In this document: positions 1 through 64,000 of the stretch, piece by piece
How the letters are laid out: every line of letters starts with the position of its first letter
Position numbering within the stretch: position 1 is the first letter of the stretch
Source of the DNA: an uncultured Clostridia bacterium
GTDB taxonomy: Bacteria > Bacillota > Clostridia > Christensenellales > Borkfalkiaceae
Direction of reading: 5' to 3'
NCBI GenBank assembly: GCA_944367045.1
Contig: CALVWI010000009.1
Span: forward strand, 16,056 to 80,055
DNA: 64,000 bases
The notes under the pieces: generated by a model
The model's database searches: none
The model's input: the letters and a program-made list of their open reading frames with translations, nothing else
What the model was told of the DNA's origin: nothing
Program-made: the position numbers and the translations under genes

Positions 1-29
1 TTGAAATTTCACGGAGTTTGGGCTATAAT
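1..29 (+). promoter_or_regulatory. SigA-type promoter of the ara operon
   Basis: TTGAAA at 1-6 and TATAAT at 24-29 are separated by 17 bp and lie about 50 bp before the kinase start. The leader between them and the gene contains a small GTGC/GCAC hairpin. No AraR-like palindrome was recognised; sequence upstream of base 1 is not visible. Confidence 0.7.
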
Positions 30-80
30 GTGATAGGTGCATAAGGCACATACATTACTAATTTTTCAGGGGGGTCTACT

Positions 81-1676
81 GTGGAAGACATCAGAAACGC
101 CATCGAGTGCGGAAAGACAGCGCTCGGCATCGAGTTTGGTTCCACGAGGATCAAGGCCGTTCTCGTCAACGAGAAGAACGAGCCCATCGCCTCGGGCAGC
201 CACACGTGGGAGAACCGTTTTGAAAACGGCATTTGGACTTATACGCTTGAGGACATCTGGACGGGCCTGCAGGACTGCTATTCCAACATGGCCTTTGCCG
301 TCGAGCATCAGTACGGCATCAAACTCAAGAAGATCGGCGCCATCGGCTTCTCGGCCATGATGCACGGCTACATGGTGTTCGATAAGGACGACAACCTGCT
401 CGTTCCCTTCCGCACCTGGCGCAACAACAACGCCGAGTACGCGGGGGACAAGCTCACCGAACTCTTCAACTATCACATTCCCGCGCGCTGGTCTATCGCT
501 CACCTCTATCAGGCGATCCTGAACGGCGAGGAGCACGTCAAGGACATCGTGTTCCAGACGACGCTCGAGGGCTACATCCATTGGATGCTGACGGGCAAGA
601 AGGTCATCGGCATCGGCGAGGCGTCGGGCATGTTCCCCGTCGACCCCGCGACCAAGCAGTACGACAAGGGCATGCTCGAGAAGTTCAATAACCTCGTCAA
701 GGGCAAAGTTCCCTTCAAGGTGGAGGACATCCTGCCGAAGATTTTGCTTGCAGGCGAGGACGCGGGCACGCTCACTGCGGAGGGCGCGAAGCTCCTCGAT
801 CCTTCGGGCACGCTGGAGCCCGGCATCCCGCTCTGCCCGCCCGAGGGCGACGCAGGCACGGGCATGGTCGCTACCAACTCCGTCAAGAAGCGCACGGGCA
901 ACGTCTCCGCGGGCACGAGCGTGTTCGCGATGATCGTGCTCGAAAAGCCGCTCTCGAAGCCCCACCCCGAGATCGATCTCGTCACGACGCCCGTCGGCGA
1001 CCTCGTCGGCATGGTCCACTGCAACAACTGCACGTCGGACATCAACGGCTGGGTGGATATGTTCGGCGAATTCGCGCACATCATCGGCGTGGATATCCCC
1101 AAGTGGAGGCTGTATGACGAGCTCTACTTCGAGTCCGAGAAGGGCGACAAGGACTGCGGCGGCCTCCTTGCATACAACTACGTCTCGGGCGAGCACGTCA
1201 CGCGCGTCGACGCGGGCAGGCCGCTCTTCGTTCGCACGAGCGAGAGCAAGTTCAACCTTGCCAACTTCATGCGCGCACATCTCTATACCGCGTTCGGCGC
1301 CCTCAAGGTGGGGTGCGACATCATGCTGCGCGAGGAGGGCGTCAAGCTCGACCGCATCACGGGCCACGGCGGCTTATTTAAGACCGAGCGCGTCGGCCAG
1401 AGCTATCTCGCCGCTGCCATCAACGCACCCGTCACCGTCATGAAGACGGCGGGCGAGGGCGGCGCATGGGGCATCGCCATCCTTGCAAACTACATGATCA
1501 GGAAGGAAGAGGGCGAGAGCCTCGAAGATTACCTCGAGAACAAGGTGTTCGCAGGGCAGGAGGGCGTCACGCTCGCTCCCGATCCCGAGAACGTCGCAGG
1601 GTTCGAGAAGTTCGCGGAGCGCTATGTCGCGGGCCTTCCCATCGTGCGCGAGGCAGTCGTTTCATTGAAAGATTGA
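81..1676 (+). CDS. FGGY-family carbohydrate kinase, probable L-ribulokinase
   Basis: 531-residue cytoplasmic sugar kinase of the FGGY family. Residues 15-26 ([12 protein letters not shown]) form the N-terminal phosphate-binding motif, and the C-terminal half carries the [13 protein letters not shown] segment typical of the second ATPase lobe. Its position directly ahead of araD and araA makes L-ribulose the likely substrate, phosphorylated to L-ribulose-5-phosphate; this is context, not a sequence-specific signature, and it is not close to the classical E. coli AraB. The start is GTG at 81, preceded by a G-rich ribosome site (AGGGGGG). First gene of the ara operon, 18 bp before araD. Xylulokinase is the main alternative. 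Confidence 0.85.
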
Positions 1677-1694
1677 CATTTCGGGAGGAATGAT

Positions 1695-2396
1695 ATGTTA
1701 GAAGCATTGAAAGAAAAGGTATTGAAGGCTAATCTCGACCTCGTGAAGCACAAGCTCGTGCTGTTCACGTGGGGCAACGTCTCCGAGATCGACCGCGAGA
1801 GCGGGCTCATCGTCATCAAGCCCTCGGGTGTCGAGTACGATGAGATGAAGGCGAGCGACATGGTCGTGGTCGACCTCAACGGCAAGGTGGTGGAGGGGGA
1901 TCTCCGTCCCTCGTCGGATACGCCCACCCACCTCGAACTCTACAAGGCGTTCCCCGACATCGGCGGCGTCACGCACACCCACTCGACGTTTGCGACCTCT
2001 TGGGCGCAGGCGGGCAGGAACATTCCCTTCTACGGCACCACGCACGCCGACTACTTCTACGGCGACATTCCCTGCGCACGCTCCCTGACGCGTGAGGAGA
2101 TCGAGGGCGAGTACGAGAAGAACACCGGCCTCGTCATCATCGAGAAGTTCCGCATGGAAGGGCTCAAGCCCCTCGAAGTGCCCGGCGTGCTCGTCAAGAG
2201 CCACGGCGTCTTTGCGTTCGGCAAGGACGGCGACAACTCCGTCTACAACGCGACGGTCATCGAGGAAGTCGCGAAGATGGCGACCATCACCGAGATCGTC
2301 AACCCCAACGTGGAGCGCGCAGACCAGTTCATGATGGACAAGCACTATTTGAGAAAGCACGGCAAGAACGCCTACTACGGACAGATCAAGCGGTGA
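1695..2396 (+). CDS. araD: L-ribulose-5-phosphate 4-epimerase
   Basis: 233-residue class II aldolase/epimerase fold protein that converts L-ribulose-5-phosphate to D-xylulose-5-phosphate. The THTHST motif and the later KSHGVFAFG segment supply the zinc-binding histidines expected in AraD, and the length matches the family (about 230). The [11 protein letters not shown] substrate loop is also present. The start ATG follows GGGAGGAATGAT. It sits between the probable ribulokinase and araA, so the kinase, epimerase and isomerase form a full L-arabinose to xylulose-5-phosphate route. Confidence in araD over fuculose aldolase comes mostly from this context. Confidence 0.93.
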
Positions 2397-2400
2397 GAAT

Positions 2401-2577
2401 ATGATCGAGACGGAAGTGATCGCATACACTCCCGACAGCCGTAAGCGTGCGAAGCGCATCGAAGAGATCGCCAACGCCCGCGAGGCGAAGGGGGACGTCC
2501 TTGTTTCCGCCCTTGCGACTCCCAACTGCGGGGTTATCCTTGTGTTCCGCACTCCGACGGATTCGGAGAGAAAATAA
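2401..2577 (+). CDS. Small hypothetical protein (58 aa) within the ara operon
   Basis: An uninterrupted 58-codon frame starts at an ATG 4 bp after the araD stop and ends 27 bp before araA. The product begins MIETEVIAYTPDS, is rich in Lys, Arg and Glu in its first half, and ends in a hydrophobic VILVF segment before a polar tail. Codon use resembles its neighbours. The ribosome site is weak, so translation probably depends on coupling to araD. It has no membrane segment or recognised domain, and no function can be given. It could be dispensable spacer sequence, but the tight packing argues for a real gene. Confidence 0.5.
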   Translation: MIETEVIAYTPDSRKRAKRIEEIANAREAKGDVLVSALATPNCGVILVFRTPTDSERK

Positions 2578-2604
2578 GATCAAAATAGGAATGAGGTAAT
2601 TTTT

Positions 2605-4083
2605 ATGAAACAGCTCAAGAACATGAAAGACTATGTCGTCTACTGGCTGACGGGCTCCCAGACGCTGTACGGCGACGATGTGCTCCAGCACGTTGCCCAG
2701 CACTCCGAGGAGATGGCGAACTACGTCAACGAGCACGTGCCCGTCACCGTCAAGTATCTGACCACCTGCAAGAGCTCGGAAGAGATCGTCGCAGCCGTGA
2801 AAAAGGTGAATGCGGACGACAACTGCATCGGTATCATCACGTGGTGCCACACCTTCTCGCCCGCCAAGATGTGGATCAAGGGCCTCAAGCTCCTGCAGAA
2901 GCCCATGCTCCACTTCGCGACGCAGTACAACGAGAGACTCCCTTACGACACCATCGACATGGACTTCATGAACGAGAACCAGGCTGCCCACGGCGACAGA
3001 GAGTTCGGCTACATCGTCTCCCGCCTCCGCATGGACAACAAGGTGGTCGTCGGCTACTATAAGGACCCCGAGGCGCTCAAGGAGATCGCTTCGTGGTGCA
3101 AGGTCGCAGCGGGCTACGCCTTCTCCAAGGACGTCAAGGTCTGCCGCTTCTCCGACAACATGCGCAACGTCGCCGTCACCGAGGGCGACAAGGTCGCGGC
3201 GCACATCGAGATGGGCTGGGAGGTCGACTACTATCCCATCGGCGATCTCGTGGACGTCATCGACACCATCACGGACGAGGAAGTGGACGCGCTCATGGCC
3301 GAGTACGCGAAGAAGTACACGATGGGCACCGACCGCATCGACGTCGTGCGCGAGCAGGCCAAGTATGAGATCGCCATCGACCGTTTCTGCACCGAGAACG
3401 GCGGCTACATCGGCATCGTCGACCACTTCGGCGCGCTTCACGGCCTCAACCAGCTGCCCGGTCTCGCCATTCAGGACCTGCAGGGCAAGGGCTACGGCTT
3501 CGGCGCAGAGGGCGACTGGAAGATCGCAGCGCTCGGCGCGGTCATGCAGTACATGGCAGGGCAGAAGGGCACTGGCCTCATGGAGGACTACACCTATGAC
3601 CTCGTCGACGGCCTCTGCCTCGGCGCGCACATGCTCGAAGTTTCCCCTCAGTTCGCCTCCACCAAGCCCGAGATCCAGGTGCATCCTCTCGGCATCGGCG
3701 GCAAGTCCGATCCCGCCCGCCTCGTCTTCGAGGGCATCGAGTCTCCCGAAGCCATCGCGGTCTCCATGGTCGACATGGGCGACAGGATCCGCCTCATCGT
3801 GCAGAAGATCGAGCTCGTGAAGTATCCCCACAAGATGCCCAAACTTCCCGTTGCGGGCTGCATGTGGAAGTATAAGCCCAACTTCAAGGAGGGCGTCGCG
3901 GCATGGATCTATGCGGGCGGCGCGCACCACACCGTCGTCTCCTCCGTCGTCACCGCTCAGGAGATGGTGGACCTCGGCAATATGTGGGGCATGGAAGTCG
4001 TCCTCATCGACGAGAACACCAAGATCGAGGACTTCAAGAAGCAGCTCATGTGGTCGGATCAGATCTGGAAGACCAAGCTTTGA
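2605..4083 (+). CDS. araA: L-arabinose isomerase
   Basis: 492-residue cytoplasmic isomerase that interconverts L-arabinose and L-ribulose using a divalent metal. The length and the family landmarks match AraA: an N-terminal YWLTGSQTLYG stretch, the GIITWCHTFSPAKMWI segment, DFMNENQAAHGDREFG, and a C-terminal AGGAHHTVVS segment containing the metal-site histidines. It starts with ATG after an AATGAGGTAA leader and ends immediately before an intrinsic terminator, which marks the end of the ara transcription unit. No arabinose transporter is visible nearby. Confidence 0.97.
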   Translation: MKQLKNMKDYVVYWLTGSQTLYGDDVLQHVAQHSEEMANYVNEHVPVTVKYLTTCKSSEEIVAAVKKVNADDNCIGIITWCHTFSPAKMWIKGLKLLQKPMLHFATQYNERLPYDTIDMDFMNENQAAHGDREFGYIVSRLRMDNKVVVGYYKDPEALKEIASWCKVAAGYAFSKDVKVCRFSDNMRNVAVTEGDKVAAHIEMGWEVDYYPIGDLVDVIDTITDEEVDALMAEYAKKYTMGTDRIDVVREQAKYEIAIDRFCTENGGYIGIVDHFGALHGLNQLPGLAIQDLQGKGYGFGAEGDWKIAALGAVMQYMAGQKGTGLMEDYTYDLVDGLCLGAHMLEVSPQFASTKPEIQVHPLGIGGKSDPARLVFEGIESPEAIAVSMVDMGDRIRLIVQKIELVKYPHKMPKLPVAGCMWKYKPNFKEGVAAWIYAGGAHHTVVSSVVTAQEMVDLGNMWGMEVVLIDENTKIEDFKKQLMWSDQIWKTKL

Positions 4084-4101
4084 GTTTGAACCGAAAGAGC
4101 G

Positions 4102-4132
4102 CGGGGCGGTACGGCGTACTGCCCCGTCTTTT
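4102..4132 (+). terminator. Intrinsic terminator after araA
   Basis: An 11-bp stem (CGGGGCGGTAC paired with GTACTGCCCCG, one G-T pair) with a GGC loop is followed by TCTTTT. It separates the ara operon from the alpha-galactosidase. Confidence 0.8.
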
Positions 4133-4185
4133 ATGTCTTGCCGCGTTAGGTGCGGCGGCGCGCGGAGCTTCGCGCGGGAGGAATC

Positions 4186-6243
4186 ATGTTTGAAAAACGC
4201 TATGTCTTCGGCGATACCGCGGCCGTTTACCGCGAGGTGCCCGTCGAAGGCCATGAAAATAAGACGACCATCGGTCTCGGCCTCTATCCTGCGGGCGAGG
4301 AACCCGCGAACGTTCCCATGGACGCGCTCATTCAGGCGGCGTTCACGGGCGACGAGACGCTCATCGACTACACCCTCGGCGTCACCATGCGAAACCGCGA
4401 GGGAACGCTTTTGCATGTCGAGGAGCAGGCGGCGGACGAGAGGGGCGTTGTGACCCGCCTCCATGACGGCAGGGGAAACGTCTACACCCATCACCTCGAA
4501 TTCAGCCCCGAGACGGGCGTGTTCACAATTTGGGTCGAGTACGCCAACCTGACGGGGAAGGCACAGACGCTCGAGAGTCTGCAGAGCTTCTCCATAAGCG
4601 GCATTTCGGCCGTGAAGGGGGAGAGGGCGACGCTTGCGGGATTGAAACTGCACCGCATGACGAGCGCGTGGTCGCGCGAGTGCCGCCTTCAGGAGGACAC
4701 CTTCGCGAATTTGGGCCTCGACACGAGCTGGGCGCGCTACGGCGTGAAGTGCGAACGCTTCGGCGAAGTGGGTACGATGGCAAACCGCGGTCACTTCCCG
4801 TTTGCCGCCATCGAGGACGAAGCGCGGCACATCGTGTGGGCGGCGGAGATGGAGGCCCCCGGCGCATGGCAGATGGAGGTCTACGCCGAGAAGGAGACGT
4901 GCGCGCTCTCGGGCGGGCAGGCGGACTATGAGTTCGGCCATTGGCGCAAGACCGTCGCCCCCGGGGAGAACTTCACGACGCACAGGGCGTTCGTGACGGT
5001 GAAGAAATCCCTTCTCGACTGCTGCAACGCCTTTGTCTCGGAGCAGGAGCGCAAGCTCGTCGTGCCCGCAAGCGAGGAGCAGATGCCCGTGCTCTTCAAT
5101 GAGTACTGCACGACGTGGGGGTGCCCCTCGGCGGAGAATATCCGCGCTATCTTAAAGGCCATCGAGCCCTTTCCCATCGATACCTTCGTCATCGACTGCG
5201 GGTGGTACAAGCCGGACGACAAGGGCTGGTGCAACGCCATCGGCGACTGGCGGCAGAGCCGTGCGCTCTTCCCCGACGGTATCAAGGCGGTCGCGGAGGA
5301 CATCCGTGCGGCGGGTAAGATCCCCGGCATCTGGTTCGAGTTCGAAGTCGCGGGCAGAGACAGCGACTGCTTTTGGGACGAAGGCAAGCTCTTAAAGCGC
5401 GACGGGCGCGTCATCACGGGCAAGAACCGCCGCTTCCTCGACCTGCGCCTTCCCAAAGTCCAAGAGTATCTGAAGGAAAAGATGCTCGACTTCCTCAAGG
5501 ACAACGGCTTTGAGTATATCAAGATCGACTACAACGACAGTCTCGGCATCGGGTGCGACAGCGCGGACGGCGCGGCTCCGGGCGAGGGCGGACGTCAAAT
5601 CGCCGAGGAGAGCCTTGTATGGCTCGACTGCCTCAAGGAGACCGTGCCCGACATCGTCATCGAGAACTGCTCCTCGGGCGGCAGCCGCATCGAGCCTCTA
5701 CGCATGAGCAAGGTCTCCATGTGCTCCTTCTCGGACGCGCACGAGTGCAACGAGATCCCGCTCGTCGCCGCCAACGTCTCCCGCGTCATTCCCGCGCGTC
5801 AGATGCAGATTTGGGCGGTGCTCCGCGAGGGGGAGAGCGTCTCCCGCACGGTGTATTCGCTCTGCGCCGCCATGATGGGCCGCATCTGCCTCTCGGGCGA
5901 CGTGCTGCACCTCACAGAGGAGCGCATTGCCCTCATCAAGGACGGCCTCGACTTCTACCGCGAGGTCAAGGACATCGTGCGCTTCGGCAAGATCACCTGC
6001 ATCGACAACACGGTGGAGTACTACCGCGACCCTCAGGGCAGGCAGGTGTATGAGAAGGAATACGAGGGCAAAAAGCTCGTCATCGTGCATTTCCTCGAAA
6101 GCGAGGAGCGGCTCACGCTTCCCATGGGCGGCTATACCGTGAAGCGGGCGTTCACCGACCTTCCCTATACGGCGGCGGAGGAACTCAGGATCGAGGGCAG
6201 GCCCTTCACCGCGGCGGCCTTCCTTCTGGAGAAGGGCGTTTGA
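4186..6243 (+). CDS. GH36 alpha-galactosidase
   Basis: 685-residue cytoplasmic enzyme without a signal peptide that releases terminal alpha-galactose from oligosaccharides or galactolipids. The start at 4186 is chosen because GGGAGGAATC precedes it. An N-terminal beta-sandwich precedes a TIM barrel with the GH36/clan-D landmarks: VIDCGWYKPDDKGW, the nucleophile Asp448 in YIKIDYND, and the acid/base Asp517 in CSFSDAHECNE. The ENCSSGG segment before it binds galactose. Length is near the bacterial GH36 norm (about 700). Galactose released could feed the gal operon at 55.7-59.4 kb. Confidence 0.93.
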   Translation: MFEKRYVFGDTAAVYREVPVEGHENKTTIGLGLYPAGEEPANVPMDALIQAAFTGDETLIDYTLGVTMRNREGTLLHVEEQAADERGVVTRLHDGRGNVYTHHLEFSPETGVFTIWVEYANLTGKAQTLESLQSFSISGISAVKGERATLAGLKLHRMTSAWSRECRLQEDTFANLGLDTSWARYGVKCERFGEVGTMANRGHFPFAAIEDEARHIVWAAEMEAPGAWQMEVYAEKETCALSGGQADYEFGHWRKTVAPGENFTTHRAFVTVKKSLLDCCNAFVSEQERKLVVPASEEQMPVLFNEYCTTWGCPSAENIRAILKAIEPFPIDTFVIDCGWYKPDDKGWCNAIGDWRQSRALFPDGIKAVAEDIRAAGKIPGIWFEFEVAGRDSDCFWDEGKLLKRDGRVITGKNRRFLDLRLPKVQEYLKEKMLDFLKDNGFEYIKIDYNDSLGIGCDSADGAAPGEGGRQIAEESLVWLDCLKETVPDIVIENCSSGGSRIEPLRMSKVSMCSFSDAHECNEIPLVAANVSRVIPARQMQIWAVLREGESVSRTVYSLCAAMMGRICLSGDVLHLTEERIALIKDGLDFYREVKDIVRFGKITCIDNTVEYYRDPQGRQVYEKEYEGKKLVIVHFLESEERLTLPMGGYTVKRAFTDLPYTAAEELRIEGRPFTAAAFLLEKGV

Positions 6244-6304
6244 GCGGTTCCCGCACTGCGGCGGCGTTCCTCTTGGAGCGCAACTGAAAATTTTGTGAAT
6301 ATGA

Positions 6305-6342
6305 GCTCGGGCATTGACTTTTGGTGCCCGAGCCATTATAAT
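6305..6342 (+). promoter_or_regulatory. Promoter with the -35 box inside a perfect inverted repeat
   Basis: TTGACT at 6314-6319 and TATAAT at 6337-6342 with 17-bp spacing drive the pyrophosphorylase gene. The arms GCTCGGGCA (6305-6313) and TGCCCGAGC (6325-6333) are exact reverse complements, and the -35 box lies in the intervening 11 bases. It may be an operator, or the tail hairpin of the upstream transcript. Confidence 0.75.
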
Positions 6343-6374
6343 AGAGAGGAAGTTTTTAGTCTCGGGAGGACAAA

Positions 6375-7598
6375 ATGGACCGCTTGGAACGCGTCAGGGC
6401 GCTTCTCAAAAATCACGGTCAGGAACATCTCCTTGCCTTTTGGGGGGAGCTCGACGCGGCGGCGCGCGAGGAACTGCTCAACGAGATCGAACACATCGAT
6501 TGGAACATGCTCTCCCCCGGGGCGCACATTCAGCCCGTGAAGGGGGAGATATCGCCCATCGAGGGGCTGCTCGTGCCCGAGATCGAAGCGCGGCGCGAAG
6601 AGTTCGCTGCGGCGGGCAAGAAGGCCATTCAAGAGGGCAAAGTCGCCGCCCTGCTGCTTGCGGGCGGGCAGGGGACGCGCCTCGGCTACGCGGGGGCAAA
6701 GGGCACGGTGGACATCGGCATCACCCGCCCCCTCTACATCTACGAGTGCCTCATCGAGAATCTCTTGAAGGTCACAAACGAGTGCGGCGCGTATGTGCCC
6801 CTCTACATCATGACGAGCGACAAGACGGACGCGGAGACGCGTGCGTTTTTGAAGGAGCACGCCTATTTCGGCTATCCCGAGGGAGAGGTGCGCTTTTTTT
6901 TGCAGGATATGGCCCCCGCGACCGACTTTTCAGGCAACATTTTGCTCGAAGGGAAGGGGCGGCTCGCGCTCTCGCCCAACGGAAACGGCGGGTGTTTCTC
7001 CTCGCTCCGCCGTGCGGGGCTGTGGGAGGAGGCGAAAAACCGCGGCGTGGAGTGGTTCAACGTCTTTGCCGTGGATAACGTCCTGCAGCGCATCGCCGAC
7101 CCCGTCTTTGTGGGCGCGACGCTGCTTTCGGGCAAGAACTGCGGCGCAAAGTTTGTGAAAAAGTGCGCGCCGCACGAACGGGTGGGCGTCCTCTGCAAAC
7201 GGGGCGGCTTGCCCGATGTGGTGGAGTACTATGAACTCCCCGAAGAGATGGCGAATTTGCGCGATGAAAGGGGGGAGCTCGTCTACTCCTTCGGCGTCAT
7301 TTTAAACTATCTCTTCAGGCGCGAGACGCTCGAGCGCATCGAACAAAGCGCTATTCCAGTGCATCACGCGAAGAAGAAGGTGCCGTACCTCAACGAGGCG
7401 GGCGAGCTCGTTCACCCCGAGACGGAGAACGCCGTCAAGTACGAGACGCTCGTCGTCGACGTTGTGAGGCTCATGGGCTCTTGCCTTCCCTTCGAGGCGG
7501 TACGGGAGAGAGAATTTGCCCCCATCAAGAACGCGTCGGGCGCGGACAGCATTGCCTCCGCCCGTGAACTTTTACAAAAAAACGGAGTGAAACTATAA
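6375..7598 (+). CDS. UDPGP-type UDP-sugar (N-acetylglucosamine/glucose/galactose) pyrophosphorylase
   Basis: 407-residue nucleotidyltransferase of the UDPGP/UAP family, best known from eukaryotes and found in some Firmicutes. The nucleotide-binding signature LLAGGQGTRLGYAGAKG lies near residue 100; LSPNGNGG and the later VKKCAPHERVG segment also fit the family. It should join UTP with a hexose or N-acetylhexosamine 1-phosphate. Which sugar it prefers cannot be read from sequence; its place among alpha-galactosidase and arabinofuranosidase genes suggests UDP-glucose/galactose metabolism. It has its own promoter, and its stop shares one base with the next start. Confidence 0.85.
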   Translation: MDRLERVRALLKNHGQEHLLAFWGELDAAAREELLNEIEHIDWNMLSPGAHIQPVKGEISPIEGLLVPEIEARREEFAAAGKKAIQEGKVAALLLAGGQGTRLGYAGAKGTVDIGITRPLYIYECLIENLLKVTNECGAYVPLYIMTSDKTDAETRAFLKEHAYFGYPEGEVRFFLQDMAPATDFSGNILLEGKGRLALSPNGNGGCFSSLRRAGLWEEAKNRGVEWFNVFAVDNVLQRIADPVFVGATLLSGKNCGAKFVKKCAPHERVGVLCKRGGLPDVVEYYELPEEMANLRDERGELVYSFGVILNYLFRRETLERIEQSAIPVHHAKKKVPYLNEAGELVHPETENAVKYETLVVDVVRLMGSCLPFEAVREREFAPIKNASGADSIASARELLQKNGVKL

Positions 7599-7945
7599 TG
7601 GAAGAACAGGCCTCTCAGGTGACCATGGACTTTGCGCAGCAGCTCATCGATTTGAGCCGCGTCATCGTCGACATCTTCAAGTCGAACGATCTCGACAAAC
7701 TCCCCGAGATGAACCGCATCATCAAGGAGATGTACCGCCTTCAGCATGGCAGCGAGGATCCCGCCATGCAGACCATCGACGTGGAGGCGAACGTCATCTA
7801 CACCAATTTCGATATGCTCGTCAAGGTCTTAAAGACGGCGGAGAAGGAGAGCGACCTTGAAAGCCTTCAGAACGCCGTCAACAAATTTTTGCACAACATC
7901 AACGAGGCCACGGTGAATATCGCCGCGATGTTCGGCCTCGTTTAA
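7598..7945 (+). CDS. Conserved-looking hypothetical helical protein
   Basis: 115-residue acidic, predicted all-helical cytoplasmic protein with no membrane segment, cysteine motif or recognised domain. Its ATG overlaps the TAA of the pyrophosphorylase by one base, and GH51 starts 13 bp downstream, so it is translationally coupled inside this operon. The pattern QTIDVEANVIYTNFDML in the middle and a C-terminal NINEATVNIAAMFGLV segment suggest a helical bundle, possibly dimeric. I do not recognise the family and assign no function. Codon use and packing make it a confident gene. Confidence 0.75.
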   Translation: MEEQASQVTMDFAQQLIDLSRVIVDIFKSNDLDKLPEMNRIIKEMYRLQHGSEDPAMQTIDVEANVIYTNFDMLVKVLKTAEKESDLESLQNAVNKFLHNINEATVNIAAMFGLV

Positions 7946-7958
7946 TAGGGAGGAAACC

Positions 7959-9482
7959 ATGAAGACGAAAATTTTTGCCGATGCCAACCTGCGGGTGGGC
8001 GAGATCGACCGAAACCTGTTCGGCTCGTTCATCGAGCACCTCGGAAGAGCGGTCTACGAGGGCATCTATGAGCCCGGCCACCCCACGGCCGACGAGAACG
8101 GCTTCCGAGGCGACGTGTTGGAGCTCATCAAGGAGCTCAACGTGCCCATCGTGCGCTACCCCGGAGGGAACTTCCTCTCGGGCTACGACTGGCGCGACGG
8201 CATCGGCCCGCGAGACAAGCGCCCGACCCGCCTCGATCTCGCGTGGTTCTCGACGGAGACCAACGAGTTTGGCACGGACGAGTTCATGAAGTGGTGCAAG
8301 AAGGCGGGCATCACGCCCATGATGGCCGTCAATATGGGCACGGGGACCATCTTAGACGCCGCGCACCTCGTCGAATACTGCAACCATGCGGGCGGCACGA
8401 CCATCTCCGATCTGCGCCGCGCAAACGGGGCGGAGGAGCCATACAACGTCAAGTACTGGTGCATCGGCAACGAGATGGACGGCCCTTGGCAGACGGGGCA
8501 CCTTTCGGCCGACGAGTACGGCAAGAAGGCGCTCGAGGCCGCGAAGGTCATGCGCTGGACGAACGGCGAGTACGAAAAGAACGCGCCGCACGACTTGAAG
8601 CTCATCGTCTCGGGCTCTTCCAACCACGAGATGAAGTCCTTCCCCGAGTGGGACAGGGTCGTCCTCGAGCACACCTACGAGGCCGTCGACTACCTCTCCA
8701 TGCACCGGTACTATCAGTACGACGAGGACAGGAAGCGCCCCTTGGAGGACTTCCTCGGCTCCGCGGACGACATGAACGAGTACATCGGCACCTTGAAGGC
8801 GACCATCGAGTACGTCCGCGCGAAGGTTCGTTCGACGCGGCACCTCAAGATCAGCTTCGACGAGTGGAACATCTGGACGGTGGACGCGCCGAGAAACGAG
8901 CCGCTCTGGAAGAAGGCGCCGCACCTTTTGGAGGACGTCTACACCTTCCGCGACGCGCTCGTCTTTGCGGGCCTCATGAATACGCTCCTCAACAACTGCG
9001 ACGTCGTCAAGATCGCCTGCCTCGCACAGCTCGTCAACGTCATCGCGCCCATCATGACCAAGAAGGGCGGCGGCACCTTCAAGCAGGCGTCCTTCTATCC
9101 CTTCCGCTACCTTGCGGGCAACGCCTCGGGCGAGGCGGTCCGCACCTTTTCGGATACCGACACCTTCGAGAATATGTACGGCACGGCGCGGTACATCAAC
9201 GAGGCCGTCACGCACGACAGGGCAAAGCGCGAGGTGTGCGTCTCTCTCTGCAATTACAGCCAGGAGGCGCGCGACGTGGAGCTCGAGCTGCGCTCCTTCG
9301 GCACGCTCAAGGCCAAGGAGTACGTTCGTATGACGAACAATGATTTGGACGCCGTCAACGGCTTCGACCACCCCGACACCGTCAAGCCCGAAATTTTGGA
9401 CGTGCCTGCGGTGAAGGACGGCTCGCTCGTCTCGCTCACTCTCGCGCCCATGAGCTGGAGCTTCGTCCGCTTCACCTATTGA
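7959..9482 (+). CDS. GH51 alpha-L-arabinofuranosidase
   Basis: 507-residue intracellular enzyme that removes alpha-L-arabinofuranosyl residues from arabino-oligosaccharides. The acid/base is Glu172 in GNEMDGPWQTG and the nucleophile is Glu302 in SFDEWNIW, close to the positions known for bacterial GH51 enzymes. FGSFIEHLGRAVYEGIYEPG near the N-terminus and the RYPGGNFLSGYDW loop are family hallmarks. It has no signal peptide, so substrates must be imported. The ATG follows GGGAGGAAACC. The arabinose it frees would enter the araA/kinase/araD route encoded 4 kb upstream. Confidence 0.97.
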   Translation: MKTKIFADANLRVGEIDRNLFGSFIEHLGRAVYEGIYEPGHPTADENGFRGDVLELIKELNVPIVRYPGGNFLSGYDWRDGIGPRDKRPTRLDLAWFSTETNEFGTDEFMKWCKKAGITPMMAVNMGTGTILDAAHLVEYCNHAGGTTISDLRRANGAEEPYNVKYWCIGNEMDGPWQTGHLSADEYGKKALEAAKVMRWTNGEYEKNAPHDLKLIVSGSSNHEMKSFPEWDRVVLEHTYEAVDYLSMHRYYQYDEDRKRPLEDFLGSADDMNEYIGTLKATIEYVRAKVRSTRHLKISFDEWNIWTVDAPRNEPLWKKAPHLLEDVYTFRDALVFAGLMNTLLNNCDVVKIACLAQLVNVIAPIMTKKGGGTFKQASFYPFRYLAGNASGEAVRTFSDTDTFENMYGTARYINEAVTHDRAKREVCVSLCNYSQEARDVELELRSFGTLKAKEYVRMTNNDLDAVNGFDHPDTVKPEILDVPAVKDGSLVSLTLAPMSWSFVRFTY

Positions 9483-9507
9483 CGGGCAAGCGCACATAGG
9501 ATAAATT

Positions 9508-10671
9508 ATGGCAAGAAGATCAAAGGCTTCAAAAAAGCGGTTCCTGCGCTTTATCGCCGTCGTCCTCGTCATCGTGCTCATCGCGGCGGCGGTATTCGGC
9601 GTGTATTTCTTCGTCATCAAGGGCAAGAGCTGGGACGACTTCAAGGCGCTCTTCCAAAAGCCCACAAAGGAGCCTCAAACCCCTCCCGCGACGGGCACCA
9701 TCGAGACGGGGGAGCTTTCCATCAACTTCCTCGAGCTCGGCAACAAGTACACGGGCGACAGTACACTCATCAAGATCGGAGATACCGAGGTGCTCATCGA
9801 CGCGGGCTCCAGAAAGGGCTCGGCGGAGACGCTCATTCCCGCCATCTCCGAGTACTGCACGGACGGCGTCCTCGAGTACGTCATCGCGACGCACGCCGAC
9901 CAGGACCACATCGCCGCCTTCGTGGGCACGAGCGAGTTCCCGGGCGTGTTTGAAAGTTTCGAGTGCGAGGTCATCATCGACTTCCCCAAGACCAACAAGG
10001 ACACCGCCATCTACAACGAGTATCTCGAGGAGCGAGACAAGGAGGTGGAGGCGGGCGCCGTCTACTATACCGCCCTTGAGTGCTGGAACGAGACGGACGG
10101 GGCATCCCGCAGCTACACCCTCGCGGAGGGCGTGACGATGAACTTCCTCTATCAGAAGTTCTACGAGGAACATGCCTCGGACGAGAACAACTATTCCGTC
10201 TGTATGCTGCTTCAACAGGGCGACTACAACTACCTCTTCACGGGAGACCTCGAGGAGGAAGGGGAGGCGTCGCTCGTGGAGAGCAATCAATTGCCGCAGT
10301 GCAAGCTCTTCAAGGGCGGCCACCACGGCAGCAAGACGTCCTCGACGGAGGCGCTTCTCTCCGTCATCCGCCCCGAGATCGTGTGCGTGTGCTGCTGCGC
10401 GGGTTCGCCCGAGTACACCACCAACAACGACAACACCTTCCCCACGCAGGCCATGATCGACCGCGTCTCCAAGTACACCGACCAAATCTATGTGACGACG
10501 CTTGCGACGAACGTCGACTGGGAGGAGGAGAGCTGGGACTATACCTCCATGAATGGCACCATTACATACGTTTCGGACGGCAAGGAGTGGTCGATCTCGG
10601 GCAGCAACAATTCGACCATTTTAAAGGACACCGAGTGGTTCAAGGAGAACAGGGTCTGGAACGGCGAATGA
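9508..10671 (+). CDS. Membrane-anchored or secreted MBL-fold hydrolase, ComEC C-domain type
   Basis: 387-residue protein with a basic N-terminus and one membrane helix at about residues 12-34, followed by a short Pro/Thr linker and a metallo-beta-lactamase domain outside the membrane. Metal motifs are THADQDH, FTGDLEEEGE and GGHHGS, as in the extracellular nuclease-like domain of ComEC and its stand-alone relatives. Such proteins are candidate exported nucleases or phosphodiesterases, but the substrate is unknown. It is 25 bp after GH51, so it may be cotranscribed, and a terminator follows at 10705. There is no ComEC-type channel domain here. Confidence 0.8.
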   Translation: MARRSKASKKRFLRFIAVVLVIVLIAAAVFGVYFFVIKGKSWDDFKALFQKPTKEPQTPPATGTIETGELSINFLELGNKYTGDSTLIKIGDTEVLIDAGSRKGSAETLIPAISEYCTDGVLEYVIATHADQDHIAAFVGTSEFPGVFESFECEVIIDFPKTNKDTAIYNEYLEERDKEVEAGAVYYTALECWNETDGASRSYTLAEGVTMNFLYQKFYEEHASDENNYSVCMLLQQGDYNYLFTGDLEEEGEASLVESNQLPQCKLFKGGHHGSKTSSTEALLSVIRPEIVCVCCCAGSPEYTTNNDNTFPTQAMIDRVSKYTDQIYVTTLATNVDWEEESWDYTSMNGTITYVSDGKEWSISGSNNSTILKDTEWFKENRVWNGE

Positions 10672-10704
10672 GCCGCCGATAACTGCATCGAGGCGCATTT
10701 GAGA

Positions 10705-10736
10705 GGGCTCCCCGCGAAAAGGGGAGCTCCTTTTCT
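10705..10736 (+). terminator. Intrinsic terminator after the MBL-fold gene
   Basis: GGGCTCCCC pairs with GGGGAGCTC (one G-T pair) around a GCGAAAA loop and is followed by CTTTTCT. It closes the unit before minD. Confidence 0.8.
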
Positions 10737-10816
10737 CTATTTCGACAAAACACCCCGAAATATGTTCTCTCATTTTTAGTATGCTTGGAGAAAAGGTGCG
10801 CGCGAGGTAGTTATCA

Positions 10817-11578
10817 ATGGCAAGAAAGATCGTGGTCACATCGGGGAAGGGGGGAGTCGGCAAGACGACCGTCACCGCCAACCTCGGGGTACAGCTCGCA
10901 AAGAACGGATGCCGCGTCGTCGTCTGCGACCTCGACTTCGGCCTCAACAACGTGGACGTCGTCTTGGGCGTGGAGAACCTCTCGAGTTTCGACGTCATCG
11001 ACGCCATCGAGGGCCGCTGCCGCCCCAAACAGGCGCTCGTCCGCCATCCGCACTATCCCACCCTCTACTCCCTGGCGAGCAACCGCATCTCCGACCGCTA
11101 TGTCTCCCCGCAGGCCGTCAGGCTCATCCTGGACACCCTCGCGCCACAGTTCGACTATATCCTCATCGACTCGCCCGCGGGCATCGACGAGGGCTTTCAC
11201 CGCGCCGTGGCGTGTGCGGAAGAGGCGCTGCTCGTCACCACGCCGCACATCTCCGCGCTCCGCGACGCCGACCGCGTGGGCAATATGCTCAAAGGATATC
11301 GTCTCTCGCGCATCGGGCTCGTCGTCAACATGGTGCGCAGCGACCTCGTACGTCGCGGGGAGATCCTGACGCCCGAGGAGATCGCGAAGGCACTCCGCAT
11401 CCCGCTCACGGCCATCGTGCCCGAGGAGGACAAGATCTTTTTGGAGAACGTTGCCGACCGCGTCAAGGCGTTCAAACAGCTTGCGAATTTCTACATGGGC
11501 GCAGCGCCCGAGGAAGAGACGGAGAAGAAGTACACGGGACTTTTAGGCGCGTTTTTGCGCGGACTCAAAAAGAGCTGA
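10817..11578 (+). CDS. minD: Septum site-determining ATPase MinD
   Basis: 253-residue peripheral membrane ATPase that positions the division site. The deviant Walker A motif SGKGGVGKTT is at residues 9-18, CDLDFGLNNVD and DYILIDSPAGID follow, and the C-terminal LLGAFLRGLKKS can form the amphipathic membrane-targeting helix typical of MinD. The length is slightly short of the usual 260-270. It is followed 9 bp later by a minE-like gene, which supports MinD over other ParA relatives. No minC is visible in the window. Confidence 0.95.
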   Translation: MARKIVVTSGKGGVGKTTVTANLGVQLAKNGCRVVVCDLDFGLNNVDVVLGVENLSSFDVIDAIEGRCRPKQALVRHPHYPTLYSLASNRISDRYVSPQAVRLILDTLAPQFDYILIDSPAGIDEGFHRAVACAEEALLVTTPHISALRDADRVGNMLKGYRLSRIGLVVNMVRSDLVRRGEILTPEEIAKALRIPLTAIVPEEDKIFLENVADRVKAFKQLANFYMGAAPEEETEKKYTGLLGAFLRGLKKS

Positions 11579-11587
11579 GGTGAGCAT

Positions 11588-11818
11588 ATGCGAAGTGAAG
11601 TGACCAAGGAGAGGCTGAAGAACATTCTACACGCCGATAAAGAGGAGATGAACGAGGTGACGCGCGAGGCGTGCGTTGCGGACTTTTCGCGCGTTGCGGG
11701 GGAGTACTTCGAACCCGAGGGGGAGGTCACGATGAGCATGCACCGCGGCCGCAGTTCCTACGAAGTGACCGTCACCTTTCGTGCAAATCGTGTGAAAAAT
11801 TTCTCGCTTGTCAAGTGA
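11588..11818 (+). CDS. minE: Cell division topological specificity factor MinE-like protein
   Basis: 76-residue protein immediately after minD. TKERLKNILHADK resembles the MinD-contacting helix of MinE, and the remainder (EVTMSMHRGRSSYEVTVTF) fits the beta-rich dimerisation domain. It is shorter than E. coli MinE (88 residues) and lacks most of the N-terminal membrane-targeting extension. The call rests on gene order plus modest sequence resemblance. If correct, this bacterium uses an oscillating MinDE system rather than DivIVA/MinJ. Confidence 0.8.
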   Translation: MRSEVTKERLKNILHADKEEMNEVTREACVADFSRVAGEYFEPEGEVTMSMHRGRSSYEVTVTFRANRVKNFSLVK

Positions 11819-11833
11819 AAAGCATGAACTTTG

Positions 11834-11862
11834 TTGACAAAGGCAACGGTTTTTGGTAAAAT
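11834..11862 (+). promoter_or_regulatory. SigA-type promoter of degV
   Basis: TTGACA at 11834-11839 and TAAAAT at 11857-11862, spacing 17 bp, about 65 bp before the degV start. Confidence 0.75.
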
Positions 11863-11927
11863 ATGGAGTACGTTTGAGCGAACAGCATTCTCAAACGCCC
11901 AAATCTAAACTAAGGACGGAGAGCAAG

Positions 11928-12797
11928 ATGAGAAACTTTGCGATCGTGACCGATTCCGCCTCCGATCTTCCCGCGGAATATTTCAAAGAACATGACATTG
12001 CCTGCGTCGACCTCGGCTTCATGCTCGACGGCGTCACCTACGGCGGCACGAGCGGCAACCAGATGGACGTCAAGGTGTTTTACGACAAGCTGCGCTCTGG
12101 CGCCATGCCAACGACCTTCCAGGTGACGCCCGACCAGGCGCGCCAGACCATCGAACCGCTCGTAAAAGCGGGGCAGGATGTGCTCGTCCTCGCCTTCTCC
12201 TCGGGCCTTTCGGGGACGGCGAACAGTTTTGCGATCGCCGTGCGAGACCTCATGGAGGACTACAAGGGCCGCCACATCGAAGTCGTCGACTCGCTGTGCG
12301 CCTCCCTCGGCGAGGGCCTGTTCGTCGACTATGTCGTGAAAAAAGCCGACGAGGGCGTCAGCCTCAAGGAGGCCCGCGACTATGCCGAGGGCTTAAAGCA
12401 GCACATCTGCCACTTCTTCACGGTGGATAATCTCTTCCACTTGAAGCGCGGCGGGAGAGTTTCCGCAGCGACGGCCGTCGTGGGGACGATGCTCAACATC
12501 AAGCCCGTGCTGCACGTCGACCACGAGGGGCACCTCATCGCCATCGGCAAGGCGATGGGCAGAAAGAAGTCCATCTCGGCGCTCGTCGACCACATGAAGG
12601 AGCTGCAGACGATGGGGGAGAACGATCCCATCTTCATCAGCCACGGCGATTGCATGGACGACGTGAATTACCTGATCTCCCTGTTGAAGGCGAACTTCCC
12701 GGGGCATGAGATCAAGGTGAACTACGTCGGGAATGTCATCGGCACGCACTCGGGAGCGGGCACGCTGGCGCTGTTCTTCCTTGGCTCGCACCGTTGA
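11928..12797 (+). CDS. DegV family fatty-acid-binding protein
   Basis: 289-residue cytoplasmic protein. TDSASDLPAEYFKEH near the N-terminus, TFQVTPDQARQTIEPLV and AFSSGLSGTANSF in the middle, and FFTVDNLFHLKRGGRVS are DegV landmarks. Members bind a fatty acid between two domains, and some (FakB) present it to the fatty acid kinase FakA. No fakA is nearby, so the role is only the family role. The start at 11928 is chosen for its GGACGGAG ribosome site; an in-frame ATG upstream at 11853 lies inside the promoter and is rejected. Monocistronic, followed by tRNA-Ser. Confidence 0.9.
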   Translation: MRNFAIVTDSASDLPAEYFKEHDIACVDLGFMLDGVTYGGTSGNQMDVKVFYDKLRSGAMPTTFQVTPDQARQTIEPLVKAGQDVLVLAFSSGLSGTANSFAIAVRDLMEDYKGRHIEVVDSLCASLGEGLFVDYVVKKADEGVSLKEARDYAEGLKQHICHFFTVDNLFHLKRGGRVSAATAVVGTMLNIKPVLHVDHEGHLIAIGKAMGRKKSISALVDHMKELQTMGENDPIFISHGDCMDDVNYLISLLKANFPGHEIKVNYVGNVIGTHSGAGTLALFFLGSHR

Positions 12798-12847
12798 GAG
12801 GGGACGGAAATTGAAGAAAACGGCTCCCTGCGTGGGGGAGCCGACAC

Positions 12848-12935
12848 GGAAGGATGGCGGAGCGGTCGAACGCGGCGGTCTTGAAAACCGTTGAGGGTCA
12901 CACCTCCGGGGGTTCGAATCCCTCTCCTTCCGCCA
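12848..12935 (+). tRNA. tRNA-Ser (anticodon UGA)
   Basis: Acceptor arms GGAAGGA (12848-12854) and TCCTTCC (12925-12931) pair fully, followed by discriminator G and an encoded CCA (12933-12935). The anticodon loop CTTGAAA at 12880-12886 gives TGA. A long variable arm (GAGGG...CCTCC) and the GGTTCGAATCC T-arm are present, as expected for class II tRNA-Ser. Confidence 0.97.
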
Positions 12936-12936
12936 C

Positions 12937-12972
12937 AAAAATAAGGGTTGGCTTTTGCCAACCCTTATTTTT
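12937..12972 (+). terminator. Strong intrinsic terminator after tRNA-Ser
   Basis: A perfect 16-bp stem: AAAAATAAGGGTTGGC at 12937-12952 pairs with GCCAACCCTTATTTTT at 12957-12972 around TTTT. It directly follows the CCA end. Confidence 0.92.
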
Positions 12973-12977
12973 GTCTG

Positions 12978-13273
12978 ACCGAATACGGAGAGGGATTTGA
13001 GGGTGGAGGCGGTTGCGGTGAGCAACCGGTTTGCGGCAGAAGGGTACGTTGCCGAAAAGGATAATACGCAAACTAAACAGCCCGGTGGGCTGTTTACCGG
13101 GGCGCGCCTCGTCGCTGCAACTCTCGCCTTTAAGGCAGTTTGCTGACGCAAACTGCCCGGTTAGCGCGGGTGCAGCTCCTCTTCCCACAAAATCTTGCTG
13201 CGCAATCTTTTGTGGGAGCCCTTATAATCGCAAATCCCTCTCCGCGTCGGTGCAATTCTCGCATATAAGGCGC
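12978..13273. repeat. Gene-free, highly structured inverted-repeat element downstream of tRNA-Ser
   Basis: This stretch of roughly 300 bases holds no credible gene. A perfect 14-bp inverted repeat (CGGAGAGGGATTTG at 12986-12999, its complement at 13231-13244), extended by ACCGA/TCGGT at 12978-12982 and 13247-13251, encloses a row of smaller hairpins: GGTTGC/GCAACC at 13011-13027, GTTTGCG/CGCAAAC at 13029-13073, a 10-bp stem at 13074-13096, another at 13134-13157, and a CCCACAAAA/TTTTGTGGG stem at 13184-13216 with a nested TTGC/GCAA. A 26-base sequence beginning GTCGCTGCAACTCTCGC (13111) recurs with four differences at 13246. It may be a structured RNA or a non-autonomous palindromic repeat element. 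Confidence 0.7.
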
Positions 13274-13315
13274 AAATAAACTTTGCGGCGGGAGGGGGAT
13301 CAAGGTAATGAAAGA

Positions 13316-13349
13316 GCGGCGGGCGGGCCCATTCGGGCCCGCCCGCCGC
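13316..13349 (-). terminator. Terminator of the feo operon
   Basis: A perfect 15-bp stem (GCGGCGGGCGGGCCC and its complement) with a 4-base loop lies just after the Cys-rich protein gene on the minus strand. The minus-strand tail TCTTTC is only moderately T-rich. Confidence 0.7.
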
Positions 13350-13362
13350 ATAAAAACAAAGC

Positions 13363-13563
13363 TTACTTCTTATCGCACCGCTCGTCCTTCTTGTAAGGGC
13401 AGGACGTGCAGCCTCCGCAGCAGCTTTTGCCCTTCTTCTTTCTCTTGATCAGGGTGACGACGGCAATTACGGCGGCCGCCGCGATGAGGACGCAGAGGAC
13501 GATGGTCACGATGAGTCCGCCGCCCGCCGCCGCGAGCAGGGCGTCTTTCAGGAACACTTGCAT
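13363..13563 (-). CDS. FeoB-associated Cys-rich membrane protein
   Basis: 66-residue protein with one membrane helix (about residues 16-40: GLIVTIVLCVLIAAAAVIAVV) followed by a basic stretch KRKKKGK and a cysteine cluster CCGGCTSCPYKKDERC. This layout is that of the FeoB-associated Cys-rich proteins found after feoB in Firmicutes, proposed to bind or relay ferrous iron on the cytoplasmic side. It is 9 bp downstream of feoB, the last gene of the operon. Confidence 0.9.
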   Translation of the reverse strand: MQVFLKDALLAAAGGGLIVTIVLCVLIAAAAVIAVVTLIKRKKKGKSCCGGCTSCPYKKDERCDKK

Positions 13564-13572
13564 TTTTTCTCC

Positions 13573-15618
13573 TTAAATGATGAGAGAACCCACCTGGTAG
13601 ACGACGAAGGTCACCACCCACGCGACGATGAGCTGGAAGAACACCGTGAACGCTGTCCAGCCCCAACTCTTGGACTCCTTATGAATGGTCGCGATGGTCG
13701 CGGCGCAGGGGATATACAGCACGCAGAACACCATCAGGCAGAATGCGTTGAGGGAGCCGAAATCGAGGCCCAAGAGCGCCGTCTTGAAGGCCTCCATGCC
13801 CTCGGGCGAGCTCGCATTGACGATGCCGAACAGGATGGCGCACGAGGAGACGACGAGCTCCTTCGCCGAGATGCCCGCAATGAGCGCGACGACGATCTGC
13901 CATGCCCCGAGGCCGATGGGAATAAAGATGGGTACGAGGAACTTGCCGACATACGCCGCAAAGCTCGTTCCCATGTCCTCGACAAATCCCGTCGGGCCGA
14001 AGTTGAGAAGCGCCCAGATGAGGATGGTCGCGATGAAGATGGTCGTGCCCGCCTTGACGAGGTAGTCCTTGACCTTCTCCCACACGTAGATGGCGACGGT
14101 GCGCGCGTCGGGCATCTTGTATTCGGGCAGCTCGATGATGAGGTAGTTGACCGTCTTCTTCTTGTCGATGACGTGAATGACGGCACACACGGCGATGGCG
14201 ACGACGATGCCGATGAGGTACATCGAGAAGGCGACGAGCATCGCATACGCGCCGAAGAACATCTCCGAGAAGAGAATGTAGATGGTCAGCCGCGCGTTGC
14301 AGCTCATGAAGGGCGTGACGAGCATGACCTTGAAGCGGTCGCGCTTGCTCTCGAGCGCCCGCGACGCCATGATGGCGGGCACCGTGCAGCCGAAGCCGAG
14401 GAGCATGGGGATGAACGCCTTGCCCGAGAGCCCGAGCTTGCTCATGATGCCCTCCATGACGTACGCGACGCGCGCCATGTAGCCGCTGTCCTCGAGGAAG
14501 GCGAGCGCAAGGAACAAGATGAAGATGTTGGGCAGGAAGGTAAGGATGGTCCCCACGCCGCCGATGATGCCGTCCACGATGAGCGAGACGACGATCTCGT
14601 GCGCGCCGATGGAGATAAGGCCGCTCTCCGCCGTATCCGAGAGCCAGCCGAGGCCGAGCTCGAAGAGTGACTTGATGAGGTCGCCCACATAGAAAGTGAG
14701 GAAGAAGACGAGCGCCATGATGCCGAGGAAGATGGGGATGCCCCAGATCCTGTGCGTGAAGGCCTTGTCCAGCTTGTCCGTAAAGATGTCCTGGCGCTGC
14801 TTGTGGATCATGACTTCATGGATGATCTCGTCGATGAAGTCGTACTTTTCGTTGATGATCTCCGACTCGTAGCTCTTGTCGAGCACCTCGGGAAGGTCGA
14901 CGGGGTACTTCTCCGTGATCTCCTTGTCGCTCTCGAGAAGCTTGATGGCGTACCACCGCTTGTTGGTGAGGTCGGGGTACTTCTCGTTGAGGGCGGCGAT
15001 GATCTGATCGATCTTGTCCTCGATCGCGTCCGAATAGACCATCGCATACTCCTTGTGATGGTCGTGGATGTGGTGGGACTGCGTCTTATGCTCGTGCACG
15101 AGATTGACGGGCGCGGCGCTGTCCTTGTGGTGGATGGCAGCGTGCAGGAGGGAGTCGAGCCCCTGCCGCTTCCTCGCCGTCACGGGAATGACGGGGATGC
15201 CCAGCATCTCGGGCAGGCGGTGCAGGTCGATCTCCATGCCGCGCTTCTGCACGATGTCCATCATGTTGAGGGCCATCACGACGGGCTTCCTGAGCTCGAG
15301 GAGCTGGAGCGTCAAATAGAGGCTGCGCTCGAGCGCGGAGGCGTCGACGACGTTGATGATGACGTCCACTTCATCGCTCAAGATGAAGTTTCTCGAGACG
15401 GTCTCTTCCATCGTGTAGGAGGTGAGGCTGTAGGTGCCGGGGAGGTCGACGAGGTGGATGGTCTCGTTGTGGTCCTTGATGGCGCCCTCGACCTTCTCCA
15501 CCGTGACGCCCGGCCAGTTGGCGACCTTGAGGTTGGCGCCCGTGTAGGCGTTGAAGAGCGTCGTCTTGCCGCAGTTGGGGTTGCCGATGAACCCGATGGT
15601 CATTTCATTCGCGCTCAT
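13573..15618 (-). CDS. feoB: Ferrous iron transporter FeoB
   Basis: 681-residue inner-membrane Fe2+ importer. The cytoplasmic G domain shows G1 GNPNCGKTT (residues 12-20) and G3 DLPGTYSL, and is followed by about 120 residues of helical linker and multiple membrane helices with paired Gate motifs. A histidine-rich stretch (HEHKTQSHHIHDHHKE) in the linker is notable and may bind metal. The start at 15618 is preferred because AGGTGG precedes it; it overlaps the end of feoA by 14 bp. An alternative ATG at 15603 lacks a ribosome site. Operon order is feoA, feoB, Cys-rich protein. Confidence 0.95.
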   Translation of the reverse strand: MSANEMTIGFIGNPNCGKTTLFNAYTGANLKVANWPGVTVEKVEGAIKDHNETIHLVDLPGTYSLTSYTMEETVSRNFILSDEVDVIINVVDASALERSLYLTLQLLELRKPVVMALNMMDIVQKRGMEIDLHRLPEMLGIPVIPVTARKRQGLDSLLHAAIHHKDSAAPVNLVHEHKTQSHHIHDHHKEYAMVYSDAIEDKIDQIIAALNEKYPDLTNKRWYAIKLLESDKEITEKYPVDLPEVLDKSYESEIINEKYDFIDEIIHEVMIHKQRQDIFTDKLDKAFTHRIWGIPIFLGIMALVFFLTFYVGDLIKSLFELGLGWLSDTAESGLISIGAHEIVVSLIVDGIIGGVGTILTFLPNIFILFLALAFLEDSGYMARVAYVMEGIMSKLGLSGKAFIPMLLGFGCTVPAIMASRALESKRDRFKVMLVTPFMSCNARLTIYILFSEMFFGAYAMLVAFSMYLIGIVVAIAVCAVIHVIDKKKTVNYLIIELPEYKMPDARTVAIYVWEKVKDYLVKAGTTIFIATILIWALLNFGPTGFVEDMGTSFAAYVGKFLVPIFIPIGLGAWQIVVALIAGISAKELVVSSCAILFGIVNASSPEGMEAFKTALLGLDFGSLNAFCLMVFCVLYIPCAATIATIHKESKSWGWTAFTVFFQLIVAWVVTFVVYQVGSLII

Positions 15619-15835
15619 CTTCTTCCACCTCAATGTTCTTGGTAATGTTCGAGCCGAACGCAAACCGCGTGCCTCTGAGGCTCACGATGAGGATGCCCTT
15701 TCCCTTGCGGTTGAGGACGTGCAGAGGCGTGCCCCCGGTCATGCCGAGAGCTTCCAGGCGGCGTTCGGTCTCAAAGGGCAGGTCGATGTGCTTGACCACA
15801 TAGTCCTGCCCCTTCAGAGCTTCGCTTAAGTACAT
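15605..15835 (-). CDS. feoA: FeoA-domain protein
   Basis: 76-residue SH3-like FeoA protein, the cytoplasmic partner of FeoB. LPFETERRLEALGMTGGTPLHVLNRKGKGILIVSLRGTRFA matches the FeoA domain, which spans the entire protein. It is the first gene of the operon, and its 3' end overlaps feoB, implying translational coupling. Confidence 0.93.
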   Translation of the reverse strand: MYLSEALKGQDYVVKHIDLPFETERRLEALGMTGGTPLHVLNRKGKGILIVSLRGTRFAFGSNITKNIEVEEDERE

Positions 15836-15838
15836 TGT

Positions 15839-15906
15839 TGTTATCTTCCTTCGATCTTGACTGTTATCTTCCCTCCATTGTATAGCACTTTGCCCGCCGA
15901 TGTCAA
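15839..15906 (-). promoter_or_regulatory. feo promoter and repeated leader motif
   Basis: On the minus strand TTGACA (15906-15901) is followed after 16 bp by TATACA (15884-15879). In the leader GGAAGATAACA occurs twice (15872-15862 and 15849-15839), 23 bp apart. The second copy may partly serve as the feoA ribosome site; the pair could also be a regulator site. No clear Fur box was seen. Confidence 0.6.
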
Positions 15907-15980
15907 GAATTCGAGGGCAATGTGATCCCCTCGTGAAAAATATTTTTTCGTCGCGCGAGGCAGAGGAGGGGGAGAGGGCG

Positions 15981-16014
15981 CGACAAAAAGAAAATCACCC
16001 GCCTTGGCGGGTGA
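15981..16014 (-). terminator. Terminator of the LacI gene
   Basis: TCACCCGCC (16014-16006 on the minus strand) and GGCGGGTGA form a perfect 9-bp stem with a 2-base spacer, followed on the minus strand by TTTTCTTTTTG. Confidence 0.85.
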
Positions 16015-16026
16015 AGAGGGAAAGTT

Positions 16027-17001
16027 TCAGTCGAGGAGCGCATCCCTCCGAAGGACGAGATCCTGCGGGATGAGCACCTTGCGGGGGGCCTCGCTTTGGG
16101 TGCAGACAGCCTCGCGGATGCTGTCCGTGAGGATGGCGGTGTTCTGCCGGATGGCGGAGAGGGTGCAGAACTGCAGCCAGCGGTTGTCGTCGAAGGTGAT
16201 GAAGCGGATGCCCGCATGCTCGCGGTCCTTGAGGTGGGTGAGTACTTCGAGGCCCGCGATGTTGGTCGCCGTGATGATGCCGTCGGGGCGGAAGGCGTCG
16301 ATGCGCTGCGTGAGGACACCGACGTCATAATCGACGAGGGGGAAGCGGAGGATGTCGTATTCGGCGCCGCTCCCTTTAAGCGCTTGCAGAAAGCCCGTGC
16401 TGCGGTCGGGGCGGACGCGCTCGGATTCGAGATAGAGGTACTCGACGTCGATGAGCAGCAGCCTCTTACACCCGAGCGAGAGGAGCGTCTCGGCGGCCTG
16501 ACGGCAGCCCGATTCGTCGTCGTTGATGATGGTGTCGAGGTCGGAGTAGATGTCGCGGAAGAGCTGCACGACTTTGATGCCGTTCTTCTTGGCGACGGAG
16601 ATGATCTCGCCGTTTTGGTCGTTGGTGGGGGTGAAGAAGATGGTGGAGACGCGGCTCGCGATGAGGGAACGGAAGCAGGTCTCCTCGTCGACGGGGTTCT
16701 CCGAGCTGAACGCGATGATGAGGTTCATGCCGTTTTCGGTGAGCATCTTCTGGATGTCCGAGAGGATGCTGAAGTAGTACTCGTTGTTGCTGTCCGAAAT
16801 GATGAAGCCGACCGTGCGGAAGTTGCGCGTCTTTAATTGCTGCGCCGTGGAGTTGGCGATGTACCCAAGCTCCGAAGCCGCCTTAAAGACGCTGTCGTGT
16901 GTCTCCTTGCTGATGTAACCGATCTGCCGCAGGGCACGCGAGGCCGTCGAGGGGGACACGTTTGCCCGCTCCGCTACATCCTTGATCGTGATCATATTCA
17001 A
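16027..17001 (-). CDS. LacI-family transcriptional regulator
   Basis: 324-residue DNA-binding repressor. The N-terminal helix-turn-helix and hinge (ITIKDVAERANVSPSTASRALRQ) are classical LacI, followed by a periplasmic-binding-like effector domain (SDSNNEYYFSILSDIQ, DDESGCRQAAE, RSTGFLQAL). It is divergent from the GH32/ABC operon, and two TGCAAACG-type palindromes lie at that operon's promoter, so it is the probable repressor of that operon, released by an imported sugar. The inducer cannot be read from sequence. The start could be the third codon (Met) rather than the first. Confidence 0.93.
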   Translation of the reverse strand: MNMITIKDVAERANVSPSTASRALRQIGYISKETHDSVFKAASELGYIANSTAQQLKTRNFRTVGFIISDSNNEYYFSILSDIQKMLTENGMNLIIAFSSENPVDEETCFRSLIASRVSTIFFTPTNDQNGEIISVAKKNGIKVVQLFRDIYSDLDTIINDDESGCRQAAETLLSLGCKRLLLIDVEYLYLESERVRPDRSTGFLQALKGSGAEYDILRFPLVDYDVGVLTQRIDAFRPDGIITATNIAGLEVLTHLKDREHAGIRFITFDDNRWLQFCTLSAIRQNTAILTDSIREAVCTQSEAPRKVLIPQDLVLRRDALLD

Positions 17002-17120
17002 ACTCCCATACTTTCGATTAAAAATTCGTATATTCAGATTATAACAAAGAATGAAAGATTTGTACAGAAAAAACGCGGCGAAACCGCAAAAAAATCTCAG
17101 AAAAATTTTTCGGATTTCTA

Positions 17121-17149
17121 TTGACAGAATGCGGCTTTCATGTTATACT
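17121..17149 (+). promoter_or_regulatory. Promoter of the GH32/ABC glycan operon
   Basis: TTGACA at 17121-17126 and TATACT at 17144-17149, spacing 17 bp. The operators lie just downstream, as expected for a promoter blocked by a LacI-type repressor. Confidence 0.85.
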
Positions 17150-17158
17150 CATGGCAGA

Positions 17159-17172
17159 TACAATCGTTTGCA
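17159..17172 (+). promoter_or_regulatory. LacI-family operator 1
   Basis: TACAATCGTTTGCA, the reverse complement of TGCAAACGATTGTA, begins 10 bp after the -10 box, over the expected transcription start. It has the central CG of LacI/CcpA-type operators and matches operator 2 at 13 of 14 positions when read on the opposite strand. Confidence 0.8.
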
Positions 17173-17211
17173 TATCGGGGACTTTCCCCTTGATAATTTT
17201 TTTGCCCGATG

Positions 17212-17225
17212 TGCAAACGTTTGTA
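17212..17225 (+). promoter_or_regulatory. LacI-family operator 2
   Basis: TGCAAACGTTTGTA, a near-perfect palindrome in the untranslated leader. Its centre is 53 bp from the centre of operator 1, close to five helical turns, so both sites face the same side of the DNA. Confidence 0.8.
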
Positions 17226-17257
17226 TATCCAAAAATAACCTGTTTTCGGAGGTAAAA

Positions 17258-18682
17258 ATGTACTATAGGGCACCCGGGAAAGCGGTCTGTGCAGACGTCA
17301 TCCCGTTCTATGAGGGCGGGGAATTCAAGCTTTTTTATTTGAGAGATTACCGTGATATTTCCGTTCACGGGGAAGGCTGCCCGTGGTGCCTTCTCACATC
17401 GAAGGATCTTGTCACTTATCATGACTGCGGCCCCGTGCTGCTCCGCGGCGGCGAGGACGAGCAGGACCTCTATGTGTTCACGGGCTGCTGCATCAAGGCG
17501 GGGGAGGAGTATATCATCTTCTATACGGGCCACAATCCGCATCTCCGCGCGAAGGGCCTGCCCGAGCAGAAGATCCTCCGCGCCGTGAGCCGCGACCTCG
17601 TGCATTGGGAGAAGGACAGGGACTTCGTCTTTGCCGCGCCTGATTGGCTGGAGATGCACGACTTCCGCGATCCCTTCGTATTCTTTGACGAGGGGCGGCA
17701 GGAGTACTGCATGTTGCTTGCGGGGAGGCTCAAGAACGGAGACCCCGCATGGGCGCGGGGCGCGACGCTTTTGGCGACTTCTTCCGACCTCACGCACTGG
17801 GAGGTGGAGCGCGAGCCCTTCTATGCCCCGCACGCTTACTTTACGCACGAATGTCCCGATCTCTTCCGCATGGGCGACTGGTGGTACCTCGTGTTCAGCG
17901 AGTTCACCGACCGCATCGCGACGACCTACCGCATGAGCCGTTCCCCCTTCGGCCCGTGGGAGGCCCCCAAGGTCAACACCTTCGACGGTCACGCCTTTTA
18001 TGCGGCAAAGAGCGTCTTTGACGGCAAGCGGCGCATTCTGTTCGGCTGGAACTGCATCAAGCAGGACGAGCGCGACGACGCTCCCTGGCAGTGGGGCGGG
18101 ACCATCATCCCGCACGAGATCGTGCAGCAGCCGGACGGAACGCTTGCCGTCAGATGCCCAGACGAGATCGCGGCGCAGTACCCTTCGCCCGTGCCCTTTG
18201 AAGAGGGCAGGACGATGGGCGGCGTAAAAAGGAGCGGAAGGGGATACCTTCTCGGACGGGAGGGCGTCAGCCTGCAGATGTTGGGGCGCATGCCTGAGAA
18301 CGGCAAGATCGCGCTCACCTTCACCGCTTCGGACGACTGCGGCGAGTTCGGCGTCCTGCTGCGGGCGAACGAGGGCACCGACGCCTACTACGCGGTGCGT
18401 TTCGAGCCCCGCTTCAACCGCCTTGCGATGGACATCCAGCCGCGTGCTGACAACACCCGCCATACGCAGGTGGACGTGGAGCGCTTCTGTCCCATTCTCA
18501 CCGGGGAGAAAAATTGCCTCCTCATCATTTTCGAAGGGAGCGTGCTCGAGGTGTACGTCAACGACAAGGTGGCGATGAGCGCGCGGATGTTCGACCATAA
18601 GGAGGGAGATTTCGGCATTTTTACACACAATACGAGCGTGTGTTTTGAAGATATCGGACTTTATCGGGAGGTGAAGACATGA
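17258..18682 (+). CDS. GH32-like (clan GH-J) glycoside hydrolase, cytoplasmic
   Basis: 474-residue five-bladed beta-propeller enzyme plus C-terminal beta-sandwich, with no signal peptide. GH32 motifs FRDPFVFF and THECPDLF are present; the usual N-terminal WMNDPNG is replaced by CADVIPFYEGG, whose Asp is the likely nucleophile. The Glu of ECP is the expected acid/base and the Asp of RDP the transition-state stabiliser. GH32 enzymes cut fructosyl linkages (sucrose, inulin, levan), but this divergent subgroup has no activity that I can name. The start at 17258 follows GGAGGTAAAA. First gene of the LacI-controlled operon, where it would process the imported oligosaccharide. Confidence 0.82.
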   Translation: MYYRAPGKAVCADVIPFYEGGEFKLFYLRDYRDISVHGEGCPWCLLTSKDLVTYHDCGPVLLRGGEDEQDLYVFTGCCIKAGEEYIIFYTGHNPHLRAKGLPEQKILRAVSRDLVHWEKDRDFVFAAPDWLEMHDFRDPFVFFDEGRQEYCMLLAGRLKNGDPAWARGATLLATSSDLTHWEVEREPFYAPHAYFTHECPDLFRMGDWWYLVFSEFTDRIATTYRMSRSPFGPWEAPKVNTFDGHAFYAAKSVFDGKRRILFGWNCIKQDERDDAPWQWGGTIIPHEIVQQPDGTLAVRCPDEIAAQYPSPVPFEEGRTMGGVKRSGRGYLLGREGVSLQMLGRMPENGKIALTFTASDDCGEFGVLLRANEGTDAYYAVRFEPRFNRLAMDIQPRADNTRHTQVDVERFCPILTGEKNCLLIIFEGSVLEVYVNDKVAMSARMFDHKEGDFGIFTHNTSVCFEDIGLYREVKT

Positions 18683-18873
18683 AAGGACAGCTCATCTCAT
18701 TCACGGTCAAAGCGGCGCTCTTTCTGCTGCTTGCCAACCTCGTGATGCTGTTCATCGTGCCCTTCGGAACGGCCGAGTGGTATATCACGGTCATCTCCGC
18801 GGGCCTGATGGCAGTGCTCCTGGCGGCGATCCGCATCATCTATGCCGTGCGGGAGCGAAGGAAGAAGAAATGA
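18679..18873 (+). CDS. Small two-helix membrane protein
   Basis: 64-residue protein with two predicted membrane helices (about 9-28 and 34-56) and a basic tail (RERRKKK). Its ATG overlaps the stop of the GH32 gene and its stop overlaps the next start (ATGA at both ends), so it is tightly coupled. I recognise no family. In this context it may assist the surface lipoproteins or the transporter, but that is speculation. Confidence 0.7.
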   Translation: MKGQLISFTVKAALFLLLANLVMLFIVPFGTAEWYITVISAGLMAVLLAAIRIIYAVRERRKKK

Positions 18874-20891
18874 AGGGGCGCGGCGTTTGGGCCGTCCTCA
18901 TGGCGGCCTGCCTTGCAGGATGCTGCGTATTCCCCGCGTGTAGGCAGAAGGAGGATCCCGTGAGCGAAAAATTGACCTATGCCGACCTCTACAGGACACA
19001 GCCCGAGCGCACCGGGCCCATTCAGGGCAAGGCGCTCTACAGGGCGTCCTACGGCTATACCCTCATGCAGGAGCAGGGCTACAACGGCTTCCGCTACCAA
19101 TACCGCAGCGGAGGGAGCTTCCTCGACATGCAGAAGGAGGGCGAAGGCTGGCAGGGCGGCGGGGCCTCCATGCAGGGCGCCTCGATGAAGGCGGCGGCGG
19201 ACGCGGATGCGGTGCGGACCTTCGTCGCCCCCGAATCGGGCCTTGCGCGCATCACGGGCAATCCGCGCCTTGTCTCGGGCGAGAGCGCGCACGTCAGCAT
19301 TCTTTTGGGCGGGGAAGTCCTCGCGGAGTACGACGTTTCGGACGGCGAGGGCATCTGGCACGAAGGGGAAGTCACCCTGCAAGCGGGCGATGAAGTGCGG
19401 TTCGTCCTCTCGGGCGAGGCGGAGATCGAATGGAACCCCGCCGTCGACTATACGCTTGCCGAGGAGACGCTCCTCCATCACACCGTGGACGGCTACTACG
19501 GCGACGTGCATCCCTTCTACGACGAAGCGTCGGGAAAGCTGTATATGTACTACCTTTCGACGGGGATGCAGGAGGGGGCAAAGAAGGAACAGTTCTCCTC
19601 CCTCCTCACCGTGAGCAGCAACTTCGTGCAGTACGAAGATACGGAGCTCAAAATGGACGAGAATGACCCGCCCGAACAGGAGCTCTACTATGCGCTCGGC
19701 GTGTATGTGGACGCGGAGGGCAACTACCGCAGCAGCTACGGCAAGGGAAACTATGCGGGCGGCTCGGTGAGCGACGACCTCATCGTCTGGCGCAACGCCG
19801 CCGAGCCCTATATCGACGAGAGCGACGGCCTCCTCAAATACACCTGGCGGGCGTACTTCGACGAGGGCGTCTGGTCGGGACGCGATCCCGACATCACCTA
19901 CGACGCGGAGAGCGGACGATACTACTGCGTCGTCATGAACTACTACTCCTCCGCCGAGGCAAACGGCGAAAAGGGCCTCGCGCTCTACACGGCGGGCGAG
20001 GACGGAAGGTTTTCGACCAAGGCGGTGCGGCTCGTCGATCTGACGGGCAGGGGTGACCCCGAGTGTCCGCAGCTCAAGCGCATCGGCAACCGCTGGTATC
20101 TCTTCTACTCGGTGTACGGGACGGGCACGGCGGGCAACGTCGGGTACCTCACCTACCGCGTGGGGGACGAGAACGTTCCGCCCGAGGAGGTGGACTGGAA
20201 CAGCAAGGAGGAACACGCGCTCGAGGGCGGCGACCTCCATGCGGCGCAGGTGTGCAAAGTAGGGGACTTCTGGTATCTGTTCGGCTGGATCAACTACCGT
20301 CCGCACGCCAACGTCTGGGGCGGGTATCTCAACCTCGCCCGCGAGGTATATCAGCGCGAGGACGGGCTGCTCGCGACCCGCTGCGATGAATACCTTCTCT
20401 CCCTCCTCAACAAGGGGCATATCGCCTCCTTTGCGGGGAACGCCTCTCTCGACGGCATGAAGGAGGAGGACGGAGCGTTCCTTGTCACTTCGGAGACGGG
20501 CGACGCGCGCCTTCCGGAGACGTTCGGCCGCAGCCTCATTCGGGCGGAGATCGAGCTGCCCCTCACCGCTTCCTACGCGGGCGTGACGCTCTCGGAGGGC
20601 GGAAAGACCTACCACGTCCGCCTCAAGAGGCAGAACGGGGAGCTGTACCTCTGCATTGAGAGCGGCTCGGAGGGGTGCAGCGTGAAGGTGGAGGACGCGG
20701 ACGAGACGCACTTCTCTCTGACCGTCGCGGCGGACGGCCCCTTCCTCGAGACATATGTCAACGGCAGCGTTTCGCTCACCTCGCACACCGTGCTCACGGG
20801 CAGCTATACGCTCGGGCTCTCGGGCGGGAAGGGCGCTCAACTTTCGGCCGAAGTGTATAAGCTCGCCGATTACAACAACATTTTCGAATAA
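18870..20891 (+). CDS. GH32-like surface lipoprotein A
   Basis: 673-residue exported lipoprotein. The signal peptide ends in LMAACLAGC, a lipobox with Cys about residue 16. After an N-terminal beta domain of roughly 190 residues, the propeller region carries the clan GH-J pattern: GDVHPFYDEASGKLYMYY (probable nucleophile Asp), SGRDPDITYD and DPECPQLKRIGNRWYLFYS. A C-terminal beta-sandwich follows (ETYVNGSVSLTSHT). The enzyme would act on the cell surface, upstream of import. Start at 18870 overlaps the preceding stop. It is a distant relative of the lipoprotein at 29933, with which it shares the DLYRTQP/ALYKTER opening and GGGASM segment. Activity is inferred from motifs only. Confidence 0.8.
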   Translation: MKGRGVWAVLMAACLAGCCVFPACRQKEDPVSEKLTYADLYRTQPERTGPIQGKALYRASYGYTLMQEQGYNGFRYQYRSGGSFLDMQKEGEGWQGGGASMQGASMKAAADADAVRTFVAPESGLARITGNPRLVSGESAHVSILLGGEVLAEYDVSDGEGIWHEGEVTLQAGDEVRFVLSGEAEIEWNPAVDYTLAEETLLHHTVDGYYGDVHPFYDEASGKLYMYYLSTGMQEGAKKEQFSSLLTVSSNFVQYEDTELKMDENDPPEQELYYALGVYVDAEGNYRSSYGKGNYAGGSVSDDLIVWRNAAEPYIDESDGLLKYTWRAYFDEGVWSGRDPDITYDAESGRYYCVVMNYYSSAEANGEKGLALYTAGEDGRFSTKAVRLVDLTGRGDPECPQLKRIGNRWYLFYSVYGTGTAGNVGYLTYRVGDENVPPEEVDWNSKEEHALEGGDLHAAQVCKVGDFWYLFGWINYRPHANVWGGYLNLAREVYQREDGLLATRCDEYLLSLLNKGHIASFAGNASLDGMKEEDGAFLVTSETGDARLPETFGRSLIRAEIELPLTASYAGVTLSEGGKTYHVRLKRQNGELYLCIESGSEGCSVKVEDADETHFSLTVAADGPFLETYVNGSVSLTSHTVLTGSYTLGLSGGKGAQLSAEVYKLADYNNIFE

Positions 20892-20909
20892 GATCCAGGG
20901 AGGAAAATC

Positions 20910-22886
20910 ATGAGACCGATGCTCAAAAAGATAGCCTGTATCGCCGTTTCGGCGCTGCTCGGCGTGACCATGCTCGCCGGCTGCACGCAGACGGGAACGA
21001 CGGGGGAAGGCAAGAATACCGATAACTCCTTCTCGATGGTCGCGACGTGGACGTCGAGCGGGCTCGTCAACCATTACGACAGCAACACGACGTGCAACGC
21101 GTTCGACTACTTCGTGGTCGAGGGCCTGTGGCGGTACGTCCGCTCGACGGACGAGATCTTCTGCCAGCTCGCGGCGGAGCTTCCCACCCATTCGGAGGCG
21201 CCCATCGAGAACTATAGAGATGTGATGGGGGAGGACGCCTACGAGTACTACGTCGCAAACGGCGCGACGACCGTCCCCGTCACCACGGGCAGGATCCGCG
21301 AGGACGCCAAGTGGCAGAACGGTGAGGACTTCACCGCCAAGGACGTCTGGGCGTACTACTACATCATCCATCCCACGTCGAGCAACTACATGGCGGCGGT
21401 CAACGTCGTCGACGACAAGACGGTGGAATTCGTCTGGAACCCCCTGAAGGAGCCAGCCGACACCGTCAAGGAGCTGCTCCTCGCGCAGGACAAGTCGGGC
21501 ACCGTCAAGTACGACGTGTTCGCGGCCTATGTCGATCCCGTCTATGAGATCGTCATGAACAGCGGCGTCAACGAGAACCCCAACCTCTGGGGCGCCTTCA
21601 ACCGCTTCACGACGGGCGACGCGCTCACCGACCTCAACGTCACGCGCAACGCCTTCTACAATTACAGTCCCAGCTGGTATGTGGCGACCGGCCCCTTCAA
21701 GCTGGATACCTTCTCGGCGACGCAGATCTTGCTCGTCAAGAACGAGTACTATTGGAATGCGGAGAACATCGGCTTTGACCAAGTCAAGCTGTATTCCTCC
21801 AACGACCTCAATCAGACCTATTCGCTCATTACGAACGGGTACGTCGACTACTACGACGGCTTCATCCAGAAGGACACGCTCGAGAGCATGCTCGCCTCCA
21901 ACTCCGACCTCGTCAACCTCAAGATGTATGACCCCGGTTCCATCGGCATTACCTTCAACCTCGAGTGCGAGCTCCTGACCCCGGGCGTGAGAAGGGCGTT
22001 CCAGTACATCTTCGACCGCGAGGAGATCACCCTTGCCGCCAACCCATATGCGACGACTTCCTATTACCCGCTGCTCGGCATGGCGGAATCGGAGGCGAGG
22101 ACGTACATGAGCGAGGAGCACTTCAACGCGCTCCCCAAGTATTCCTACGACCAGGAGAAGGCGGCGGAGCTGCTCGAAGCGGAGGGGTGGAGCAAGCGCG
22201 ACGGGCTGTGGTACGACGCGAACGGCGAACAGGTGCGCCTCACGCTCGGCGCTCCCAGCTCGCACGACATCTCCTCGACGGCGGCGGAGGCGGCAGCGGC
22301 GCAGCTCACTAACTTCGGCATCACCGTCGACCTCCTCAAATCGAGCAACTTCTACTCTAACGCGACGGCGGAGAACAGCCCGTACGACCTCACCCTCGAG
22401 TGGACCGACCTCAATATGTCCTTCTCCTACCCGACGGGTTCGTACAGCCAGTTCTCGAGCGTCTATTCACAGTGGGTGCACGTCGAGCGCTATCCCGCCG
22501 ACTACGAGGACCCTCAGAAGGCGGGCAACGTCAAGCTCGTGTTCAACGGCCTCGACGGCGACACCAACACCTATGAGTTCGCCGACTACATCAATTCCTT
22601 CTACTCCGTGGACGAAGAGGAACTCACCTACCTCGTCGACGTGTTCAACACGGGGCTCGCAGAGCTCGACCTCGGCATCCAATTCTTCCAGAACGTGACG
22701 GCGTCCACCCTCAACGTGGGCAAGGTGAGCGGCGTTCCCCTCGAGGACTACTGGAAGGAGGACCGCAACGTGACCTACGTCCCCGAGGCGGGCACGGACG
22801 ACTTCTTCGAAGTGGCGCGCACCAACCTCGTGTATGCGACCAACTACATGTTCATCTACGGCGTGTATCAGCCCAACAAGACCTGA
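20910..22886 (+). CDS. Extracellular solute-binding lipoprotein, family 5 (Opp/Dpp type)
   Basis: 658-residue substrate-binding lipoprotein of the SBP_bac_5 family. The lipobox is VTMLAGC (Cys about residue 25). The region DAKWQNGEDFTAKDVWAYYY and the later GDALTDLNVTR, YVATGPFKLD and ILLVKNEYYWN segments are typical of OppA/DppA-like proteins; it is somewhat longer than most (500-600). It delivers ligand to the permeases encoded just downstream. In this locus the ligand is more likely an oligosaccharide than a peptide, by analogy with known family-5 importers for plant oligosaccharides in Thermotogae and archaea. Start follows GGGAGGAAAATC. Confidence 0.9.
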   Translation: MRPMLKKIACIAVSALLGVTMLAGCTQTGTTGEGKNTDNSFSMVATWTSSGLVNHYDSNTTCNAFDYFVVEGLWRYVRSTDEIFCQLAAELPTHSEAPIENYRDVMGEDAYEYYVANGATTVPVTTGRIREDAKWQNGEDFTAKDVWAYYYIIHPTSSNYMAAVNVVDDKTVEFVWNPLKEPADTVKELLLAQDKSGTVKYDVFAAYVDPVYEIVMNSGVNENPNLWGAFNRFTTGDALTDLNVTRNAFYNYSPSWYVATGPFKLDTFSATQILLVKNEYYWNAENIGFDQVKLYSSNDLNQTYSLITNGYVDYYDGFIQKDTLESMLASNSDLVNLKMYDPGSIGITFNLECELLTPGVRRAFQYIFDREEITLAANPYATTSYYPLLGMAESEARTYMSEEHFNALPKYSYDQEKAAELLEAEGWSKRDGLWYDANGEQVRLTLGAPSSHDISSTAAEAAAAQLTNFGITVDLLKSSNFYSNATAENSPYDLTLEWTDLNMSFSYPTGSYSQFSSVYSQWVHVERYPADYEDPQKAGNVKLVFNGLDGDTNTYEFADYINSFYSVDEEELTYLVDVFNTGLAELDLGIQFFQNVTASTLNVGKVSGVPLEDYWKEDRNVTYVPEAGTDDFFEVARTNLVYATNYMFIYGVYQPNKT

Positions 22887-22898
22887 CGGGAGGTGAAA

Positions 22899-23963
22899 AT
22901 GCAAGCAACGACGGCCGCCCGTCCGAGAGGCAAGCGCTTTCTCGCGGCGCTCGGCGCATTCTTTCAGAAATACAGCTACTTCTTCGCGAAGATCGGCATC
23001 TCCGTCCTGACGCTCGCGCTCTCCGTCATCGCACTCTTCTTCCTCCTGCGCATGATCCCGGGGGACATCGTCGAGCTGTATGCCCTCAAGCTGCAGAATC
23101 AGCAGGGCATCACCTTCGACCGTGCGTACGAGCTCGCGGCGCAGCTGCTCAACTATGACCCCAATGAGAACGTCTTTCAGGCCTTCGTGCGCTACATCGG
23201 CGGCCTCTTCCGCGGGGAGCTGGGGACTTCCTACCTCGAGACGGGCGTCTCGGCCAACAGCCTCATCGCGACCCGCCTCCCGTGGACGCTCTTCATCTCG
23301 TCGGTGTCGCTCTTTCTGAGCTTCTTCATCGGTATCGCGGTGGGCGGCTATGTGGCACAGAAGCGCAACGGCGTTGCCAACAAGGTCGCCTCGGGCTTCA
23401 TCGCGGTCTCGGGCTCCGTTCCCGATTACCTCGTCGCACTGCTGCTCGTCATCGTCTTTGCCTATCAGCTCAAGTGGTTTCCCGCGCAGAACAACTACGA
23501 CGCCTTCTCGGTGACCCCGGGGTTCAACCTCCCGTTCATCGGCAGCGTGCTCTACTATGCCTTCCTGCCCATCCTCTCGTACACCATCGTGCAGACGGGC
23601 AACTGGATATTGCACATGCGGGGCAGCTGCATCGGCGTTCTGGGTGAGGACTACATCCTCGCTGCGCGCGCAAGGGGGCTCTCCGAGCGCACCATCCGCA
23701 CCAAGTACATGAAAAAGAACGCGCTCCTGCCGCTCATCACGCAGTTCGGCGTCTCCTTCGGGGCGCTGTTCGGCGGGGCGACGCTCATGGAGAGCATCTT
23801 CAACTACCCCGGCATCGGGCTTGAGATCTCCAACCGCATCATCAGCAAGGACTACATGGTCGTGCAGGGGCTCATCTTTTTCTCCGCGGCGATGGTCATC
23901 CTCGTCAACCTTGTGGTCGATCTCATCTATCCGCTCGTCGACCCGAGGGTGAGAAAGGGGTGA
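22899..23963 (+). CDS. ABC transporter permease, DppB/OppB type
   Basis: 354-residue inner-membrane permease with an N-terminal helix, a large extracytoplasmic loop and five further helices. The EAA-type loop EDYILAARARGLSERTIRTKYMKKNALLP contacts the ATPases, and the family end motif (LVVDLIYPLVDPRVRKG) is intact. The ATG at 22899 is preferred to the in-frame GTG at 22893, which lies in the GGGAGG ribosome site. Paired with the DppC-type permease 4 bp downstream. Confidence 0.93.
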   Translation: MQATTAARPRGKRFLAALGAFFQKYSYFFAKIGISVLTLALSVIALFFLLRMIPGDIVELYALKLQNQQGITFDRAYELAAQLLNYDPNENVFQAFVRYIGGLFRGELGTSYLETGVSANSLIATRLPWTLFISSVSLFLSFFIGIAVGGYVAQKRNGVANKVASGFIAVSGSVPDYLVALLLVIVFAYQLKWFPAQNNYDAFSVTPGFNLPFIGSVLYYAFLPILSYTIVQTGNWILHMRGSCIGVLGEDYILAARARGLSERTIRTKYMKKNALLPLITQFGVSFGALFGGATLMESIFNYPGIGLEISNRIISKDYMVVQGLIFFSAAMVILVNLVVDLIYPLVDPRVRKG

Positions 23964-23967
23964 GCAT

Positions 23968-24879
23968 ATGAACAGGACAACGACCATCAGGAGCGGGGCC
24001 GCGGCCGCGGGACGCTTCTTCCGGGAACTCGGCTGTTCCCTCGCAAGGGGATGCAGGAAGTTCTTCTCCAACACCAAGACGATCGTCGGCTTCTCCATCA
24101 TCGTCTTCTTTATCCTCGTCGCCGTCTTCGGGCCGCTCATCTTTCCCTATGACCCTTCGACCGACATGGCGAACGCCTACCTGATGCCCTCGTGGGAGCA
24201 CCCCTTCGGCACCGACTGGCTGGGAAGGGACGTGTTCCGTCAGGTCATCGCGGGCACGGGCTCCGTGCTCGAAGTCGCCTTCTACTCCGCCGTCTTTACC
24301 GTCGTCATCGGCACGGTGCTCGGCATCGTCAGCGGGTATCTCGGCGGATGGGTGGACAAGGTCATCATGGCGGTCACCAACATCTTTCTCTCCATTCCCT
24401 CCTTCCCGATCTACCTCCTGCTCGCTGCCATCGTCACCATCAATACGCCGGTGTCGCTCGCGGTCATCATCTCCATCTGGAGCTGGGCGGGCCTGTGCCG
24501 CGCCGTGCGTGTGCAGATCATGAGCCTCAAGGAGCGCGACTTCATCCAGATCTGCACCGTCATGCACATGAGCAAGGCGCACATCATCTTCAAGGAGCTG
24601 CTCCCCAACGTGTTCTCCTACGTCGCCATCAACTTTGTCATGGCGATGCGCAACGCCATCATGGCGAGCGTGGGCATCATGCTCGTGGGGCTCGCGGCAT
24701 ACGATCCAACCAACTGGGGCGCGATCATCAACGCGGCGCGCACGAAGGGGCTCATGAACGTCAAGAACATCTATATCCTGCTCTATCCGCTCGTCTGCAT
24801 CATCATCTTCCAGATCTCGACGCTGCTGCTTGCGAACGGGCTGGATGAGACGCTCAATCCCAGACTCAAGGTCATGTGA
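23968..24879 (+). CDS. ABC transporter permease, DppC/OppC type
   Basis: 303-residue permease with an N-terminal helix (IVGFSIIVFFILVAVFGPLIF), the HPFGTDWLGRDVF signature of DppC/OppC proteins, and the EAA loop (ERDFIQICTVMHMSKAHIIFKELLPNV). Forms the heterodimeric channel with the preceding permease. Confidence 0.93.
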   Translation: MNRTTTIRSGAAAAGRFFRELGCSLARGCRKFFSNTKTIVGFSIIVFFILVAVFGPLIFPYDPSTDMANAYLMPSWEHPFGTDWLGRDVFRQVIAGTGSVLEVAFYSAVFTVVIGTVLGIVSGYLGGWVDKVIMAVTNIFLSIPSFPIYLLLAAIVTINTPVSLAVIISIWSWAGLCRAVRVQIMSLKERDFIQICTVMHMSKAHIIFKELLPNVFSYVAINFVMAMRNAIMASVGIMLVGLAAYDPTNWGAIINAARTKGLMNVKNIYILLYPLVCIIIFQISTLLLANGLDETLNPRLKVM

Positions 24880-24887
24880 GGCGCCCT

Positions 24888-25898
24888 ATGCAGACAAACA
24901 GAGACAACATTGCCGTGTTTTCCCACGTCTCCATCGACTACCCCCTCAAAAAGTACACTCTCCGCGCCGTGACGGACATCACCTTCGAGCTCAAGCGGGG
25001 CGCGATCACGGCGCTCGTGGGGGAGAGCGGTTCGGGCAAGACGACGCTTGCGTCCTCGCTCATCCGCTGTATCTCCGAGCCGGGGCGCGTCGCGGAAGGG
25101 GAGATCACCTTCTACGGAAAGGACGGGGAGGAGCGGCTCGACCTCCTTCCCGACCCCAAGATGCGCGCCTTCCGCTGGAGCAAGGTCTCGATGGTCTTTC
25201 AGGCGGCGCAGAGCGCGCTCAACCCCGTGCTCACCGTGCGGGAGCAGTTCACCGAGACGCTCGAGGCGCACGGGGAGAAGCTCTCCAAAGAGGAGCGGGA
25301 GGCGAAGTTTTCAGACCTTCTCGGGTACGTCAAACTGGATGCGGAGCGCGTGCTCGCCTCCTATCCGCACGAGCTCTCGGGCGGCATGAAACAGCGCGTC
25401 ATGATCGCCTTTGCGCTGCTGCTCGACCCCGAGCTCATCATCCTCGATGAGCCGACGACGGCGCTCGACGTCATCACGCAGAACTATATCTTTACGCTTT
25501 TGAAGCAGATCAACCGCGAAAAGGGCATCTCCATGCTCCTCATGACGCACGACATCAGCGTCGTCGCCAAGTTCGCGGACTATGTGGGCGTTATGTACGG
25601 CGGGCGGCTCATGGAGTACGGGGACGTGCGCACCGTCTTTCACCGTCGCAGGCACCCCTACACGGCGGGGCTCATCGGCGCGACGCCCTCCATCATCGGC
25701 GACATCTCCGAGATGAAGCCCATCGAGGGCAGCCCGCCCGACCTTCTGCATCTTCCCAAGGGCTGCATCTTTGCGCCGCGGTGCCCGAGGTGCTCGGACG
25801 TCTGCCTGACGGAGGAGCCGCCCATGCGGGAATATGGAGACGGCAGCAAGGGGAAATGTTACTTCTTCGGGGAGGCAGACGATGGAAAAGGCAACTGA
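24888..25898 (+). CDS. ABC transporter ATP-binding protein, DppD/OppD type
   Basis: 336-residue cytoplasmic ATPase. Walker A GESGSGKTT, signature LSGGMKQR, Walker B LIILDEPTTALD, and the C-terminal oligopeptide/dipeptide extension with cysteines (CIFAPRCPRCSDVC) that in OppD/DppD relatives may hold an iron-sulfur cluster. Start at 24888 follows GAGG; a GTG at 24876 overlapping the previous stop is less likely. The 3' end overlaps the next gene by 17 bp. Confidence 0.92.
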   Translation: MQTNRDNIAVFSHVSIDYPLKKYTLRAVTDITFELKRGAITALVGESGSGKTTLASSLIRCISEPGRVAEGEITFYGKDGEERLDLLPDPKMRAFRWSKVSMVFQAAQSALNPVLTVREQFTETLEAHGEKLSKEEREAKFSDLLGYVKLDAERVLASYPHELSGGMKQRVMIAFALLLDPELIILDEPTTALDVITQNYIFTLLKQINREKGISMLLMTHDISVVAKFADYVGVMYGGRLMEYGDVRTVFHRRRHPYTAGLIGATPSIIGDISEMKPIEGSPPDLLHLPKGCIFAPRCPRCSDVCLTEEPPMREYGDGSKGKCYFFGEADDGKGN

Positions 25899-26931
25899 AC
25901 AGGCAAAGACGCCGCTCATGCGCCTCAAGGGCATCAACATGGTGTTCAAGAAGCCGGGTGCACTGTTTGCGGACAAAAATATCCACGTCCTGAAGGACAT
26001 CGACCTCGAGATCGGCGAGAAGGAGATCGTGGCGCTCGTGGGCGAGTCGGGCTGCGGCAAGACGACGCTCGGCAAGATCATCACGGGGCTGTACCGCCCG
26101 ACGTCGGGCGAGGTGTACTTCGAGGGCGAGCGCGTCTCGGGCACGTTCGACAAGAAGATCTCCTCCTACAATCAGGTGCAGTTCATCCAACAGGACTCCT
26201 ACGCCGCGCTCAATCCCGTGCGCACCATCTATCAGAGCCTGTACGCGCCCATCAAGACGCACAACCGCAAGTGGAGCCGCGCCCGCATCGACGAGCGCAT
26301 CGAGGAGCTCATGGGGCTCATCGGGCTGCTCCCTTCGGCGCAGTTCCTTTCGAAGTACCCGCACCAGCTCTCGGGCGGGCAGAGACAGCGCATCTTGATG
26401 GCGCGCGCCATCTCGCTCGAACCCAAACTCATCGTGGCCGACGAGCCCGTCAGCATGATCGACGTCTCCCTCCGCCTCTCCCTCCTCAACCTCATGAAGG
26501 AGCTCAACGAGAAGCTGGATATGTCCTTCGTGTACATCTCGCACGACCTCTCGACGACGCGCTATATCGCCCACAGCGGGCGGGTGGCGGTCATGTATCT
26601 CGGGGAGATCGTCGAGGTGGGGAAGATCGGCGACGTCATCGCCTCTCCCCGCCATCCCTATACGCGCGCCCTCCTGCAGGCCGTTCCCATTCCCGACCCC
26701 GACTTCAAGGGGAATGACGAGCTGCCGCTCAAGTCCATGCAGCTGGGCTCCCTCGAGAACAGAGGGGAGGGCTGTTCCTTTTTCGACCGCTGCCTGTACG
26801 CCGACGATGCGTGCAGGAAGAAGTTCGGTCCCGTAAAGACAGAGACGGCCGAGGTGCTCTGCTGTGGCCTTGACAGGGTCCCCACGGCTCCCGTCTTTGA
26901 AAAAATCATTCAAACGGAGGAAAATTCATGA
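25882..26931 (+). CDS. ABC transporter ATP-binding protein, DppF/OppF type
   Basis: 349-residue second ATPase of the importer. Walker A GESGCGKTTLG, signature LSGGQRQR, Walker B LIVADEPVSMID, and a C-terminal cysteine-bearing segment (CSFFDRCLYADDAC). Start at 25882 chosen for its GGGGAGG site; an in-frame ATG at 25834 lies deeper inside the preceding gene. With the preceding four genes this completes a five-component importer, so the system needs no shared ATPase such as MsmX. Confidence 0.92.
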   Translation: MEKATEQAKTPLMRLKGINMVFKKPGALFADKNIHVLKDIDLEIGEKEIVALVGESGCGKTTLGKIITGLYRPTSGEVYFEGERVSGTFDKKISSYNQVQFIQQDSYAALNPVRTIYQSLYAPIKTHNRKWSRARIDERIEELMGLIGLLPSAQFLSKYPHQLSGGQRQRILMARAISLEPKLIVADEPVSMIDVSLRLSLLNLMKELNEKLDMSFVYISHDLSTTRYIAHSGRVAVMYLGEIVEVGKIGDVIASPRHPYTRALLQAVPIPDPDFKGNDELPLKSMQLGSLENRGEGCSFFDRCLYADDACRKKFGPVKTETAEVLCCGLDRVPTAPVFEKIIQTEENS

Positions 26932-29876
26932 GCAAAACATTCGCCAATGTCTTGAAAGGGCTCACGGCGGCGCTCGCCGCGGTCTGCCTCGCCCTCGGCA
27001 TCGTCCTTGCCGCGGGCAGCGTTCCGCAGAGGGCATTCGCCGAGGAGACGGAGGGCAAGGTCCTCTATGAAGAGGACTTCTCGGAGGGCGCGGGCGCGCT
27101 CTCGGACTACGTCTCTGCATCGGGCGGAGAGGGGACGGTGACGAGCAATACCATGTTCGACCTGCCCCTTTCGGAGCCTTCGGCATCCAACAACTACTCG
27201 GTGGAGTTTGACCTCAAACTCACGGGCACGACGGAGTTCTACGTCCACTTCGTCGGCCTGGACGGCACCAATCACGACAACATCTATCTGTGCGTCATCG
27301 CGCAGGGCACCTACCTCCGCGTGACGGACAACTACGGCCACGACATCTACAACAACACGGGCGACCTGCACGGCGGGCTCGACGCGACGCCCGTCGACCT
27401 TTCGGACTTCGCGCACTTCAAGCTCGTGTTCTTCGAGGGGTACGTCGAACTGTGGGTGAACGGCACCCGCCGCTGTGTGAGCCACCTTGTCGACTTCGGC
27501 AACAACAACTACATGTCCCGCTCGCCCATCGAGGAGGGGACGATCTCTTCGATCGCCTTCCATGCGCAGAATGCGGGGGCGGCCGTGCTCGACAACATCC
27601 GCGTGACCGAGCCCGTCGGCGGGGCAACGCAATATGAGGCGACGAACGCGGAGGAGAGCACGTCCTCCTCCATGACCTTCCCGCTCTCGGCAGTCAACCT
27701 CTACCGCGAGAACTTCTCGGCAGAGGCGACCTTCCGCATCACGAGCACGGAGGCGGCGGGGTATTATCCCACCCTCAAGCTGTACGGGCTCAACGCCTCC
27801 CTCCGTGGGAACAATCAGAAGGAGTACGCCGTCAACGTGCAGGCGTATGTGGAGGGAAGCTCCTTCCTGCCGCAGATCATGTGGCAGCCCGAGGAGGCCG
27901 ACACGGCATGGCGGGACGTGACGGGAACGGCCGTCACCGTCAGCGAGGGCGACCTCGTCACCATGCGCGTCGAAGTGTACGGCGATCATTTCGACCTCTA
28001 CGTCAACGGCGAGCTCAACGCCTCCTCGACCTTCTCCGAGATGGGCCTTGAGGAGGGCCGCGTGCAGTACATCCGCGTGCAGAGCGGGGGCGGCGGCGCC
28101 GTCTGGACGCGCTTTGCCTATTGCGGGTTCGAAGGGGAGAACGGGATGTCCGTCACGGCGGACGAGACCCTCGTCATGGAGGGAACGCCCGTCACCTTCA
28201 CGGCACAGCCCTTCGGCGAGCGCGTATCGGATTGCGCATGGTATGTGAACGGCGAACGGCAGGCGGAGACGGGGCTCACCTTCGTCCTTGAGGGCGAGGC
28301 GGGCGAGTACTCCGTGCAGTACGGCAGCGGCACGCTCATGAGCGAGCCCGTCACGGTCACCGTCGTCGACCGCATGATCACGCTGTCCGCGGACAGGACG
28401 GAGATGTATCCCACCGAGTCGCTCACCGTCACGGCGGAGCTCATGGGCGACTTTACGGGCGAGAATTTTGCGTGGTACTTAAACGGCGAGAAGCTCGAGG
28501 AAACTTCGGCGTCCGTCACGCTCTCCTCGCTTGCGGCGGGCAGCTACACGCTGCAGTATAAGAGCGAGAACTGCGAGAGCACCATTACTTTCACCGTGCT
28601 CGAAGCGGAAGTCACCGTGACGACGGAGAAGAACAGCTACTTTACCGATGAGACCGCGACGTTCACGGCAGAGCTTTCGGGCATCCGTGAGGGCGAGAGC
28701 ATCTCGTGGTATGTGGACGGCACGCTGCAGGAGGGCGCAGAGGGCGAGACCTTCTCCCTTCCCATGAGCGCCTATGAGGCGGGCAGCAAGGTGAGGGTGT
28801 CTGCCGAGGCCGCGGGCATCCGCAGCGAGGAAGTGACGGTGAGCGTCGCCTTCGACGTCATGCAGTCCATCAAGGACAACGAGTACTACAAGATCGTCTA
28901 TGAGGACGTTCTCGAGGAGGGCGGCACCTACGGCAACTTCTCCGTCGGCAAGGACGAGGACGGCTCGCTCTACCTCTTCAGCGAAGTCGCGAACAACAGT
29001 ACCTACTACACGCTGAACGCGCCGTCGCTCTCGGGCACCGAGTATCTCTTCTCTTATGAGCTGTATATCCCCGCCGACGTCTCCATCAAGAGCTATATCT
29101 ATCCCTGCCTTGCGGGCCTCAATTCCAACTATCCCGCGGGCATGGTGGAAGTCGCGTGGGAGGTCAATCCCGAGGGCGTGCGTCCATATATCAAGGACCA
29201 GAGCACGGGCAAAGAGTACCTCCACACCGAGTACGGCTTCGGGCTCGATCTGAGCTACGAGGGCGGCATCGCCAAAAAGGGAGACTGGAACGAGATCGCG
29301 GTCGCCGTCTCGGGCAACTATGTCTCCATGTATATCAACGGGCAGATCGCGCTCTTCTTTGAGATGACGGGTGCAACGGTGCCCTCGGGCATCAGCTTCA
29401 ACCTCTTCCCCGACGGCGGGACGGGCGTCGTGCCCCTGCGCATCCGCAACATCCTCATCGCGGGCGTCGTGGAGCCTGCCCCCGACCTTCAGAGCGTCAC
29501 CGTCTCCCTCTCCTCCGTCAATGTGGAGAAGGGCGGCACCCTGACTGCCTCCGCAACACTCAACCCCTTCAACGCCGAGGCGAATGAGATCGTCTGGTAC
29601 GTCAACGGCGAGAAGGCGGGCGAGGGCTCCCTCAGCTTCACCTTCACGGCAGAGGAGGAGGGCGAATACACCGTCGTGTGCGAAGTGGACGGCATCCGCA
29701 GCGCGGAAAAGACGTTCACCGTCACGGCTCCCTCGGGCGGTGACAGCGGGAGCGAACCATCGGACAACACCGGGCTTTGGATCGGCATCGGCGTTGCGGC
29801 CGGCGTCGTCGTCATTGCGGGCATCGTCATCGCAGTCGTCGTCGTGAAAAAGAAGAAGTCCGAGAAGGACGAGTGA
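26928..29876 (+). CDS. Large membrane-anchored surface protein with lectin-like and Ig-like repeats
   Basis: 982-residue exported protein: signal peptide (residues 1-39, ending QRAFA), two or three concanavalin/laminin-G-like beta domains (about 45-390), three Ig-like repeats of about 80 residues (about 400-640), another lectin-like domain (about 645-845), a fourth Ig-like repeat, then a membrane helix (GLWIGIGVAAGVVVIAGIVIA) and a Lys-rich tail. The Ig repeats share a WYVNGE/WYLNGE/WYVDGT core. No catalytic motif or LPXTG is seen, so it probably binds polysaccharide at the cell surface. Start overlaps the preceding stop (ATGA) after CGGAGGAAAA. It sits between the importer and the second GH32-like lipoprotein. 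Domain borders are approximate. Confidence 0.8.
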   Translation: MSKTFANVLKGLTAALAAVCLALGIVLAAGSVPQRAFAEETEGKVLYEEDFSEGAGALSDYVSASGGEGTVTSNTMFDLPLSEPSASNNYSVEFDLKLTGTTEFYVHFVGLDGTNHDNIYLCVIAQGTYLRVTDNYGHDIYNNTGDLHGGLDATPVDLSDFAHFKLVFFEGYVELWVNGTRRCVSHLVDFGNNNYMSRSPIEEGTISSIAFHAQNAGAAVLDNIRVTEPVGGATQYEATNAEESTSSSMTFPLSAVNLYRENFSAEATFRITSTEAAGYYPTLKLYGLNASLRGNNQKEYAVNVQAYVEGSSFLPQIMWQPEEADTAWRDVTGTAVTVSEGDLVTMRVEVYGDHFDLYVNGELNASSTFSEMGLEEGRVQYIRVQSGGGGAVWTRFAYCGFEGENGMSVTADETLVMEGTPVTFTAQPFGERVSDCAWYVNGERQAETGLTFVLEGEAGEYSVQYGSGTLMSEPVTVTVVDRMITLSADRTEMYPTESLTVTAELMGDFTGENFAWYLNGEKLEETSASVTLSSLAAGSYTLQYKSENCESTITFTVLEAEVTVTTEKNSYFTDETATFTAELSGIREGESISWYVDGTLQEGAEGETFSLPMSAYEAGSKVRVSAEAAGIRSEEVTVSVAFDVMQSIKDNEYYKIVYEDVLEEGGTYGNFSVGKDEDGSLYLFSEVANNSTYYTLNAPSLSGTEYLFSYELYIPADVSIKSYIYPCLAGLNSNYPAGMVEVAWEVNPEGVRPYIKDQSTGKEYLHTEYGFGLDLSYEGGIAKKGDWNEIAVAVSGNYVSMYINGQIALFFEMTGATVPSGISFNLFPDGGTGVVPLRIRNILIAGVVEPAPDLQSVTVSLSSVNVEKGGTLTASATLNPFNAEANEIVWYVNGEKAGEGSLSFTFTAEEEGEYTVVCEVDGIRSAEKTFTVTAPSGGDSGSEPSDNTGLWIGIGVAAGVVVIAGIVIAVVVVKKKKSEKDE

Positions 29877-29889
29877 TATCGTGCGGGAC

Positions 29890-29917
29890 GGCCGCGCGCG
29901 GGAGCGCGCGGCCCTTT
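29890..29917 (+). terminator. GC-rich hairpin between the surface protein and lipoprotein B genes
   Basis: GGCCGCGCGC (29890-29899) and GCGCGCGGCC (29904-29913) form a perfect 10-bp stem, but the tail is CTTTCCCC, so it is more likely a partial terminator or mRNA-stability hairpin that lowers expression of the last gene. Confidence 0.5.
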
Positions 29918-29932
29918 CCCCTGAGGAGGAAC

Positions 29933-31840
29933 ATGAAGAGAATACTCGCGGCGGCAGCCGCAGGATGTTTGATGATCTGGGGGTTATTGCCGATGTGTGC
30001 CTGTAAGGAAGAGGAGGCGCCGTTCGACTATGCGGCGCTCTACAAGACGGAACGGACGCAGCCGTACGAGGGCGAGGCGCTCACCTCGCGCTCCCGCTAC
30101 GGCTACACCTGTGCGAACGCGCAGGGCTTTCACAACTGGTACTATCTCTACGGAAGGGCGGGCGCGCTTTCCGAGATGACGTGGGATGCGTCCAAGAGCC
30201 GCTGGACGGGCGGCGGGGCCTCCATGGACGGCGAACTGCTCTCCCCGTCGGGCGAAAATATGGCGGTCAGGATGTACCGCTCTCCCTCGGGCGGAGAGGC
30301 CGTCCTCTACGGCAACTACCGCGCCGCAGGGGAGGAGGGCGCCTCGGTGCTCGTCTTTGTCGACGGCGAGAAAGTCTATGAGGGCACCCTGCAGGGCGGC
30401 GACACGGTGGGGTACTACATGGAAGTTCCCGTCACCCTCCGCGAGGGCAGCGAGGTGTGCTTTGCGGCCTCGGGCGGGGATGTATTGTTCGATCCCGCCG
30501 TGACCTTCGAGAACGCGCAGAACGAGTCGCTCTATCACCTGACCGCCGCGGGCAAGCAGTACGGCGACGTCTTTCCCTACTACGACGAGGAGCAGCACCG
30601 CCTCTACATGGGCTTTCTGTGGTCGGACAATGCGGCGCTCCCCGACAACTACCACGACGCCCTCGAAGTTTCCGACAACATGCTCACCTATACCGATGTT
30701 CCCGAGGCGAACAACTACGACGTGTGGCAGTACTACCGCGAGCACTACCGCCTCCATCAGCTCTTTGACGTGAGCCGCTTCTGCGACAGGAGCATCTATC
30801 CCTATGGCGTGCGCGACAATATGCTGTACTTCGACGAGGAGAACGGGCGCTATCTCATGGTCGCGGGCTGTTACTATGCGTTCGACGCCGCGGCGCAGAC
30901 CTCCGACCTCGTCATCTACGCATCTGACGACGAGATGGGCCTGAGCTGGACGCAGCCCGCAAACGTCGTCGAGGCAGGCTATTCGCGCAACCTGCCCGAG
31001 TGCCCCTCCCTCATGAAGATCGGGAACAGGTGGTACGTCTTTGTCTCGGTCGCCTACAACACGGCGCATCAGGTGGGGCTGCTCCAATACTGGACGGGCG
31101 ACGAGGGCGTCGACTGCATGGACGTCGACTGGTCGCAAAAGGAGTTCGCTTTCCTCGACGGCGAGGACCTCTGTGCGGCGCGTCCCACGCAGGTGGGGGA
31201 GAAGGTGTACCTCTGGGGCTGGATCCCCTCCACCTACGACAGTATGCCCTGGGCGCCCTGGGCGGGCTATCTCAATCTTCCGCGTGAAGTCGTCGTGCGC
31301 GAGGACGGCTCCCTCGGCGGTCGGCTGGATCCGGGGCTCTCCGCGCTCCTCAACTACGGCAAGGTGTACGCGGTGGGGGAGGGGAACTTTACGGCGGAGA
31401 ACGCCTCCTATGCGGACGGAACGCTCATCTCGGGCGGCGGGCTCGTGCGCCTCGGCGACTTCCACCGCACCTATACGACCTTCCGTATGGATATGAATGA
31501 GAGTCAAAGAGCGGGCATTCAGATGGAACAGGACGGAAAGCGGTACCAGGTCGTCATCGAGCGGGAGGGCGGAAAAGCCTTCATGAAGGTACTCTCTCCC
31601 GATGATCCGTCGCACAAGGTGAACAGCACGATCTGCCTTCCCTCCGATACGGGCGTGTTTGACGTCAAGATCGTCTCCGACGGAGAATTTATCGAGTTCT
31701 TTGTCAACGATACCTGCGCCCTGACTGCTCACACCGCAATGACGGGAATGTCGCATACGCTCTCGCTTTTTTGCGACAAGGAAGCGGAATTTTCCAATGT
31801 CAGCGTCTCCAAACTCCGTCCCTACGGAGAGATCGACTGA
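29933..31840 (+). CDS. GH32-like surface lipoprotein B
   Basis: 635-residue exported protein with a hydrophobic signal (AAAAAGCLMIWGLLPMCAC) ending in a plausible lipobox cysteine. It resembles lipoprotein A: an ALYKTERTQPYEGEAL opening, a GGGASM segment, GDVFPYYDEEQHRLYMGF (probable nucleophile Asp), LPECPSLMKIGNRWYVFVS and a C-terminal beta-sandwich. The middle motif reads GVRDNMLYF, with Asn replacing the Pro of RDP. That may indicate changed specificity; the Asp itself is kept. Start follows GAGGAGGAAC at 29933. Last gene of the operon before a terminator. Activity is not established. Confidence 0.75.
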   Translation: MKRILAAAAAGCLMIWGLLPMCACKEEEAPFDYAALYKTERTQPYEGEALTSRSRYGYTCANAQGFHNWYYLYGRAGALSEMTWDASKSRWTGGGASMDGELLSPSGENMAVRMYRSPSGGEAVLYGNYRAAGEEGASVLVFVDGEKVYEGTLQGGDTVGYYMEVPVTLREGSEVCFAASGGDVLFDPAVTFENAQNESLYHLTAAGKQYGDVFPYYDEEQHRLYMGFLWSDNAALPDNYHDALEVSDNMLTYTDVPEANNYDVWQYYREHYRLHQLFDVSRFCDRSIYPYGVRDNMLYFDEENGRYLMVAGCYYAFDAAAQTSDLVIYASDDEMGLSWTQPANVVEAGYSRNLPECPSLMKIGNRWYVFVSVAYNTAHQVGLLQYWTGDEGVDCMDVDWSQKEFAFLDGEDLCAARPTQVGEKVYLWGWIPSTYDSMPWAPWAGYLNLPREVVVREDGSLGGRLDPGLSALLNYGKVYAVGEGNFTAENASYADGTLISGGGLVRLGDFHRTYTTFRMDMNESQRAGIQMEQDGKRYQVVIEREGGKAFMKVLSPDDPSHKVNSTICLPSDTGVFDVKIVSDGEFIEFFVNDTCALTAHTAMTGMSHTLSLFCDKEAEFSNVSVSKLRPYGEID

Positions 31841-31869
31841 CGTATCACACCGATAAAACCGAGAGAGGA

Positions 31870-31895
31870 CCGGGCGGGATGCCCGGCCTTCTTTT
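31870..31895 (+). terminator. Terminator of the GH32/ABC operon
   Basis: CCGGGC (31870-31875) pairs with GCCCGG (31881-31886) around GGGAT and is followed by CCTTCTTTTGTG. Confidence 0.75.
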
Positions 31896-32028
31896 GTGTG
31901 TTTTCCGCAAACCAATGAGCAGAATTTTCACAAAAGATAAAATTCTGACATAAAGGGAAATATTCCGCAAAACAAGCGGGGAGGGAGATGCTATACTATA
32001 GAGGAAAATGTAGTAAGGGAGGGTCGGT

Positions 32029-32460
32029 ATGAACGAAAACCGAGAGCTTGACGGCATTCATTTTTTGTTTCCCGTGGGGGAGAAGACGCCTGCTAAATCG
32101 CAGAAGTCCTTTACGGGCGGGGACGTGTATCATTTCATGTTCATTCCGCACGAGAGCAAACTCAACTGTCCCTTGGGGAACGTGACTTACACGCCCGGTT
32201 CGCGCAATAGTTGGCACGCGCACCCCGGGCTGCAGGTGCTTCTTGTCACCTACGGAAGGGGCTGGTATCAGGAGGAGGGAAAAGAGCCGCGCGAATTGCA
32301 CGCGGGCGATTACGTCGTCGTGGAGCCCGGCGTCAAGCATTGGCACGGCGCCGCGAAAGACAGCTATATGGCGCAGCTGGGGTTTGTCGCCAACTGCCCC
32401 GAAAACTCTACGCTGACCTTTGAGCACGTTTCGGACGAAGAATACAGTAAATTACCATAA
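32029..32460 (+). CDS. Cupin-domain protein
   Basis: 143-residue single-cupin protein. Metal-binding residues appear in NSWHAHPGLQVLLVTYGRG (HxH and later residues of motif 1) and EPGVKHWHGA (motif 2 His). Such proteins can be small enzymes or ligand binders and are often paired with a reductase. It is followed 14 bp later by an SDR gene and probably shares its transcript. A -10 (TATACT at 31992) lies upstream, but no convincing -35 was found. Substrate unknown. Confidence 0.85.
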   Translation: MNENRELDGIHFLFPVGEKTPAKSQKSFTGGDVYHFMFIPHESKLNCPLGNVTYTPGSRNSWHAHPGLQVLLVTYGRGWYQEEGKEPRELHAGDYVVVEPGVKHWHGAAKDSYMAQLGFVANCPENSTLTFEHVSDEEYSKLP

Positions 32461-32474
32461 AAGAGGAGAAAAGC

Positions 32475-33446
32475 ATGAACAGTTTACAGGGAAAAGTGGC
32501 GCTCGTCACGGGTTCGGGGCAGGGCGTCGGCCGCGGCATTGCCGAGTTCTTTGCCCAGGAGGGCGCCGTCGTCATCACCAACAACCGCAAGAGGAAGCAG
32601 AATGCCGCGGTGCCCGATTATCTCACGGGCGAGGCGCGGGAGCAGTTCCTCGCATTGAGCGGTGACGCCGAGACTGCGGCGGAGGCGATCCGAAAAAAGG
32701 GCGGGAAAGCCGAGGCGTATTTTTGCGACGTCTCCGACTACGCCGCCGTGAAAGAGATGATCGACGCCGTCGTTCAAAAGTACGGGCATATCGATATCGT
32801 CGTCAATAACGCCGCTGTCACGCAGGCGGGCGGGCTCATGCTGCTTTCCGAGAGCGATTGGGACCGGCAGACCGTTGTCAAGCTCAAGGGCGCCTTCAAC
32901 ACGATGCGCCTTGCCGCGCCCTACATGATCGAGCAGGGCGGCGGGAGCTTCATCAACGTCGCTTCCGATGCGTGGGTGGGCATGGCGAATGCCGCCGCTT
33001 ACAGCGCGGCCAACGCAGGGCTCGTGGGGCTGACCCGCTCCTGTGCCATGGAGCTTCTCCACTATAACATCAACGTCAACGCCATCTGCCCGCAGGCGGC
33101 GTCTCCGGGACACGTCTCGGGCTTCACGAAGACGCTCCTCACCCTCGAGAAGGCGATGGGTGAGGGGTTCCACATGCCCGATGAAAAGCGCAAAGAGGTG
33201 GAGGCCGACCACGGCGACGCCAAAAACCTTGCTCCCTTTCTTGCCTTTCTCGCAAGCGACGCGGGAAGGAATAAGACGGGCGGCGTATTCTCCCTAACGG
33301 CTTCGGGCCGAATCTCGTGGTACGCGCCCGAGAAGGAGCTCGACGGGCTGCCGCGCTCTTCCCCTCGCACGGTGGAGGAGATCGCAGAGCTCATCCCGAA
33401 GTCGCCTCTGAAGGATGCTTTCATGTACGTCGGGGATATATTTTAG
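32475..33446 (+). CDS. SDR-family oxidoreductase with Asn in place of the catalytic Lys
   Basis: 323-residue short-chain dehydrogenase/reductase. Cofactor loop TGSGQGVGRG (residues 12-21), NNAA at 111-114, and the active-site region Ser164 ... Tyr176-Ser-Ala-Ala-Asn180. The classical YxxxK motif is therefore YxxxN; the codon is AAC, not AAA/AAG. The protein is also about 60 residues longer than simple SDRs, with a C-terminal extension containing a DHGDAKNLAPFLAFLASD segment typical of SDR C-termini. It may be a modified or non-oxidoreductase SDR. The start has AGAGGAGAAAAGC upstream. Likely operon with the cupin. Confidence 0.88.
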   Translation: MNSLQGKVALVTGSGQGVGRGIAEFFAQEGAVVITNNRKRKQNAAVPDYLTGEAREQFLALSGDAETAAEAIRKKGGKAEAYFCDVSDYAAVKEMIDAVVQKYGHIDIVVNNAAVTQAGGLMLLSESDWDRQTVVKLKGAFNTMRLAAPYMIEQGGGSFINVASDAWVGMANAAAYSAANAGLVGLTRSCAMELLHYNINVNAICPQAASPGHVSGFTKTLLTLEKAMGEGFHMPDEKRKEVEADHGDAKNLAPFLAFLASDAGRNKTGGVFSLTASGRISWYAPEKELDGLPRSSPRTVEEIAELIPKSPLKDAFMYVGDIF

Positions 33447-33504
33447 AAATTTGTCGAAATAAGCCGTTCGGATTCCGGGCGCCCATTTCGAATTTCATCA
33501 AAAT

Positions 33505-33538
33505 AAAAAGAGGACTTCCAGGCGGAAGTCCTCTTTTT
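33505..33538. terminator. Bidirectional terminator
   Basis: AAAAAGAGGACTTCC (33505-33519) and GGAAGTCCTCTTTTT (33524-33538) form a perfect 15-bp stem with a 4-base loop. It serves both the SDR gene and the convergent membrane-protein gene. Confidence 0.92.
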
Positions 33539-33539
33539 G

Positions 33540-34541
33540 TCAGTCTTTCAGGTCAGGTGCTGCGGGGGGATCGGCCGCGGCGGGGAGCGGCTTGTTCAGC
33601 TTTTTCTTTCGGCGGATGCCGTCGAAGATCATATAGATGCCGAGGCAGGCTGTGAAGATGCAGACCGCAAATCCCACGAGGGCGTTCAACTGGGGCGGGA
33701 GATCGCCGCCGGCTGCCGTAGAGAGCGTGATCCCCAGCGAGAACAGTGAGACGAGTGCATCTGTTAAATTGATGTTTCTCAGCGACTGCGCGATCGGTTC
33801 GTGAGCCCGGCCGGATTTTATTTTGTTGATAACGGCGAGGATGACTTTATAGAAGGTGTATGTGGCATTGGCAATGGCGAGGATCAGGCCTGTCTCGCTC
33901 TTTTGCGGAAGGATGATCATCAGTGTGATGACGGCAGAGAGCGAGCCTTCCAGCACGAGCAGCGCCGCTCCGCACCAGAGGTAGACGGTAAGCCTTGCCC
34001 TTAAGAACTCGCTCGATCCCTTGCCGTACTTCTTGAGGGCGCGGCCCGAGAAGAGGATGACAATGAGCCGTATCAGCATGAGCGCGAAGTAGTACGAGGT
34101 GAGGGCGTAGTACCACGGTGAGCTGTAGTTGATGGCCGTCACGCCGTTTACGATGACGTAGGCGAAATTGATGAGCGTCGTGATGCCGGAAAAGACGATG
34201 GTGCGCACCGAATAGCTCGAGAGGAAGGTGTCCGCAAACTTAATCTTGCGGAGTTTCTGTTCGGCGGTGTGCTTTGCGTTGGGCCCCCAGCGCACGACGG
34301 TGTAGATGGAGTAAGCAAGGAAGAGTGCCGCAAAGCCGTAGACGACGGCGGCGACGCTGTTCTCCCCGGAAGAGGAGGCGAGATAGGCAGAGGCTATGAT
34401 GAGTCCGATCGTTGCGAGATACAGAAGGATAAGGAACCATACGGGCGGCTCCTTTAAAAAGCCGAGGATCTGCCTGAAGGATTCCTTCCCGCTTGTGCCC
34501 GCTGCGGAGGGCTTGCTGTTGGGTTTTTGTTCTTTTGCCAT
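33540..34541 (-). CDS. Multi-spanning membrane protein of unknown function
   Basis: 333-residue protein with roughly eight predicted membrane helices, a hydrophilic N-terminal 35 residues and a Lys/Pro/Ala-rich C-terminal tail (KKKLNKPLPAAADPP), both probably cytoplasmic. Two halves look weakly related (each has an IN/NLTDA or KFADTF element before a helix). No transport, enzyme or binding signature is recognised. It has its own promoter, ribosome site (AAGAGGAACGAGC) and terminator, so it stands alone. Confidence 0.8.
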   Translation of the reverse strand: MAKEQKPNSKPSAAGTSGKESFRQILGFLKEPPVWFLILLYLATIGLIIASAYLASSSGENSVAAVVYGFAALFLAYSIYTVVRWGPNAKHTAEQKLRKIKFADTFLSSYSVRTIVFSGITTLINFAYVIVNGVTAINYSSPWYYALTSYYFALMLIRLIVILFSGRALKKYGKGSSEFLRARLTVYLWCGAALLVLEGSLSAVITLMIILPQKSETGLILAIANATYTFYKVILAVINKIKSGRAHEPIAQSLRNINLTDALVSLFSLGITLSTAAGGDLPPQLNALVGFAVCIFTACLGIYMIFDGIRRKKKLNKPLPAAADPPAAPDLKD

Positions 34542-34562
34542 TGCTCGTTCCTCTTAAGTACT

Positions 34563-34591
34563 ATGATATCATATCTGAACATTTTTATCAA
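34563..34591 (-). promoter_or_regulatory. Promoter of the unknown membrane protein gene
   Basis: On the minus strand TTGATA (34591-34586) and TATCAT (34568-34563) are 17 bp apart, about 22 bp before the start codon. Confidence 0.7.
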
Positions 34592-34615
34592 GAGGAAATC
34601 CCGTTTTTTTGGCAG

Positions 34616-34649
34616 GTGAGCGCCAAATTGCGCCTCACTATGCTATAAT
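34616..34649 (+). promoter_or_regulatory. -10 box with upstream inverted repeat, holin-like cassette
   Basis: TATAAT at 34644-34649 lacks a good -35 at the normal distance. Where the -35 would be, GTGAGCGC and GCGC(C)TCAC (34616-34638) form an inverted repeat with one bulged base, which suggests a regulator-dependent promoter. Confidence 0.5.
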
Positions 34650-34693
34650 GGAGGAAAAGCGGGAGGCGGGAACCCTCCCGAGGGGGAGGAAGT

Positions 34694-35011
34694 ATGTGGG
34701 AATTGCTGTTGGCGGCGGGCATTCCGTCCGTCATCGTCTCATGTGTCGTGTCGGCGCTCATAAGGCGGCTGGAGCGGCGGGAGAGGCAGCGCGGCGAGGA
34801 ACAAAAGCGGCGCGAGGAGGACAGGCATAAACTAGAACTCTTGCAGATCCGCGGGACGCTCGCGGCGATGAGTCTGGGCGAGGCGACGGCGACCGCGCTC
34901 AAGCGCGGCCACACGAACGGGGAGACCGATCAGGCGCTCGAGTACGAGCAGAGGGTCAAGCACGAGATGCGTGCGTTTTTGGAAAAGAGCGGCGTCGACC
35001 ACGTCGCATGA
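34694..35011 (+). CDS. Small membrane-anchored coiled-coil protein, phage holin-cassette type
   Basis: 105-residue protein with one N-terminal helix (LLLAAGIPSVIVSCVVSALI) followed by a charged coiled-coil-like stretch (RRLERRERQRGEEQKRREED). Proteins of this shape often lie directly before holin genes in Clostridia phages. The stop is followed 30 bp later by a holin-like gene. There are no other phage structural genes nearby, so this is probably a remnant or a domesticated piece. Confidence 0.65.
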   Translation: MWELLLAAGIPSVIVSCVVSALIRRLERRERQRGEEQKRREEDRHKLELLQIRGTLAAMSLGEATATALKRGHTNGETDQALEYEQRVKHEMRAFLEKSGVDHVA

Positions 35012-35041
35012 AGGCCGCGAAAGGCGGCAAAGGGGGAGAAT

Positions 35042-35335
35042 ATGGAAAGTGCAGCGGAGATGGTTTCGATCCCGGTGATCGTTGCCATCGTGTATGGCGT
35101 GATGGCGGTGTACCGTCAGTTGGTGGCGGGGAAGGCCGCCGTGTGGACGAGCCTCATTCCCGTCTGGGCGGGGCTCTTGGGGACGGTGCTGGGCGTCGTC
35201 GCCTACTACCTCGTGCCCGAGGCGATGCCCGCGGACAATGTGCTCATGGCGGTTTTATTGGGCCTTTCGTCGGGACTTGCCGCGACGGGCGCCGACCAGG
35301 TGTATAAGCAGATCAAAAAGTCGGGGGACGCATGA
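35042..35335 (+). CDS. Phage holin-like small membrane protein
   Basis: 97-residue protein with three or four predicted helices. The repeated small-residue pattern (GLLGTVLGVVAYYLVPE, MAVLLGLSSGLAATGADQVYKQIKK) resembles Firmicutes phage holins. Holins form membrane pores that release an endolysin, but no endolysin gene follows; the next gene starts within its last codons. Assignment by resemblance and by the preceding coiled-coil gene. Confidence 0.65.
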   Translation: MESAAEMVSIPVIVAIVYGVMAVYRQLVAGKAAVWTSLIPVWAGLLGTVLGVVAYYLVPEAMPADNVLMAVLLGLSSGLAATGADQVYKQIKKSGDA

Positions 35336-35967
35336 ACGAGTTGAAGGCAGAGAGAACAAAGCGCGCCGTGAAGACGGCCGCCTATTGGGTGTGGTCGCTC
35401 ACGTGGGGCGGGGTGATGACGTGGCTCGGCACCCTCATCGCCCTTGCGCTGCTTGTGACGGGGCACAGACCCAAGCGCCTCGGGCCGAATGTCTACTTTG
35501 AGACGGGCACGGGCTGGGGCGGCATGGAGTACGGCGCATTCTTCTTCGTCGCGAAGGACGACTCACCGTCGACGCGCCTGCACGAGGCGGGGCACGGCAT
35601 TCAGAATTTGATCTTGGGGCCGTTCATGCCCTTCGTCGTGTGCATCCCGTCCGCCGTGCGCTATTGGATGCGGCGCTCTTCGTCGAATGGCGGAAAGAAG
35701 GCGTTCTCGGGCATTCTGACGGGCCTTATGGCGCTGCTTGGAGCTGCCTTTATCGTCCTCTCTGCCTTGGGCGGCGCGACGGGCGGGTATATCGCGTCGC
35801 TCGCCGTCGGAATTATTCTCATCGTCTATGCGGGGGCGCTTGCCCTGTGGCTGTTTGCCTTTGAAATTCCAAAATACGCGGGCGGTACGTATGTGCTGTA
35901 CGACAGCATCTGGTTCGAGGGTTCGGCGACCCGCCTCGGCGAAAAGTATTACAGCGCTCATACTTAA
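35332..35967 (+). CDS. Integral membrane protein with an HEAGH metalloprotease motif
   Basis: 211-residue membrane protein. After a first helix (about 24-44), LHEAGHGIQNLILGPFMPFVVCIPS presents an HExxH zinc motif; a downstream WFEGSATRLGEKYY segment supplies a glutamate that could be the third ligand. Similar HExxH...LGP...IPS membrane proteins exist in many bacteria without a known role. Its start overlaps the holin-like stop (ATGA), so the three genes form one unit. A protease role is inferred from the motif only. Confidence 0.7.
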   Translation: MNELKAERTKRAVKTAAYWVWSLTWGGVMTWLGTLIALALLVTGHRPKRLGPNVYFETGTGWGGMEYGAFFFVAKDDSPSTRLHEAGHGIQNLILGPFMPFVVCIPSAVRYWMRRSSSNGGKKAFSGILTGLMALLGAAFIVLSALGGATGGYIASLAVGIILIVYAGALALWLFAFEIPKYAGGTYVLYDSIWFEGSATRLGEKYYSAHT

Positions 35968-35993
35968 CGAATTTTGTGCTTTCATAGAGTGGA

Positions 35994-36025
35994 GGGCCGC
36001 GCGCGAAAACTTTCGCGCGCGGCCC
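35994..36025 (+). terminator. Long GC-rich hairpin after the HEAGH gene
   Basis: A 15-bp perfect stem, GGGCCGCGCGCGAAA with its complement and only two bases between, but with a short T run (CTTCG). Possibly a first terminator or a stability hairpin. Confidence 0.55.
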
Positions 36026-36034
36026 TTCGCATAT

Positions 36035-36083
36035 AGCGCAGCGGCGCACCCCGTTCGGGGTGCGCCGCTGCGCTCTTTAATTT
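36035..36083. terminator. Very long hairpin terminator, convergent genes
   Basis: An 18-bp perfect stem (AGCGCAGCGGCGCACCCC at 36035-36052, complement at 36057-36074) with loop GTTC, followed by CTTTAATTTTT on the plus strand. It separates the plus-strand membrane gene from the convergent acyl-CoA synthetase. Confidence 0.8.
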
Positions 36084-36103
36084 TTAAATATCCGAAATTG
36101 GGA

Positions 36104-37744
36104 TCAGGAACGGTTCTGTTCGTCGACGATGTTGTCGGCGTGGTACATCTTGCGAAGGAGCGGCTTTTCGATCTTGCCCGTGGCGTTTCTAGGTACCTTC
36201 GCGAAGATGATGCGGCGGGGACGCTTGTAGCGGGGGAGCTCCTTGCAGAACTCGTTGATCTCCTCCTCGGTGCAGTCGACGCCCTGCGGGGTCTCCACGA
36301 TGGCGCACGCGATCTCGCCGAGGCGCGGGTCGGGAAGGCCGATGACGGCGACGTCCTTGATCTTCGGGCACTTACTCATGAAGTTCTCGATCTCGACGGG
36401 ATACAAATTCTCGCCGCCCGAGACGATGACGTCCTTCTTCCGGTCGACGAGGTAGTAAAAGCCGTCCTCGTCCTGCCGCGCCATGTCGCCCGTCAACAGC
36501 CATTCGCCGCGCATGACCTCTTTGGTCGCTTCGGGGTTTCGGTAGTAGCACTTCATGATGCCGGGGCCCTTGAGGGAGAGTTCGCCCACTTCGCCCGGCT
36601 CCACTTCGGTGACGCCGTCCTCCTTGACGATGCGCGCCTGCCAGCCGTAACCGGGGATGCCGATGGCACCGACCTTATGCAGATTCCCGATGCCGAGGTG
36701 CACCGCGCCGGGGCCGATGGATTCCGAGAGGCCGTAGTTGGTGTCGTACGCCTGCCCGGGGAAGTAGGTCTGCCAGCGCTTGATGAGGCTCTGCGGCACG
36801 GGTTGTGCGCCGATGTGCATGAGGCGGAACTGGCGGATGTTGTAGTTGTTGAGCTTTAGTTCGCCGCTGTCCAGCTTCTCGAGGATGTCCTGCGCCCACG
36901 GCACGAGCAGCCACACGATGGTGCAGCGCTCGTTGGAGATGGCCTCCATGATGGTGAGGGGGGACGTCCCGCGAAGGAGGACCGCCTTGCTTGCGGACAT
37001 CAGGCTTCCCATCCAGTGCATCTTGGCGCCCGTGTGGTAGAGGGGCGGGATGAGGAGGAAGACGTCGTCGCGCGTCTGGCGGTGGTGGATGTACTCGACC
37101 TGCGCCGCGTGCATGAGCGAGCGGTGCGCGTGCAGAATGGCCTTGGGGAAGCCCGTCGTGCCGCTCGAGAAGTAGATGGCGGCGTCGTCCTCGTCGGAAA
37201 GCTCGATGTCGGGCTTCACGGAGGAATAGTTGTTGACCTGCTGGTCGTAGCTCTCCGCAAAGGTGGGCACCATCTGCCCGCCCACGAAGAGGAGGATGCG
37301 GCACTTTCCGATCTCGTCGGCGATCTCCTCGACACGGCCGATGAACTCGGGCCCGAAGAGGAGGATGTTGACCTCGGCCAAATCGACGCAGTAGCGGATC
37401 TCCTCCGCCGTATAGCGGTAGTTGAGGGGCACGGCGAGCGCGCCCGTCTTTAAGATGCCGAAGTAGATGGGCAGCCATTCAAGGCAGTTCATGAGGAGGA
37501 TACCCACCTTGTCGCCCTTCTTGATGCCGCGCGCAAGCAGCATGTTGGCGACGCGGTTGGCCTTCTCGTCAAAGACGCGCCAGGTGATCTCGCGGCGGTA
37601 GTGGCAGAGGGGGTTTCCCTCGACGAGGGCATACTCTCTCCACGTCCTTCTGCTCTTTTCCTGGATCTCGGGGTTGAGTTCGACGAGCGCGACGTCGTTG
37701 GGGTAGACCTGGGCGTTTCTCTCTAACAGTTGGGTGATTGGCAT
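36104..37744 (-). CDS. Acyl/aryl-CoA synthetase (AMP-forming)
   Basis: 546-residue cytoplasmic adenylate-forming ligase: acid + ATP + CoA to acyl-CoA + AMP. Core motifs are YFSSGTTGFPKA (P-loop), YGLSE, LTGDMARQDEDGFYYLVDRKKD and the C-terminal catalytic Lys in RNATGKIEKP. Length is standard. Last gene of a minus-strand cluster with paaK, iorB and iorA, so an aromatic or branched acid is a likelier substrate than a fatty acid; this is context only. A second CoA ligase (PaaK) lies immediately upstream, which suggests two different acids are handled. Confidence 0.9.
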   Translation of the reverse strand: MPITQLLERNAQVYPNDVALVELNPEIQEKSRRTWREYALVEGNPLCHYRREITWRVFDEKANRVANMLLARGIKKGDKVGILLMNCLEWLPIYFGILKTGALAVPLNYRYTAEEIRYCVDLAEVNILLFGPEFIGRVEEIADEIGKCRILLFVGGQMVPTFAESYDQQVNNYSSVKPDIELSDEDDAAIYFSSGTTGFPKAILHAHRSLMHAAQVEYIHHRQTRDDVFLLIPPLYHTGAKMHWMGSLMSASKAVLLRGTSPLTIMEAISNERCTIVWLLVPWAQDILEKLDSGELKLNNYNIRQFRLMHIGAQPVPQSLIKRWQTYFPGQAYDTNYGLSESIGPGAVHLGIGNLHKVGAIGIPGYGWQARIVKEDGVTEVEPGEVGELSLKGPGIMKCYYRNPEATKEVMRGEWLLTGDMARQDEDGFYYLVDRKKDVIVSGGENLYPVEIENFMSKCPKIKDVAVIGLPDPRLGEIACAIVETPQGVDCTEEEINEFCKELPRYKRPRRIIFAKVPRNATGKIEKPLLRKMYHADNIVDEQNRS

Positions 37745-37770
37745 GGAACTTCTTTTACCTCAAAAACCCT

Positions 37771-39069
37771 TTAGTAGAGTTTTCTCTTATCGATGACGCG
37801 CACTGCCTTGCCCTCGCTCCGGGTGATGGACTTGGGTTCGACGAGGTGCACGTTCGCGGTGATGCCGAGCATGGAACGAAGCGCCGAGACGAGCTTTCTC
37901 TCCGCCGACTTGACGGTGTCGAGGTCGCTTGCCATATCCGCCTTGCGCTCCACGTTGACGTCCAGCGTGTCGGTGTTGTTGACTCTGTCGACGAGGATCT
38001 GATAGTTGGGCTCATACCCGTGGTTCAAGAGCACGGTCTCGATCTGCGAGGGGAACACGTTGACGCCGCGGATGATGAGCATATCGTCGCTGCGGCCGAG
38101 AGGCTTGCTCATCTTGACGAGCGTTCTGCCGCACGAGCAGGGCTTTCTCGAGAGCACGCAGATGTCCTTGGTGCGGTAGCGGAGAAGGGGGAAGGCCTCC
38201 TTGTCGAGCGAGGTAAACACGAGCTCGCCCTTGCTTCCTTCGGGCAGCACTTCGCCCGTCTCGGGGTCGATGATCTCGGGGTAGAAGTGGTCCTCGCAGA
38301 TGTGCATGCCCGTCTGCTCCTCGCATTCGAACGAGACGCCGGGGCCGGAAATTTCCGTGAGGCCGTAGATGTCGTACGCCTTGATGCCGAGCTTCTTTTC
38401 AAGCTCCCGTCTCATCTCTTGCGTCCACGCCTCCGCCCCGAAGATGCCAGCGCGCAGTTTGATCTGATCGCGAAGGCCTTTCTCTTCGATGGCCTCTGCA
38501 AGGTACATCGCATACGAGGGGGTGCAGCAGAGGAAGGTCGCCTGCAAATCGACCATGAACTGAATTTGCCTGTCGGTATTGCCCGAGGACGTGGGAATGG
38601 TGAGGCAGCCCACCTTGTGCGAGCCGCCGTCAAGGCCCGGGCCGCCCGTGAAGAGGCCGTAGCCGTAGCTTACCTGCACGACGTCGGAGTTGTCGCCGCC
38701 CGCCGCAACGATGGCGCGCGCGCAGCACTCCTCCCAGATGTCCAAATCTTCCTGCGTATAGAAGGCGACGACGCGCTTGCCCGTTGTGCCCGAGGTGGAC
38801 TGGATGCGCACGCAGCGTTCGAGGGGCGTCGCGAGCAGGCCGTAGGGGTAGGCGATGCGAAGGTCCTCTTTGGTGAGGAAGGGGAGAAGATGAATGTCGT
38901 CGAGGCTCTTGATGTCCTCGGGCTTCACGCCCTTCTCCTCCATCTTCTTGCGGTAGTAGGGGACGTTGTCGTAGACGTGCTTCACTTGCTTCAAGAACTT
39001 CTCGTTCTGGAGCGCGCGCATTTCGTCGCGCGACATGGTCTCTTCATGCGGCTGATAGTACTTGTGCAT
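37771..39069 (-). CDS. paaK: Phenylacetate-CoA ligase
   Basis: 432-residue AMP-forming ligase of the PaaK family. N-terminal HEETMSRDEMRALQNEKFLKQ, P-loop SSTSGTTGKRV (with preceding IQ), YGLTEISGPGVSFEC, and the C-terminal LIIRGVNVFPSQIE are all typical. It activates phenylacetate or related aryl acetates (for example indoleacetate) to CoA thioesters. In anaerobes and methanogens paaK commonly sits next to iorAB, which interconverts arylpyruvate and arylacetyl-CoA; it may run in the biosynthetic or the catabolic direction. Confidence 0.93.
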   Translation of the reverse strand: MHKYYQPHEETMSRDEMRALQNEKFLKQVKHVYDNVPYYRKKMEEKGVKPEDIKSLDDIHLLPFLTKEDLRIAYPYGLLATPLERCVRIQSTSGTTGKRVVAFYTQEDLDIWEECCARAIVAAGGDNSDVVQVSYGYGLFTGGPGLDGGSHKVGCLTIPTSSGNTDRQIQFMVDLQATFLCCTPSYAMYLAEAIEEKGLRDQIKLRAGIFGAEAWTQEMRRELEKKLGIKAYDIYGLTEISGPGVSFECEEQTGMHICEDHFYPEIIDPETGEVLPEGSKGELVFTSLDKEAFPLLRYRTKDICVLSRKPCSCGRTLVKMSKPLGRSDDMLIIRGVNVFPSQIETVLLNHGYEPNYQILVDRVNNTDTLDVNVERKADMASDLDTVKSAERKLVSALRSMLGITANVHLVEPKSITRSEGKAVRVIDKRKLY

Positions 39070-39110
39070 GGGAACGTATTCTCTCCTTTTCTTGCCCTTA
39101 TCGTTGTTGT

Positions 39111-39692
39111 TTATTTTTGCTCGGAAGCTCTTCCGAGTTCAAATGCCTTCAAGTTGAGATCGATGAACTTCTTGGGCACGCACTCGCGCACGGCCTCACG
39201 CCAGTCCTCGACGTCGTAGTCGAAGTAGGAGGAAAGGCGGCCTAAAAGCACGATGTTGACGGCCTTCTCGCTGCCCGCCTCGCGCGCGAGGGAGAGGCAG
39301 TCAAAAGCGTCGATCTTGACGCCGAGGGAGGAAATTTTCTCCACGAGCCCCTCGGGGTACTGCGCAGCGCCCGTGATGACGGGCATGGGGTCGATGCGCT
39401 GCGTGTTGGTGACGATGACGCCGCCCTCTTTCAGATATTCCGTCCAGCGGGCAGCTTCCAAGAGCTCGAAGGAGACGATGAAGTCCGCCTCGCCCTTGTC
39501 GATGACGGGGGAGTACACTTTGTCGCCGTAGCGGACGTAAGTGACGACGCTGCCGCCGCGCTGGCTCATGCCGTGCACTTCGGAGACCTTCACGTCGTAC
39601 CCGTATTTGAGGAGCAGATGCCCCAACAGTTTGCTGGCGAGAAGGGAACCCTGTCCGCCCACGCCCACGATCATGATATTTTTCGTCTGCAT
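39111..39692 (-). CDS. iorB: Indolepyruvate:ferredoxin oxidoreductase, beta subunit
   Basis: 193-residue gamma-type domain subunit (GVGGQGSLLASKLLG near the N-terminus, EVHGMSQRGGSVVTYVRYG) that pairs with IorA. The complex oxidatively decarboxylates arylpyruvates to arylacetyl-CoA with reduction of ferredoxin, or runs in reverse. The stop of the upstream iorA is 10 bp away. Confidence 0.95.
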   Translation of the reverse strand: MQTKNIMIVGVGGQGSLLASKLLGHLLLKYGYDVKVSEVHGMSQRGGSVVTYVRYGDKVYSPVIDKGEADFIVSFELLEAARWTEYLKEGGVIVTNTQRIDPMPVITGAAQYPEGLVEKISSLGVKIDAFDCLSLAREAGSEKAVNIVLLGRLSSYFDYDVEDWREAVRECVPKKFIDLNLKAFELGRASEQK

Positions 39693-39702
39693 GATGACCT
39701 CC

Positions 39703-41433
39703 TTAAGCCTGAATGGCGCCGAACTTGCACAGTTCTTCGCACACGCCGCAGCCGACGCACTGGGTGCTGTCGATGACGGCTTTTCCGTCCCGCATGCTGA
39801 TGGCGGGGCAGCCCAGCTTCATGCACGCCTTGCAGCTTTTGCACTTGTCCGTCTCCACATGGAGCGGGGGCGCGTGCTTGACGTACTTCAAAAGGGCGCA
39901 GGGGCGGCGGCTGATGATGACGGACGCCTCGTCCGCTGCAAGCTCTTCCATGAGCACCTTCTCGGTGGAGGCCAAATCATACGGGTCGACGACGCGCACG
40001 CGGTTGAAGCCCATGGCGCGGCAGAGGGCCTCGAGGTCGATCTTGCCCGCGGGGTCTCCCTTGATGTTGTAGCCCGTCGTGGGGTTCTGCTGATGGCCCG
40101 TCATGCCGGTGATCGAGTTGTCGAGAATGATGCAGGTGGAGACGCTCTGATTGTAGGCGATGTTGGCAAGGCCGGTCATGCCCGAGTGCATGAAGGTACT
40201 GTCTCCGATGACGGCGACCGTCTTGTGTTCGCTCTCCTTGCCGAGGGCCTTGTTGAAGCCGTGGATGCCCGAGAGCGACGCGCCCATGCAGGTGGAGATG
40301 TCGAGGGCGTTGAGGGGAGCCGTCGCGCCAAGCGTGTAGCAGCCGATGTCGCCGAACACGGTGAGCTTGTGCTTTGCAAGGAGATAGAACATCCCCCTGT
40401 GCGGGCAGCCCGCGCACATGACGGGCGGGCGGGGCGGCACGGCGTCCTCGAGCTTCTTGCCCTGCGGAACGGGACGGCCGAAGGCGGCGGCGATGAGGTT
40501 CTGCGAGTACTCGTCCTCGAGGGGCAAAATGTCCTTGCCGATGACGCGAAGGCCGAGCTGCTTGCAGTAATTTTCGATGACGGGGTCGAGCTCCTCGACG
40601 ACGGCGAGCGCCTTCACCTTGGAGGCGAACTCCTTGATGAGCTTTTCGGGCAGGGGATGCACCATGCCGAGCTTTAAGACGCTTGTCGTCTCCCCGAACA
40701 CTTCCTTGACATACTGATAGGAGGTCGAAGAGGTGATGATGCCGAGCTCCGTCCCGCCCCATTCGATGCGGTTGAGAGGGGAGGTCTCCGCATATTCCTC
40801 GAGCGCTCTCATGCGCTTTTCGACGTCGTAGTGCCGCTTCTTGGCGTTGGCGGGCATCATGACGTTCTTCTGAATGTTCTTGACGTAGGGCTTGACGGCG
40901 GGAACGACGCGTTCGCCCGTCTCGACGACGCTCTGCGAGTGTGCGACGCGCGTGCACATCTTGATGATGACGGGCGTGTCGAACTGCTCGGAAATTTCAT
41001 AGGCGATCTTGGCGAAGGCGAGGGCCTCCGCGCTGTCCGAGGGCTCCAGCATGGGGAGCTTGGCGGCCTCCGCATAGTGGCGGGAGTCCTGCTCGTTCTG
41101 CGAGGAATGCATGCCCGCATCGTCCGCAACGCAGATGACCATGCCCGCATTGACGCCCGTATAGGCGATGGTGAAGAGGGGGTCCGCTGCGACGTTGAGG
41201 CCGACGTGCTTCATGCCGCAGAAACTGCGTTTGCCCGCCATGCACGCGCCGAACGCCGTCTCCATGGCGACTTTCTCGTTGGGCGCCCACTCCGAATACA
41301 CCTCGTCGAATTTCGCGAGCTCCTCCGTCACTTCCGTACTCGGCGTGCCGGGATAGGAGGAGGAGACGCAGCAACCCGCTTCGTAGAGGCCGCGCGCGAG
41401 CGCCGCATTGCCCAGCATCAGTTGTTTGCTCAT
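39703..41433 (-). CDS. iorA: Indolepyruvate:ferredoxin oxidoreductase, alpha subunit
   Basis: 576-residue thiamine-diphosphate enzyme subunit. The N-terminal pyrimidine-binding domain (SSYPGTPSTEVTEELA) and the central ThDP domain (GDIGCYTLGATAPL, GDSTFMHSGMTGLANIAYN) are complete. At the C-terminus CKSCKACMKLGCPAI and CVGCGVCEELCKFGAI provide ligands for two iron-sulfur clusters. It oxidises indolepyruvate, phenylpyruvate or hydroxyphenylpyruvate. With iorB, PaaK and a second CoA ligase it makes an aryl-acid module. Confidence 0.96.
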   Translation of the reverse strand: MSKQLMLGNAALARGLYEAGCCVSSSYPGTPSTEVTEELAKFDEVYSEWAPNEKVAMETAFGACMAGKRSFCGMKHVGLNVAADPLFTIAYTGVNAGMVICVADDAGMHSSQNEQDSRHYAEAAKLPMLEPSDSAEALAFAKIAYEISEQFDTPVIIKMCTRVAHSQSVVETGERVVPAVKPYVKNIQKNVMMPANAKKRHYDVEKRMRALEEYAETSPLNRIEWGGTELGIITSSTSYQYVKEVFGETTSVLKLGMVHPLPEKLIKEFASKVKALAVVEELDPVIENYCKQLGLRVIGKDILPLEDEYSQNLIAAAFGRPVPQGKKLEDAVPPRPPVMCAGCPHRGMFYLLAKHKLTVFGDIGCYTLGATAPLNALDISTCMGASLSGIHGFNKALGKESEHKTVAVIGDSTFMHSGMTGLANIAYNQSVSTCIILDNSITGMTGHQQNPTTGYNIKGDPAGKIDLEALCRAMGFNRVRVVDPYDLASTEKVLMEELAADEASVIISRRPCALLKYVKHAPPLHVETDKCKSCKACMKLGCPAISMRDGKAVIDSTQCVGCGVCEELCKFGAIQA

Positions 41434-41494
41434 AATGTTACTCCTTCATATATCTTGCCTTGCGCCCTCGGGCATGAGCCGTATAAGGGGCGGA

Positions 41495-42355
41495 TCAAAG
41501 TTCCAAAAGTTTTTTCGCGTTCCCGCCTAAGATGAGCGCCTTCTCCTCGTCCGTGAGGGGGCAGCTTTGAATGAGTTCGATCTGCTCCTTGTGCCCCGTC
41601 CACGGGCTGTCCGTGCCGAAGAGGACGCGCTCTGCGCCCATCTTTTTGACAAGGGCGGCAAACTTCTCCTTCGTGAGCTGTTTGACGCGGCTCTCCTTGG
41701 GGAAATCGTCCTGATAGGCGATGTCGCCGAGGGAGAAGGCGGTGTCGAAGAGAAGGTCGGTCTCCAGAAGGTAGTCCTCGACCTCCGACCAAAGCTGCCA
41801 GCCGCCCATGTGCGCGACGACGAGCTTTTGGGGCTTGACGGCCTCGTATAAAAGCCGCGTCTGACGGGGGGAGGCCCACTCGCCCGCGATGCCGATGTCG
41901 ATGCCTCCGTGAACGACGGTGATGAGCCCGAGCGATTCCGCCTCGCCCACGATGCGCTGATAGCGGATGTCGTTGAAGGCGACCTGCTGGTAGGCAGGGT
42001 GCAGCTTGACGCCCTTGAGGCCCAGCTCCTTGATGAGCTTAAGCTCTTCCTTATAGTTGGGGGTATCGGGGTGGATGCCGCCGAAAGAAAAGACGTGCGT
42101 TTTTTCCGTCTCCTCGTTGACGAGGGCGGCGGCACGGTTGATCTTCTCCGCCTTCAAGGGGTTGGTGACGACGGGCAGCACGACGGCGAGAGATATGCCC
42201 GCCTCTTTGATCCTTTGGGAGAGCCCCGAAACGGTGCCGTCCGAAAAGGCGCGGGTGTGGCTGCGGCCCTCGAGGGAGAGGATGGTCTTCTCCGCGATGG
42301 CGTCGGGGAAGGTGTGGGTGTGGAAGTCGATGATCTCGTAATTTTGCATAGTCAT
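41495..42355 (-). CDS. Amidohydrolase family 2 (ACMSD-like) metal-dependent hydrolase
   Basis: 286-residue TIM-barrel protein. Metal-site motifs IIDFHTHTFP (HxH), VVHGGIDIG, VVAHMGGW (His) and GTDSPW (Asp) mark the amidohydrolase-2 family, which includes decarboxylases and lactone or amide hydrolases acting on aromatic or cyclic substrates. First gene of the minus-strand operon leading into iorA, with a -10 box (TATAAT) at 42382-42377. An inner Met two codons downstream could also be the start. Substrate unknown. Confidence 0.85.
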   Translation of the reverse strand: MTMQNYEIIDFHTHTFPDAIAEKTILSLEGRSHTRAFSDGTVSGLSQRIKEAGISLAVVLPVVTNPLKAEKINRAAALVNEETEKTHVFSFGGIHPDTPNYKEELKLIKELGLKGVKLHPAYQQVAFNDIRYQRIVGEAESLGLITVVHGGIDIGIAGEWASPRQTRLLYEAVKPQKLVVAHMGGWQLWSEVEDYLLETDLLFDTAFSLGDIAYQDDFPKESRVKQLTKEKFAALVKKMGAERVLFGTDSPWTGHKEQIELIQSCPLTDEEKALILGGNAKKLLEL

Positions 42356-42466
42356 TTTTTACGCGCTTTTCCGTAAATTATATCACATTTTTTCACAAAG
42401 GGGAAATGTTTGCACGGCAAATATGCAAATTCGGACAAAAATTTTGCAAAGATTGCGTCATTTCGT

Positions 42467-42495
42467 TTGTAATTTTATGCGGTTTATGGTAATAT
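42467..42495 (+). promoter_or_regulatory. Promoter of the sodium:solute symporter gene
   Basis: TTGTAA at 42467-42472 and TAATAT at 42490-42495 with 17-bp spacing. The AT-rich 170-bp divergent region also holds the minus-strand -10 (TATAAT, 42382-42377) of the aryl-acid operon, for which no good -35 was found. Confidence 0.65.
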
Positions 42496-42527
42496 CAATG
42501 GGAAAATTTGCAAGATAAGGTGAGAAT

Positions 42528-44108
42528 ATGCAAATCGCTCTCTACATTGTCATGCTCGTCATCTTCTTCGGCATCATGATCGCCGTGGGCTTCATCTGCA
42601 GAAGAAAAGCGCGCTCCTCGGAGGGCTTCGTCCTCGGCGGCAGGAGCGTCGGGCCCTGGCTCACGGCCTTTGCATATGGCACGAGCTACTTCTCCGCCGT
42701 CGTGTTCGTAGGATACGCCGGGCAGTTCGGTTGGCGGTTCGGCCTCTCCTCGACATGGATCGGCCTCGGCAACGCCGCGCTCGGCTCTCTGCTTGCGTGG
42801 GTCGTCCTGGGGAGAAGGACGCGCGTCATGTCGCAGCATCTTTCGAGCTCGACGATGAGCGATTTCTTCGGCAAGCGGTATTTGAGCCCTGCCCTCAAGA
42901 TCGCCTCCGCCGTCATCATCTTCATCTTTTTGATCCCTTACACGGCGTCGCTCTACAACGGCCTCTCGCGCCTGTTTGCGATGGCGTTCCACATCGACTT
43001 CTGGATCTGCATCGTCATCATGGCGGTGCTGACGGCGGTGTACGTCGTCGCGGGCGGCTATACGGCGACGGCGGTCAACGACTTCATTCAGGGCATCATC
43101 ATGCTCGTGGGCATCGTCGCGGTCGTTGCGGCGGTCATCGTGAACGGCGGCGGCTGGGAGCAGATCATGACCGACCTCTCCCTCGTCTCCGATCCCACGG
43201 TCTCCGACCAGGCGGGCGTCTTCACCTCCTTCTTCGGACCTGACGTGCTCTCGCTCCTGTTTGTCGTCGTCCTGACGTCGCTCGGCACTTGGGGCCTCCC
43301 GCAGATGGTGCAGAAGTTCTACGCCATCAAGGACGAGAGCGCCATCAAGAAGGGGACGCTCATCTCGACGCTCTTCGCGGTCGTCGTCTCGGGCGGTTGC
43401 TATTTCTTGGGCGGCTTTTCGCGCCTCTATCCCGAGGCCTTCGCTTCGGGCGGGTACGACGCCATCATCCCCGCCATGATCGAACAGCTCTCGCCCTTCC
43501 TCATCGGGCTCGTCATCATCCTGGTGCTGTCCGCGTCCATGTCGACGCTCTCCTCGCTTGCGATGGCGTCCTCTGCGAGCCTCACCATCGATCTCATCTC
43601 GCCCATTGCGAGAAAGCGTCAAAAGCCGCTGACCGAGAAGAAGGAGGTGCTCATCATGCGCATCCTCATCGTGGTGTTCGTCGCCATCTCCGCGGTCATC
43701 GCCATCGTGCAGTACTATGACGGCATCAGCTTCATCGCGCAGATGATGGGCGTGTCGTGGGGCGCGCTCGCGGGTGCCTTCCTCGCGCCCTTCCTCTACG
43801 GTCTGTACTGGAAAAAGACGACGAAGGCCGCCTGCTGGTTCAGCTTCATCTTCGGCGTGGGGGTGATGGTCCTGTACCTCATCTACGATTTGGCCCTCCG
43901 CCCGTACTTCGCGCTGCCCGCCTTCCTCGATTCCTCGCTCAACTTGGGCTCGCTCGTCATGCTCCTGAATTTGGCGCTCGTGCCGCTCGTGAGCCTCATC
44001 ACCAAGAAGCCAGACATGGCCGAAGTGGACAAGATCTTCTCCTGTTACGACCGCACCATCACCGTGCATATGACGACCGCTCTCAACGAGGCCAACAAGA
44101 ATAAGTAA
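42528..44108 (+). CDS. Sodium:solute symporter (SSS family)
   Basis: 526-residue membrane protein with about 13 helices. The N-terminal region (EGFVLGGRSVGPWLTAFAYGTSYFSAVVFVGYAG) is characteristic of the SSS family, and WGLPQMVQKFYAIKDE is the usual cytoplasmic loop motif. Imports an organic solute with Na+. Divergence from the iorAB/paaK cluster suggests an aromatic or organic acid, but SSS substrate cannot be read from sequence. Ends at a bidirectional terminator. Confidence 0.93.
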   Translation: MQIALYIVMLVIFFGIMIAVGFICRRKARSSEGFVLGGRSVGPWLTAFAYGTSYFSAVVFVGYAGQFGWRFGLSSTWIGLGNAALGSLLAWVVLGRRTRVMSQHLSSSTMSDFFGKRYLSPALKIASAVIIFIFLIPYTASLYNGLSRLFAMAFHIDFWICIVIMAVLTAVYVVAGGYTATAVNDFIQGIIMLVGIVAVVAAVIVNGGGWEQIMTDLSLVSDPTVSDQAGVFTSFFGPDVLSLLFVVVLTSLGTWGLPQMVQKFYAIKDESAIKKGTLISTLFAVVVSGGCYFLGGFSRLYPEAFASGGYDAIIPAMIEQLSPFLIGLVIILVLSASMSTLSSLAMASSASLTIDLISPIARKRQKPLTEKKEVLIMRILIVVFVAISAVIAIVQYYDGISFIAQMMGVSWGALAGAFLAPFLYGLYWKKTTKAACWFSFIFGVGVMVLYLIYDLALRPYFALPAFLDSSLNLGSLVMLLNLALVPLVSLITKKPDMAEVDKIFSCYDRTITVHMTTALNEANKNK

Positions 44109-44120
44109 CTTCCGAAAACA

Positions 44121-44150
44121 AAAAGGACCTGCCGAATTGCAGGTCCTTTT
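44121..44150. terminator. Bidirectional terminator
   Basis: AAAAGGACCTGC (44121-44132) pairs with GCAGGTCCTTTT (44139-44150), with T or A tracts on both sides. Serves the symporter gene and the convergent chromate transporter pair. Confidence 0.9.
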
Positions 44151-44723
44151 TTATATCACATTGACGACGATGCCCAGCCCGCCCGAGATCAAGATCAAAA
44201 GGATGGGGGAGAACTGTTTCTTTTTGAACACCTGCCATAGGACGGAGATGGCGGCGATGACGAGGAAGATGAGGAGCGACTTCCAGTCGAAGGAAAGCTC
44301 GTCTCCCACCGAGGTGAAGCCGAAAATTTGCGTCACAAACATCGTGAGCGCCGTTGCGAGAATGAGCCCGACGATGGTGGGGCGGATGCCCGAAAGCACG
44401 CTCTTCACGCCCGCGTATTTCAACAAATTCGTGATGAGCGCGGCGATGATGAGGATGATGATAAAGGAGGGGAGGACGACGCCGACCGTCGCGATGAGCG
44501 CCCCCAAGAAGCCCGCCTGTGAGGAGCCGATGAACGTCGCCATATTGACGGCGAGCGGCCCCGGCGTGGACTCGGCAACGGCGATGAAGTTGAGAAAGTC
44601 CTCCTCGGAGAGCCACGCGTTTTCAAGCACCGTTTCGCGAATGAGCGAGATCATGCCGTATCCGCCCCCGAAGGACACCGCGCCGATCTTCAGAAAGGTC
44701 AAAAAGAGGGTCAGATAGATCAT
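44151..44723 (-). CDS. Chromate transporter, half-size CHR protein (second subunit)
   Basis: 190-residue short-chain CHR-family membrane protein with one CHR domain (FGGGYGMISLIRE, AVAESTPGPLAVNMATFIGS) and about six helices. Start at 44723 is chosen because it has GGAGGTGAAGAA upstream and overlaps the preceding stop (ATGA). Short CHR proteins work as pairs of opposite membrane orientation. Chromate/sulfate exchange is the family role; the natural substrate in an anaerobe is unclear. Confidence 0.9.
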   Translation of the reverse strand: MIYLTLFLTFLKIGAVSFGGGYGMISLIRETVLENAWLSEEDFLNFIAVAESTPGPLAVNMATFIGSSQAGFLGALIATVGVVLPSFIIILIIAALITNLLKYAGVKSVLSGIRPTIVGLILATALTMFVTQIFGFTSVGDELSFDWKSLLIFLVIAAISVLWQVFKKKQFSPILLILISGGLGIVVNVI

Positions 44724-45328
44724 TTCTTCACCTCCTTGCCCTTGCCTTTCGCGCGGAAGTAGGTAAAGAGGTATAAAACGAGCGCGAGCCCCGCCGTGAT
44801 GAGGATGTACCACACCGACGAGAAGGTGATGGAGAGCACGCTCAGCGTCACCATGCAGGCGATGACCGCGACGAGTACGAGAACGTTCCACACCGTCCTC
44901 TCAAGCTTGAAAAGCATCTTCACGCCCGCATTTAAGATGAGGAAGATGACGCACACCTGAATGCCGTCGAAGGCATAGGCGACGTACTTTAAGGAGAGGA
45001 AGGCGTCGAAGAAGAGGGAAATTAAAAAGATGATGACGAAGGAGGGGATACACACGGCGACCGTCGCCGCAAGCGCCCCCCAAAAGCCGGCGAGCTTGTA
45101 GCCGACGTACGTCGCCGCGTTGATGGCGACGGGCCCGGGCGTCGACTCCGCAATGGCGACCATATTCAGAAATTCGTCGTTCTCCACCCACCCCCGCTTG
45201 GTGATGAGCTCGTTTTCAAGGAGAGAGATCATCGCATATCCCCCGCCGAAGGTGAAGAGCCCGATCTTGAGCATCACCAAAAAGAGTTTGAGGCACGTCT
45301 TTGCTCTCTGCATTTTTTGTTCTCCCAC
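44720..45328 (-). CDS. Chromate transporter, half-size CHR protein (first subunit)
   Basis: 202-residue partner of the downstream half-transporter, with the same FGGGYAMISLLENE and AIAESTPGPVAINAATYVG motifs. Two tandem half-size genes correspond to the two halves of long-chain ChrA. Transcribed from a promoter that overlaps the LysR operator. Confidence 0.9.
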   Translation of the reverse strand: MGEQKMQRAKTCLKLFLVMLKIGLFTFGGGYAMISLLENELITKRGWVENDEFLNMVAIAESTPGPVAINAATYVGYKLAGFWGALAATVAVCIPSFVIIFLISLFFDAFLSLKYVAYAFDGIQVCVIFLILNAGVKMLFKLERTVWNVLVLVAVIACMVTLSVLSITFSSVWYILITAGLALVLYLFTYFRAKGKGKEVKK

Positions 45329-45342
45329 GGTTTTCCGAGGCC

Positions 45343-45391
45343 ATTATATCATTTGACTTTTGATATGTAAAATACTATAATCATATCAAAA
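45343..45391. promoter_or_regulatory. Shared divergent control region with LysR-type palindrome
   Basis: Plus strand: TTGACT (45353-45358), 17 bp, TATAAT (45376-45381) for the LysR gene. Minus strand: TTTACA (45371-45366), 17 bp, TATAAT (45348-45343) for the chr pair. TTTTGATATG (45358-45367) and CATATCAAAA (45382-45391) are exact reverse complements 14 bp apart and overlap both promoters. Confidence 0.85.
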
Positions 45392-45407
45392 ACATAGGCG
45401 GTACACT

Positions 45408-46307
45408 ATGACGATCCGGCATTTGAGAACATTCTGCGCAGTCTGCGAGGAGGGCGGCATCACGCGGGCGGCGGAAAAATTGTGCGTCGCACAGCCCTCC
45501 GTGAGTCAGACCATCGCCGAGCTCGAGCGCTACTACGGGGTAAAACTGTTTGAGCGGGTGGGGCGGCGGCTCGTGTTGACGCCCGAGGGCGAGCGGCTGC
45601 GCGTGCGGGCACAGGAGGCGGTCGCCTCCTTTTCGGAGTTCGAGGAAGCGGCGGCGGATACCCGTGCGCGTCACTTCGTGCGCATGGGCGCGTCCGTGAC
45701 CATCGGCCAAATGGTGCTGCCCCGCCTCGTCAGGGAGCTTGAGCGGCGCGTCGAGAACGTCGAATTCAGCGGCTTTGTCGACAGCGCGGCCTCCGTCGAA
45801 AAGCTCGTCGAGGACGGTTCTTTGGACTTCGCCGCCGTCGAGGGGAACGTCTCCCGCGTGCTGCACGCCGAGGAATTCGCCCGCGACCGCCTCGCCGCCG
45901 TGTATGCGCCCGCGCAAAGTTACGGCCCGCTCACGCCAAAGGAGCTGAGCCGCCTCCCGCTCCTGCTCCGCCTCAAGGGGAGCGCCTCCCGCGACCTTTT
46001 GGACGGCCGCCTCTCGGATATGGGCCTCGCCGTGCAGCCGTGGCTGCAGTCCTCGAGCAATTCCGCGCTGCTTTCCGCCGCGCGCGCGGGGCTGGGCATC
46101 GCCGTCCTTCCCGAGGCGCTCACGCATGCCGACCTCGAACGGGGCACGCTCAGGGAGGCGGAGATCGTCGGCCTCGACCTTTCCCGCCGCTGGTTCCTCG
46201 TCCGCCGCTCGGATAAAAAGCTCTCCTTTGCGCAGGAGACGGCCTGCTCGCTCTTGAAGGAATTCTTCGCACCCGTGGCCACGTCCGAGGCGGAAAAAAC
46301 AGAATAA
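45408..46307 (+). CDS. LysR-family transcriptional regulator
   Basis: 299-residue regulator with the N-terminal winged helix (IRHLRTFCAVCEEGGITRAAEKL, VAQPSVSQTIAELERYYG) and a LysR substrate domain. Divergent from the chr pair with a shared palindrome, so it likely controls that pair and itself. The effector is unknown. Confidence 0.93.
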   Translation: MTIRHLRTFCAVCEEGGITRAAEKLCVAQPSVSQTIAELERYYGVKLFERVGRRLVLTPEGERLRVRAQEAVASFSEFEEAAADTRARHFVRMGASVTIGQMVLPRLVRELERRVENVEFSGFVDSAASVEKLVEDGSLDFAAVEGNVSRVLHAEEFARDRLAAVYAPAQSYGPLTPKELSRLPLLLRLKGSASRDLLDGRLSDMGLAVQPWLQSSSNSALLSAARAGLGIAVLPEALTHADLERGTLREAEIVGLDLSRRWFLVRRSDKKLSFAQETACSLLKEFFAPVATSEAEKTE

Positions 46308-46322
46308 TTTTGCAACAAATCA

Positions 46323-46352
46323 CACAATTGTGCAATACGCACCGCGAAACGT
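46323..46352 (+). promoter_or_regulatory. -10 box and 10-bp palindrome before the GH31 gene
   Basis: TATAAT at 46347-46352, with no strong -35. The palindrome CACAATTGTG (46323-46332) lies close upstream and may be an operator for an activator or repressor. Confidence 0.5.
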
Positions 46353-46388
46353 GTGATATAATGTAGAAAAAGCTAAGGAGAAAGCACC

Positions 46389-48320
46389 ATGATTGAAAAG
46401 TACAGCTTCGGAACGCATCCCGAAACGGGCGCCGTCGTCGCCGCGGTACGGGAGGGGGAGCGCCTTCCCTATTTCACGGCAAAGGGGGAGGGCGAAGGCA
46501 CGCGCTTTGCCTGCCCGCTTGAAAAGGGAGACATCGTCTACGGCCTCGGGGAGACCATGCGCGGCATCAACAAGCGGGGCGGGCGGTACGTCTCCTTCAA
46601 TTCGGACAACCCGCACCACAACGACAGTATGCCCTCGCTCTACGGCTCGCACAACTTCCTGTTGGTCTCGGGCGAGCGCACCTTTGGCGCCTTCTTCGAT
46701 ACCCCCGCGCGCGCCGTCTTTGACATCGATTTGAGTGGCAGCGGCAGGATAGACGTTCTCTGCGAGCGCGGCGTCACCGTCTACATCGTGGAGGGGGAGA
46801 GCTGCAACGACATCGCGCGGCAGTTCCTCGCCGCCATCGGCAAAAGCTATCTTCCGCCTTTATGGGCGTTCGGCTTCGGGCAGAGCCGCTGGGGCTACAA
46901 GTGCGAGAAGGACATCCGCTCCGTTGCAAACGGCTATGAAAGGGCGGGGCTTCCCCTCGACTACATCTGCCTCGACATCGACTACATGGACCGCTACATC
47001 GACTTCACGGTGAACAAAAAGCGCTTCCCCGACATGAAGAGCTTTGTCTCCGAGATGAAGGCGCGGGGCGTGCGCCTCGTGCCCATAGTCGACGCGGGCA
47101 TCAAGATAGAGCCGGGCAACCCCGTCTTTGACGAGGGCGTCGAGAAGGGGTATTTCTGCAAGAATTTGGAGGGAAAGGACTTTTCGGCAGCAGTATGGCC
47201 CGGGCTCACCCACTTCCCCGACTTCATGAAGAAGGAGGCGCGCGATTGGTTCGGGCGGCAGTATAAGTTCTATACCGACCTCGGCTTCGAGGGCTTCTGG
47301 AACGACATGAACGAGCCCGCCATCTTCTACAGCGAGTATAGTAAGGGCAAGGCGGGTGACAGGGCCTGCGGTGATCCGCTCTACAAGGGCGGCGCGTACC
47401 TCAACGACTACAAGAGCTTCACGCACGACATGGACGGCGAGACCGTTCCCCATTGGGAGGTACACAACCTCTTCGGCGCGAAGATGACTCAGGCCTCCTC
47501 GGAGGGGCTTCAAAAGCTGCTCAAAACGCGCTTTCTGCTCTTCTCGCGCTCGTCGTACATCGGCGCGCACCGCTACGGAGGCATCTGGACGGGCGACAAC
47601 AATTCCTCCTGGCTCATGCTCCGCCGCAATTTCACGATGATGCCGGGACTGAATATGTGCGGGTTCCTCTTCAGCGGCGCGGATACGGGCGGCTTCGGCG
47701 GCAACTGCTCGCGCGAGCTGCTTCTCCGCTGGCTCGCCCTCTCGTGCTTCACGCCCCTCATGCGCGACCACACGACCATCTTCACCCGCCGTCAGGAGTG
47801 CTACCGCTACCGCGGCAAGAATGATTTCAAGAGCATCCTCTCCTTCCGCTACCGCATTTTGCCGTACCTCTATTCGGAGTTCATGAAGGCGGCGCTCTCG
47901 AGTGACCTTCTCTTCCGTCCGCTCGCGTTTTCTTATCCGAAGGACGAAAGGGCAAAGAGCGTCGAGGACGAACTCATCGTCGGCGACAGCATCCTCATCG
48001 CGCCCGTCATGGAAAAGGGCGCAAAGGGGAGGACGGTGTATCTCCCCGAGGACATGACCGAAGTCCGCTGGAACGGCAAAGTTTTCACCGAGATCCCTGC
48101 CGCGAAGGGTGAACACTTTGTGAAGGTTTCGCTCCATGAGATCGTGTTTTACATCCGCAAGGGCAAGTGCGTGCCCGTCAGCAAGGGCGGCACGAACACC
48201 TCGGAAGTCGACCTGAAAGACGTCACGCTTCTCGGCGACGGGAAGGAGTACACGCAGTATCTCGACGACGGCCTCACCCGCGACTGCACCGCAAAGAACT
48301 TGCGCGTCATCACAAAATAA
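46389..48320 (+). CDS. GH31 alpha-glucosidase-like glycoside hydrolase
   Basis: 643-residue cytoplasmic enzyme. The GH31 barrel shows the nucleophile Asp306 in WNDMNEP and the acid/base Asp403 in WTGDNNSSW, with RYGGIWTGDN and FSGADTGGFGGN typical of alpha-glucosidases. No signal peptide. It hydrolyses alpha-linked glucose from oligosaccharides; maltose versus isomaltose or another disaccharide cannot be decided. An ATG after CTAAGGAGAAAGCACC begins the gene. A hydrolase gene follows 76 bp later, across a short tandem duplication. Confidence 0.93.
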   Translation: MIEKYSFGTHPETGAVVAAVREGERLPYFTAKGEGEGTRFACPLEKGDIVYGLGETMRGINKRGGRYVSFNSDNPHHNDSMPSLYGSHNFLLVSGERTFGAFFDTPARAVFDIDLSGSGRIDVLCERGVTVYIVEGESCNDIARQFLAAIGKSYLPPLWAFGFGQSRWGYKCEKDIRSVANGYERAGLPLDYICLDIDYMDRYIDFTVNKKRFPDMKSFVSEMKARGVRLVPIVDAGIKIEPGNPVFDEGVEKGYFCKNLEGKDFSAAVWPGLTHFPDFMKKEARDWFGRQYKFYTDLGFEGFWNDMNEPAIFYSEYSKGKAGDRACGDPLYKGGAYLNDYKSFTHDMDGETVPHWEVHNLFGAKMTQASSEGLQKLLKTRFLLFSRSSYIGAHRYGGIWTGDNNSSWLMLRRNFTMMPGLNMCGFLFSGADTGGFGGNCSRELLLRWLALSCFTPLMRDHTTIFTRRQECYRYRGKNDFKSILSFRYRILPYLYSEFMKAALSSDLLFRPLAFSYPKDERAKSVEDELIVGDSILIAPVMEKGAKGRTVYLPEDMTEVRWNGKVFTEIPAAKGEHFVKVSLHEIVFYIRKGKCVPVSKGGTNTSEVDLKDVTLLGDGKEYTQYLDDGLTRDCTAKNLRVITK

Positions 48321-48380
48321 ACCGCCGCGCCCCGTGTGCAAAGTCATCACAAAATATACCGCCGCACGAAGCGACGCAAA
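48306..48380 (+). repeat. Imperfect 37-bp tandem duplication at the GH31 3' end
   Basis: GTCATCACAAAATAAACCGC and the following bases (48306-48328) recur at 48343-48365 with one change (AAATAAACC versus AAATATACC), and both copies end in GCAAA. The duplication includes the last codons and the stop of the GH31 gene. Confidence 0.8.
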
Positions 48381-48396
48381 CGATAAGGAGGGAATC

Positions 48397-49353
48397 ATGG
48401 ATCTTAAAACACCGCTCTCCACCCGATTTTCGGGCGAACTTGAAGGACTCGAGCGCTTTCTCGATTACGGCTGGGAGAAGCTCAACGGCAAGGAGAAGGG
48501 CCTCACCCTTTTAAAGTATCACAAGATGCACCCCTGCTGCCCCGCGGAAGTCATGGCGGAGGGCCTCGAATTTTTGAAGCAGAAGAGCGCCGAGGGGCGG
48601 GTCGTCTATCCGCTCTATGAAGTCGCGGAGTGCAAAGACGACGAACGCAAGAAGGACGTGCGCCTCTTCTACTTTGCGGGCGACAGCAAAAAGCCCGTCG
48701 TCCTCATCTGCGCGGGCGGCGGATATGCGTATGTGTGCAACATTGTCGAGGGCTTCCCCGTCGCCATGCGCTTCTCGGCGCTCGGCTATCCCGTGCTCGT
48801 CTTAAATTACCGCGTGGGGCGCGCTCCCGCCGTCGATATGGCGCTTGACGACCTTTCTCGGGCAGTCAAACTCATAGCGAACGGCGCATTCGGCGGGAAC
48901 GGGGCGTACGTCCTCTGCGGGTTCTCGGCGGGCGGCAACCTCATCACCCAGTGGGCGACGGACAACGTGGGCTTCCCTTCCTACTCTCTCCCCGCACCCA
49001 AGGCATTGCTTGCAATTTACCCCGCCATCTCGAGCGAGACGCTCTTCAAGGACCTCCGTCACCGCGGGTTCTTAAAGACGATGTACGGCGGCGTTCCGAT
49101 GGCGGAACAGGCGGAAAAGTACGACGTATTAAAGCATCTCTCCGTGTTCCCGCCCATCTACATGGCGGTGGGGAAGAACGATATCCTCATCAGCCAAAAG
49201 CCGCTGGAAAACTTCCGCGCCCTGCTGCAGGGGATGGGGAAACTCGCGAAGTTCGACGTCTTCCCGCGTGCGCCGCACGGCTTCGGCGACGGCTCCGCAA
49301 CGGGCGCAGACGGCTGGATCGCCCGCGCCGACGCCTTCTTAAAGAATCTTTGA
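48397..49353 (+). CDS. Alpha/beta-hydrolase (esterase/xylan esterase-like)
   Basis: 318-residue cytoplasmic alpha/beta-hydrolase. VVLICAGGGYAYV gives the oxyanion HGGG-like loop (here AGGGY), GFSAGG holds the nucleophilic serine, and APHGFGDG near the C-terminus holds the catalytic histidine. It resembles the esterases that accompany plant-glycan hydrolases and may deacylate oligosaccharides. Start at 48397 follows AAGGAGGGAATC; an ATG at 48334 lies in the duplicated spacer. Immediately downstream is the ruined GH43 gene. Confidence 0.85.
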   Translation: MDLKTPLSTRFSGELEGLERFLDYGWEKLNGKEKGLTLLKYHKMHPCCPAEVMAEGLEFLKQKSAEGRVVYPLYEVAECKDDERKKDVRLFYFAGDSKKPVVLICAGGGYAYVCNIVEGFPVAMRFSALGYPVLVLNYRVGRAPAVDMALDDLSRAVKLIANGAFGGNGAYVLCGFSAGGNLITQWATDNVGFPSYSLPAPKALLAIYPAISSETLFKDLRHRGFLKTMYGGVPMAEQAEKYDVLKHLSVFPPIYMAVGKNDILISQKPLENFRALLQGMGKLAKFDVFPRAPHGFGDGSATGADGWIARADAFLKNL

Positions 49354-49357
49354 GCGC

Positions 49358-49496
49358 ATGAATCCCTATCTTCCAAGCTACGAATATATGCCCGACGGCG
49401 AGCCGCACCTCTTCGAAGGACGGCTGCGTCGCGGGGTACATGTACTTCGAGTTCGGGAAGGGCGCGCTCGACGTCCTCACGCTCACATTTGCATAA
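49358..49496 (+). pseudogene. Remnant of a GH43 glycosidase with most of its body deleted
   Basis: The first 20 or so codons read MNPYLPSYEYMPDGEPHLF, the typical N-terminus of GH43 beta-xylosidase/arabinofuranosidase proteins, which normally continue for 300-500 residues. Here, after EGR, the sequence jumps into another frame that encodes a GH43-like C-terminal end (DGCVAGYMYFEFGKGALD, then VLTLTFA and TAA at 49494). The catalytic propeller is missing. A terminator follows directly, so the original transcription unit end was kept. This is an internal deletion of an operon member after the esterase. Confidence 0.75.
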
Positions 49497-49527
49497 AAAG
49501 GGCCTGCCGCAGTCGGCAGGCCCTTTT
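49496..49527 (+). terminator. Terminator after the GH31/esterase/GH43-remnant unit
   Basis: AAAAGGGCCTGCCG and CGGCAGGCCCTTTT form a perfect 14-bp stem around CAGT. It overlaps the pseudogene stop. Confidence 0.9.
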
Positions 49528-49529
49528 CA

Positions 49530-49655
49530 TCAGCAGAGGGCGGAATCGGAGAGCGCCCAACCCTCCACGACGCGCACGCCGCGCTCGTCGTCGGTCTGTA
49601 TTGTGTTCTTGATCATGTCTTTTTGCCTCAGCGTTCTGTACGGGTTTGATAAGGT
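49530..49655 (-). pseudogene. Possible gene scrap (41 codons) without start region
   Basis: On the minus strand an open frame of about 41 codons ends at a TGA (49532-49530) and contains NPYRTLRQKDMIKNTIQTDD and VRVVEGWALSDSAL, with codon use like real genes here. It has no ribosome site and is preceded by a stop and by the terminator of the GH31 gene. Probably the end of a deleted gene; I do not recognise the family. A 28-codon version from the ATG at 49616 is possible but unlikely. Confidence 0.4.
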
Positions 49656-49660
49656 TTATG

Positions 49661-49694
49661 TAAAAGCGGCCCGCCGGCAATGCCGGCGGGCCGC
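49661..49694 (-). terminator. Terminator of the minus-strand GH31 gene
   Basis: GCGGCCCGCCGGCA and its exact complement nearly abut (49666-49694); the minus-strand tail is TTTTAC. Confidence 0.75.
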
Positions 49695-49707
49695 GACTGA
49701 TAAAATT

Positions 49708-51696
49708 TTACTTTCTCGTAAACACGGGGATGCGATCGATGGGGGCGGGGACGACGGCAGAAGTGCCGCCCGCGTATTCCTTGCCGTCCTCGGAGAGCCA
49801 GTCGGCGCCTGCGGGGAAGTAGACCTCCCGCTCGCGCACGTTCGCCTCCAACACGGGGCAGACAAGGATAGCTTCGCCCAGCAAAAATTCTTCCTTCTCT
49901 TCCCAGCAGTTTTTGTCGTCAGGGAAGGAGTAGAAGAGGGGACGGATGACGGGCGCGCCGCTTTCATGCGCCTCTTTCATGACGCTGCGGAGGTAATCTC
50001 TCATTTCCTCGCGGCGGCGGATGTGTTTCTCCATGATGTCCTGCAGGAAGGGGGGATACGCCCACACTTCGTTCTCCGCGCCGCTCACGCACATGCCGCC
50101 ACCGTCTTTGCCGAGCGGCGGTTTGTCGTGGGGATCTCTGTCGCCGTGCAGGCGCATGACGGGAAGATACGTCGCGAACTCGAACCACCGCGCGAGCAGC
50201 TCATGGAAGGCGGAGTCGTGGATGTTGCCGCCGTGGAAGCCGCCGATGTCCGCCGTCCACCACGGAATGCCCGCCATCGCCATGTGAAGGCCTGCGTTGT
50301 ACTGATTGCGGAGCGCCTTGAAGGTGGAGGGTACGTCGCCGCTCCACACGAGCGCACCGTACTTCGCGCTCCCCGCCCAGGCACAGCGGATGAGGTTGAT
50401 GATGTTCTCGTCTCCCTCTTTTCTCATGCCCTCGTAGAAGGCGCGGGCGTACTGCACGGGATACTCGTTGGCGCACTCGAGCGCGGGGCCGTCGAAGTAG
50501 CGGTAGAGCTCCCAATCGGCGACGGTGTACTCGGGCTCTGCCTCGTCCAGCCAGAAGAGAGTGACGCCGTTCTTGCGGTAGTTCTCCCTGCAGCAGTTCC
50601 ACACAAATTCGCGGGAGGCGGGGTTGGTCGCGTCGAAGAACTGTTCGAAGCCGTAGCAGTCCATCGTGACGGCAAGGCCCCTGTCCACGCGGACGAGAAG
50701 GTCCCTCTCCTCCATCTCGCGGTAATTTTTGGAATTGCGGTCGACGGTCGGCCAGACGGAGACCATCAGCTTCATGCCCATGGAATTGAGCTCCTCCGTC
50801 ATCGCCTTGGGGTCGGGCCAATAGCGGGTGTCGAATTGCCAGTCGCCCTGCTGCGTCCAGTGGAAGAAGTCGACGACGATGACCCCGACGGGAATGTTCC
50901 GCTTATGGTACTCCCGCGCGACCTGAAGGAGTTCGTCCTGCGTCTGATAGCGCAGCTTGCACTGCCAGAAGCCGAGCGCGTACTCGGGCATCATCGGGGG
51001 CTTGCCGACGGCCTCCATGTAGGAAGTCAGAATTTCGGAAGGGGTGTCGCCCGCGACGATCCAATAGTCGATCTGCTTGCTTGACCGCGCCGTGAACTCC
51101 GTGTAGTTGGTGCCGAGGGTGGCGCGCCCCACGGAGGGGTTGTTCCAGAGAAGGCCGTAGCCGCTCGAGGAGAGCAGAAAGGGGACACTCGCCTGCGTGT
51201 TCTTCTGCTCGAGCTCCAACGTGCTGCCCTTCAAGTCGAAGGTGGGCTGCTGATACTGTCCCATGCCGAAGAGCTTTTCGTCGTTTGGCTCAAAGCGGAC
51301 GCGGAGGGCGTAGTTGTCCCCGCCCGCCGAGCGGTACTCCCTGCCCGAAGCGCGCAGCTGGGAGATCTGGTCAAGTTCCTTCCAGCCTTCAATGCCGTAC
51401 TCCCAAGTGCGGTAGTATTCTTTGAGGAGCAGCTTCCCTTGGGTATTATAGAAGGTGAGTTTGCCGTACTCCGTGATCACGGCGCGGACATTGCCGTTTT
51501 CGATGGCCGCCTCGTGCTCGCCCACGGTCACCTTCGCGGGGTGAGAGAGGGGCGTGTCGAGCGCCCAGTCGCGGCCCGAAAAGGCGCGGTTCTGCGTCGC
51601 GCGGACGCGCAGGCCGTTGCCCCAGGCGCAAATTTCGAGAAGCTCCCTCCTTCTGCGAAAGACGATCGCGCCGTCCTTTTCAAACAAGAATTGCAT
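49708..51696 (-). CDS. GH31 glycoside hydrolase, alpha-xylosidase-like
   Basis: 662-residue cytoplasmic enzyme. An N-terminal beta-sandwich is followed by the barrel with the nucleophile Asp384 in FWLDEAEPE and acid/base Asp454 in VWSGDVPSTF; IPWWTADIGGFHGG and MRLHGDRDP further fit. The WLDEAEPE form of the nucleophile motif is typical of alpha-xylosidases and related GH31 branches rather than maltases (WNDMNEP). Likely cleaves xylosyl or related alpha linkages of xyloglucan-type oligosaccharides. Start at 51696 follows GGGAGGATACC; longer in-frame starts lie in the promoter. Monocistronic. Confidence 0.9.
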   Translation of the reverse strand: MQFLFEKDGAIVFRRRRELLEICAWGNGLRVRATQNRAFSGRDWALDTPLSHPAKVTVGEHEAAIENGNVRAVITEYGKLTFYNTQGKLLLKEYYRTWEYGIEGWKELDQISQLRASGREYRSAGGDNYALRVRFEPNDEKLFGMGQYQQPTFDLKGSTLELEQKNTQASVPFLLSSSGYGLLWNNPSVGRATLGTNYTEFTARSSKQIDYWIVAGDTPSEILTSYMEAVGKPPMMPEYALGFWQCKLRYQTQDELLQVAREYHKRNIPVGVIVVDFFHWTQQGDWQFDTRYWPDPKAMTEELNSMGMKLMVSVWPTVDRNSKNYREMEERDLLVRVDRGLAVTMDCYGFEQFFDATNPASREFVWNCCRENYRKNGVTLFWLDEAEPEYTVADWELYRYFDGPALECANEYPVQYARAFYEGMRKEGDENIINLIRCAWAGSAKYGALVWSGDVPSTFKALRNQYNAGLHMAMAGIPWWTADIGGFHGGNIHDSAFHELLARWFEFATYLPVMRLHGDRDPHDKPPLGKDGGGMCVSGAENEVWAYPPFLQDIMEKHIRRREEMRDYLRSVMKEAHESGAPVIRPLFYSFPDDKNCWEEKEEFLLGEAILVCPVLEANVREREVYFPAGADWLSEDGKEYAGGTSAVVPAPIDRIPVFTRK

Positions 51697-51723
51697 GGTA
51701 TCCTCCCTATTGGATTTTTTCAA

Positions 51724-51752
51724 ATTATAGCACGGAGAATCACGCCTGACAA
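51724..51752 (-). promoter_or_regulatory. Promoter of the minus-strand GH31 gene
   Basis: TTGTCA (51752-51747) and TATAAT (51729-51724) on the minus strand, spacing 17 bp, about 28 bp before the start codon. Confidence 0.8.
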
Positions 51753-51805
51753 GGGGGATAAAATAAAATGAAAGCAAGCAATTTGCACTCGTTTTTGCAA
51801 CCCGT

Positions 51806-51834
51806 TTGACATTTTTTGTGAAACCGTGTATAAT
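51806..51834 (+). promoter_or_regulatory. Promoter of the metF operon, abutting the start codon
   Basis: TTGACA (51806-51811) and TATAAT (51829-51834), spacing 17 bp. The ATG of metF is at 51842, only 7 bp after the -10 box, where transcription should start. Confidence 0.85.
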
Positions 51835-51841
51835 CGGGGAC

Positions 51842-52711
51842 ATGAAGATCTACGAATTACTGCAAAAAAAGCGCACGCTCTCCTTCGAGGTGTTCCCGCC
51901 CAAGCGGACGGACGAGGGCAAAGAGGGCATCTTTGCCACGATCGACGCCCTCAAGGAGCTTTCGCCCGACTACATCAGCGTCACCTACGGCGCGAGCGGG
52001 AGCAACAGCCGCAACGCCGCCGAGATCGCGGGTTATCTCAAAAAGAGCGGTATCGAGCCCCTCGCGCACCTCACGGGCGGGCCTTCCTCGCCCGAGGACA
52101 TCGACAGGACGGCGCAGGAGTTCCTCTCCCTCGGCGTGGAGAACGTCTTGGCGCTCCGCGGCGATAAGCCCGTCGACTGCAATGTGGAGTACTGCAAGTA
52201 CTTCCCGCACGCGACCGACCTCATGGAATACCTCAAAAAGTATCCGTTCTCGCTTGCGGGCGCGGCCTATCCCGAAGGCCACCCCGAGTGCGACACGCTC
52301 TATAAGGACCTCGAGGCCCTGAAATTAAAGCAGGACGCGGGCGCGAAGTTCTTCGTCACGCAGCTCTTTTACGACAATTCGTATTACTACCGCCTCGTCG
52401 CCGAGGCGAAGAAGATCGGCATCACCGTGCCCATCATTCCGGGCATCATGCCGCTTTTGAAGGTGCAGAACATCAAGCGCGTCAAGGAGATGTGCGGCAG
52501 CGCCGTTCCGCTCGAGTTCCGCAACATGATCGAGGTGTATAGCGACCGCCCCGCCGTTATGGAGGAGATCGGCCTCAACTACGCCGTCTATCAGATCATC
52601 GACCTCATCGCAAACGGCGTGCCGGGCATCCACCTCTACATCATGAACAACGCAAAGGCGGCCGAGGCCATTTATTCCCGCCTCGAGAGGGTATTTCGTG
52701 AACTCTTTTGA
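51842..52711 (+). CDS. metF: 5,10-methylenetetrahydrofolate reductase
   Basis: 289-residue FAD-dependent TIM-barrel enzyme that makes 5-methyl-THF for methionine synthesis. LSFEVFPPKR at the N-terminus (catalytic Glu), DYISVTYGASGS, LAHLTGG and FFVTQLFYD are MetF landmarks. The start at MKIYELL matches homologues, but it leaves almost no 5' leader. First gene of a three-gene methionine operon; its end overlaps the next gene by 14 bp. Confidence 0.95.
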   Translation: MKIYELLQKKRTLSFEVFPPKRTDEGKEGIFATIDALKELSPDYISVTYGASGSNSRNAAEIAGYLKKSGIEPLAHLTGGPSSPEDIDRTAQEFLSLGVENVLALRGDKPVDCNVEYCKYFPHATDLMEYLKKYPFSLAGAAYPEGHPECDTLYKDLEALKLKQDAGAKFFVTQLFYDNSYYYRLVAEAKKIGITVPIIPGIMPLLKVQNIKRVKEMCGSAVPLEFRNMIEVYSDRPAVMEEIGLNYAVYQIIDLIANGVPGIHLYIMNNAKAAEAIYSRLERVFRELF

Positions 52712-53303
52712 TCTGGAGAAGGGCATCCTCACCTACCTCGGCTTTCACGGCGAGGCAAACGAGGAGACGAGGGCGCGCATCAAGGACATTCTCCCGCGCG
52801 TCATTGCGGCGGCCCGCTTTCGCCGCAGCGAGGGGCGCTTCACGGCGCTCCCCTTCTTTTTGCAGAGGGAGCCATACTTAAAGTTTCTCTCGGGCTGTCA
52901 TTCCGTCGTCTTGGAGGCGGTGACGCTGGGTGGGGAAGTCGATCTCCTCATCCGCCGCATTTCGAAGGAGGACATGCTCTCGGGGTTCGTCGCGGACGCC
53001 TGCGCGAGCGCACTCCTTGAAGCGTATGCAGACGATGCGGAGGAGCCGCTCGGCGAAGAGCGCACCTACCGCTTCTGCCCCGGCTACGGCGGGAGCGACG
53101 TCAGGGACGTCAGATACATTTTGGAGAGCGTGAAGGCAGAGAAGATCGGCATCACGCTTTCGGAAAGCGGGCTCATGCTCCCGCAAAAGTCGATGGCGGG
53201 CTTTGTCGGCCTCGGCAAACAGGCAAGAAAGACGTGCGGCGAGTGCATGCTGAAAGAGCACTGCGCCTACAGAAAGGAGGGGAAGGTATGCTTCGCAAAG
53301 TGA
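52698..53303 (+). CDS. Stand-alone methionine synthase reactivation (AdoMet-binding) domain protein
   Basis: 201-residue protein corresponding to the C-terminal activation domain of MetH. RFCPGYGG is the AdoMet-binding motif, and a PQKSMAGFVGLG segment and a cysteine cluster (CGECMLKEHCAYRKEGKVC) follow. It should reductively remethylate inactive cob(II)alamin bound to the neighbouring MetH. Starts at GTG 52698 within metF and overlaps metH by 16 bp, consistent with matched expression. Confidence 0.9.
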   Translation: MNSFDLEKGILTYLGFHGEANEETRARIKDILPRVIAAARFRRSEGRFTALPFFLQREPYLKFLSGCHSVVLEAVTLGGEVDLLIRRISKEDMLSGFVADACASALLEAYADDAEEPLGEERTYRFCPGYGGSDVRDVRYILESVKAEKIGITLSESGLMLPQKSMAGFVGLGKQARKTCGECMLKEHCAYRKEGKVCFAK

Positions 53304-55627
53304 CGGTATTCGACGGGGGATTCGGCAGCGAACTCGAGCGCCGCGGCGTGCTCGCGCCCGTGCCCGAGGACCTCAATCTGACGGACGCGGAGACCGTCCG
53401 CGCCATTCACCGCGCCTATGCGATGGCGGACATCATTTCGACAAACTCCTTCGGCCTCAACCGCATCAAGTACCGCGGGAAGTTTGCGATTGAAGAAGTT
53501 GCAAAGGCGGCAATTTCCAATGCGCGCACGGCGGGGAAGAAAGTCTTTTTCGACGTCGGCCCCACGGGCGGCATGATGCAGCCCCTCGGCACGCTCACCT
53601 TCGAGGAGGCATACGCGGCATTTTCGGAAGTCGCGCAGCTCACGAAGGACGACGTGGACGGCTACATCGTCGAGACGTTCTCCGACTTAAAGGAGCTCAA
53701 GGCGTGCGTCCTCGCCCTTCGCGAGCAGACAAAGAAGCCCATCTATGCCACGATGACGTTCGACAGGACCTGCCGCACCCTCAACGGCACCACGCCCGAG
53801 ATCGCGGCGGCGCTGCTTGAAAATCTGGGCGTCGATGCGCTCGGCGTCAACTGTTCGCTTGGGCCGAAGGAACTCAAGCCCGTCATCGAGCGGTTTCTTG
53901 CCGTCGCGCACGTACCCGTCATCGTGCAGCCCAACCGCGGTCTCCCGCAGCTCATTGACGGAAAGACGCAGTACACCCTCACCGTCGAGGACTTCATGGC
54001 GCCCATGCGCGAGTTCCTGAAGATGGGCGTCTCCATCGTCGGCGGCTGCTGCGGCACCACGCCTGAATTTATCGCGGAGCTTGCAAAGTATTCGGGGCAG
54101 GAAGTCGAACAGCCCGAACCAGAATATCAAACGGTCGTCACCTCGTCCACCCGCCTTGTCACGATCGACGGGGCGCGCATCTGCGGCGAGCGGCTCAACC
54201 CCACGGGCAAGAAGAAGCTCAAGGAGGCGCTCTTGAAGGGGGATATTGACTACCTCGCGCGCGAGGCCATCTCGCAGGAGGAGGCGGGCGCGGAACTTTT
54301 AGATTTGAACGTCGGCGTGCCCGGTCTCGACGAACCCGCCGTCATGGAGCGAGCCGCCCTTTGCGTGCAGGAGGCGACAGATTTGCCCCTTCAGATCGAC
54401 TCCTCCGACCCCGCCGCCATCGAAGCGGGCGTGAGAAGTTACGCGGGCGTGCCGCTCATCAACAGCGTCAACGGCGAGGGGAAGGTGATGGACGCAGTCT
54501 TTCCCATCGTCAAGAAGTACGGGGCGGTCGTCCTCGGACTCACGATGGACGGCAAGGGCGTTCCCCGCACGGCCGAGGAGCGCCTGAAAATTGCCGAGCG
54601 CATCATCGCCCGCGCCGCGGAATACGGCATTCCCCGCCACAGGGTGATGATCGATACGCTTGTCCTCACGGCCTCCGCAGAGCAGCCGCTCGTAAAGGAG
54701 ACCCTGAAGGCGCTCACGCTCGTGCGGAAATTGGGCGTGAAGACGGCGCTCGGCGTGTCCAACGTCTCGTTCGGATTGCCCGACAGGCCCCGTCTCAACC
54801 GCGTGTTCCTCGCGGCGGCACTCCAGGCGGGCCTGAATATGCCCATCATGAACCCCATGGACGGCGAAATGGCGGGCACTATCTACGCTTTCCGCGTGCT
54901 CTCGGGTGAGGATATGGGCGCGGAGGACTACATCTCCCGCTATGCAGGCGCAGTCCCGAGCGTTCCGACGGCGACCGCTCCTAAGGCGGAAAGCGCGAAC
55001 GCATCGCCCGTTGCGACGCTGTATGAGGCCGTCCGCCGCGGCAGGAAGGGGGAGGCGCGCGCCCTCACCGAGGAGGAACTCAGGGAAAAACAGCCGATGG
55101 ACGTCGTCAACGGCGTGCTCATTCCCGCGCTCGAGGAAGTGGGGCGGCTGTATGATGCGGGCACGCTCTATCTCCCGCAGCTCATCGCGGCGGCGGAGGC
55201 GGCCAAGGAGGCGTTTGCCGTCCTCCAAGAGAAGTTCGAACGCACGGGCGAGGGCCGCGGCAAGGTGGTGCTCGCGACGGTCAAGGGCGACGTGCACGAC
55301 ATCGGCAAGAACATCTGCAAGGTGGTGTTGGAGTCGTACGGCTTTGAAGTCGTCGACCTCGGCAAGGACGTGCCCATCGAGCGCGTCGTGGAGGCGGTCC
55401 TTCGCGAACAGCCGCTCTGCGTGGGGCTCTCGGCGCTCATGACGACCACCGTCCCCTCCATGAAGGCGACCATCGAGGCGCTCCGTGCGGCGGGCTGTAC
55501 GCTCCCCGTGTTCGCGGGCGGCGCGGTGCTCAATGCGGAAGTCGCGAAGGAGATCGGCGCGGACTTCTATACCGCCAGTGCGCTCGAGCTCGTCAAGACC
55601 ATCGAACGCGAAGTTCTCGGAAAATAA
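53288..55627 (+). CDS. metH: Cobalamin-dependent methionine synthase lacking the activation domain
   Basis: 779-residue enzyme transferring methyl from 5-methyl-THF to homocysteine. Domains in order: homocysteine-binding barrel (1-290) with zinc cysteines in GVNCSLGP and GGCCGT; pterin-binding barrel (about 300-570; ERLNPTGKKKLKEAL, DLNVGVPGLDE); cobalamin cap and Rossmann domain (about 580-779) with the lower-ligand His670 in DVHDIGKN. Full-length MetH of E. coli is about 1,230 residues; the missing C-terminal activation domain is supplied by the preceding gene. Start at 53288 follows AAAGGAGGGGAAGGT. Confidence 0.95.
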   Translation: MLRKVTVFDGGFGSELERRGVLAPVPEDLNLTDAETVRAIHRAYAMADIISTNSFGLNRIKYRGKFAIEEVAKAAISNARTAGKKVFFDVGPTGGMMQPLGTLTFEEAYAAFSEVAQLTKDDVDGYIVETFSDLKELKACVLALREQTKKPIYATMTFDRTCRTLNGTTPEIAAALLENLGVDALGVNCSLGPKELKPVIERFLAVAHVPVIVQPNRGLPQLIDGKTQYTLTVEDFMAPMREFLKMGVSIVGGCCGTTPEFIAELAKYSGQEVEQPEPEYQTVVTSSTRLVTIDGARICGERLNPTGKKKLKEALLKGDIDYLAREAISQEEAGAELLDLNVGVPGLDEPAVMERAALCVQEATDLPLQIDSSDPAAIEAGVRSYAGVPLINSVNGEGKVMDAVFPIVKKYGAVVLGLTMDGKGVPRTAEERLKIAERIIARAAEYGIPRHRVMIDTLVLTASAEQPLVKETLKALTLVRKLGVKTALGVSNVSFGLPDRPRLNRVFLAAALQAGLNMPIMNPMDGEMAGTIYAFRVLSGEDMGAEDYISRYAGAVPSVPTATAPKAESANASPVATLYEAVRRGRKGEARALTEEELREKQPMDVVNGVLIPALEEVGRLYDAGTLYLPQLIAAAEAAKEAFAVLQEKFERTGEGRGKVVLATVKGDVHDIGKNICKVVLESYGFEVVDLGKDVPIERVVEAVLREQPLCVGLSALMTTTVPSMKATIEALRAAGCTLPVFAGGAVLNAEVAKEIGADFYTASALELVKTIEREVLGK

Positions 55628-55635
55628 CTTAAAAA

Positions 55636-55674
55636 ATAACGGGGGCGGCCCGCGCAATTTGCGCGGGCCGCCCC
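55636..55674 (-). terminator. Terminator of the gal operon
   Basis: A 15-bp perfect stem (GGGGCGGCCCGCGCA at 55642-55656, complement at 55660-55674) is followed on the minus strand by CGTTATTTTTTAAG. On the plus strand the T run is poor, so it works mainly for galE. Confidence 0.8.
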
Positions 55675-55689
55675 GTTGCATATCAGGAT

Positions 55690-56706
55690 TCAGCTTTCAT
55701 AGCCGTTCGGGTTGTTCTTCTGCCAATTCCACTGGTCGCGGCACATCTCCTCGATGCCGTATTCCGCCTTCCAGCCGAGCTCTCTCTCCGCCTTCGTCGC
55801 GTCCGCATAGCAGGCGGCGATGTCGCCCGCGCGGCGGGGCTTTATTTCATAGGGGAGCGTCTTCCCGCACGCCTTCTCGAAGGCGTGGATCATGTCGAGC
55901 ACGCTGTAGCCGTGCCCCGTGCCGAGGTTATAGACATGCACGCCCGACTCCTTGCAGCCCTCGATGGCGGCGATGTGCCCCCGCGCGAGGTCGACGACGT
56001 GGATATAATCTCTCACGCCCGTGCCGTCGGGGGTGGGGTAGTCGTTGCCGAACACGCCGATCTTTGTAAGTTTCCCGCTCGCCACCTGCGCCACATAGGG
56101 CATGAGGTTGTTGGGGATGCCCTTGGGGTCCTCGCCGATGCGGCCGGAGGGATGCGCGCCCACGGGGTTGAAATAGCGAAGGAGAATGATGTTCCAGCTC
56201 TCGTCCGAGCGGTAGAGATCGCGCAGCATGAGCTCCTGGAAGTACTTGCTCGTGCCGTAGGGGTTGGTCGTGCCGCCTACCTTGCTCTCCTCGGTGAGGG
56301 GGAGCTGCTCGGGCGTGCCATAGACGGTCGCCGATGACGAAAAGACGAACTTCTTGACGTTGTATTTTCTCATCGTCTCGAGGAGCACCAAAGTTCCCGT
56401 GAGGTTGTTGTCGTAGTATTCGAGGGGCTTTTTCACGCTCTCGCCGACGGCCTTGAGCCCCGCGAAGTGAATGACCGCGTCGAACTTGGTGTGCTCGAAT
56501 AAAAGCTCGAGCATGGCGCGGTCGCGCACGTCCGCCTTGCAGAAGGTGACTTTCTTGCCCGTCAGTTCCTCGACGCGGCGAAGTGCTTCCTCCTTGGCGT
56601 TGACAAGATTGTCGATGACGGTGACTTCATACCCGCGGTTCAAAAGTTCCACAACGGTGTGGCTGCCGATGTAGCCCGCGCCGCCCGTGACTAAAATGTG
56701 CTGCAT
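55690..56706 (-). CDS. galE: UDP-glucose 4-epimerase
   Basis: 338-residue extended SDR enzyme interconverting UDP-galactose and UDP-glucose. [10 protein letters not shown] binds [11 protein letters not shown] supplies the catalytic Ser/Thr, and YGTSK the catalytic Tyr and Lys. Last gene of the galTKE operon, 9 bp after galK. Confidence 0.97.
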
Positions 56707-56715
56707 AGTGCCTCC

Positions 56716-57861
56716 TTAGAGCGCGAGGACCTTCACGCCGTCCTCGATGCTCGTGTCGTAAAATTTCGCTTCATAGCCCGTCGCCGCGTGGTACTTCTCG
56801 CCCACGGCCTCCTTGAAGGCCTCCGTCTTGCCCTTTTCGACAAGGCTGATGGTGCAGCCGCCGAAGCCCGCACCGATCATGCGCGAGGCGATGCACCCGT
56901 CCGTCTCTCTTGCCGCATAGGCGAGCGCGTCGGGCTCCTTGCCCGTCACTTCGTAGAGCTTCGAAAGGCTGTCGTGCGAGGCGTTGATGAGCCTTGCGAG
57001 CGACTTGATATCGCCCATCTTGAGGGCGGCGGCCGCCTCTTGTACGCGCGCACATTCATACACGACGTGCTTCGCGCGGTTTTCCAAGAGAGGGGGAAGG
57101 ACGTGCTTGGCCCACTCAAATTCGCCCGGGGTGATGTCCGCAAGGCATCGGGCGGAGGGGAGCTCCTTCTGAAGAAGGGCGAGCGCTTCGTCCACCTCGG
57201 CGCGGCGCTCATTGTACTTGCTCGTCACGAGGGCGTGCGGCTTCTTGCAGTCGGCAACGATGAGCTCGTAATCGCCCAGCTCGAGGGGAATGTACTCATA
57301 TTCAAGCGTCTTGCAGTTGAGAAGGATCGCCTTATCCTTCTTGCCCATCGCCGAGGCGAATTGGTCCATGATGCCGCAGTTGACGCCGCAGAAGGTGTTC
57401 TCCGCCCGCTGGCAGAGGACGGCGAGCTCTTTCAGGTCGTATTCCTTTCCTGCGAGCGCGCACATCGTGACAGCGGTCGCCACTTCGATGGCGGCGGAAG
57501 AGGAGAGCCCGCTTCCGAAGGGGACCGAGCAGGAGTAGTAGAGGTCGCACCCGAGAAGGGGATAGCCCTCCTCCTTGAGGACGGAGAGAACGCCCGCCTG
57601 ATACTTGCCCCAATGGAGCGCCTTGCAGGAGTCAAGGTCGTTCAAGGGGATGCGTGCGGTCTCCTTGAGATCGTCCGCATAGACGTTGACGGTGTCCGTG
57701 CCGTTGGGCGCCGCCCAGACGGCGCAGTTAAGGTTGAGCGATGCGGGCATCACGGGGCCGCCGCAGTAGTCGACGTGCTCGCCGATGAGGTTGATGCGCC
57801 CCGCCGCGCTCACGAAGAGGGTGGGTTTCTTTCCGAAGATTTTTGAATAGAGTTCCTGCAT
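56716..57861 (-). CDS. galK: Galactokinase
   Basis: 381-residue GHMP kinase phosphorylating galactose at C1. GRINLIGEHVDYCGG is the galactokinase signature, PFGSGLSSSAA the ATP loop and GAGFGGCTISLV the third GHMP motif. Start at 57861 has AGGAGGCATAACG upstream and lies 2 bp after the galT stop. Confidence 0.97.
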   Translation of the reverse strand: MQELYSKIFGKKPTLFVSAAGRINLIGEHVDYCGGPVMPASLNLNCAVWAAPNGTDTVNVYADDLKETARIPLNDLDSCKALHWGKYQAGVLSVLKEEGYPLLGCDLYYSCSVPFGSGLSSSAAIEVATAVTMCALAGKEYDLKELAVLCQRAENTFCGVNCGIMDQFASAMGKKDKAILLNCKTLEYEYIPLELGDYELIVADCKKPHALVTSKYNERRAEVDEALALLQKELPSARCLADITPGEFEWAKHVLPPLLENRAKHVVYECARVQEAAAALKMGDIKSLARLINASHDSLSKLYEVTGKEPDALAYAARETDGCIASRMIGAGFGGCTISLVEKGKTEAFKEAVGEKYHAATGYEAKFYDTSIEDGVKVLAL

Positions 57862-57863
57862 CG

Positions 57864-59402
57864 TTATGCCTCCTGAAAGCCGAGCGAGCGCAGGAATGCG
57901 TCGAAGCCGCGTCTCCCGTTCTCGTCCTTCTTGAACACCGCCGTGTTGTCCAAAATGGCGGCGCACGTTTGGTTGATATAGTCTTTGACGCGCCCTTCGG
58001 CCTCGTCCATATTCGCGGCCTTCCCTTCGGAAAGCAGCTTCTTCACCATGTTGCGGTGGACGTAGAGGTCGTTTGCGGGGTCATTGAGCGCGCTCTCATC
58101 ATATGCGGCGTCGCCCGTCAGAATTGCTGCGATCTCGCCCATCTGCCGCTTCAAGCGGGGAGGAAGGATAAACAGTCCCATCGCCTCGATGAGCCCGATG
58201 CCCTCGCTCTTGATGTTGAGGTGCTCGGGGTGGACGTGGAAGATGCCGTCGGGGTACTCCTCGTTCGTTCGGTTGTTGCGGAGGATGACGGTGAAGGAGT
58301 ACTTCTCGCCGATCTTGCGGCAGATGGGGGAGCTCGCATTATGGAGGGTCTCGCCCGTATGGCTGAGGATATCGCATTCGGGGCAGTCGAAGTTTTCCCA
58401 CCCCTCGATGAGCTTCGCGGCGCACGCGGCAACTTCCTTTCGGTCGGTGCCCTCGAAGCGGACGGCACTGTTGTACCAGTCGAGGATGCCGAACTCAAGC
58501 GTCGGGAACTCCTCGCTCCTGTAGTGCGTCAGAATGGACGCATGGTGCATGGGCATGAGGTGCTTGCCGCCCTGGAAGTGCTCGTGGTTGAGGATGGACC
58601 CGCCCACGATGGGAAGGGAGGCATTGCTGCCGATGAAATAATTGGGGAGATAGTCGACAAAATCCAGAAGTTTGTCGGGCGTTCTCCCGTCAACGTGCAT
58701 GGGCACGTGCTGTTCGTTGACGGCGATGCAGTGTTCCTCAAAATAGGCATAGGGGGAATACTGGAGGAACCACCGCTCGCCGCCTAAGGAAAGTTTCACG
58801 GTGCGCAGATTCCTTCTCGGAGGGTGCGTCGCCGAGCCCTCGAAGCCTTCGTTCTCCTTGCAGAGCGAGCAAGAGGGATATTTGTCGCCCTTGGGGGCGT
58901 GGGCAAGCTTTGCGATGTCTTTGTTGCTCTTTTCGGGCTTGGAGAGGTTGACCGTGATCTCCAGCCCGCTCTTTCCGTCGTCGTACGTCCACTTGAGGTT
59001 GCGCGAGATGGCAGTTTTCTGCACATACCCGCTCATGACGGAGAGACGGTATAAATAGTCACACGCCTTCTCGGGGCCGCCCTCTTTGTAGGCTGCGCGG
59101 AAGGCCGCGTTGATCTCGGACGGCATGGGAAGGAGAAGTCCGAAAATATTCGCGGCAAAACGTTCCTCGCCGCCCTCCTCGGTGAGATGCGCCTTCTTTG
59201 CATATTCGGCGATCTCCTCCATGAGAGCGTCGGGAACGTCTGCGTTTGCCGCGTCTTTTATGTCCGCTTCGCCGCCCAGGGGGGAAGGCAGACGAAGGAC
59301 AGATAAAAGCAGATTTCTCGTATACACCTCGTCTTCTTCCTTCAAGGCAAGGTTTGCTTTCGCATAGGCGATGAGTTTTTCAACTGTGAGACGAATATCC
59401 AT
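57864..59402 (-). CDS. galT: Galactose-1-phosphate uridylyltransferase, Firmicutes type
   Basis: 512-residue GalT of the long Gram-positive branch (about 490-520 residues, versus 350 for E. coli). SILNHEHFQGGKHLMPMH carries the active-site histidines. Moves UMP from UDP-glucose to galactose-1-phosphate. Start at 59402, preceded by AAGGGA; first gene of the operon behind its own promoter, and divergent from an AraC regulator. Confidence 0.95.
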   Translation of the reverse strand: MDIRLTVEKLIAYAKANLALKEEDEVYTRNLLLSVLRLPSPLGGEADIKDAANADVPDALMEEIAEYAKKAHLTEEGGEERFAANIFGLLLPMPSEINAAFRAAYKEGGPEKACDYLYRLSVMSGYVQKTAISRNLKWTYDDGKSGLEITVNLSKPEKSNKDIAKLAHAPKGDKYPSCSLCKENEGFEGSATHPPRRNLRTVKLSLGGERWFLQYSPYAYFEEHCIAVNEQHVPMHVDGRTPDKLLDFVDYLPNYFIGSNASLPIVGGSILNHEHFQGGKHLMPMHHASILTHYRSEEFPTLEFGILDWYNSAVRFEGTDRKEVAACAAKLIEGWENFDCPECDILSHTGETLHNASSPICRKIGEKYSFTVILRNNRTNEEYPDGIFHVHPEHLNIKSEGIGLIEAMGLFILPPRLKRQMGEIAAILTGDAAYDESALNDPANDLYVHRNMVKKLLSEGKAANMDEAEGRVKDYINQTCAAILDNTAVFKKDENGRRGFDAFLRSLGFQEA

Positions 59403-59424
59403 AACTTTTCCCTTATTCGCCCTC

Positions 59425-59453
59425 ATTATAGCGCAGAAGGGCGGCGGCCGCAA
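59425..59453 (-). promoter_or_regulatory. gal operon promoter
   Basis: On the minus strand TTGCGG (59453-59448) and TATAAT (59430-59425), spacing 17 bp, 23 bp before galT. The weak -35 fits activation by the divergent AraC protein. Confidence 0.7.
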
Positions 59454-59497
59454 GTAACCTGTTGCCGAAAGTTGGACATCTCTTGACTTTTTTCCGC

Positions 59498-59526
59498 TTG
59501 ACCTTTCGGGCGTATTGTGGTATGAT
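59498..59526 (+). promoter_or_regulatory. Promoter of the AraC-family gene
   Basis: TTGACC (59498-59503) and TATGAT (59521-59526), spacing 17 bp, 22 bp before the ATG. Confidence 0.75.
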
Positions 59527-59547
59527 CAAGGCAAAGGAGGGGGAGTT

Positions 59548-60411
59548 ATGCTTGCAAAGCGTGAGATATGGGAATACCCCGAGGGCGCGAAGGTCTGGGT
59601 GGGGAAGTACCGCAATTCGCACAACCTTCTGCACTGGCACTACGACTGTGAGTGCATCTATGTGGAAGAGGGCAGCATCGAGGTGTACTGCGAAAGAAAG
59701 CAGCACCTTCTGAAGAAGGGCGAGGCGCTGTTTACGGACAGCGGGCAGATGCACTATCAGCGTGCGCTCGAAGAGGGCACCGTCCTTGAAGTGTTCGTCT
59801 TTGAGAGCGGCCTTCTCCCCTTCCTCGGAGAGGTGCGCCTTTCGGAGCCCAAACTCAAGGGAAATTATCCCTTTCCCGAGACGTATTCCCGCCTTCTCGG
59901 CGTTCTCAAGGGCCGAGAACGCTTCTTCGGCGAGGAGGCACGTTGCGTCCTCGAAGAGCTCATGCTCAAAGTGTTCCGCGGGGAGGAGACCGTCCGCCGC
60001 GTGCGGGAGGACGGCACCGAGGCGGCGTTCAAGGAGCTTTTGGAGGCGCTCGAGGGCGGGGAGATGACCTTTGAGGAGGCCGTGCGCTTCATGAATATGA
60101 GCGAGGCGTACTTTTCGCGCACCTTCAAGGCGATGACGGGCATGACGTTCACGCAGTACATAAGCTGCATCCGCACCGAACGCGCCGTCGAACTGCTGCG
60201 CCGCGGGACGATGTCGATGACAGAGATCGCGGAGAGAAGCGGCTTTCAGACCATCCGCACCTTCAACCGCACCTTCAAGGAGCTCACGGGCATGCCGCCC
60301 TCCGGGATGCCAAAGGACTATACCTTCGCCTTAAGCTCGCCCCTTGCGAGCGGCGAACGCTTTTCGCCCACGCTCATGGGGTGTACGCTCATCGAGAGCT
60401 GCACTTCGTGA
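59548..60411 (+). CDS. AraC-family transcriptional regulator
   Basis: 287-residue regulator with an N-terminal cupin ligand domain (HNLLHWHYDCECIYVEEGSIEVY) and C-terminal paired helix-turn-helix (FMNMSEAYFSRTFKAMTGMTF; SMTEIAERSGFQTIRTFNRTF). The first motif is a weaker match. The divergent arrangement with galTKE suggests it senses galactose or a galactoside. Start at 59548 follows AAAGGAGGGGGAG. A weak hairpin CTGCCC/GGGCAG lies after the gene at 60454-60474. Confidence 0.93.
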   Translation: MLAKREIWEYPEGAKVWVGKYRNSHNLLHWHYDCECIYVEEGSIEVYCERKQHLLKKGEALFTDSGQMHYQRALEEGTVLEVFVFESGLLPFLGEVRLSEPKLKGNYPFPETYSRLLGVLKGRERFFGEEARCVLEELMLKVFRGEETVRRVREDGTEAAFKELLEALEGGEMTFEEAVRFMNMSEAYFSRTFKAMTGMTFTQYISCIRTERAVELLRRGTMSMTEIAERSGFQTIRTFNRTFKELTGMPPSGMPKDYTFALSSPLASGERFSPTLMGCTLIESCTS

Positions 60412-60517
60412 TGCCCAAAAAAGAGGGGCAAAATGACCAAAAGATGCGAGCGGCTGCCCAAATTTGACGGGCAGTCGTTCATTTTGTAAAATACCTGTAA
60501 AATTTTTAAGTCACCCC

Positions 60518-60546
60518 TTGACAACCTTTCATTTCGGGGTTATAAT
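60518..60546 (+). promoter_or_regulatory. Strong promoter of the iron alcohol dehydrogenase gene
   Basis: TTGACA (60518-60523) and TATAAT (60541-60546), spacing 17 bp. A small inverted repeat GAACG-N5-CGTTC (60558-60572) follows in the leader. Confidence 0.88.
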
Positions 60547-60599
60547 ATCACACGAAAGAACGAATACCGTTCAAATTTAACCTACGGGGGTATCTACCA

Positions 60600-61817
60600 A
60601 TGGTAAGATTTACGTTACCGAGAGACCTTTATCACGGAAAGGGCGCTCTCGAAGCTCTCAAGACCCTTGAGGGCAAGAAGGCAATCGTGTGCGTGGGCGG
60701 CGGCTCGATGAAGCGTTTCGGCTTCCTCGACAAGGCCGTTTCCTACCTCAAGGAAGCCGGCATGGAAGTGGAGCTCTTCGAAGGCATCGAGTCCGATCCT
60801 TCCGTCGAGACCGTCATGCGCGGTGCTGAGGCCATGCTCAAGTTCCAGCCCGACTGGATCGTCGCCATGGGCGGCGGTTCGCCCATCGACGCTGCGAAGG
60901 CAATGTGGATCAAGTATGAGTATCCCGACATCACCTTCGAAGAGATGTGCAAGGTGTTCGGCATCCCCAAGCTCCGTCAGAAGGCAAAGTTCTGCGCCAT
61001 CTCCTCGACGTCCGGCACGGCGACCGAAGTCACTGCCTTCTCCATCATCACCGACTATCACAAGGGCATCAAGTATCCCATTGCGGACTTTGAGATCACG
61101 CCCGACGTCGCCATCGTCGATCCCGAACTTGCAGAGACGATGCCCAAGAAGCTCGTCGCTCACACGGGTATGGACGCCATGACGCACGCCATCGAGTCCT
61201 ACGTCTCCACCGCCAACTGCGACTTCACCGATCCTCTCGCCATCCACGCGATCGAGATGATCCAGAAGTACCTCATTCCTTCCTACAACGGCGATATGGT
61301 AGCGCGCGACAAGATGCACAACGCTCAGTGCCTTGCAGGTCAGGCGTTCTCGAATGCACTGCTCGGCATCGTCCACTCCATGGCGCACAAGACGGGCGCT
61401 GCGTTTGCCGACTACGGCGCGCACATCATCCACGGCGCTGCGAACGCTATGTACCTGCCCAAGGTCATCGCCTACAACGCAAAGGATGAGACCGCGAAGA
61501 AGCGCTACGGCGTCATCGCAGACTACATGCACCTCGGCGGCGCGAACGATGACGAGAAGGTCGCTCTCCTCATCAAGACGCTGCGCGACATGAACGATGC
61601 GCTCAACATCCCTCACTGCATCAAGAACTACGGTGCGGACAGCTATCCCTGCGAGCAGGGCTTCGTTCCCGAGGACGTGTTCCTTGCACGCCTGCCCGAG
61701 ATCGCCAAGAACGCCATCGGCGACGCTTGCACGGGTTCCAACCCTCGTATCCCCACGCAGGAAGAGATGGAAAAGCTCCTCAAGTGCTGCTACTACGACA
61801 CCGAGGTCGATTTCTAA
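60600..61817 (+). CDS. Iron-containing alcohol dehydrogenase
   Basis: 405-residue group III (Fe-ADH) enzyme. GGGSPIDAAKAMW binds NAD(P), and the metal site includes Asp/His in HTGMDAMTHAIE and His residues in IVHSMAHKTGAAF and AHIIHGAANA. It reduces aldehydes to alcohols at the end of fermentation; alcohol preference (ethanol, butanol, propanediol) cannot be read. The near-consensus promoter and a codon choice with more GCT/TCC than neighbours suggest high expression. Ends at a strong terminator. Confidence 0.93.
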   Translation: MVRFTLPRDLYHGKGALEALKTLEGKKAIVCVGGGSMKRFGFLDKAVSYLKEAGMEVELFEGIESDPSVETVMRGAEAMLKFQPDWIVAMGGGSPIDAAKAMWIKYEYPDITFEEMCKVFGIPKLRQKAKFCAISSTSGTATEVTAFSIITDYHKGIKYPIADFEITPDVAIVDPELAETMPKKLVAHTGMDAMTHAIESYVSTANCDFTDPLAIHAIEMIQKYLIPSYNGDMVARDKMHNAQCLAGQAFSNALLGIVHSMAHKTGAAFADYGAHIIHGAANAMYLPKVIAYNAKDETAKKRYGVIADYMHLGGANDDEKVALLIKTLRDMNDALNIPHCIKNYGADSYPCEQGFVPEDVFLARLPEIAKNAIGDACTGSNPRIPTQEEMEKLLKCCYYDTEVDF

Positions 61818-61839
61818 ACCTCTCCGTGAAAACAAATTC

Positions 61840-61871
61840 GCCCCGCGGCTTGAAGCCGCGGGGCTGTTTTT
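61840..61871 (+). terminator. Terminator after the alcohol dehydrogenase gene
   Basis: GCCCCGCGGCT and AGCCGCGGGGC form a perfect 11-bp stem around TGA and are followed by TGTTTTTA. Confidence 0.9.
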
Positions 61872-61875
61872 ATGC

Positions 61876-63282
61876 TCAGAGCGTCTTTTTGAATTTTCTT
61901 TCCCGCTTGATGTAGAGGGGAATGGTGAGCCCCAAGGAGCCGAGCGAAAGCACCGCGAACACTGCCGCGCCGATCCCCAACAGCATCTGAATGAGCTGCT
62001 GTTTTTCCACTTCTCTCTGCACGGCGAGGTTTGGCTGCATGGTGACGGTGATGTAGTAGTCATTCATACTGGCCATTTTCTCGGCATGGATGTCGGAAAG
62101 TCCGCCCTGGTATTCGGGCTCGTAGGCATAAAATTCTATGATGTTGCCGTCGTCCGCCTCCACGCGGTACTTCTTGATGGTGCAAAGCGTGCCCTCGTCC
62201 GTCTCTTCGGTATGGTAATAGGGGAGATATTCCTCGGGAAAGTGCTTGAAGAGATACACGACGTCATAGGAGCCCGTCACTTTATCGATGGAGGGCATCT
62301 CTTCGTCGACGAGTGTGTATTCATTCGAGGAAAAGTAGGAGAACGGCCCGGAGCGTGTGCCGATGGAACGGTGGGTGGTCGTGAAGGTGTAGACGTTCAC
62401 TAAGCCCACCTGCCAGGTCGCATAGCACCCTAACAGCACGCCCGTGACGATGGCAAGGCAGACAAAGGGGAGCACGATGGTGAGCGAAATGTGCTTGAAC
62501 CGCCACTTTGTGAGCTTGAGATCCTTCGCGGCGGCCTCGGCGAGGGGCGCGGCCTCCTCGTTTGTCTCGAGCGCGAAGAGGAGCTTCTTCTGCCGTTTCT
62601 GAAGGATGGGGAGCCCGACCGCGAGCGTCACTCCCGCAAACACCGCCGCGATGAGCAGCTGAATGAGCAGGTTGCCGATGTTGAACGAGAGCCCCGTATG
62701 CGCGGGCGCTCCGGTATGCAGGAGCAGGAACCCGAACGCGGTGATATTCGCAAAACACAGCCAGAACATCGCCCTGTCGAGCGCGAGGCGAAGGGAGAGG
62801 GCATTTTTCGACGCTGTTTCTTCGCCGAGGGCAAAGCGCAGCCTTCGGATACAGACGGCGGCTGTCACGACGGATGCGGCGAGGAAGATGAGTCCTATAA
62901 AGAACCCGATGAGGCTCTCGAGCGCGGCATAGCCGATGAGAGAGCAAAGAAGAATGCCCAGAGCGGTCAGCCCGCCCGCGATCCAGCACGTTGTCGCAAG
63001 GTCTGTTCTCTGCTTCCGATACAGCCGCTCCATCGCCTTCTCGCGCTTTTCGGGCACGGCCTCCTGCGGGGATAGCCGTTTGCCGCGGATGATCTCGTCG
63101 CACGTCACGCCGTAGAGCTCGGCGAGCACGGGCAGCATGGAGATGTCCGGGCAGGACGCGCCCGTCTCCCAGCTCGACACCGTCTTATTCGAGACGCCGA
63201 GCCGTTCCGCGACCTCCTGCTGTGTATATCCTTTTGATTTTCTGAGTGCCGCGAGAAATTCACCCATCTGATTTTCTGCCAT
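61876..63282 (-). CDS. XRE-family regulator fused to a membrane domain
   Basis: 468-residue protein. An N-terminal HTH_3 domain (KSKGYTQQEVAERLGVSNKTVSSWE) is followed by a charged linker, about five membrane helices in pairs, an extracytoplasmic domain of roughly 120 residues (TTHRSIGTRS to MASMNDYYITV) and a final helix with basic tail. It could sense an external or membrane signal and act on DNA directly. Two adjacent ATGs exist; the one at 63282 has better spacing to GGAGG than 63285. Target genes are unknown. Confidence 0.88.
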   Translation of the reverse strand: MAENQMGEFLAALRKSKGYTQQEVAERLGVSNKTVSSWETGASCPDISMLPVLAELYGVTCDEIIRGKRLSPQEAVPEKREKAMERLYRKQRTDLATTCWIAGGLTALGILLCSLIGYAALESLIGFFIGLIFLAASVVTAAVCIRRLRFALGEETASKNALSLRLALDRAMFWLCFANITAFGFLLLHTGAPAHTGLSFNIGNLLIQLLIAAVFAGVTLAVGLPILQKRQKKLLFALETNEEAAPLAEAAAKDLKLTKWRFKHISLTIVLPFVCLAIVTGVLLGCYATWQVGLVNVYTFTTTHRSIGTRSGPFSYFSSNEYTLVDEEMPSIDKVTGSYDVVYLFKHFPEEYLPYYHTEETDEGTLCTIKKYRVEADDGNIIEFYAYEPEYQGGLSDIHAEKMASMNDYYITVTMQPNLAVQREVEKQQLIQMLLGIGAAVFAVLSLGSLGLTIPLYIKRERKFKKTL

Positions 63283-63410
63283 CATGCACCTCCTTGTTTT
63301 CGCCTTGATTTTACCACAGCTCGGACTGTTTTTCAACCGCAATCGCCTTGAAAACGCTCCAAGCTCCTTGGAATGTGTCCGAAATCACGTGGAGCGTGGT
63401 TGATTTTTGC

Positions 63411-63439
63411 TTGACATTGGCCGATAACGGTGTTATAAA
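63411..63439 (+). promoter_or_regulatory. Promoter of the cupin/TetR unit
   Basis: TTGACA (63411-63416) and TATAAA (63434-63439), spacing 17 bp, 21 bp before the ATG. Confidence 0.8.
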
Positions 63440-63460
63440 ATAAGAATAAGCGAGGCGGAT

Positions 63461-63790
63461 ATGTTGATCGATTTTGAAACGATTCCCGAGCGGGAAGTTA
63501 AAGGCATGAACGGGGGAGAGGGCAGCCTCTTCGCGAAGATGTTTATGGGCGAGCACGGCAAGCTCATCCCCTGCCGCATGGCGGCGGGCGCGTCCATCGG
63601 GATGCACGCCCACCCGACGAGCGACGACATCAATTTCGTGCTTGCGGGCACGGGGAAGGCGGTCGTGGACGGCAGGGAGGAGCCCCTTCGCGCGGGTGTC
63701 TGCCACATTTGCCCCAAGGGCTCGTCGCACGCCATCTATAACACGGGAGCGGACGAGCTCGTCCTTCTCACCGTCGTCGTCGAACGGTGA
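63461..63790 (+). CDS. Small cupin-domain protein
   Basis: 109-residue single-domain cupin: GMHAHPTSDDINFVLAGTG supplies metal ligands of motif 1 and CPKGSSHAIYN motif 2. It may be an isomerase or ligand-binding protein. It precedes a TetR gene by 34 bp, likely in one operon. No substrate can be assigned. Confidence 0.88.
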   Translation: MLIDFETIPEREVKGMNGGEGSLFAKMFMGEHGKLIPCRMAAGASIGMHAHPTSDDINFVLAGTGKAVVDGREEPLRAGVCHICPKGSSHAIYNTGADELVLLTVVVER

Positions 63791-63824
63791 ACTGGCGGCG
63801 GAAAGACATCAAGGGAGGCACAAA

Positions 63825-64000
63825 ATGCGGGAAAAGGACGACAGCGCGCGCGGGAAAATTTTGGAGGCGGCCAAGGCGGAATTTTTGGAGCGCGGCTTTG
63901 CCGAGGCCTCCATGCGCACCATCGCCGAGCGCGCGGGCTTCACGACGGGCATGCTCTACAGCCGCTTTGCGGACAAGAGCGAGATCTTCCGCGAGCTCGT
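63825..64000 (+). CDS. TetR-family regulator, truncated by window end
   Basis: 58 codons are visible from an ATG at 63825 with AGGGAGGCACAAA upstream. AAKAEFLERGFAEASMRTIAERAGFTTGMLYSRFADKSEIF is a TetR-type helix-turn-helix. The ligand domain lies outside the window. Confidence 0.88.
   Translation, partial: MREKDDSARGKILEAAKAEFLERGFAEASMRTIAERAGFTTGMLYSRFADKSEIFREL

Follow-up and report, generated by a model that had tools for sequence, protein, structure and literature searches.

A predicted LacI-controlled operon joining three GH32-type enzymes to an Opp/Dpp-type importer in an uncultured Clostridia bacterium

Introduction

The inuABCDEF genes of the Firmicute Lactobacillus delbrueckii JCM 1002 encode an ABC importer, annotated as an oligopeptide transporter, with two permeases, two ATPases and two binding proteins, and are reported to let B. 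subtilis take up inulin (PMC8346543). This importer is described as carrying inulin polymers, not levan; neither a hydrolase nor a lectin protein nor LacI is mentioned for the cluster in the sections consulted (PMC8346543). In the levan locus of Bacteroides, the endo-levanase BT1760, a GH32 enzyme with GDPMPFY in place of WMNDPNG, is reported to cut at the cell surface before import; its catalytic residues are Asp41, Asp169 and Glu221, and Thr104 and Cys222 lie at the floor of its pocket (PMC6560043). Bacteroides is described as importing through SusC/SusD (PMC7782687). The DFA I operon of Bifidobacterium dentium is reported to contain LacI, an intracellular GH32 enzyme, an ABC importer and a DUF2961 enzyme; the DUF2961 family was established as GH172 from an alpha-fructofuranosidase (PMC8605356).

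The locus described here shares with inuABCDEF a Firmicute host and an oligopeptide-type importer with two permeases and two ATPases, but has a single binding protein, and also hydrolases, a lectin-like protein and a LacI-type repressor. It shares with the Bacteroides locus GH32 enzymes that lack WMNDPNG and a predicted cutting step before import, and with the B. dentium operon LacI, an intracellular GH32 enzyme and an ABC importer. The initial annotation of this DNA called a peptide-type importer at a fructan locus unusual. Unusual it is, but Opp-type fructan import has a precedent, published once, in inuABCDEF (PMC8346543). With the SBP5 profile of the present locus, binding proteins from a single other Lactobacillus genome score no more than 48 bits. 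Our literature search found no report joining GH32 and fructan with 'oligopeptide ABC transporter', Gallimonas with fructan, or xylulofuranose with O-polysaccharide.

Organization of the locus

Positions 16027-31895 of the window (the whole stretch of 64,000 nucleotides that was analysed) contain a LacI-type repressor, a trio of GH32-type enzymes, a complete Opp/Dpp importer and a large anchored lectin/Ig-like protein (Table 1). Reading of the ORFs and the Pfam scan bear out the gene content and order given in the initial annotation. The close packing noted there is also seen, with gaps of 187 bp before GH_B and 56 bp before GH_C; at all other junctions the genes overlap or are at most 18 bp apart. 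These sizes depend on the start codons of GH_A, GH_B, ATPF and GH_C, which were picked by eye. A start of the GH_A ORF further upstream, at 17051, is unlikely, because the promoter and operators occupy 17121-17225. The packing and the terminator-like hairpin downstream of GH_C suggest that the genes form one transcript, and this stretch contains 17 such hairpins against a shuffle mean of 12.0, a slight excess, so that a hairpin of this kind does not on its own indicate a functional terminator. Gram-positive polysaccharide-utilization loci are defined by a degrading enzyme, a transport system and a regulator, and all three are found together here.

Table 1. Features of the locus, with positions in the window
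Feature	Positions	Strand	Evidence
LacI-family repressor	16027..17001	-	divergent from operon; Pfam LacI 56.7 bits, Peripla_BP_1 53.9 bits, both above cut-off
Sigma-70-type promoter TTGACA-17-TATACT	17121..17149	+	11/12 consensus positions
Operator-like palindrome 1, TACAATCGTTTGCA	17159..17172	+	putative, pattern search
Operator-like palindrome 2, TGCAAACGTTTGTA	17212..17225	+	putative, pattern search
GH_A, cytoplasmic GH32 enzyme, 474 aa	17258..18682	+	Glyco_hydro_32N 106.7 bits, 32C 38.2 bits
GH_B, GH32-like lipoprotein, 673 aa	18870..20891	+	PF00251 23.3 bits (cut-off 22.1), scan from trimmed ORF; lipobox by eye
SBP5, family-5 solute-binding lipoprotein, 658 aa	20910..22886	+	PF00496 132.3 bits; lipobox by eye
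PermB, OppB/DppB-type permease	22893..23963	+	PF00528 126.6 bits
PermC, OppC/DppC-type permease	23968..24879	+	PF00528 75.8 bits, OppC_N 38.7 bits
ATPD, OppD/DppD-type ATPase	24876..25898	+	ABC_tran 103 bits, oligo_HPY 65 bits
ATPF, OppF/DppF-type ATPase	25882..26931	+	ABC_tran 108 bits, oligo_HPY 57.5 bits, scan from longer ORF start 25834
Surf, surface protein, 982 aa	26928..29876	+	Laminin_G_3 38.5, Ig_3 35, PKD_3 31.4 bits, above cut-off
GH_C, GH32-like lipoprotein, 635 aa	29933..31840	+	PF00251 36.6 bits (cut-off 22.1), scan from ORF start 29777
Terminator-like hairpin 3' of GH_C	31870..31886	+	consensus scan

Surf consists of a signal peptide, lectin-like and Ig/PKD-like domains and a C-terminal membrane anchor, both ends being assigned by eye. 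In the Pfam scan its counterpart in G046 has two different domains; G129 has two Surf-like proteins, of which one has no domain at 1e-4. The cupin and SDR genes at 32029-33446 were considered as operon members and rejected. A close relative, G1040, does retain the cupin (93%) and the SDR (87%), together with another two genes downstream and FeoB (89%) upstream; this is read as near-relative synteny rather than as a sign of a shared operon, and there roughly 2.8 kb separates GH_C from the cupin. Ten flanking proteins have no match at 1e-3 in loci L025-L032 (G060 and G046 among them), nor downstream of the locus in G935 (L192).

Predicted regulation

LacI control, as claimed earlier, is supported by a promoter followed by two predicted operators. 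A LacI-type regulator and palindromic sites at the operon promoter thus occur together, as would be expected of a regulated operon, and the promoter arrangement looks alike by eye in four relatives (G060, L049, L050 and L051). The operator search pattern was derived from the two palindromes themselves. With up to one mismatch it finds only these two sites in the window (4 strand-matches against 0.04 expected from shuffles). In the whole genome its exact matches are again these two sites only, and it gives 10 strand-matches when one mismatch is allowed, against 4 for a reversed control pattern. Contig C5 of this genome carries a fructan-type locus; a link of the present LacI to it was rejected, as no operator match with up to one mismatch occurs there.

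The GH32-type enzymes

All three hydrolases lack WMNDPNG, as noted initially, and carry ADVIPFY, GDVHPFY and GDVFPYY instead. The initial annotation took this loss as a hint of a non-standard fructan. By itself the loss is no such hint, because BT1760, a characterized endo-levanase, lacks the motif too; for the same reason its absence does not exclude GH32 membership. A lipoprotein GH32 at the C5 locus likewise has GDPMPYY. The label GH32-like holds for all three enzymes, which keep the catalytic acids and score above the Pfam GH32N cut-off (Table 1). Placement by models stands for GH_A, which is GH32 by Pfam, and for the predicted fold of GH_B, for which GH32 ranks first, but PF00251 also scores GH130 proteins. 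Those of L143, taken as a control, reach 24.2 and 34.5 bits, so that PF00251 scores show membership for GH_A only and prove little for GH_B and GH_C.

GH_A has no signal peptide by eye and is hence labelled cytoplasmic, unlike the cell-surface BT1760. Its best PDB match is BT1760 (3.4e-49), with which it aligns across both modules, the five-bladed propeller and the beta-sandwich. D13, R137-D138-P139 and E198-C199 of GH_A are invariant in four orthologues. D13, D138 and E198 align with the three catalytic residues of BT1760, and T75 and C199 with Thr104 and Cys222, indicating that the levanase pocket floor is kept. The kinship is distant, BT1760 being a very long branch in the tree. We know of no characterized enzyme in the GH_A clade, nor of an assay for any of the three GH32-type branches in the locus.

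GH_B, whose N-terminal domain measures some 200 aa, is 34% identical to GH_C. The AlphaFold model of GH_B (pLDDT 87) has BT1760 as its best fold among solved structures (Foldseek, E 1.6e-20). The top 23 entries are all of GH32 type, and the first GH43 entry follows at rank 24 with a TM-score of 0.38, against 0.71 for BT1760 (both to target). The longer ORF of GH_B gives no GH32N match at E 0.1 and matches GH43 only (17.5 bits, 0.0027). Assignment of GH_B to GH43 or GH130 was rejected, because this GH43 match is weak and the fold search ranks GH32 first and GH43 far below. An alignment of 14 rows, eight of GH_B type and three of GH_C type among them, shows no exception at the nucleophile Asp, the stabilizer Asp or the acid/base Glu. 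GH_B has Leu at the position of Thr104, and GH_C has RDN instead of RDP, with the Asp retained; the pockets of both therefore differ from that of BT1760.

The Opp-type importer

The importer is complete and dedicated, as claimed: SBP_bac_5 (132 against 32 bits), BPD_transp_1 (127 and 76 against 26) and OppC_N (39 against 24) clear their cut-offs, and both ATPases have ABC_tran and oligo_HPY, so that all parts of an Opp/Dpp system are found by Pfam. The ten best fold entries for SBP5 are chitooligosaccharide-binding proteins, several of which are mutants of a single protein. Proteins that bind EDTA, nickel or peptides follow within a few orders of magnitude, and this ranking does not decide the ligand. 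Thermotoga maritima TM1223 and TM1226 and the Vibrio chitooligosaccharide-binding proteins, which are among these best folds, are family-5-type oligosaccharide binders like SBP5 as predicted here, but they bind other sugars and are only 14-17% identical to it in structural alignments. 'Peptide transporter' gene names are usually taken as a sign of amino-acid nutrition. Should members of this importer clade carry oligosaccharides, that reading would be misleading for Clostridia and Bacilli, and the use of fructans or furanosides by uncultured bacteria would be underestimated.

Conservation in relatives

The comparison of gene order proposed earlier bears out the linkage: GH_A adjoins SBP5 in 11 of the 13 family genomes that have SBP5 (398 searched). 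The pairing of GH_A with the importer is found in at least 15 genomes and is not a one-off. These counts may be low, because at most three candidates per genome were scored in several searches, that for SBP5 included. GH_A loci were drawn from the best 80 of 320 relatives, and L104 (genome shared with L056) and L087 (contig shared with L072) were left out of the resulting count of 78. A second GH32-type enzyme (called by tblastn from four query proteins, at 90 bits or more) lies nearby in all 13 importer-linked loci, but in only 1 of 28 importer-free loci with GH_A at 380 bits or more (Fisher 8e-10, uncorrected for kinship). When at least 3 kb is present on each side, the contrast is 11 of 11 against 1 of 26. 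Other types of second GH32 could be missed, because only four query proteins were used. L050, whose contig stops inside SBP5, was counted as importer-positive (G1021 has the remainder on another contig), and two Anaerolineae loci (L067, L093) with Opp-type genes nearby and no SBP5 match of 90 bits were counted as importer-free.

The second enzyme is of GH_B type, a canonical GH32 or a GH32 with a lectin domain. Its type thus varies while the GH32 class stays, and the operon is a conserved unit. In L060 and L061, whose SBP5 is 31-42% identical, gene order with the GH32 enzymes is near-identical; in L072, in the same identity range, GH_A is shifted to the end.

Proposed function and substrate

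We consider it probable that this operon is repressed by LacI and serves the use of a fructan, or of some other beta-fructofuranosidic glycan, that is imported by the Opp-type system. GH_B and GH_C, as outer-face lipoproteins, would cut the chain, which the anchored Surf would keep near the cell. SBP5 would capture the released oligosaccharides, PermB/PermC and ATPD/ATPF would import them, and GH_A would hydrolyse them in the cytoplasm. A sugar of the pathway would free LacI from both operators. We infer the substrate class, the enzyme activities, the import of oligosaccharides rather than peptides, the surface location and the induction, and with them the order of surface cutting, import and cytoplasmic hydrolysis that had been proposed initially.

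The best reading is that this is a second, Opp-type locus for fructan or a beta-fructofuranoside, besides an apparently ordinary one on C5. The C5 locus also has a lipoprotein GH32, a cytoplasmic GH32, ABC permeases and, by eye, a lectin/Ig-like lipoprotein. It differs in that its enzymes carry WMNDPNG and WINDPNG, in a pair of PfkB kinases scoring 229.9 and 228.8 bits, and in permeases labelled CUT1 by eye (BPD_transp_1 only in Pfam); for its putative binding protein, Pfam gives no match at 0.001. C5 looks like the ordinary fructan locus of this genome, and its presence leaves room for a different substrate here. A less likely alternative keeps the operon logic but has a furanoside other than fructan as its substrate, such as a glycan that contains D-arabinofuranosyl, xylulofuranosyl or difructose-anhydride-type residues; GH_B, GH_C and the clade of GH_A would then have moved away from fructan specificity. 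The remodelled pockets of GH_B and GH_C are consistent with this, but the levanase pocket floor kept by GH_A speaks against it. Importer-free GH_A homologues (42-64% identity) lie near non-fructan genes for GH2 (L053), GH29 and GH31 (L055), ROK (L064), an MFS sugar transporter (L068) and ABC permeases, whereas canonical NDPNG enzymes occur in two importer-linked loci, in G046, where the operon continues into a WNNDPNG GH32, and in L057 (WTNDPNG).

The kinases bear on the same question. The operon in the window has no sugar kinase, and PfkB has no match in the 13 importer-linked loci or near the importer-free GH_A homologues. FGGY kinases occur in three relatives (G046, L056 and L176), all of them XylB above cut-off and not fructokinases, which favours a non-fructan furanoside. 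However, the XylB-like gene of the present genome (574 bits) lies elsewhere, beside a fucose-isomerase-type gene and unlinked to the locus. It is 60% identical to the G046 kinase, against 55% for L056 and 46% for L176, and the FGGY kinase is weakened as a locus marker because this unlinked gene is the closest of the three. DUF2961 in L057 and DUF4185 in L056 also count for a non-fructan furanoside, but each is found in one importer-linked genome only, and DUF2961 was not found in the present genome by a search in which no control genome matched either. Where it accompanies the WTNDPNG GH32 of L057, DUF2961, given the alpha-fructofuranosidase behind GH172, counts for the fructan reading as well. 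In three Bifidobacterium relatives of GH_A (L105, L116, L119), DUF2961 is encoded a few genes off, with CUT1-type permeases (by eye), unlike here. A wider proposal, that in a class of Clostridia and Bacilli operons an Opp-type clade is co-selected with GH32-fold enzymes for a non-ordinary furanoside (ketopentofuranosyl, D-arabinofuranosyl or anhydride-linked), GH_A, GH_B and GH_C being three new GH32-related specificities, is speculative and in our view unlikely.

It is improbable that GH_B and GH_C are fructan-binding proteins of GH32 fold and that GH_A alone cuts. The lost Thr104 equivalent of GH_B, the RDN of GH_C, the long N-terminal domain and the replacement of these proteins by other GH32 proteins in relatives would fit such a role, but the invariance of all three catalytic acids argues for cleavage, as in the fructan reading that we prefer. 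A true peptide (or nickel or other) importer lying by chance among glycan genes, with the system reduced to the hydrolases and Surf, is judged very unlikely: Opp families mostly carry peptides, and the best NCBIfam names for SBP5 are Opp4A (52 against 650 bits) and Opp5A/NikA (41 against 600 bits), both far below cut-off, but even where SBP5 has diverged (L060, L061 and L072) the importer and the GH32 genes are still found together, a separate Opp system is present on contig C32 of the same genome, and genes for GH130, GH125 and GH127 are only a few genes away from the importer's distant relatives. In G1046 the importer occurs without GH_A, though it adjoins two pectate-lyase-like proteins, which is still a glycan setting.

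Organization of the locus

Gene and domain reading of the window recovers the nine-gene operon and the divergent LacI-type gene of the initial annotation with the same content and order. These features are summarized in the table. The source genome (1.89 Mb, 46 contigs) contains no other exact match to a palindrome pattern derived from the two window sites themselves, and a comparable palindrome pair is present in G060, L049, L050 and L051, as read by eye. The GC content of the window is 60%.

Features of the window
Feature	Position	Remarks
L-arabinose operon	81-9482	FGGY kinase (81-1676; XylB 118 bits, below cut-off), AraD, AraA, beta-L-arabinopyranosidase-like (assignment below cut-off) and alpha-L-arabinofuranosidase-type proteins
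LacI-type gene	16027-17001	divergent from the nine genes
Near-consensus promoter	17121-17149	
Two palindromes	17159, 17212	downstream of the promoter
Nine co-directional genes	17258-31840	GH_A (cytoplasmic GH32 enzyme), GH_B (GH32-like lipoprotein), SBP5 (binding lipoprotein), PermB, PermC (permeases), ATPD, ATPF (ATPases), Surf (anchored surface protein), GH_C (GH32-like lipoprotein)
Terminator-like hairpin		3' of GH_C

Recurrence of GH_A with the importer

Among the best 80 of 320 relatives of GH_A, the closest named ones belong to uncultured Clostridia and Candidatus Gallimonas faecavium, and some of the closest records name chicken, deer, sheep or rabbit. When these 80 relatives are taken from a profile scan of named genomes and two same-genome repeats are removed, 78 GH_A loci are counted. 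The importer is present at 13 of the 78 loci, and a second GH32-type enzyme is encoded at all 13. This second enzyme is encoded at only 1 of the 28 importer-free loci at which GH_A scores at least 380 bits. The Fisher value for a second GH32 with versus without the importer is 8e-10, ignoring kinship, and the importer label changes 4 times on the tree, as compared with a shuffled mean of 17.4.

The same association is seen when the search is anchored on SBP5. Thirteen of 398 family genomes match SBP5 at 1e-70, and GH_A adjoins SBP5 in 11 of them. The other two are G033, of which the contig stops shortly after PermB, and G1046, in which an importer of the same type (L178:13-4784) is followed by two pectate-lyase-like proteins in place of GH32 genes. 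GH_A and the importer occur together in at least 15 genomes (the 13 importer-linked loci, the window and G1026). Across a sample of 151 family genomes, of which the window's genome is one, GH_B accompanies the whole set in G060 and G046 in addition to the window's genome. G129, of the same genus, has GH_A, the importer and Surf-like proteins, and a lectin-domain GH32 substitutes for GH_B and GH_C.

The GH32-type enzymes

Pfam assigns a GH32N (106.7 bits) and a GH32C (38.2 bits) domain to GH_A. Among solved structures, the Bacteroides endo-levanase BT1760 is its best match (E 3.4e-49). The lack of WMNDPNG had been taken as a hint that the substrate is something other than a standard fructan. 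On its own this lack does not speak against fructan, because BT1760 aligns GDPMPFY at that position and the motif is therefore of a type common to a proven levanase. According to PMC6560043, the catalytic residues of BT1760 are Asp41, Asp169 and Glu221, and its pocket floor is formed by Asp41, Thr104 and Cys222; D13, D138, E198, T75 and C199 of GH_A occupy these positions in the alignment.

GH_B is more divergent than GH_A. No GH32N match is found in its long ORF, and the trimmed protein reaches 23.3 bits, above the 22.1-bit cut-off. This score is weak evidence, and matches near the cut-off are untrustworthy, because two GH130 proteins (L143:11220-13073) score 24.2 and 34.5 bits with the same Pfam model. 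In a fold search with the predicted GH_B model (pLDDT 87, pTM 0.87), BT1760 is the top match (E 1.6e-20) and the first 23 ranks are all taken by GH32 enzymes. A GH43 identity is rejected, since GH43 enzymes fit this model much worse. The three catalytic acids are retained in both GH_B and GH_C. GH_B has Leu at the position of Thr104, and GH_C has RDN in place of RDP.

The importer

The domain scan identifies SBP5, PermB, PermC, ATPD and ATPF as a complete Opp/Dpp set; a separate Opp set lies on contig C32 of the same genome. The ten best entries in a fold search with the predicted SBP5 model (pLDDT 79, pTM 0.72) are chitooligosaccharide-binding proteins, followed by EDTA-, mannobiose-, nickel- and peptide-binding proteins. 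This ranking leans towards a sugar ligand without settling the ligand. Searches of class and phylum samples, with the window's genome counted in, find distant importer relatives in 6 of 391 genomes (threshold 1e-60) and in 4 of 398 (threshold 1e-70). Among the loci whose neighbours were scanned with Pfam, L135 has GH125, L137 has GH127, and L143 and L145 have GH130, each no more than a few genes from the importer. The neighbours of L134 include ABC permeases of a different type, and L136 and L138 are incomplete.

Opp-type fructan import is already published for inuABCDEF of L. delbrueckii; according to its authors, an identical cluster was not seen elsewhere by homology. Among the papers listed by a limited search of open-licence literature, none links GH32 enzymes with an Opp importer in Clostridia. 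The window's locus is therefore counted as a variation on a known theme: it is a Gram-positive glycan locus with an Opp-type importer slot, which recurs with exchangeable GH32 surface enzymes.

Substrate of the locus

Several neighbours point towards fructan. A second GH32 match is found at 14 of the 37 importer-free loci with GH_A below 380 bits (best 80 of 320), including Paenibacillus with PfkB and Lactobacillus with PTS (EIIABC in L124) and a WMNDPNG GH32. Three Bifidobacterium GH_A loci, with DUF2961 at a distance of a few genes, closely resemble the B. dentium DFA I operon (PMC8605356). The G046 operon ends with a WNNDPNG GH32, and L057 contains a WTNDPNG GH32 and DUF2961. This DUF2961 (GH172-type) gene (L057:8191-9294) lies inside the importer-linked operon, between the canonical GH32 and SBP5.

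Other neighbours point away from fructan or are indecisive. No second GH32 is found at 23 of these 37 loci. Importer-free GH_A proteins of 42-64% identity neighbour GH2, GH29, GH31, ROK, MFS or other ABC genes, and XylB-like kinases are present in three relatives. PfkB is not found at any of the 13 importer-linked loci, nor any sugar kinase in the window's locus. The nucleoside-hydrolase genes at L060 and L061 and the DUF4185 gene at L056, described below, also belong to this group.

The same genome holds a putative ordinary fructan locus on contig C5 (L043/L044, 45290-59825). It encodes two PfkB kinases, two BPD_transp_1 permeases, GH32 enzymes with the WMNDPNG and WINDPNG motifs, and a GH32 lipoprotein that carries GDPMPYY. 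The window's locus therefore likely serves a second type of fructan or a beta-fructofuranoside related to it.

Other genes were noted at or near these loci. On contig C30 (L190:376-4005), unlinked to the window's locus, a XylB-like kinase of the same genome (574 bits) is encoded shortly downstream of a gene whose product ends in an L-fucose-isomerase-type domain. At L056, an FGGY kinase adjoins LacI and a DUF4185 gene (182 bits; 2675-3823) lies a few genes from the importer-linked locus. A nucleoside-hydrolase gene ends the operon directly 3' of the importer ATPase at L060:19579-20523 and L061:10875-11699. At L087, in a genome with an importer-linked locus, another copy of GH_A is flanked by two large proteins of 829 and 953 aa (357-2846 and 4429-7290), neither of which matches a Pfam family at 0.001. 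A protein of about 1080 aa is encoded downstream of GH_A at L070, L071, L082 and L096; that of Paenibacillus L082, with DUF6259, NPCBM and weak GH66 matches, is about 65% identical to those of the three Cohnella loci.
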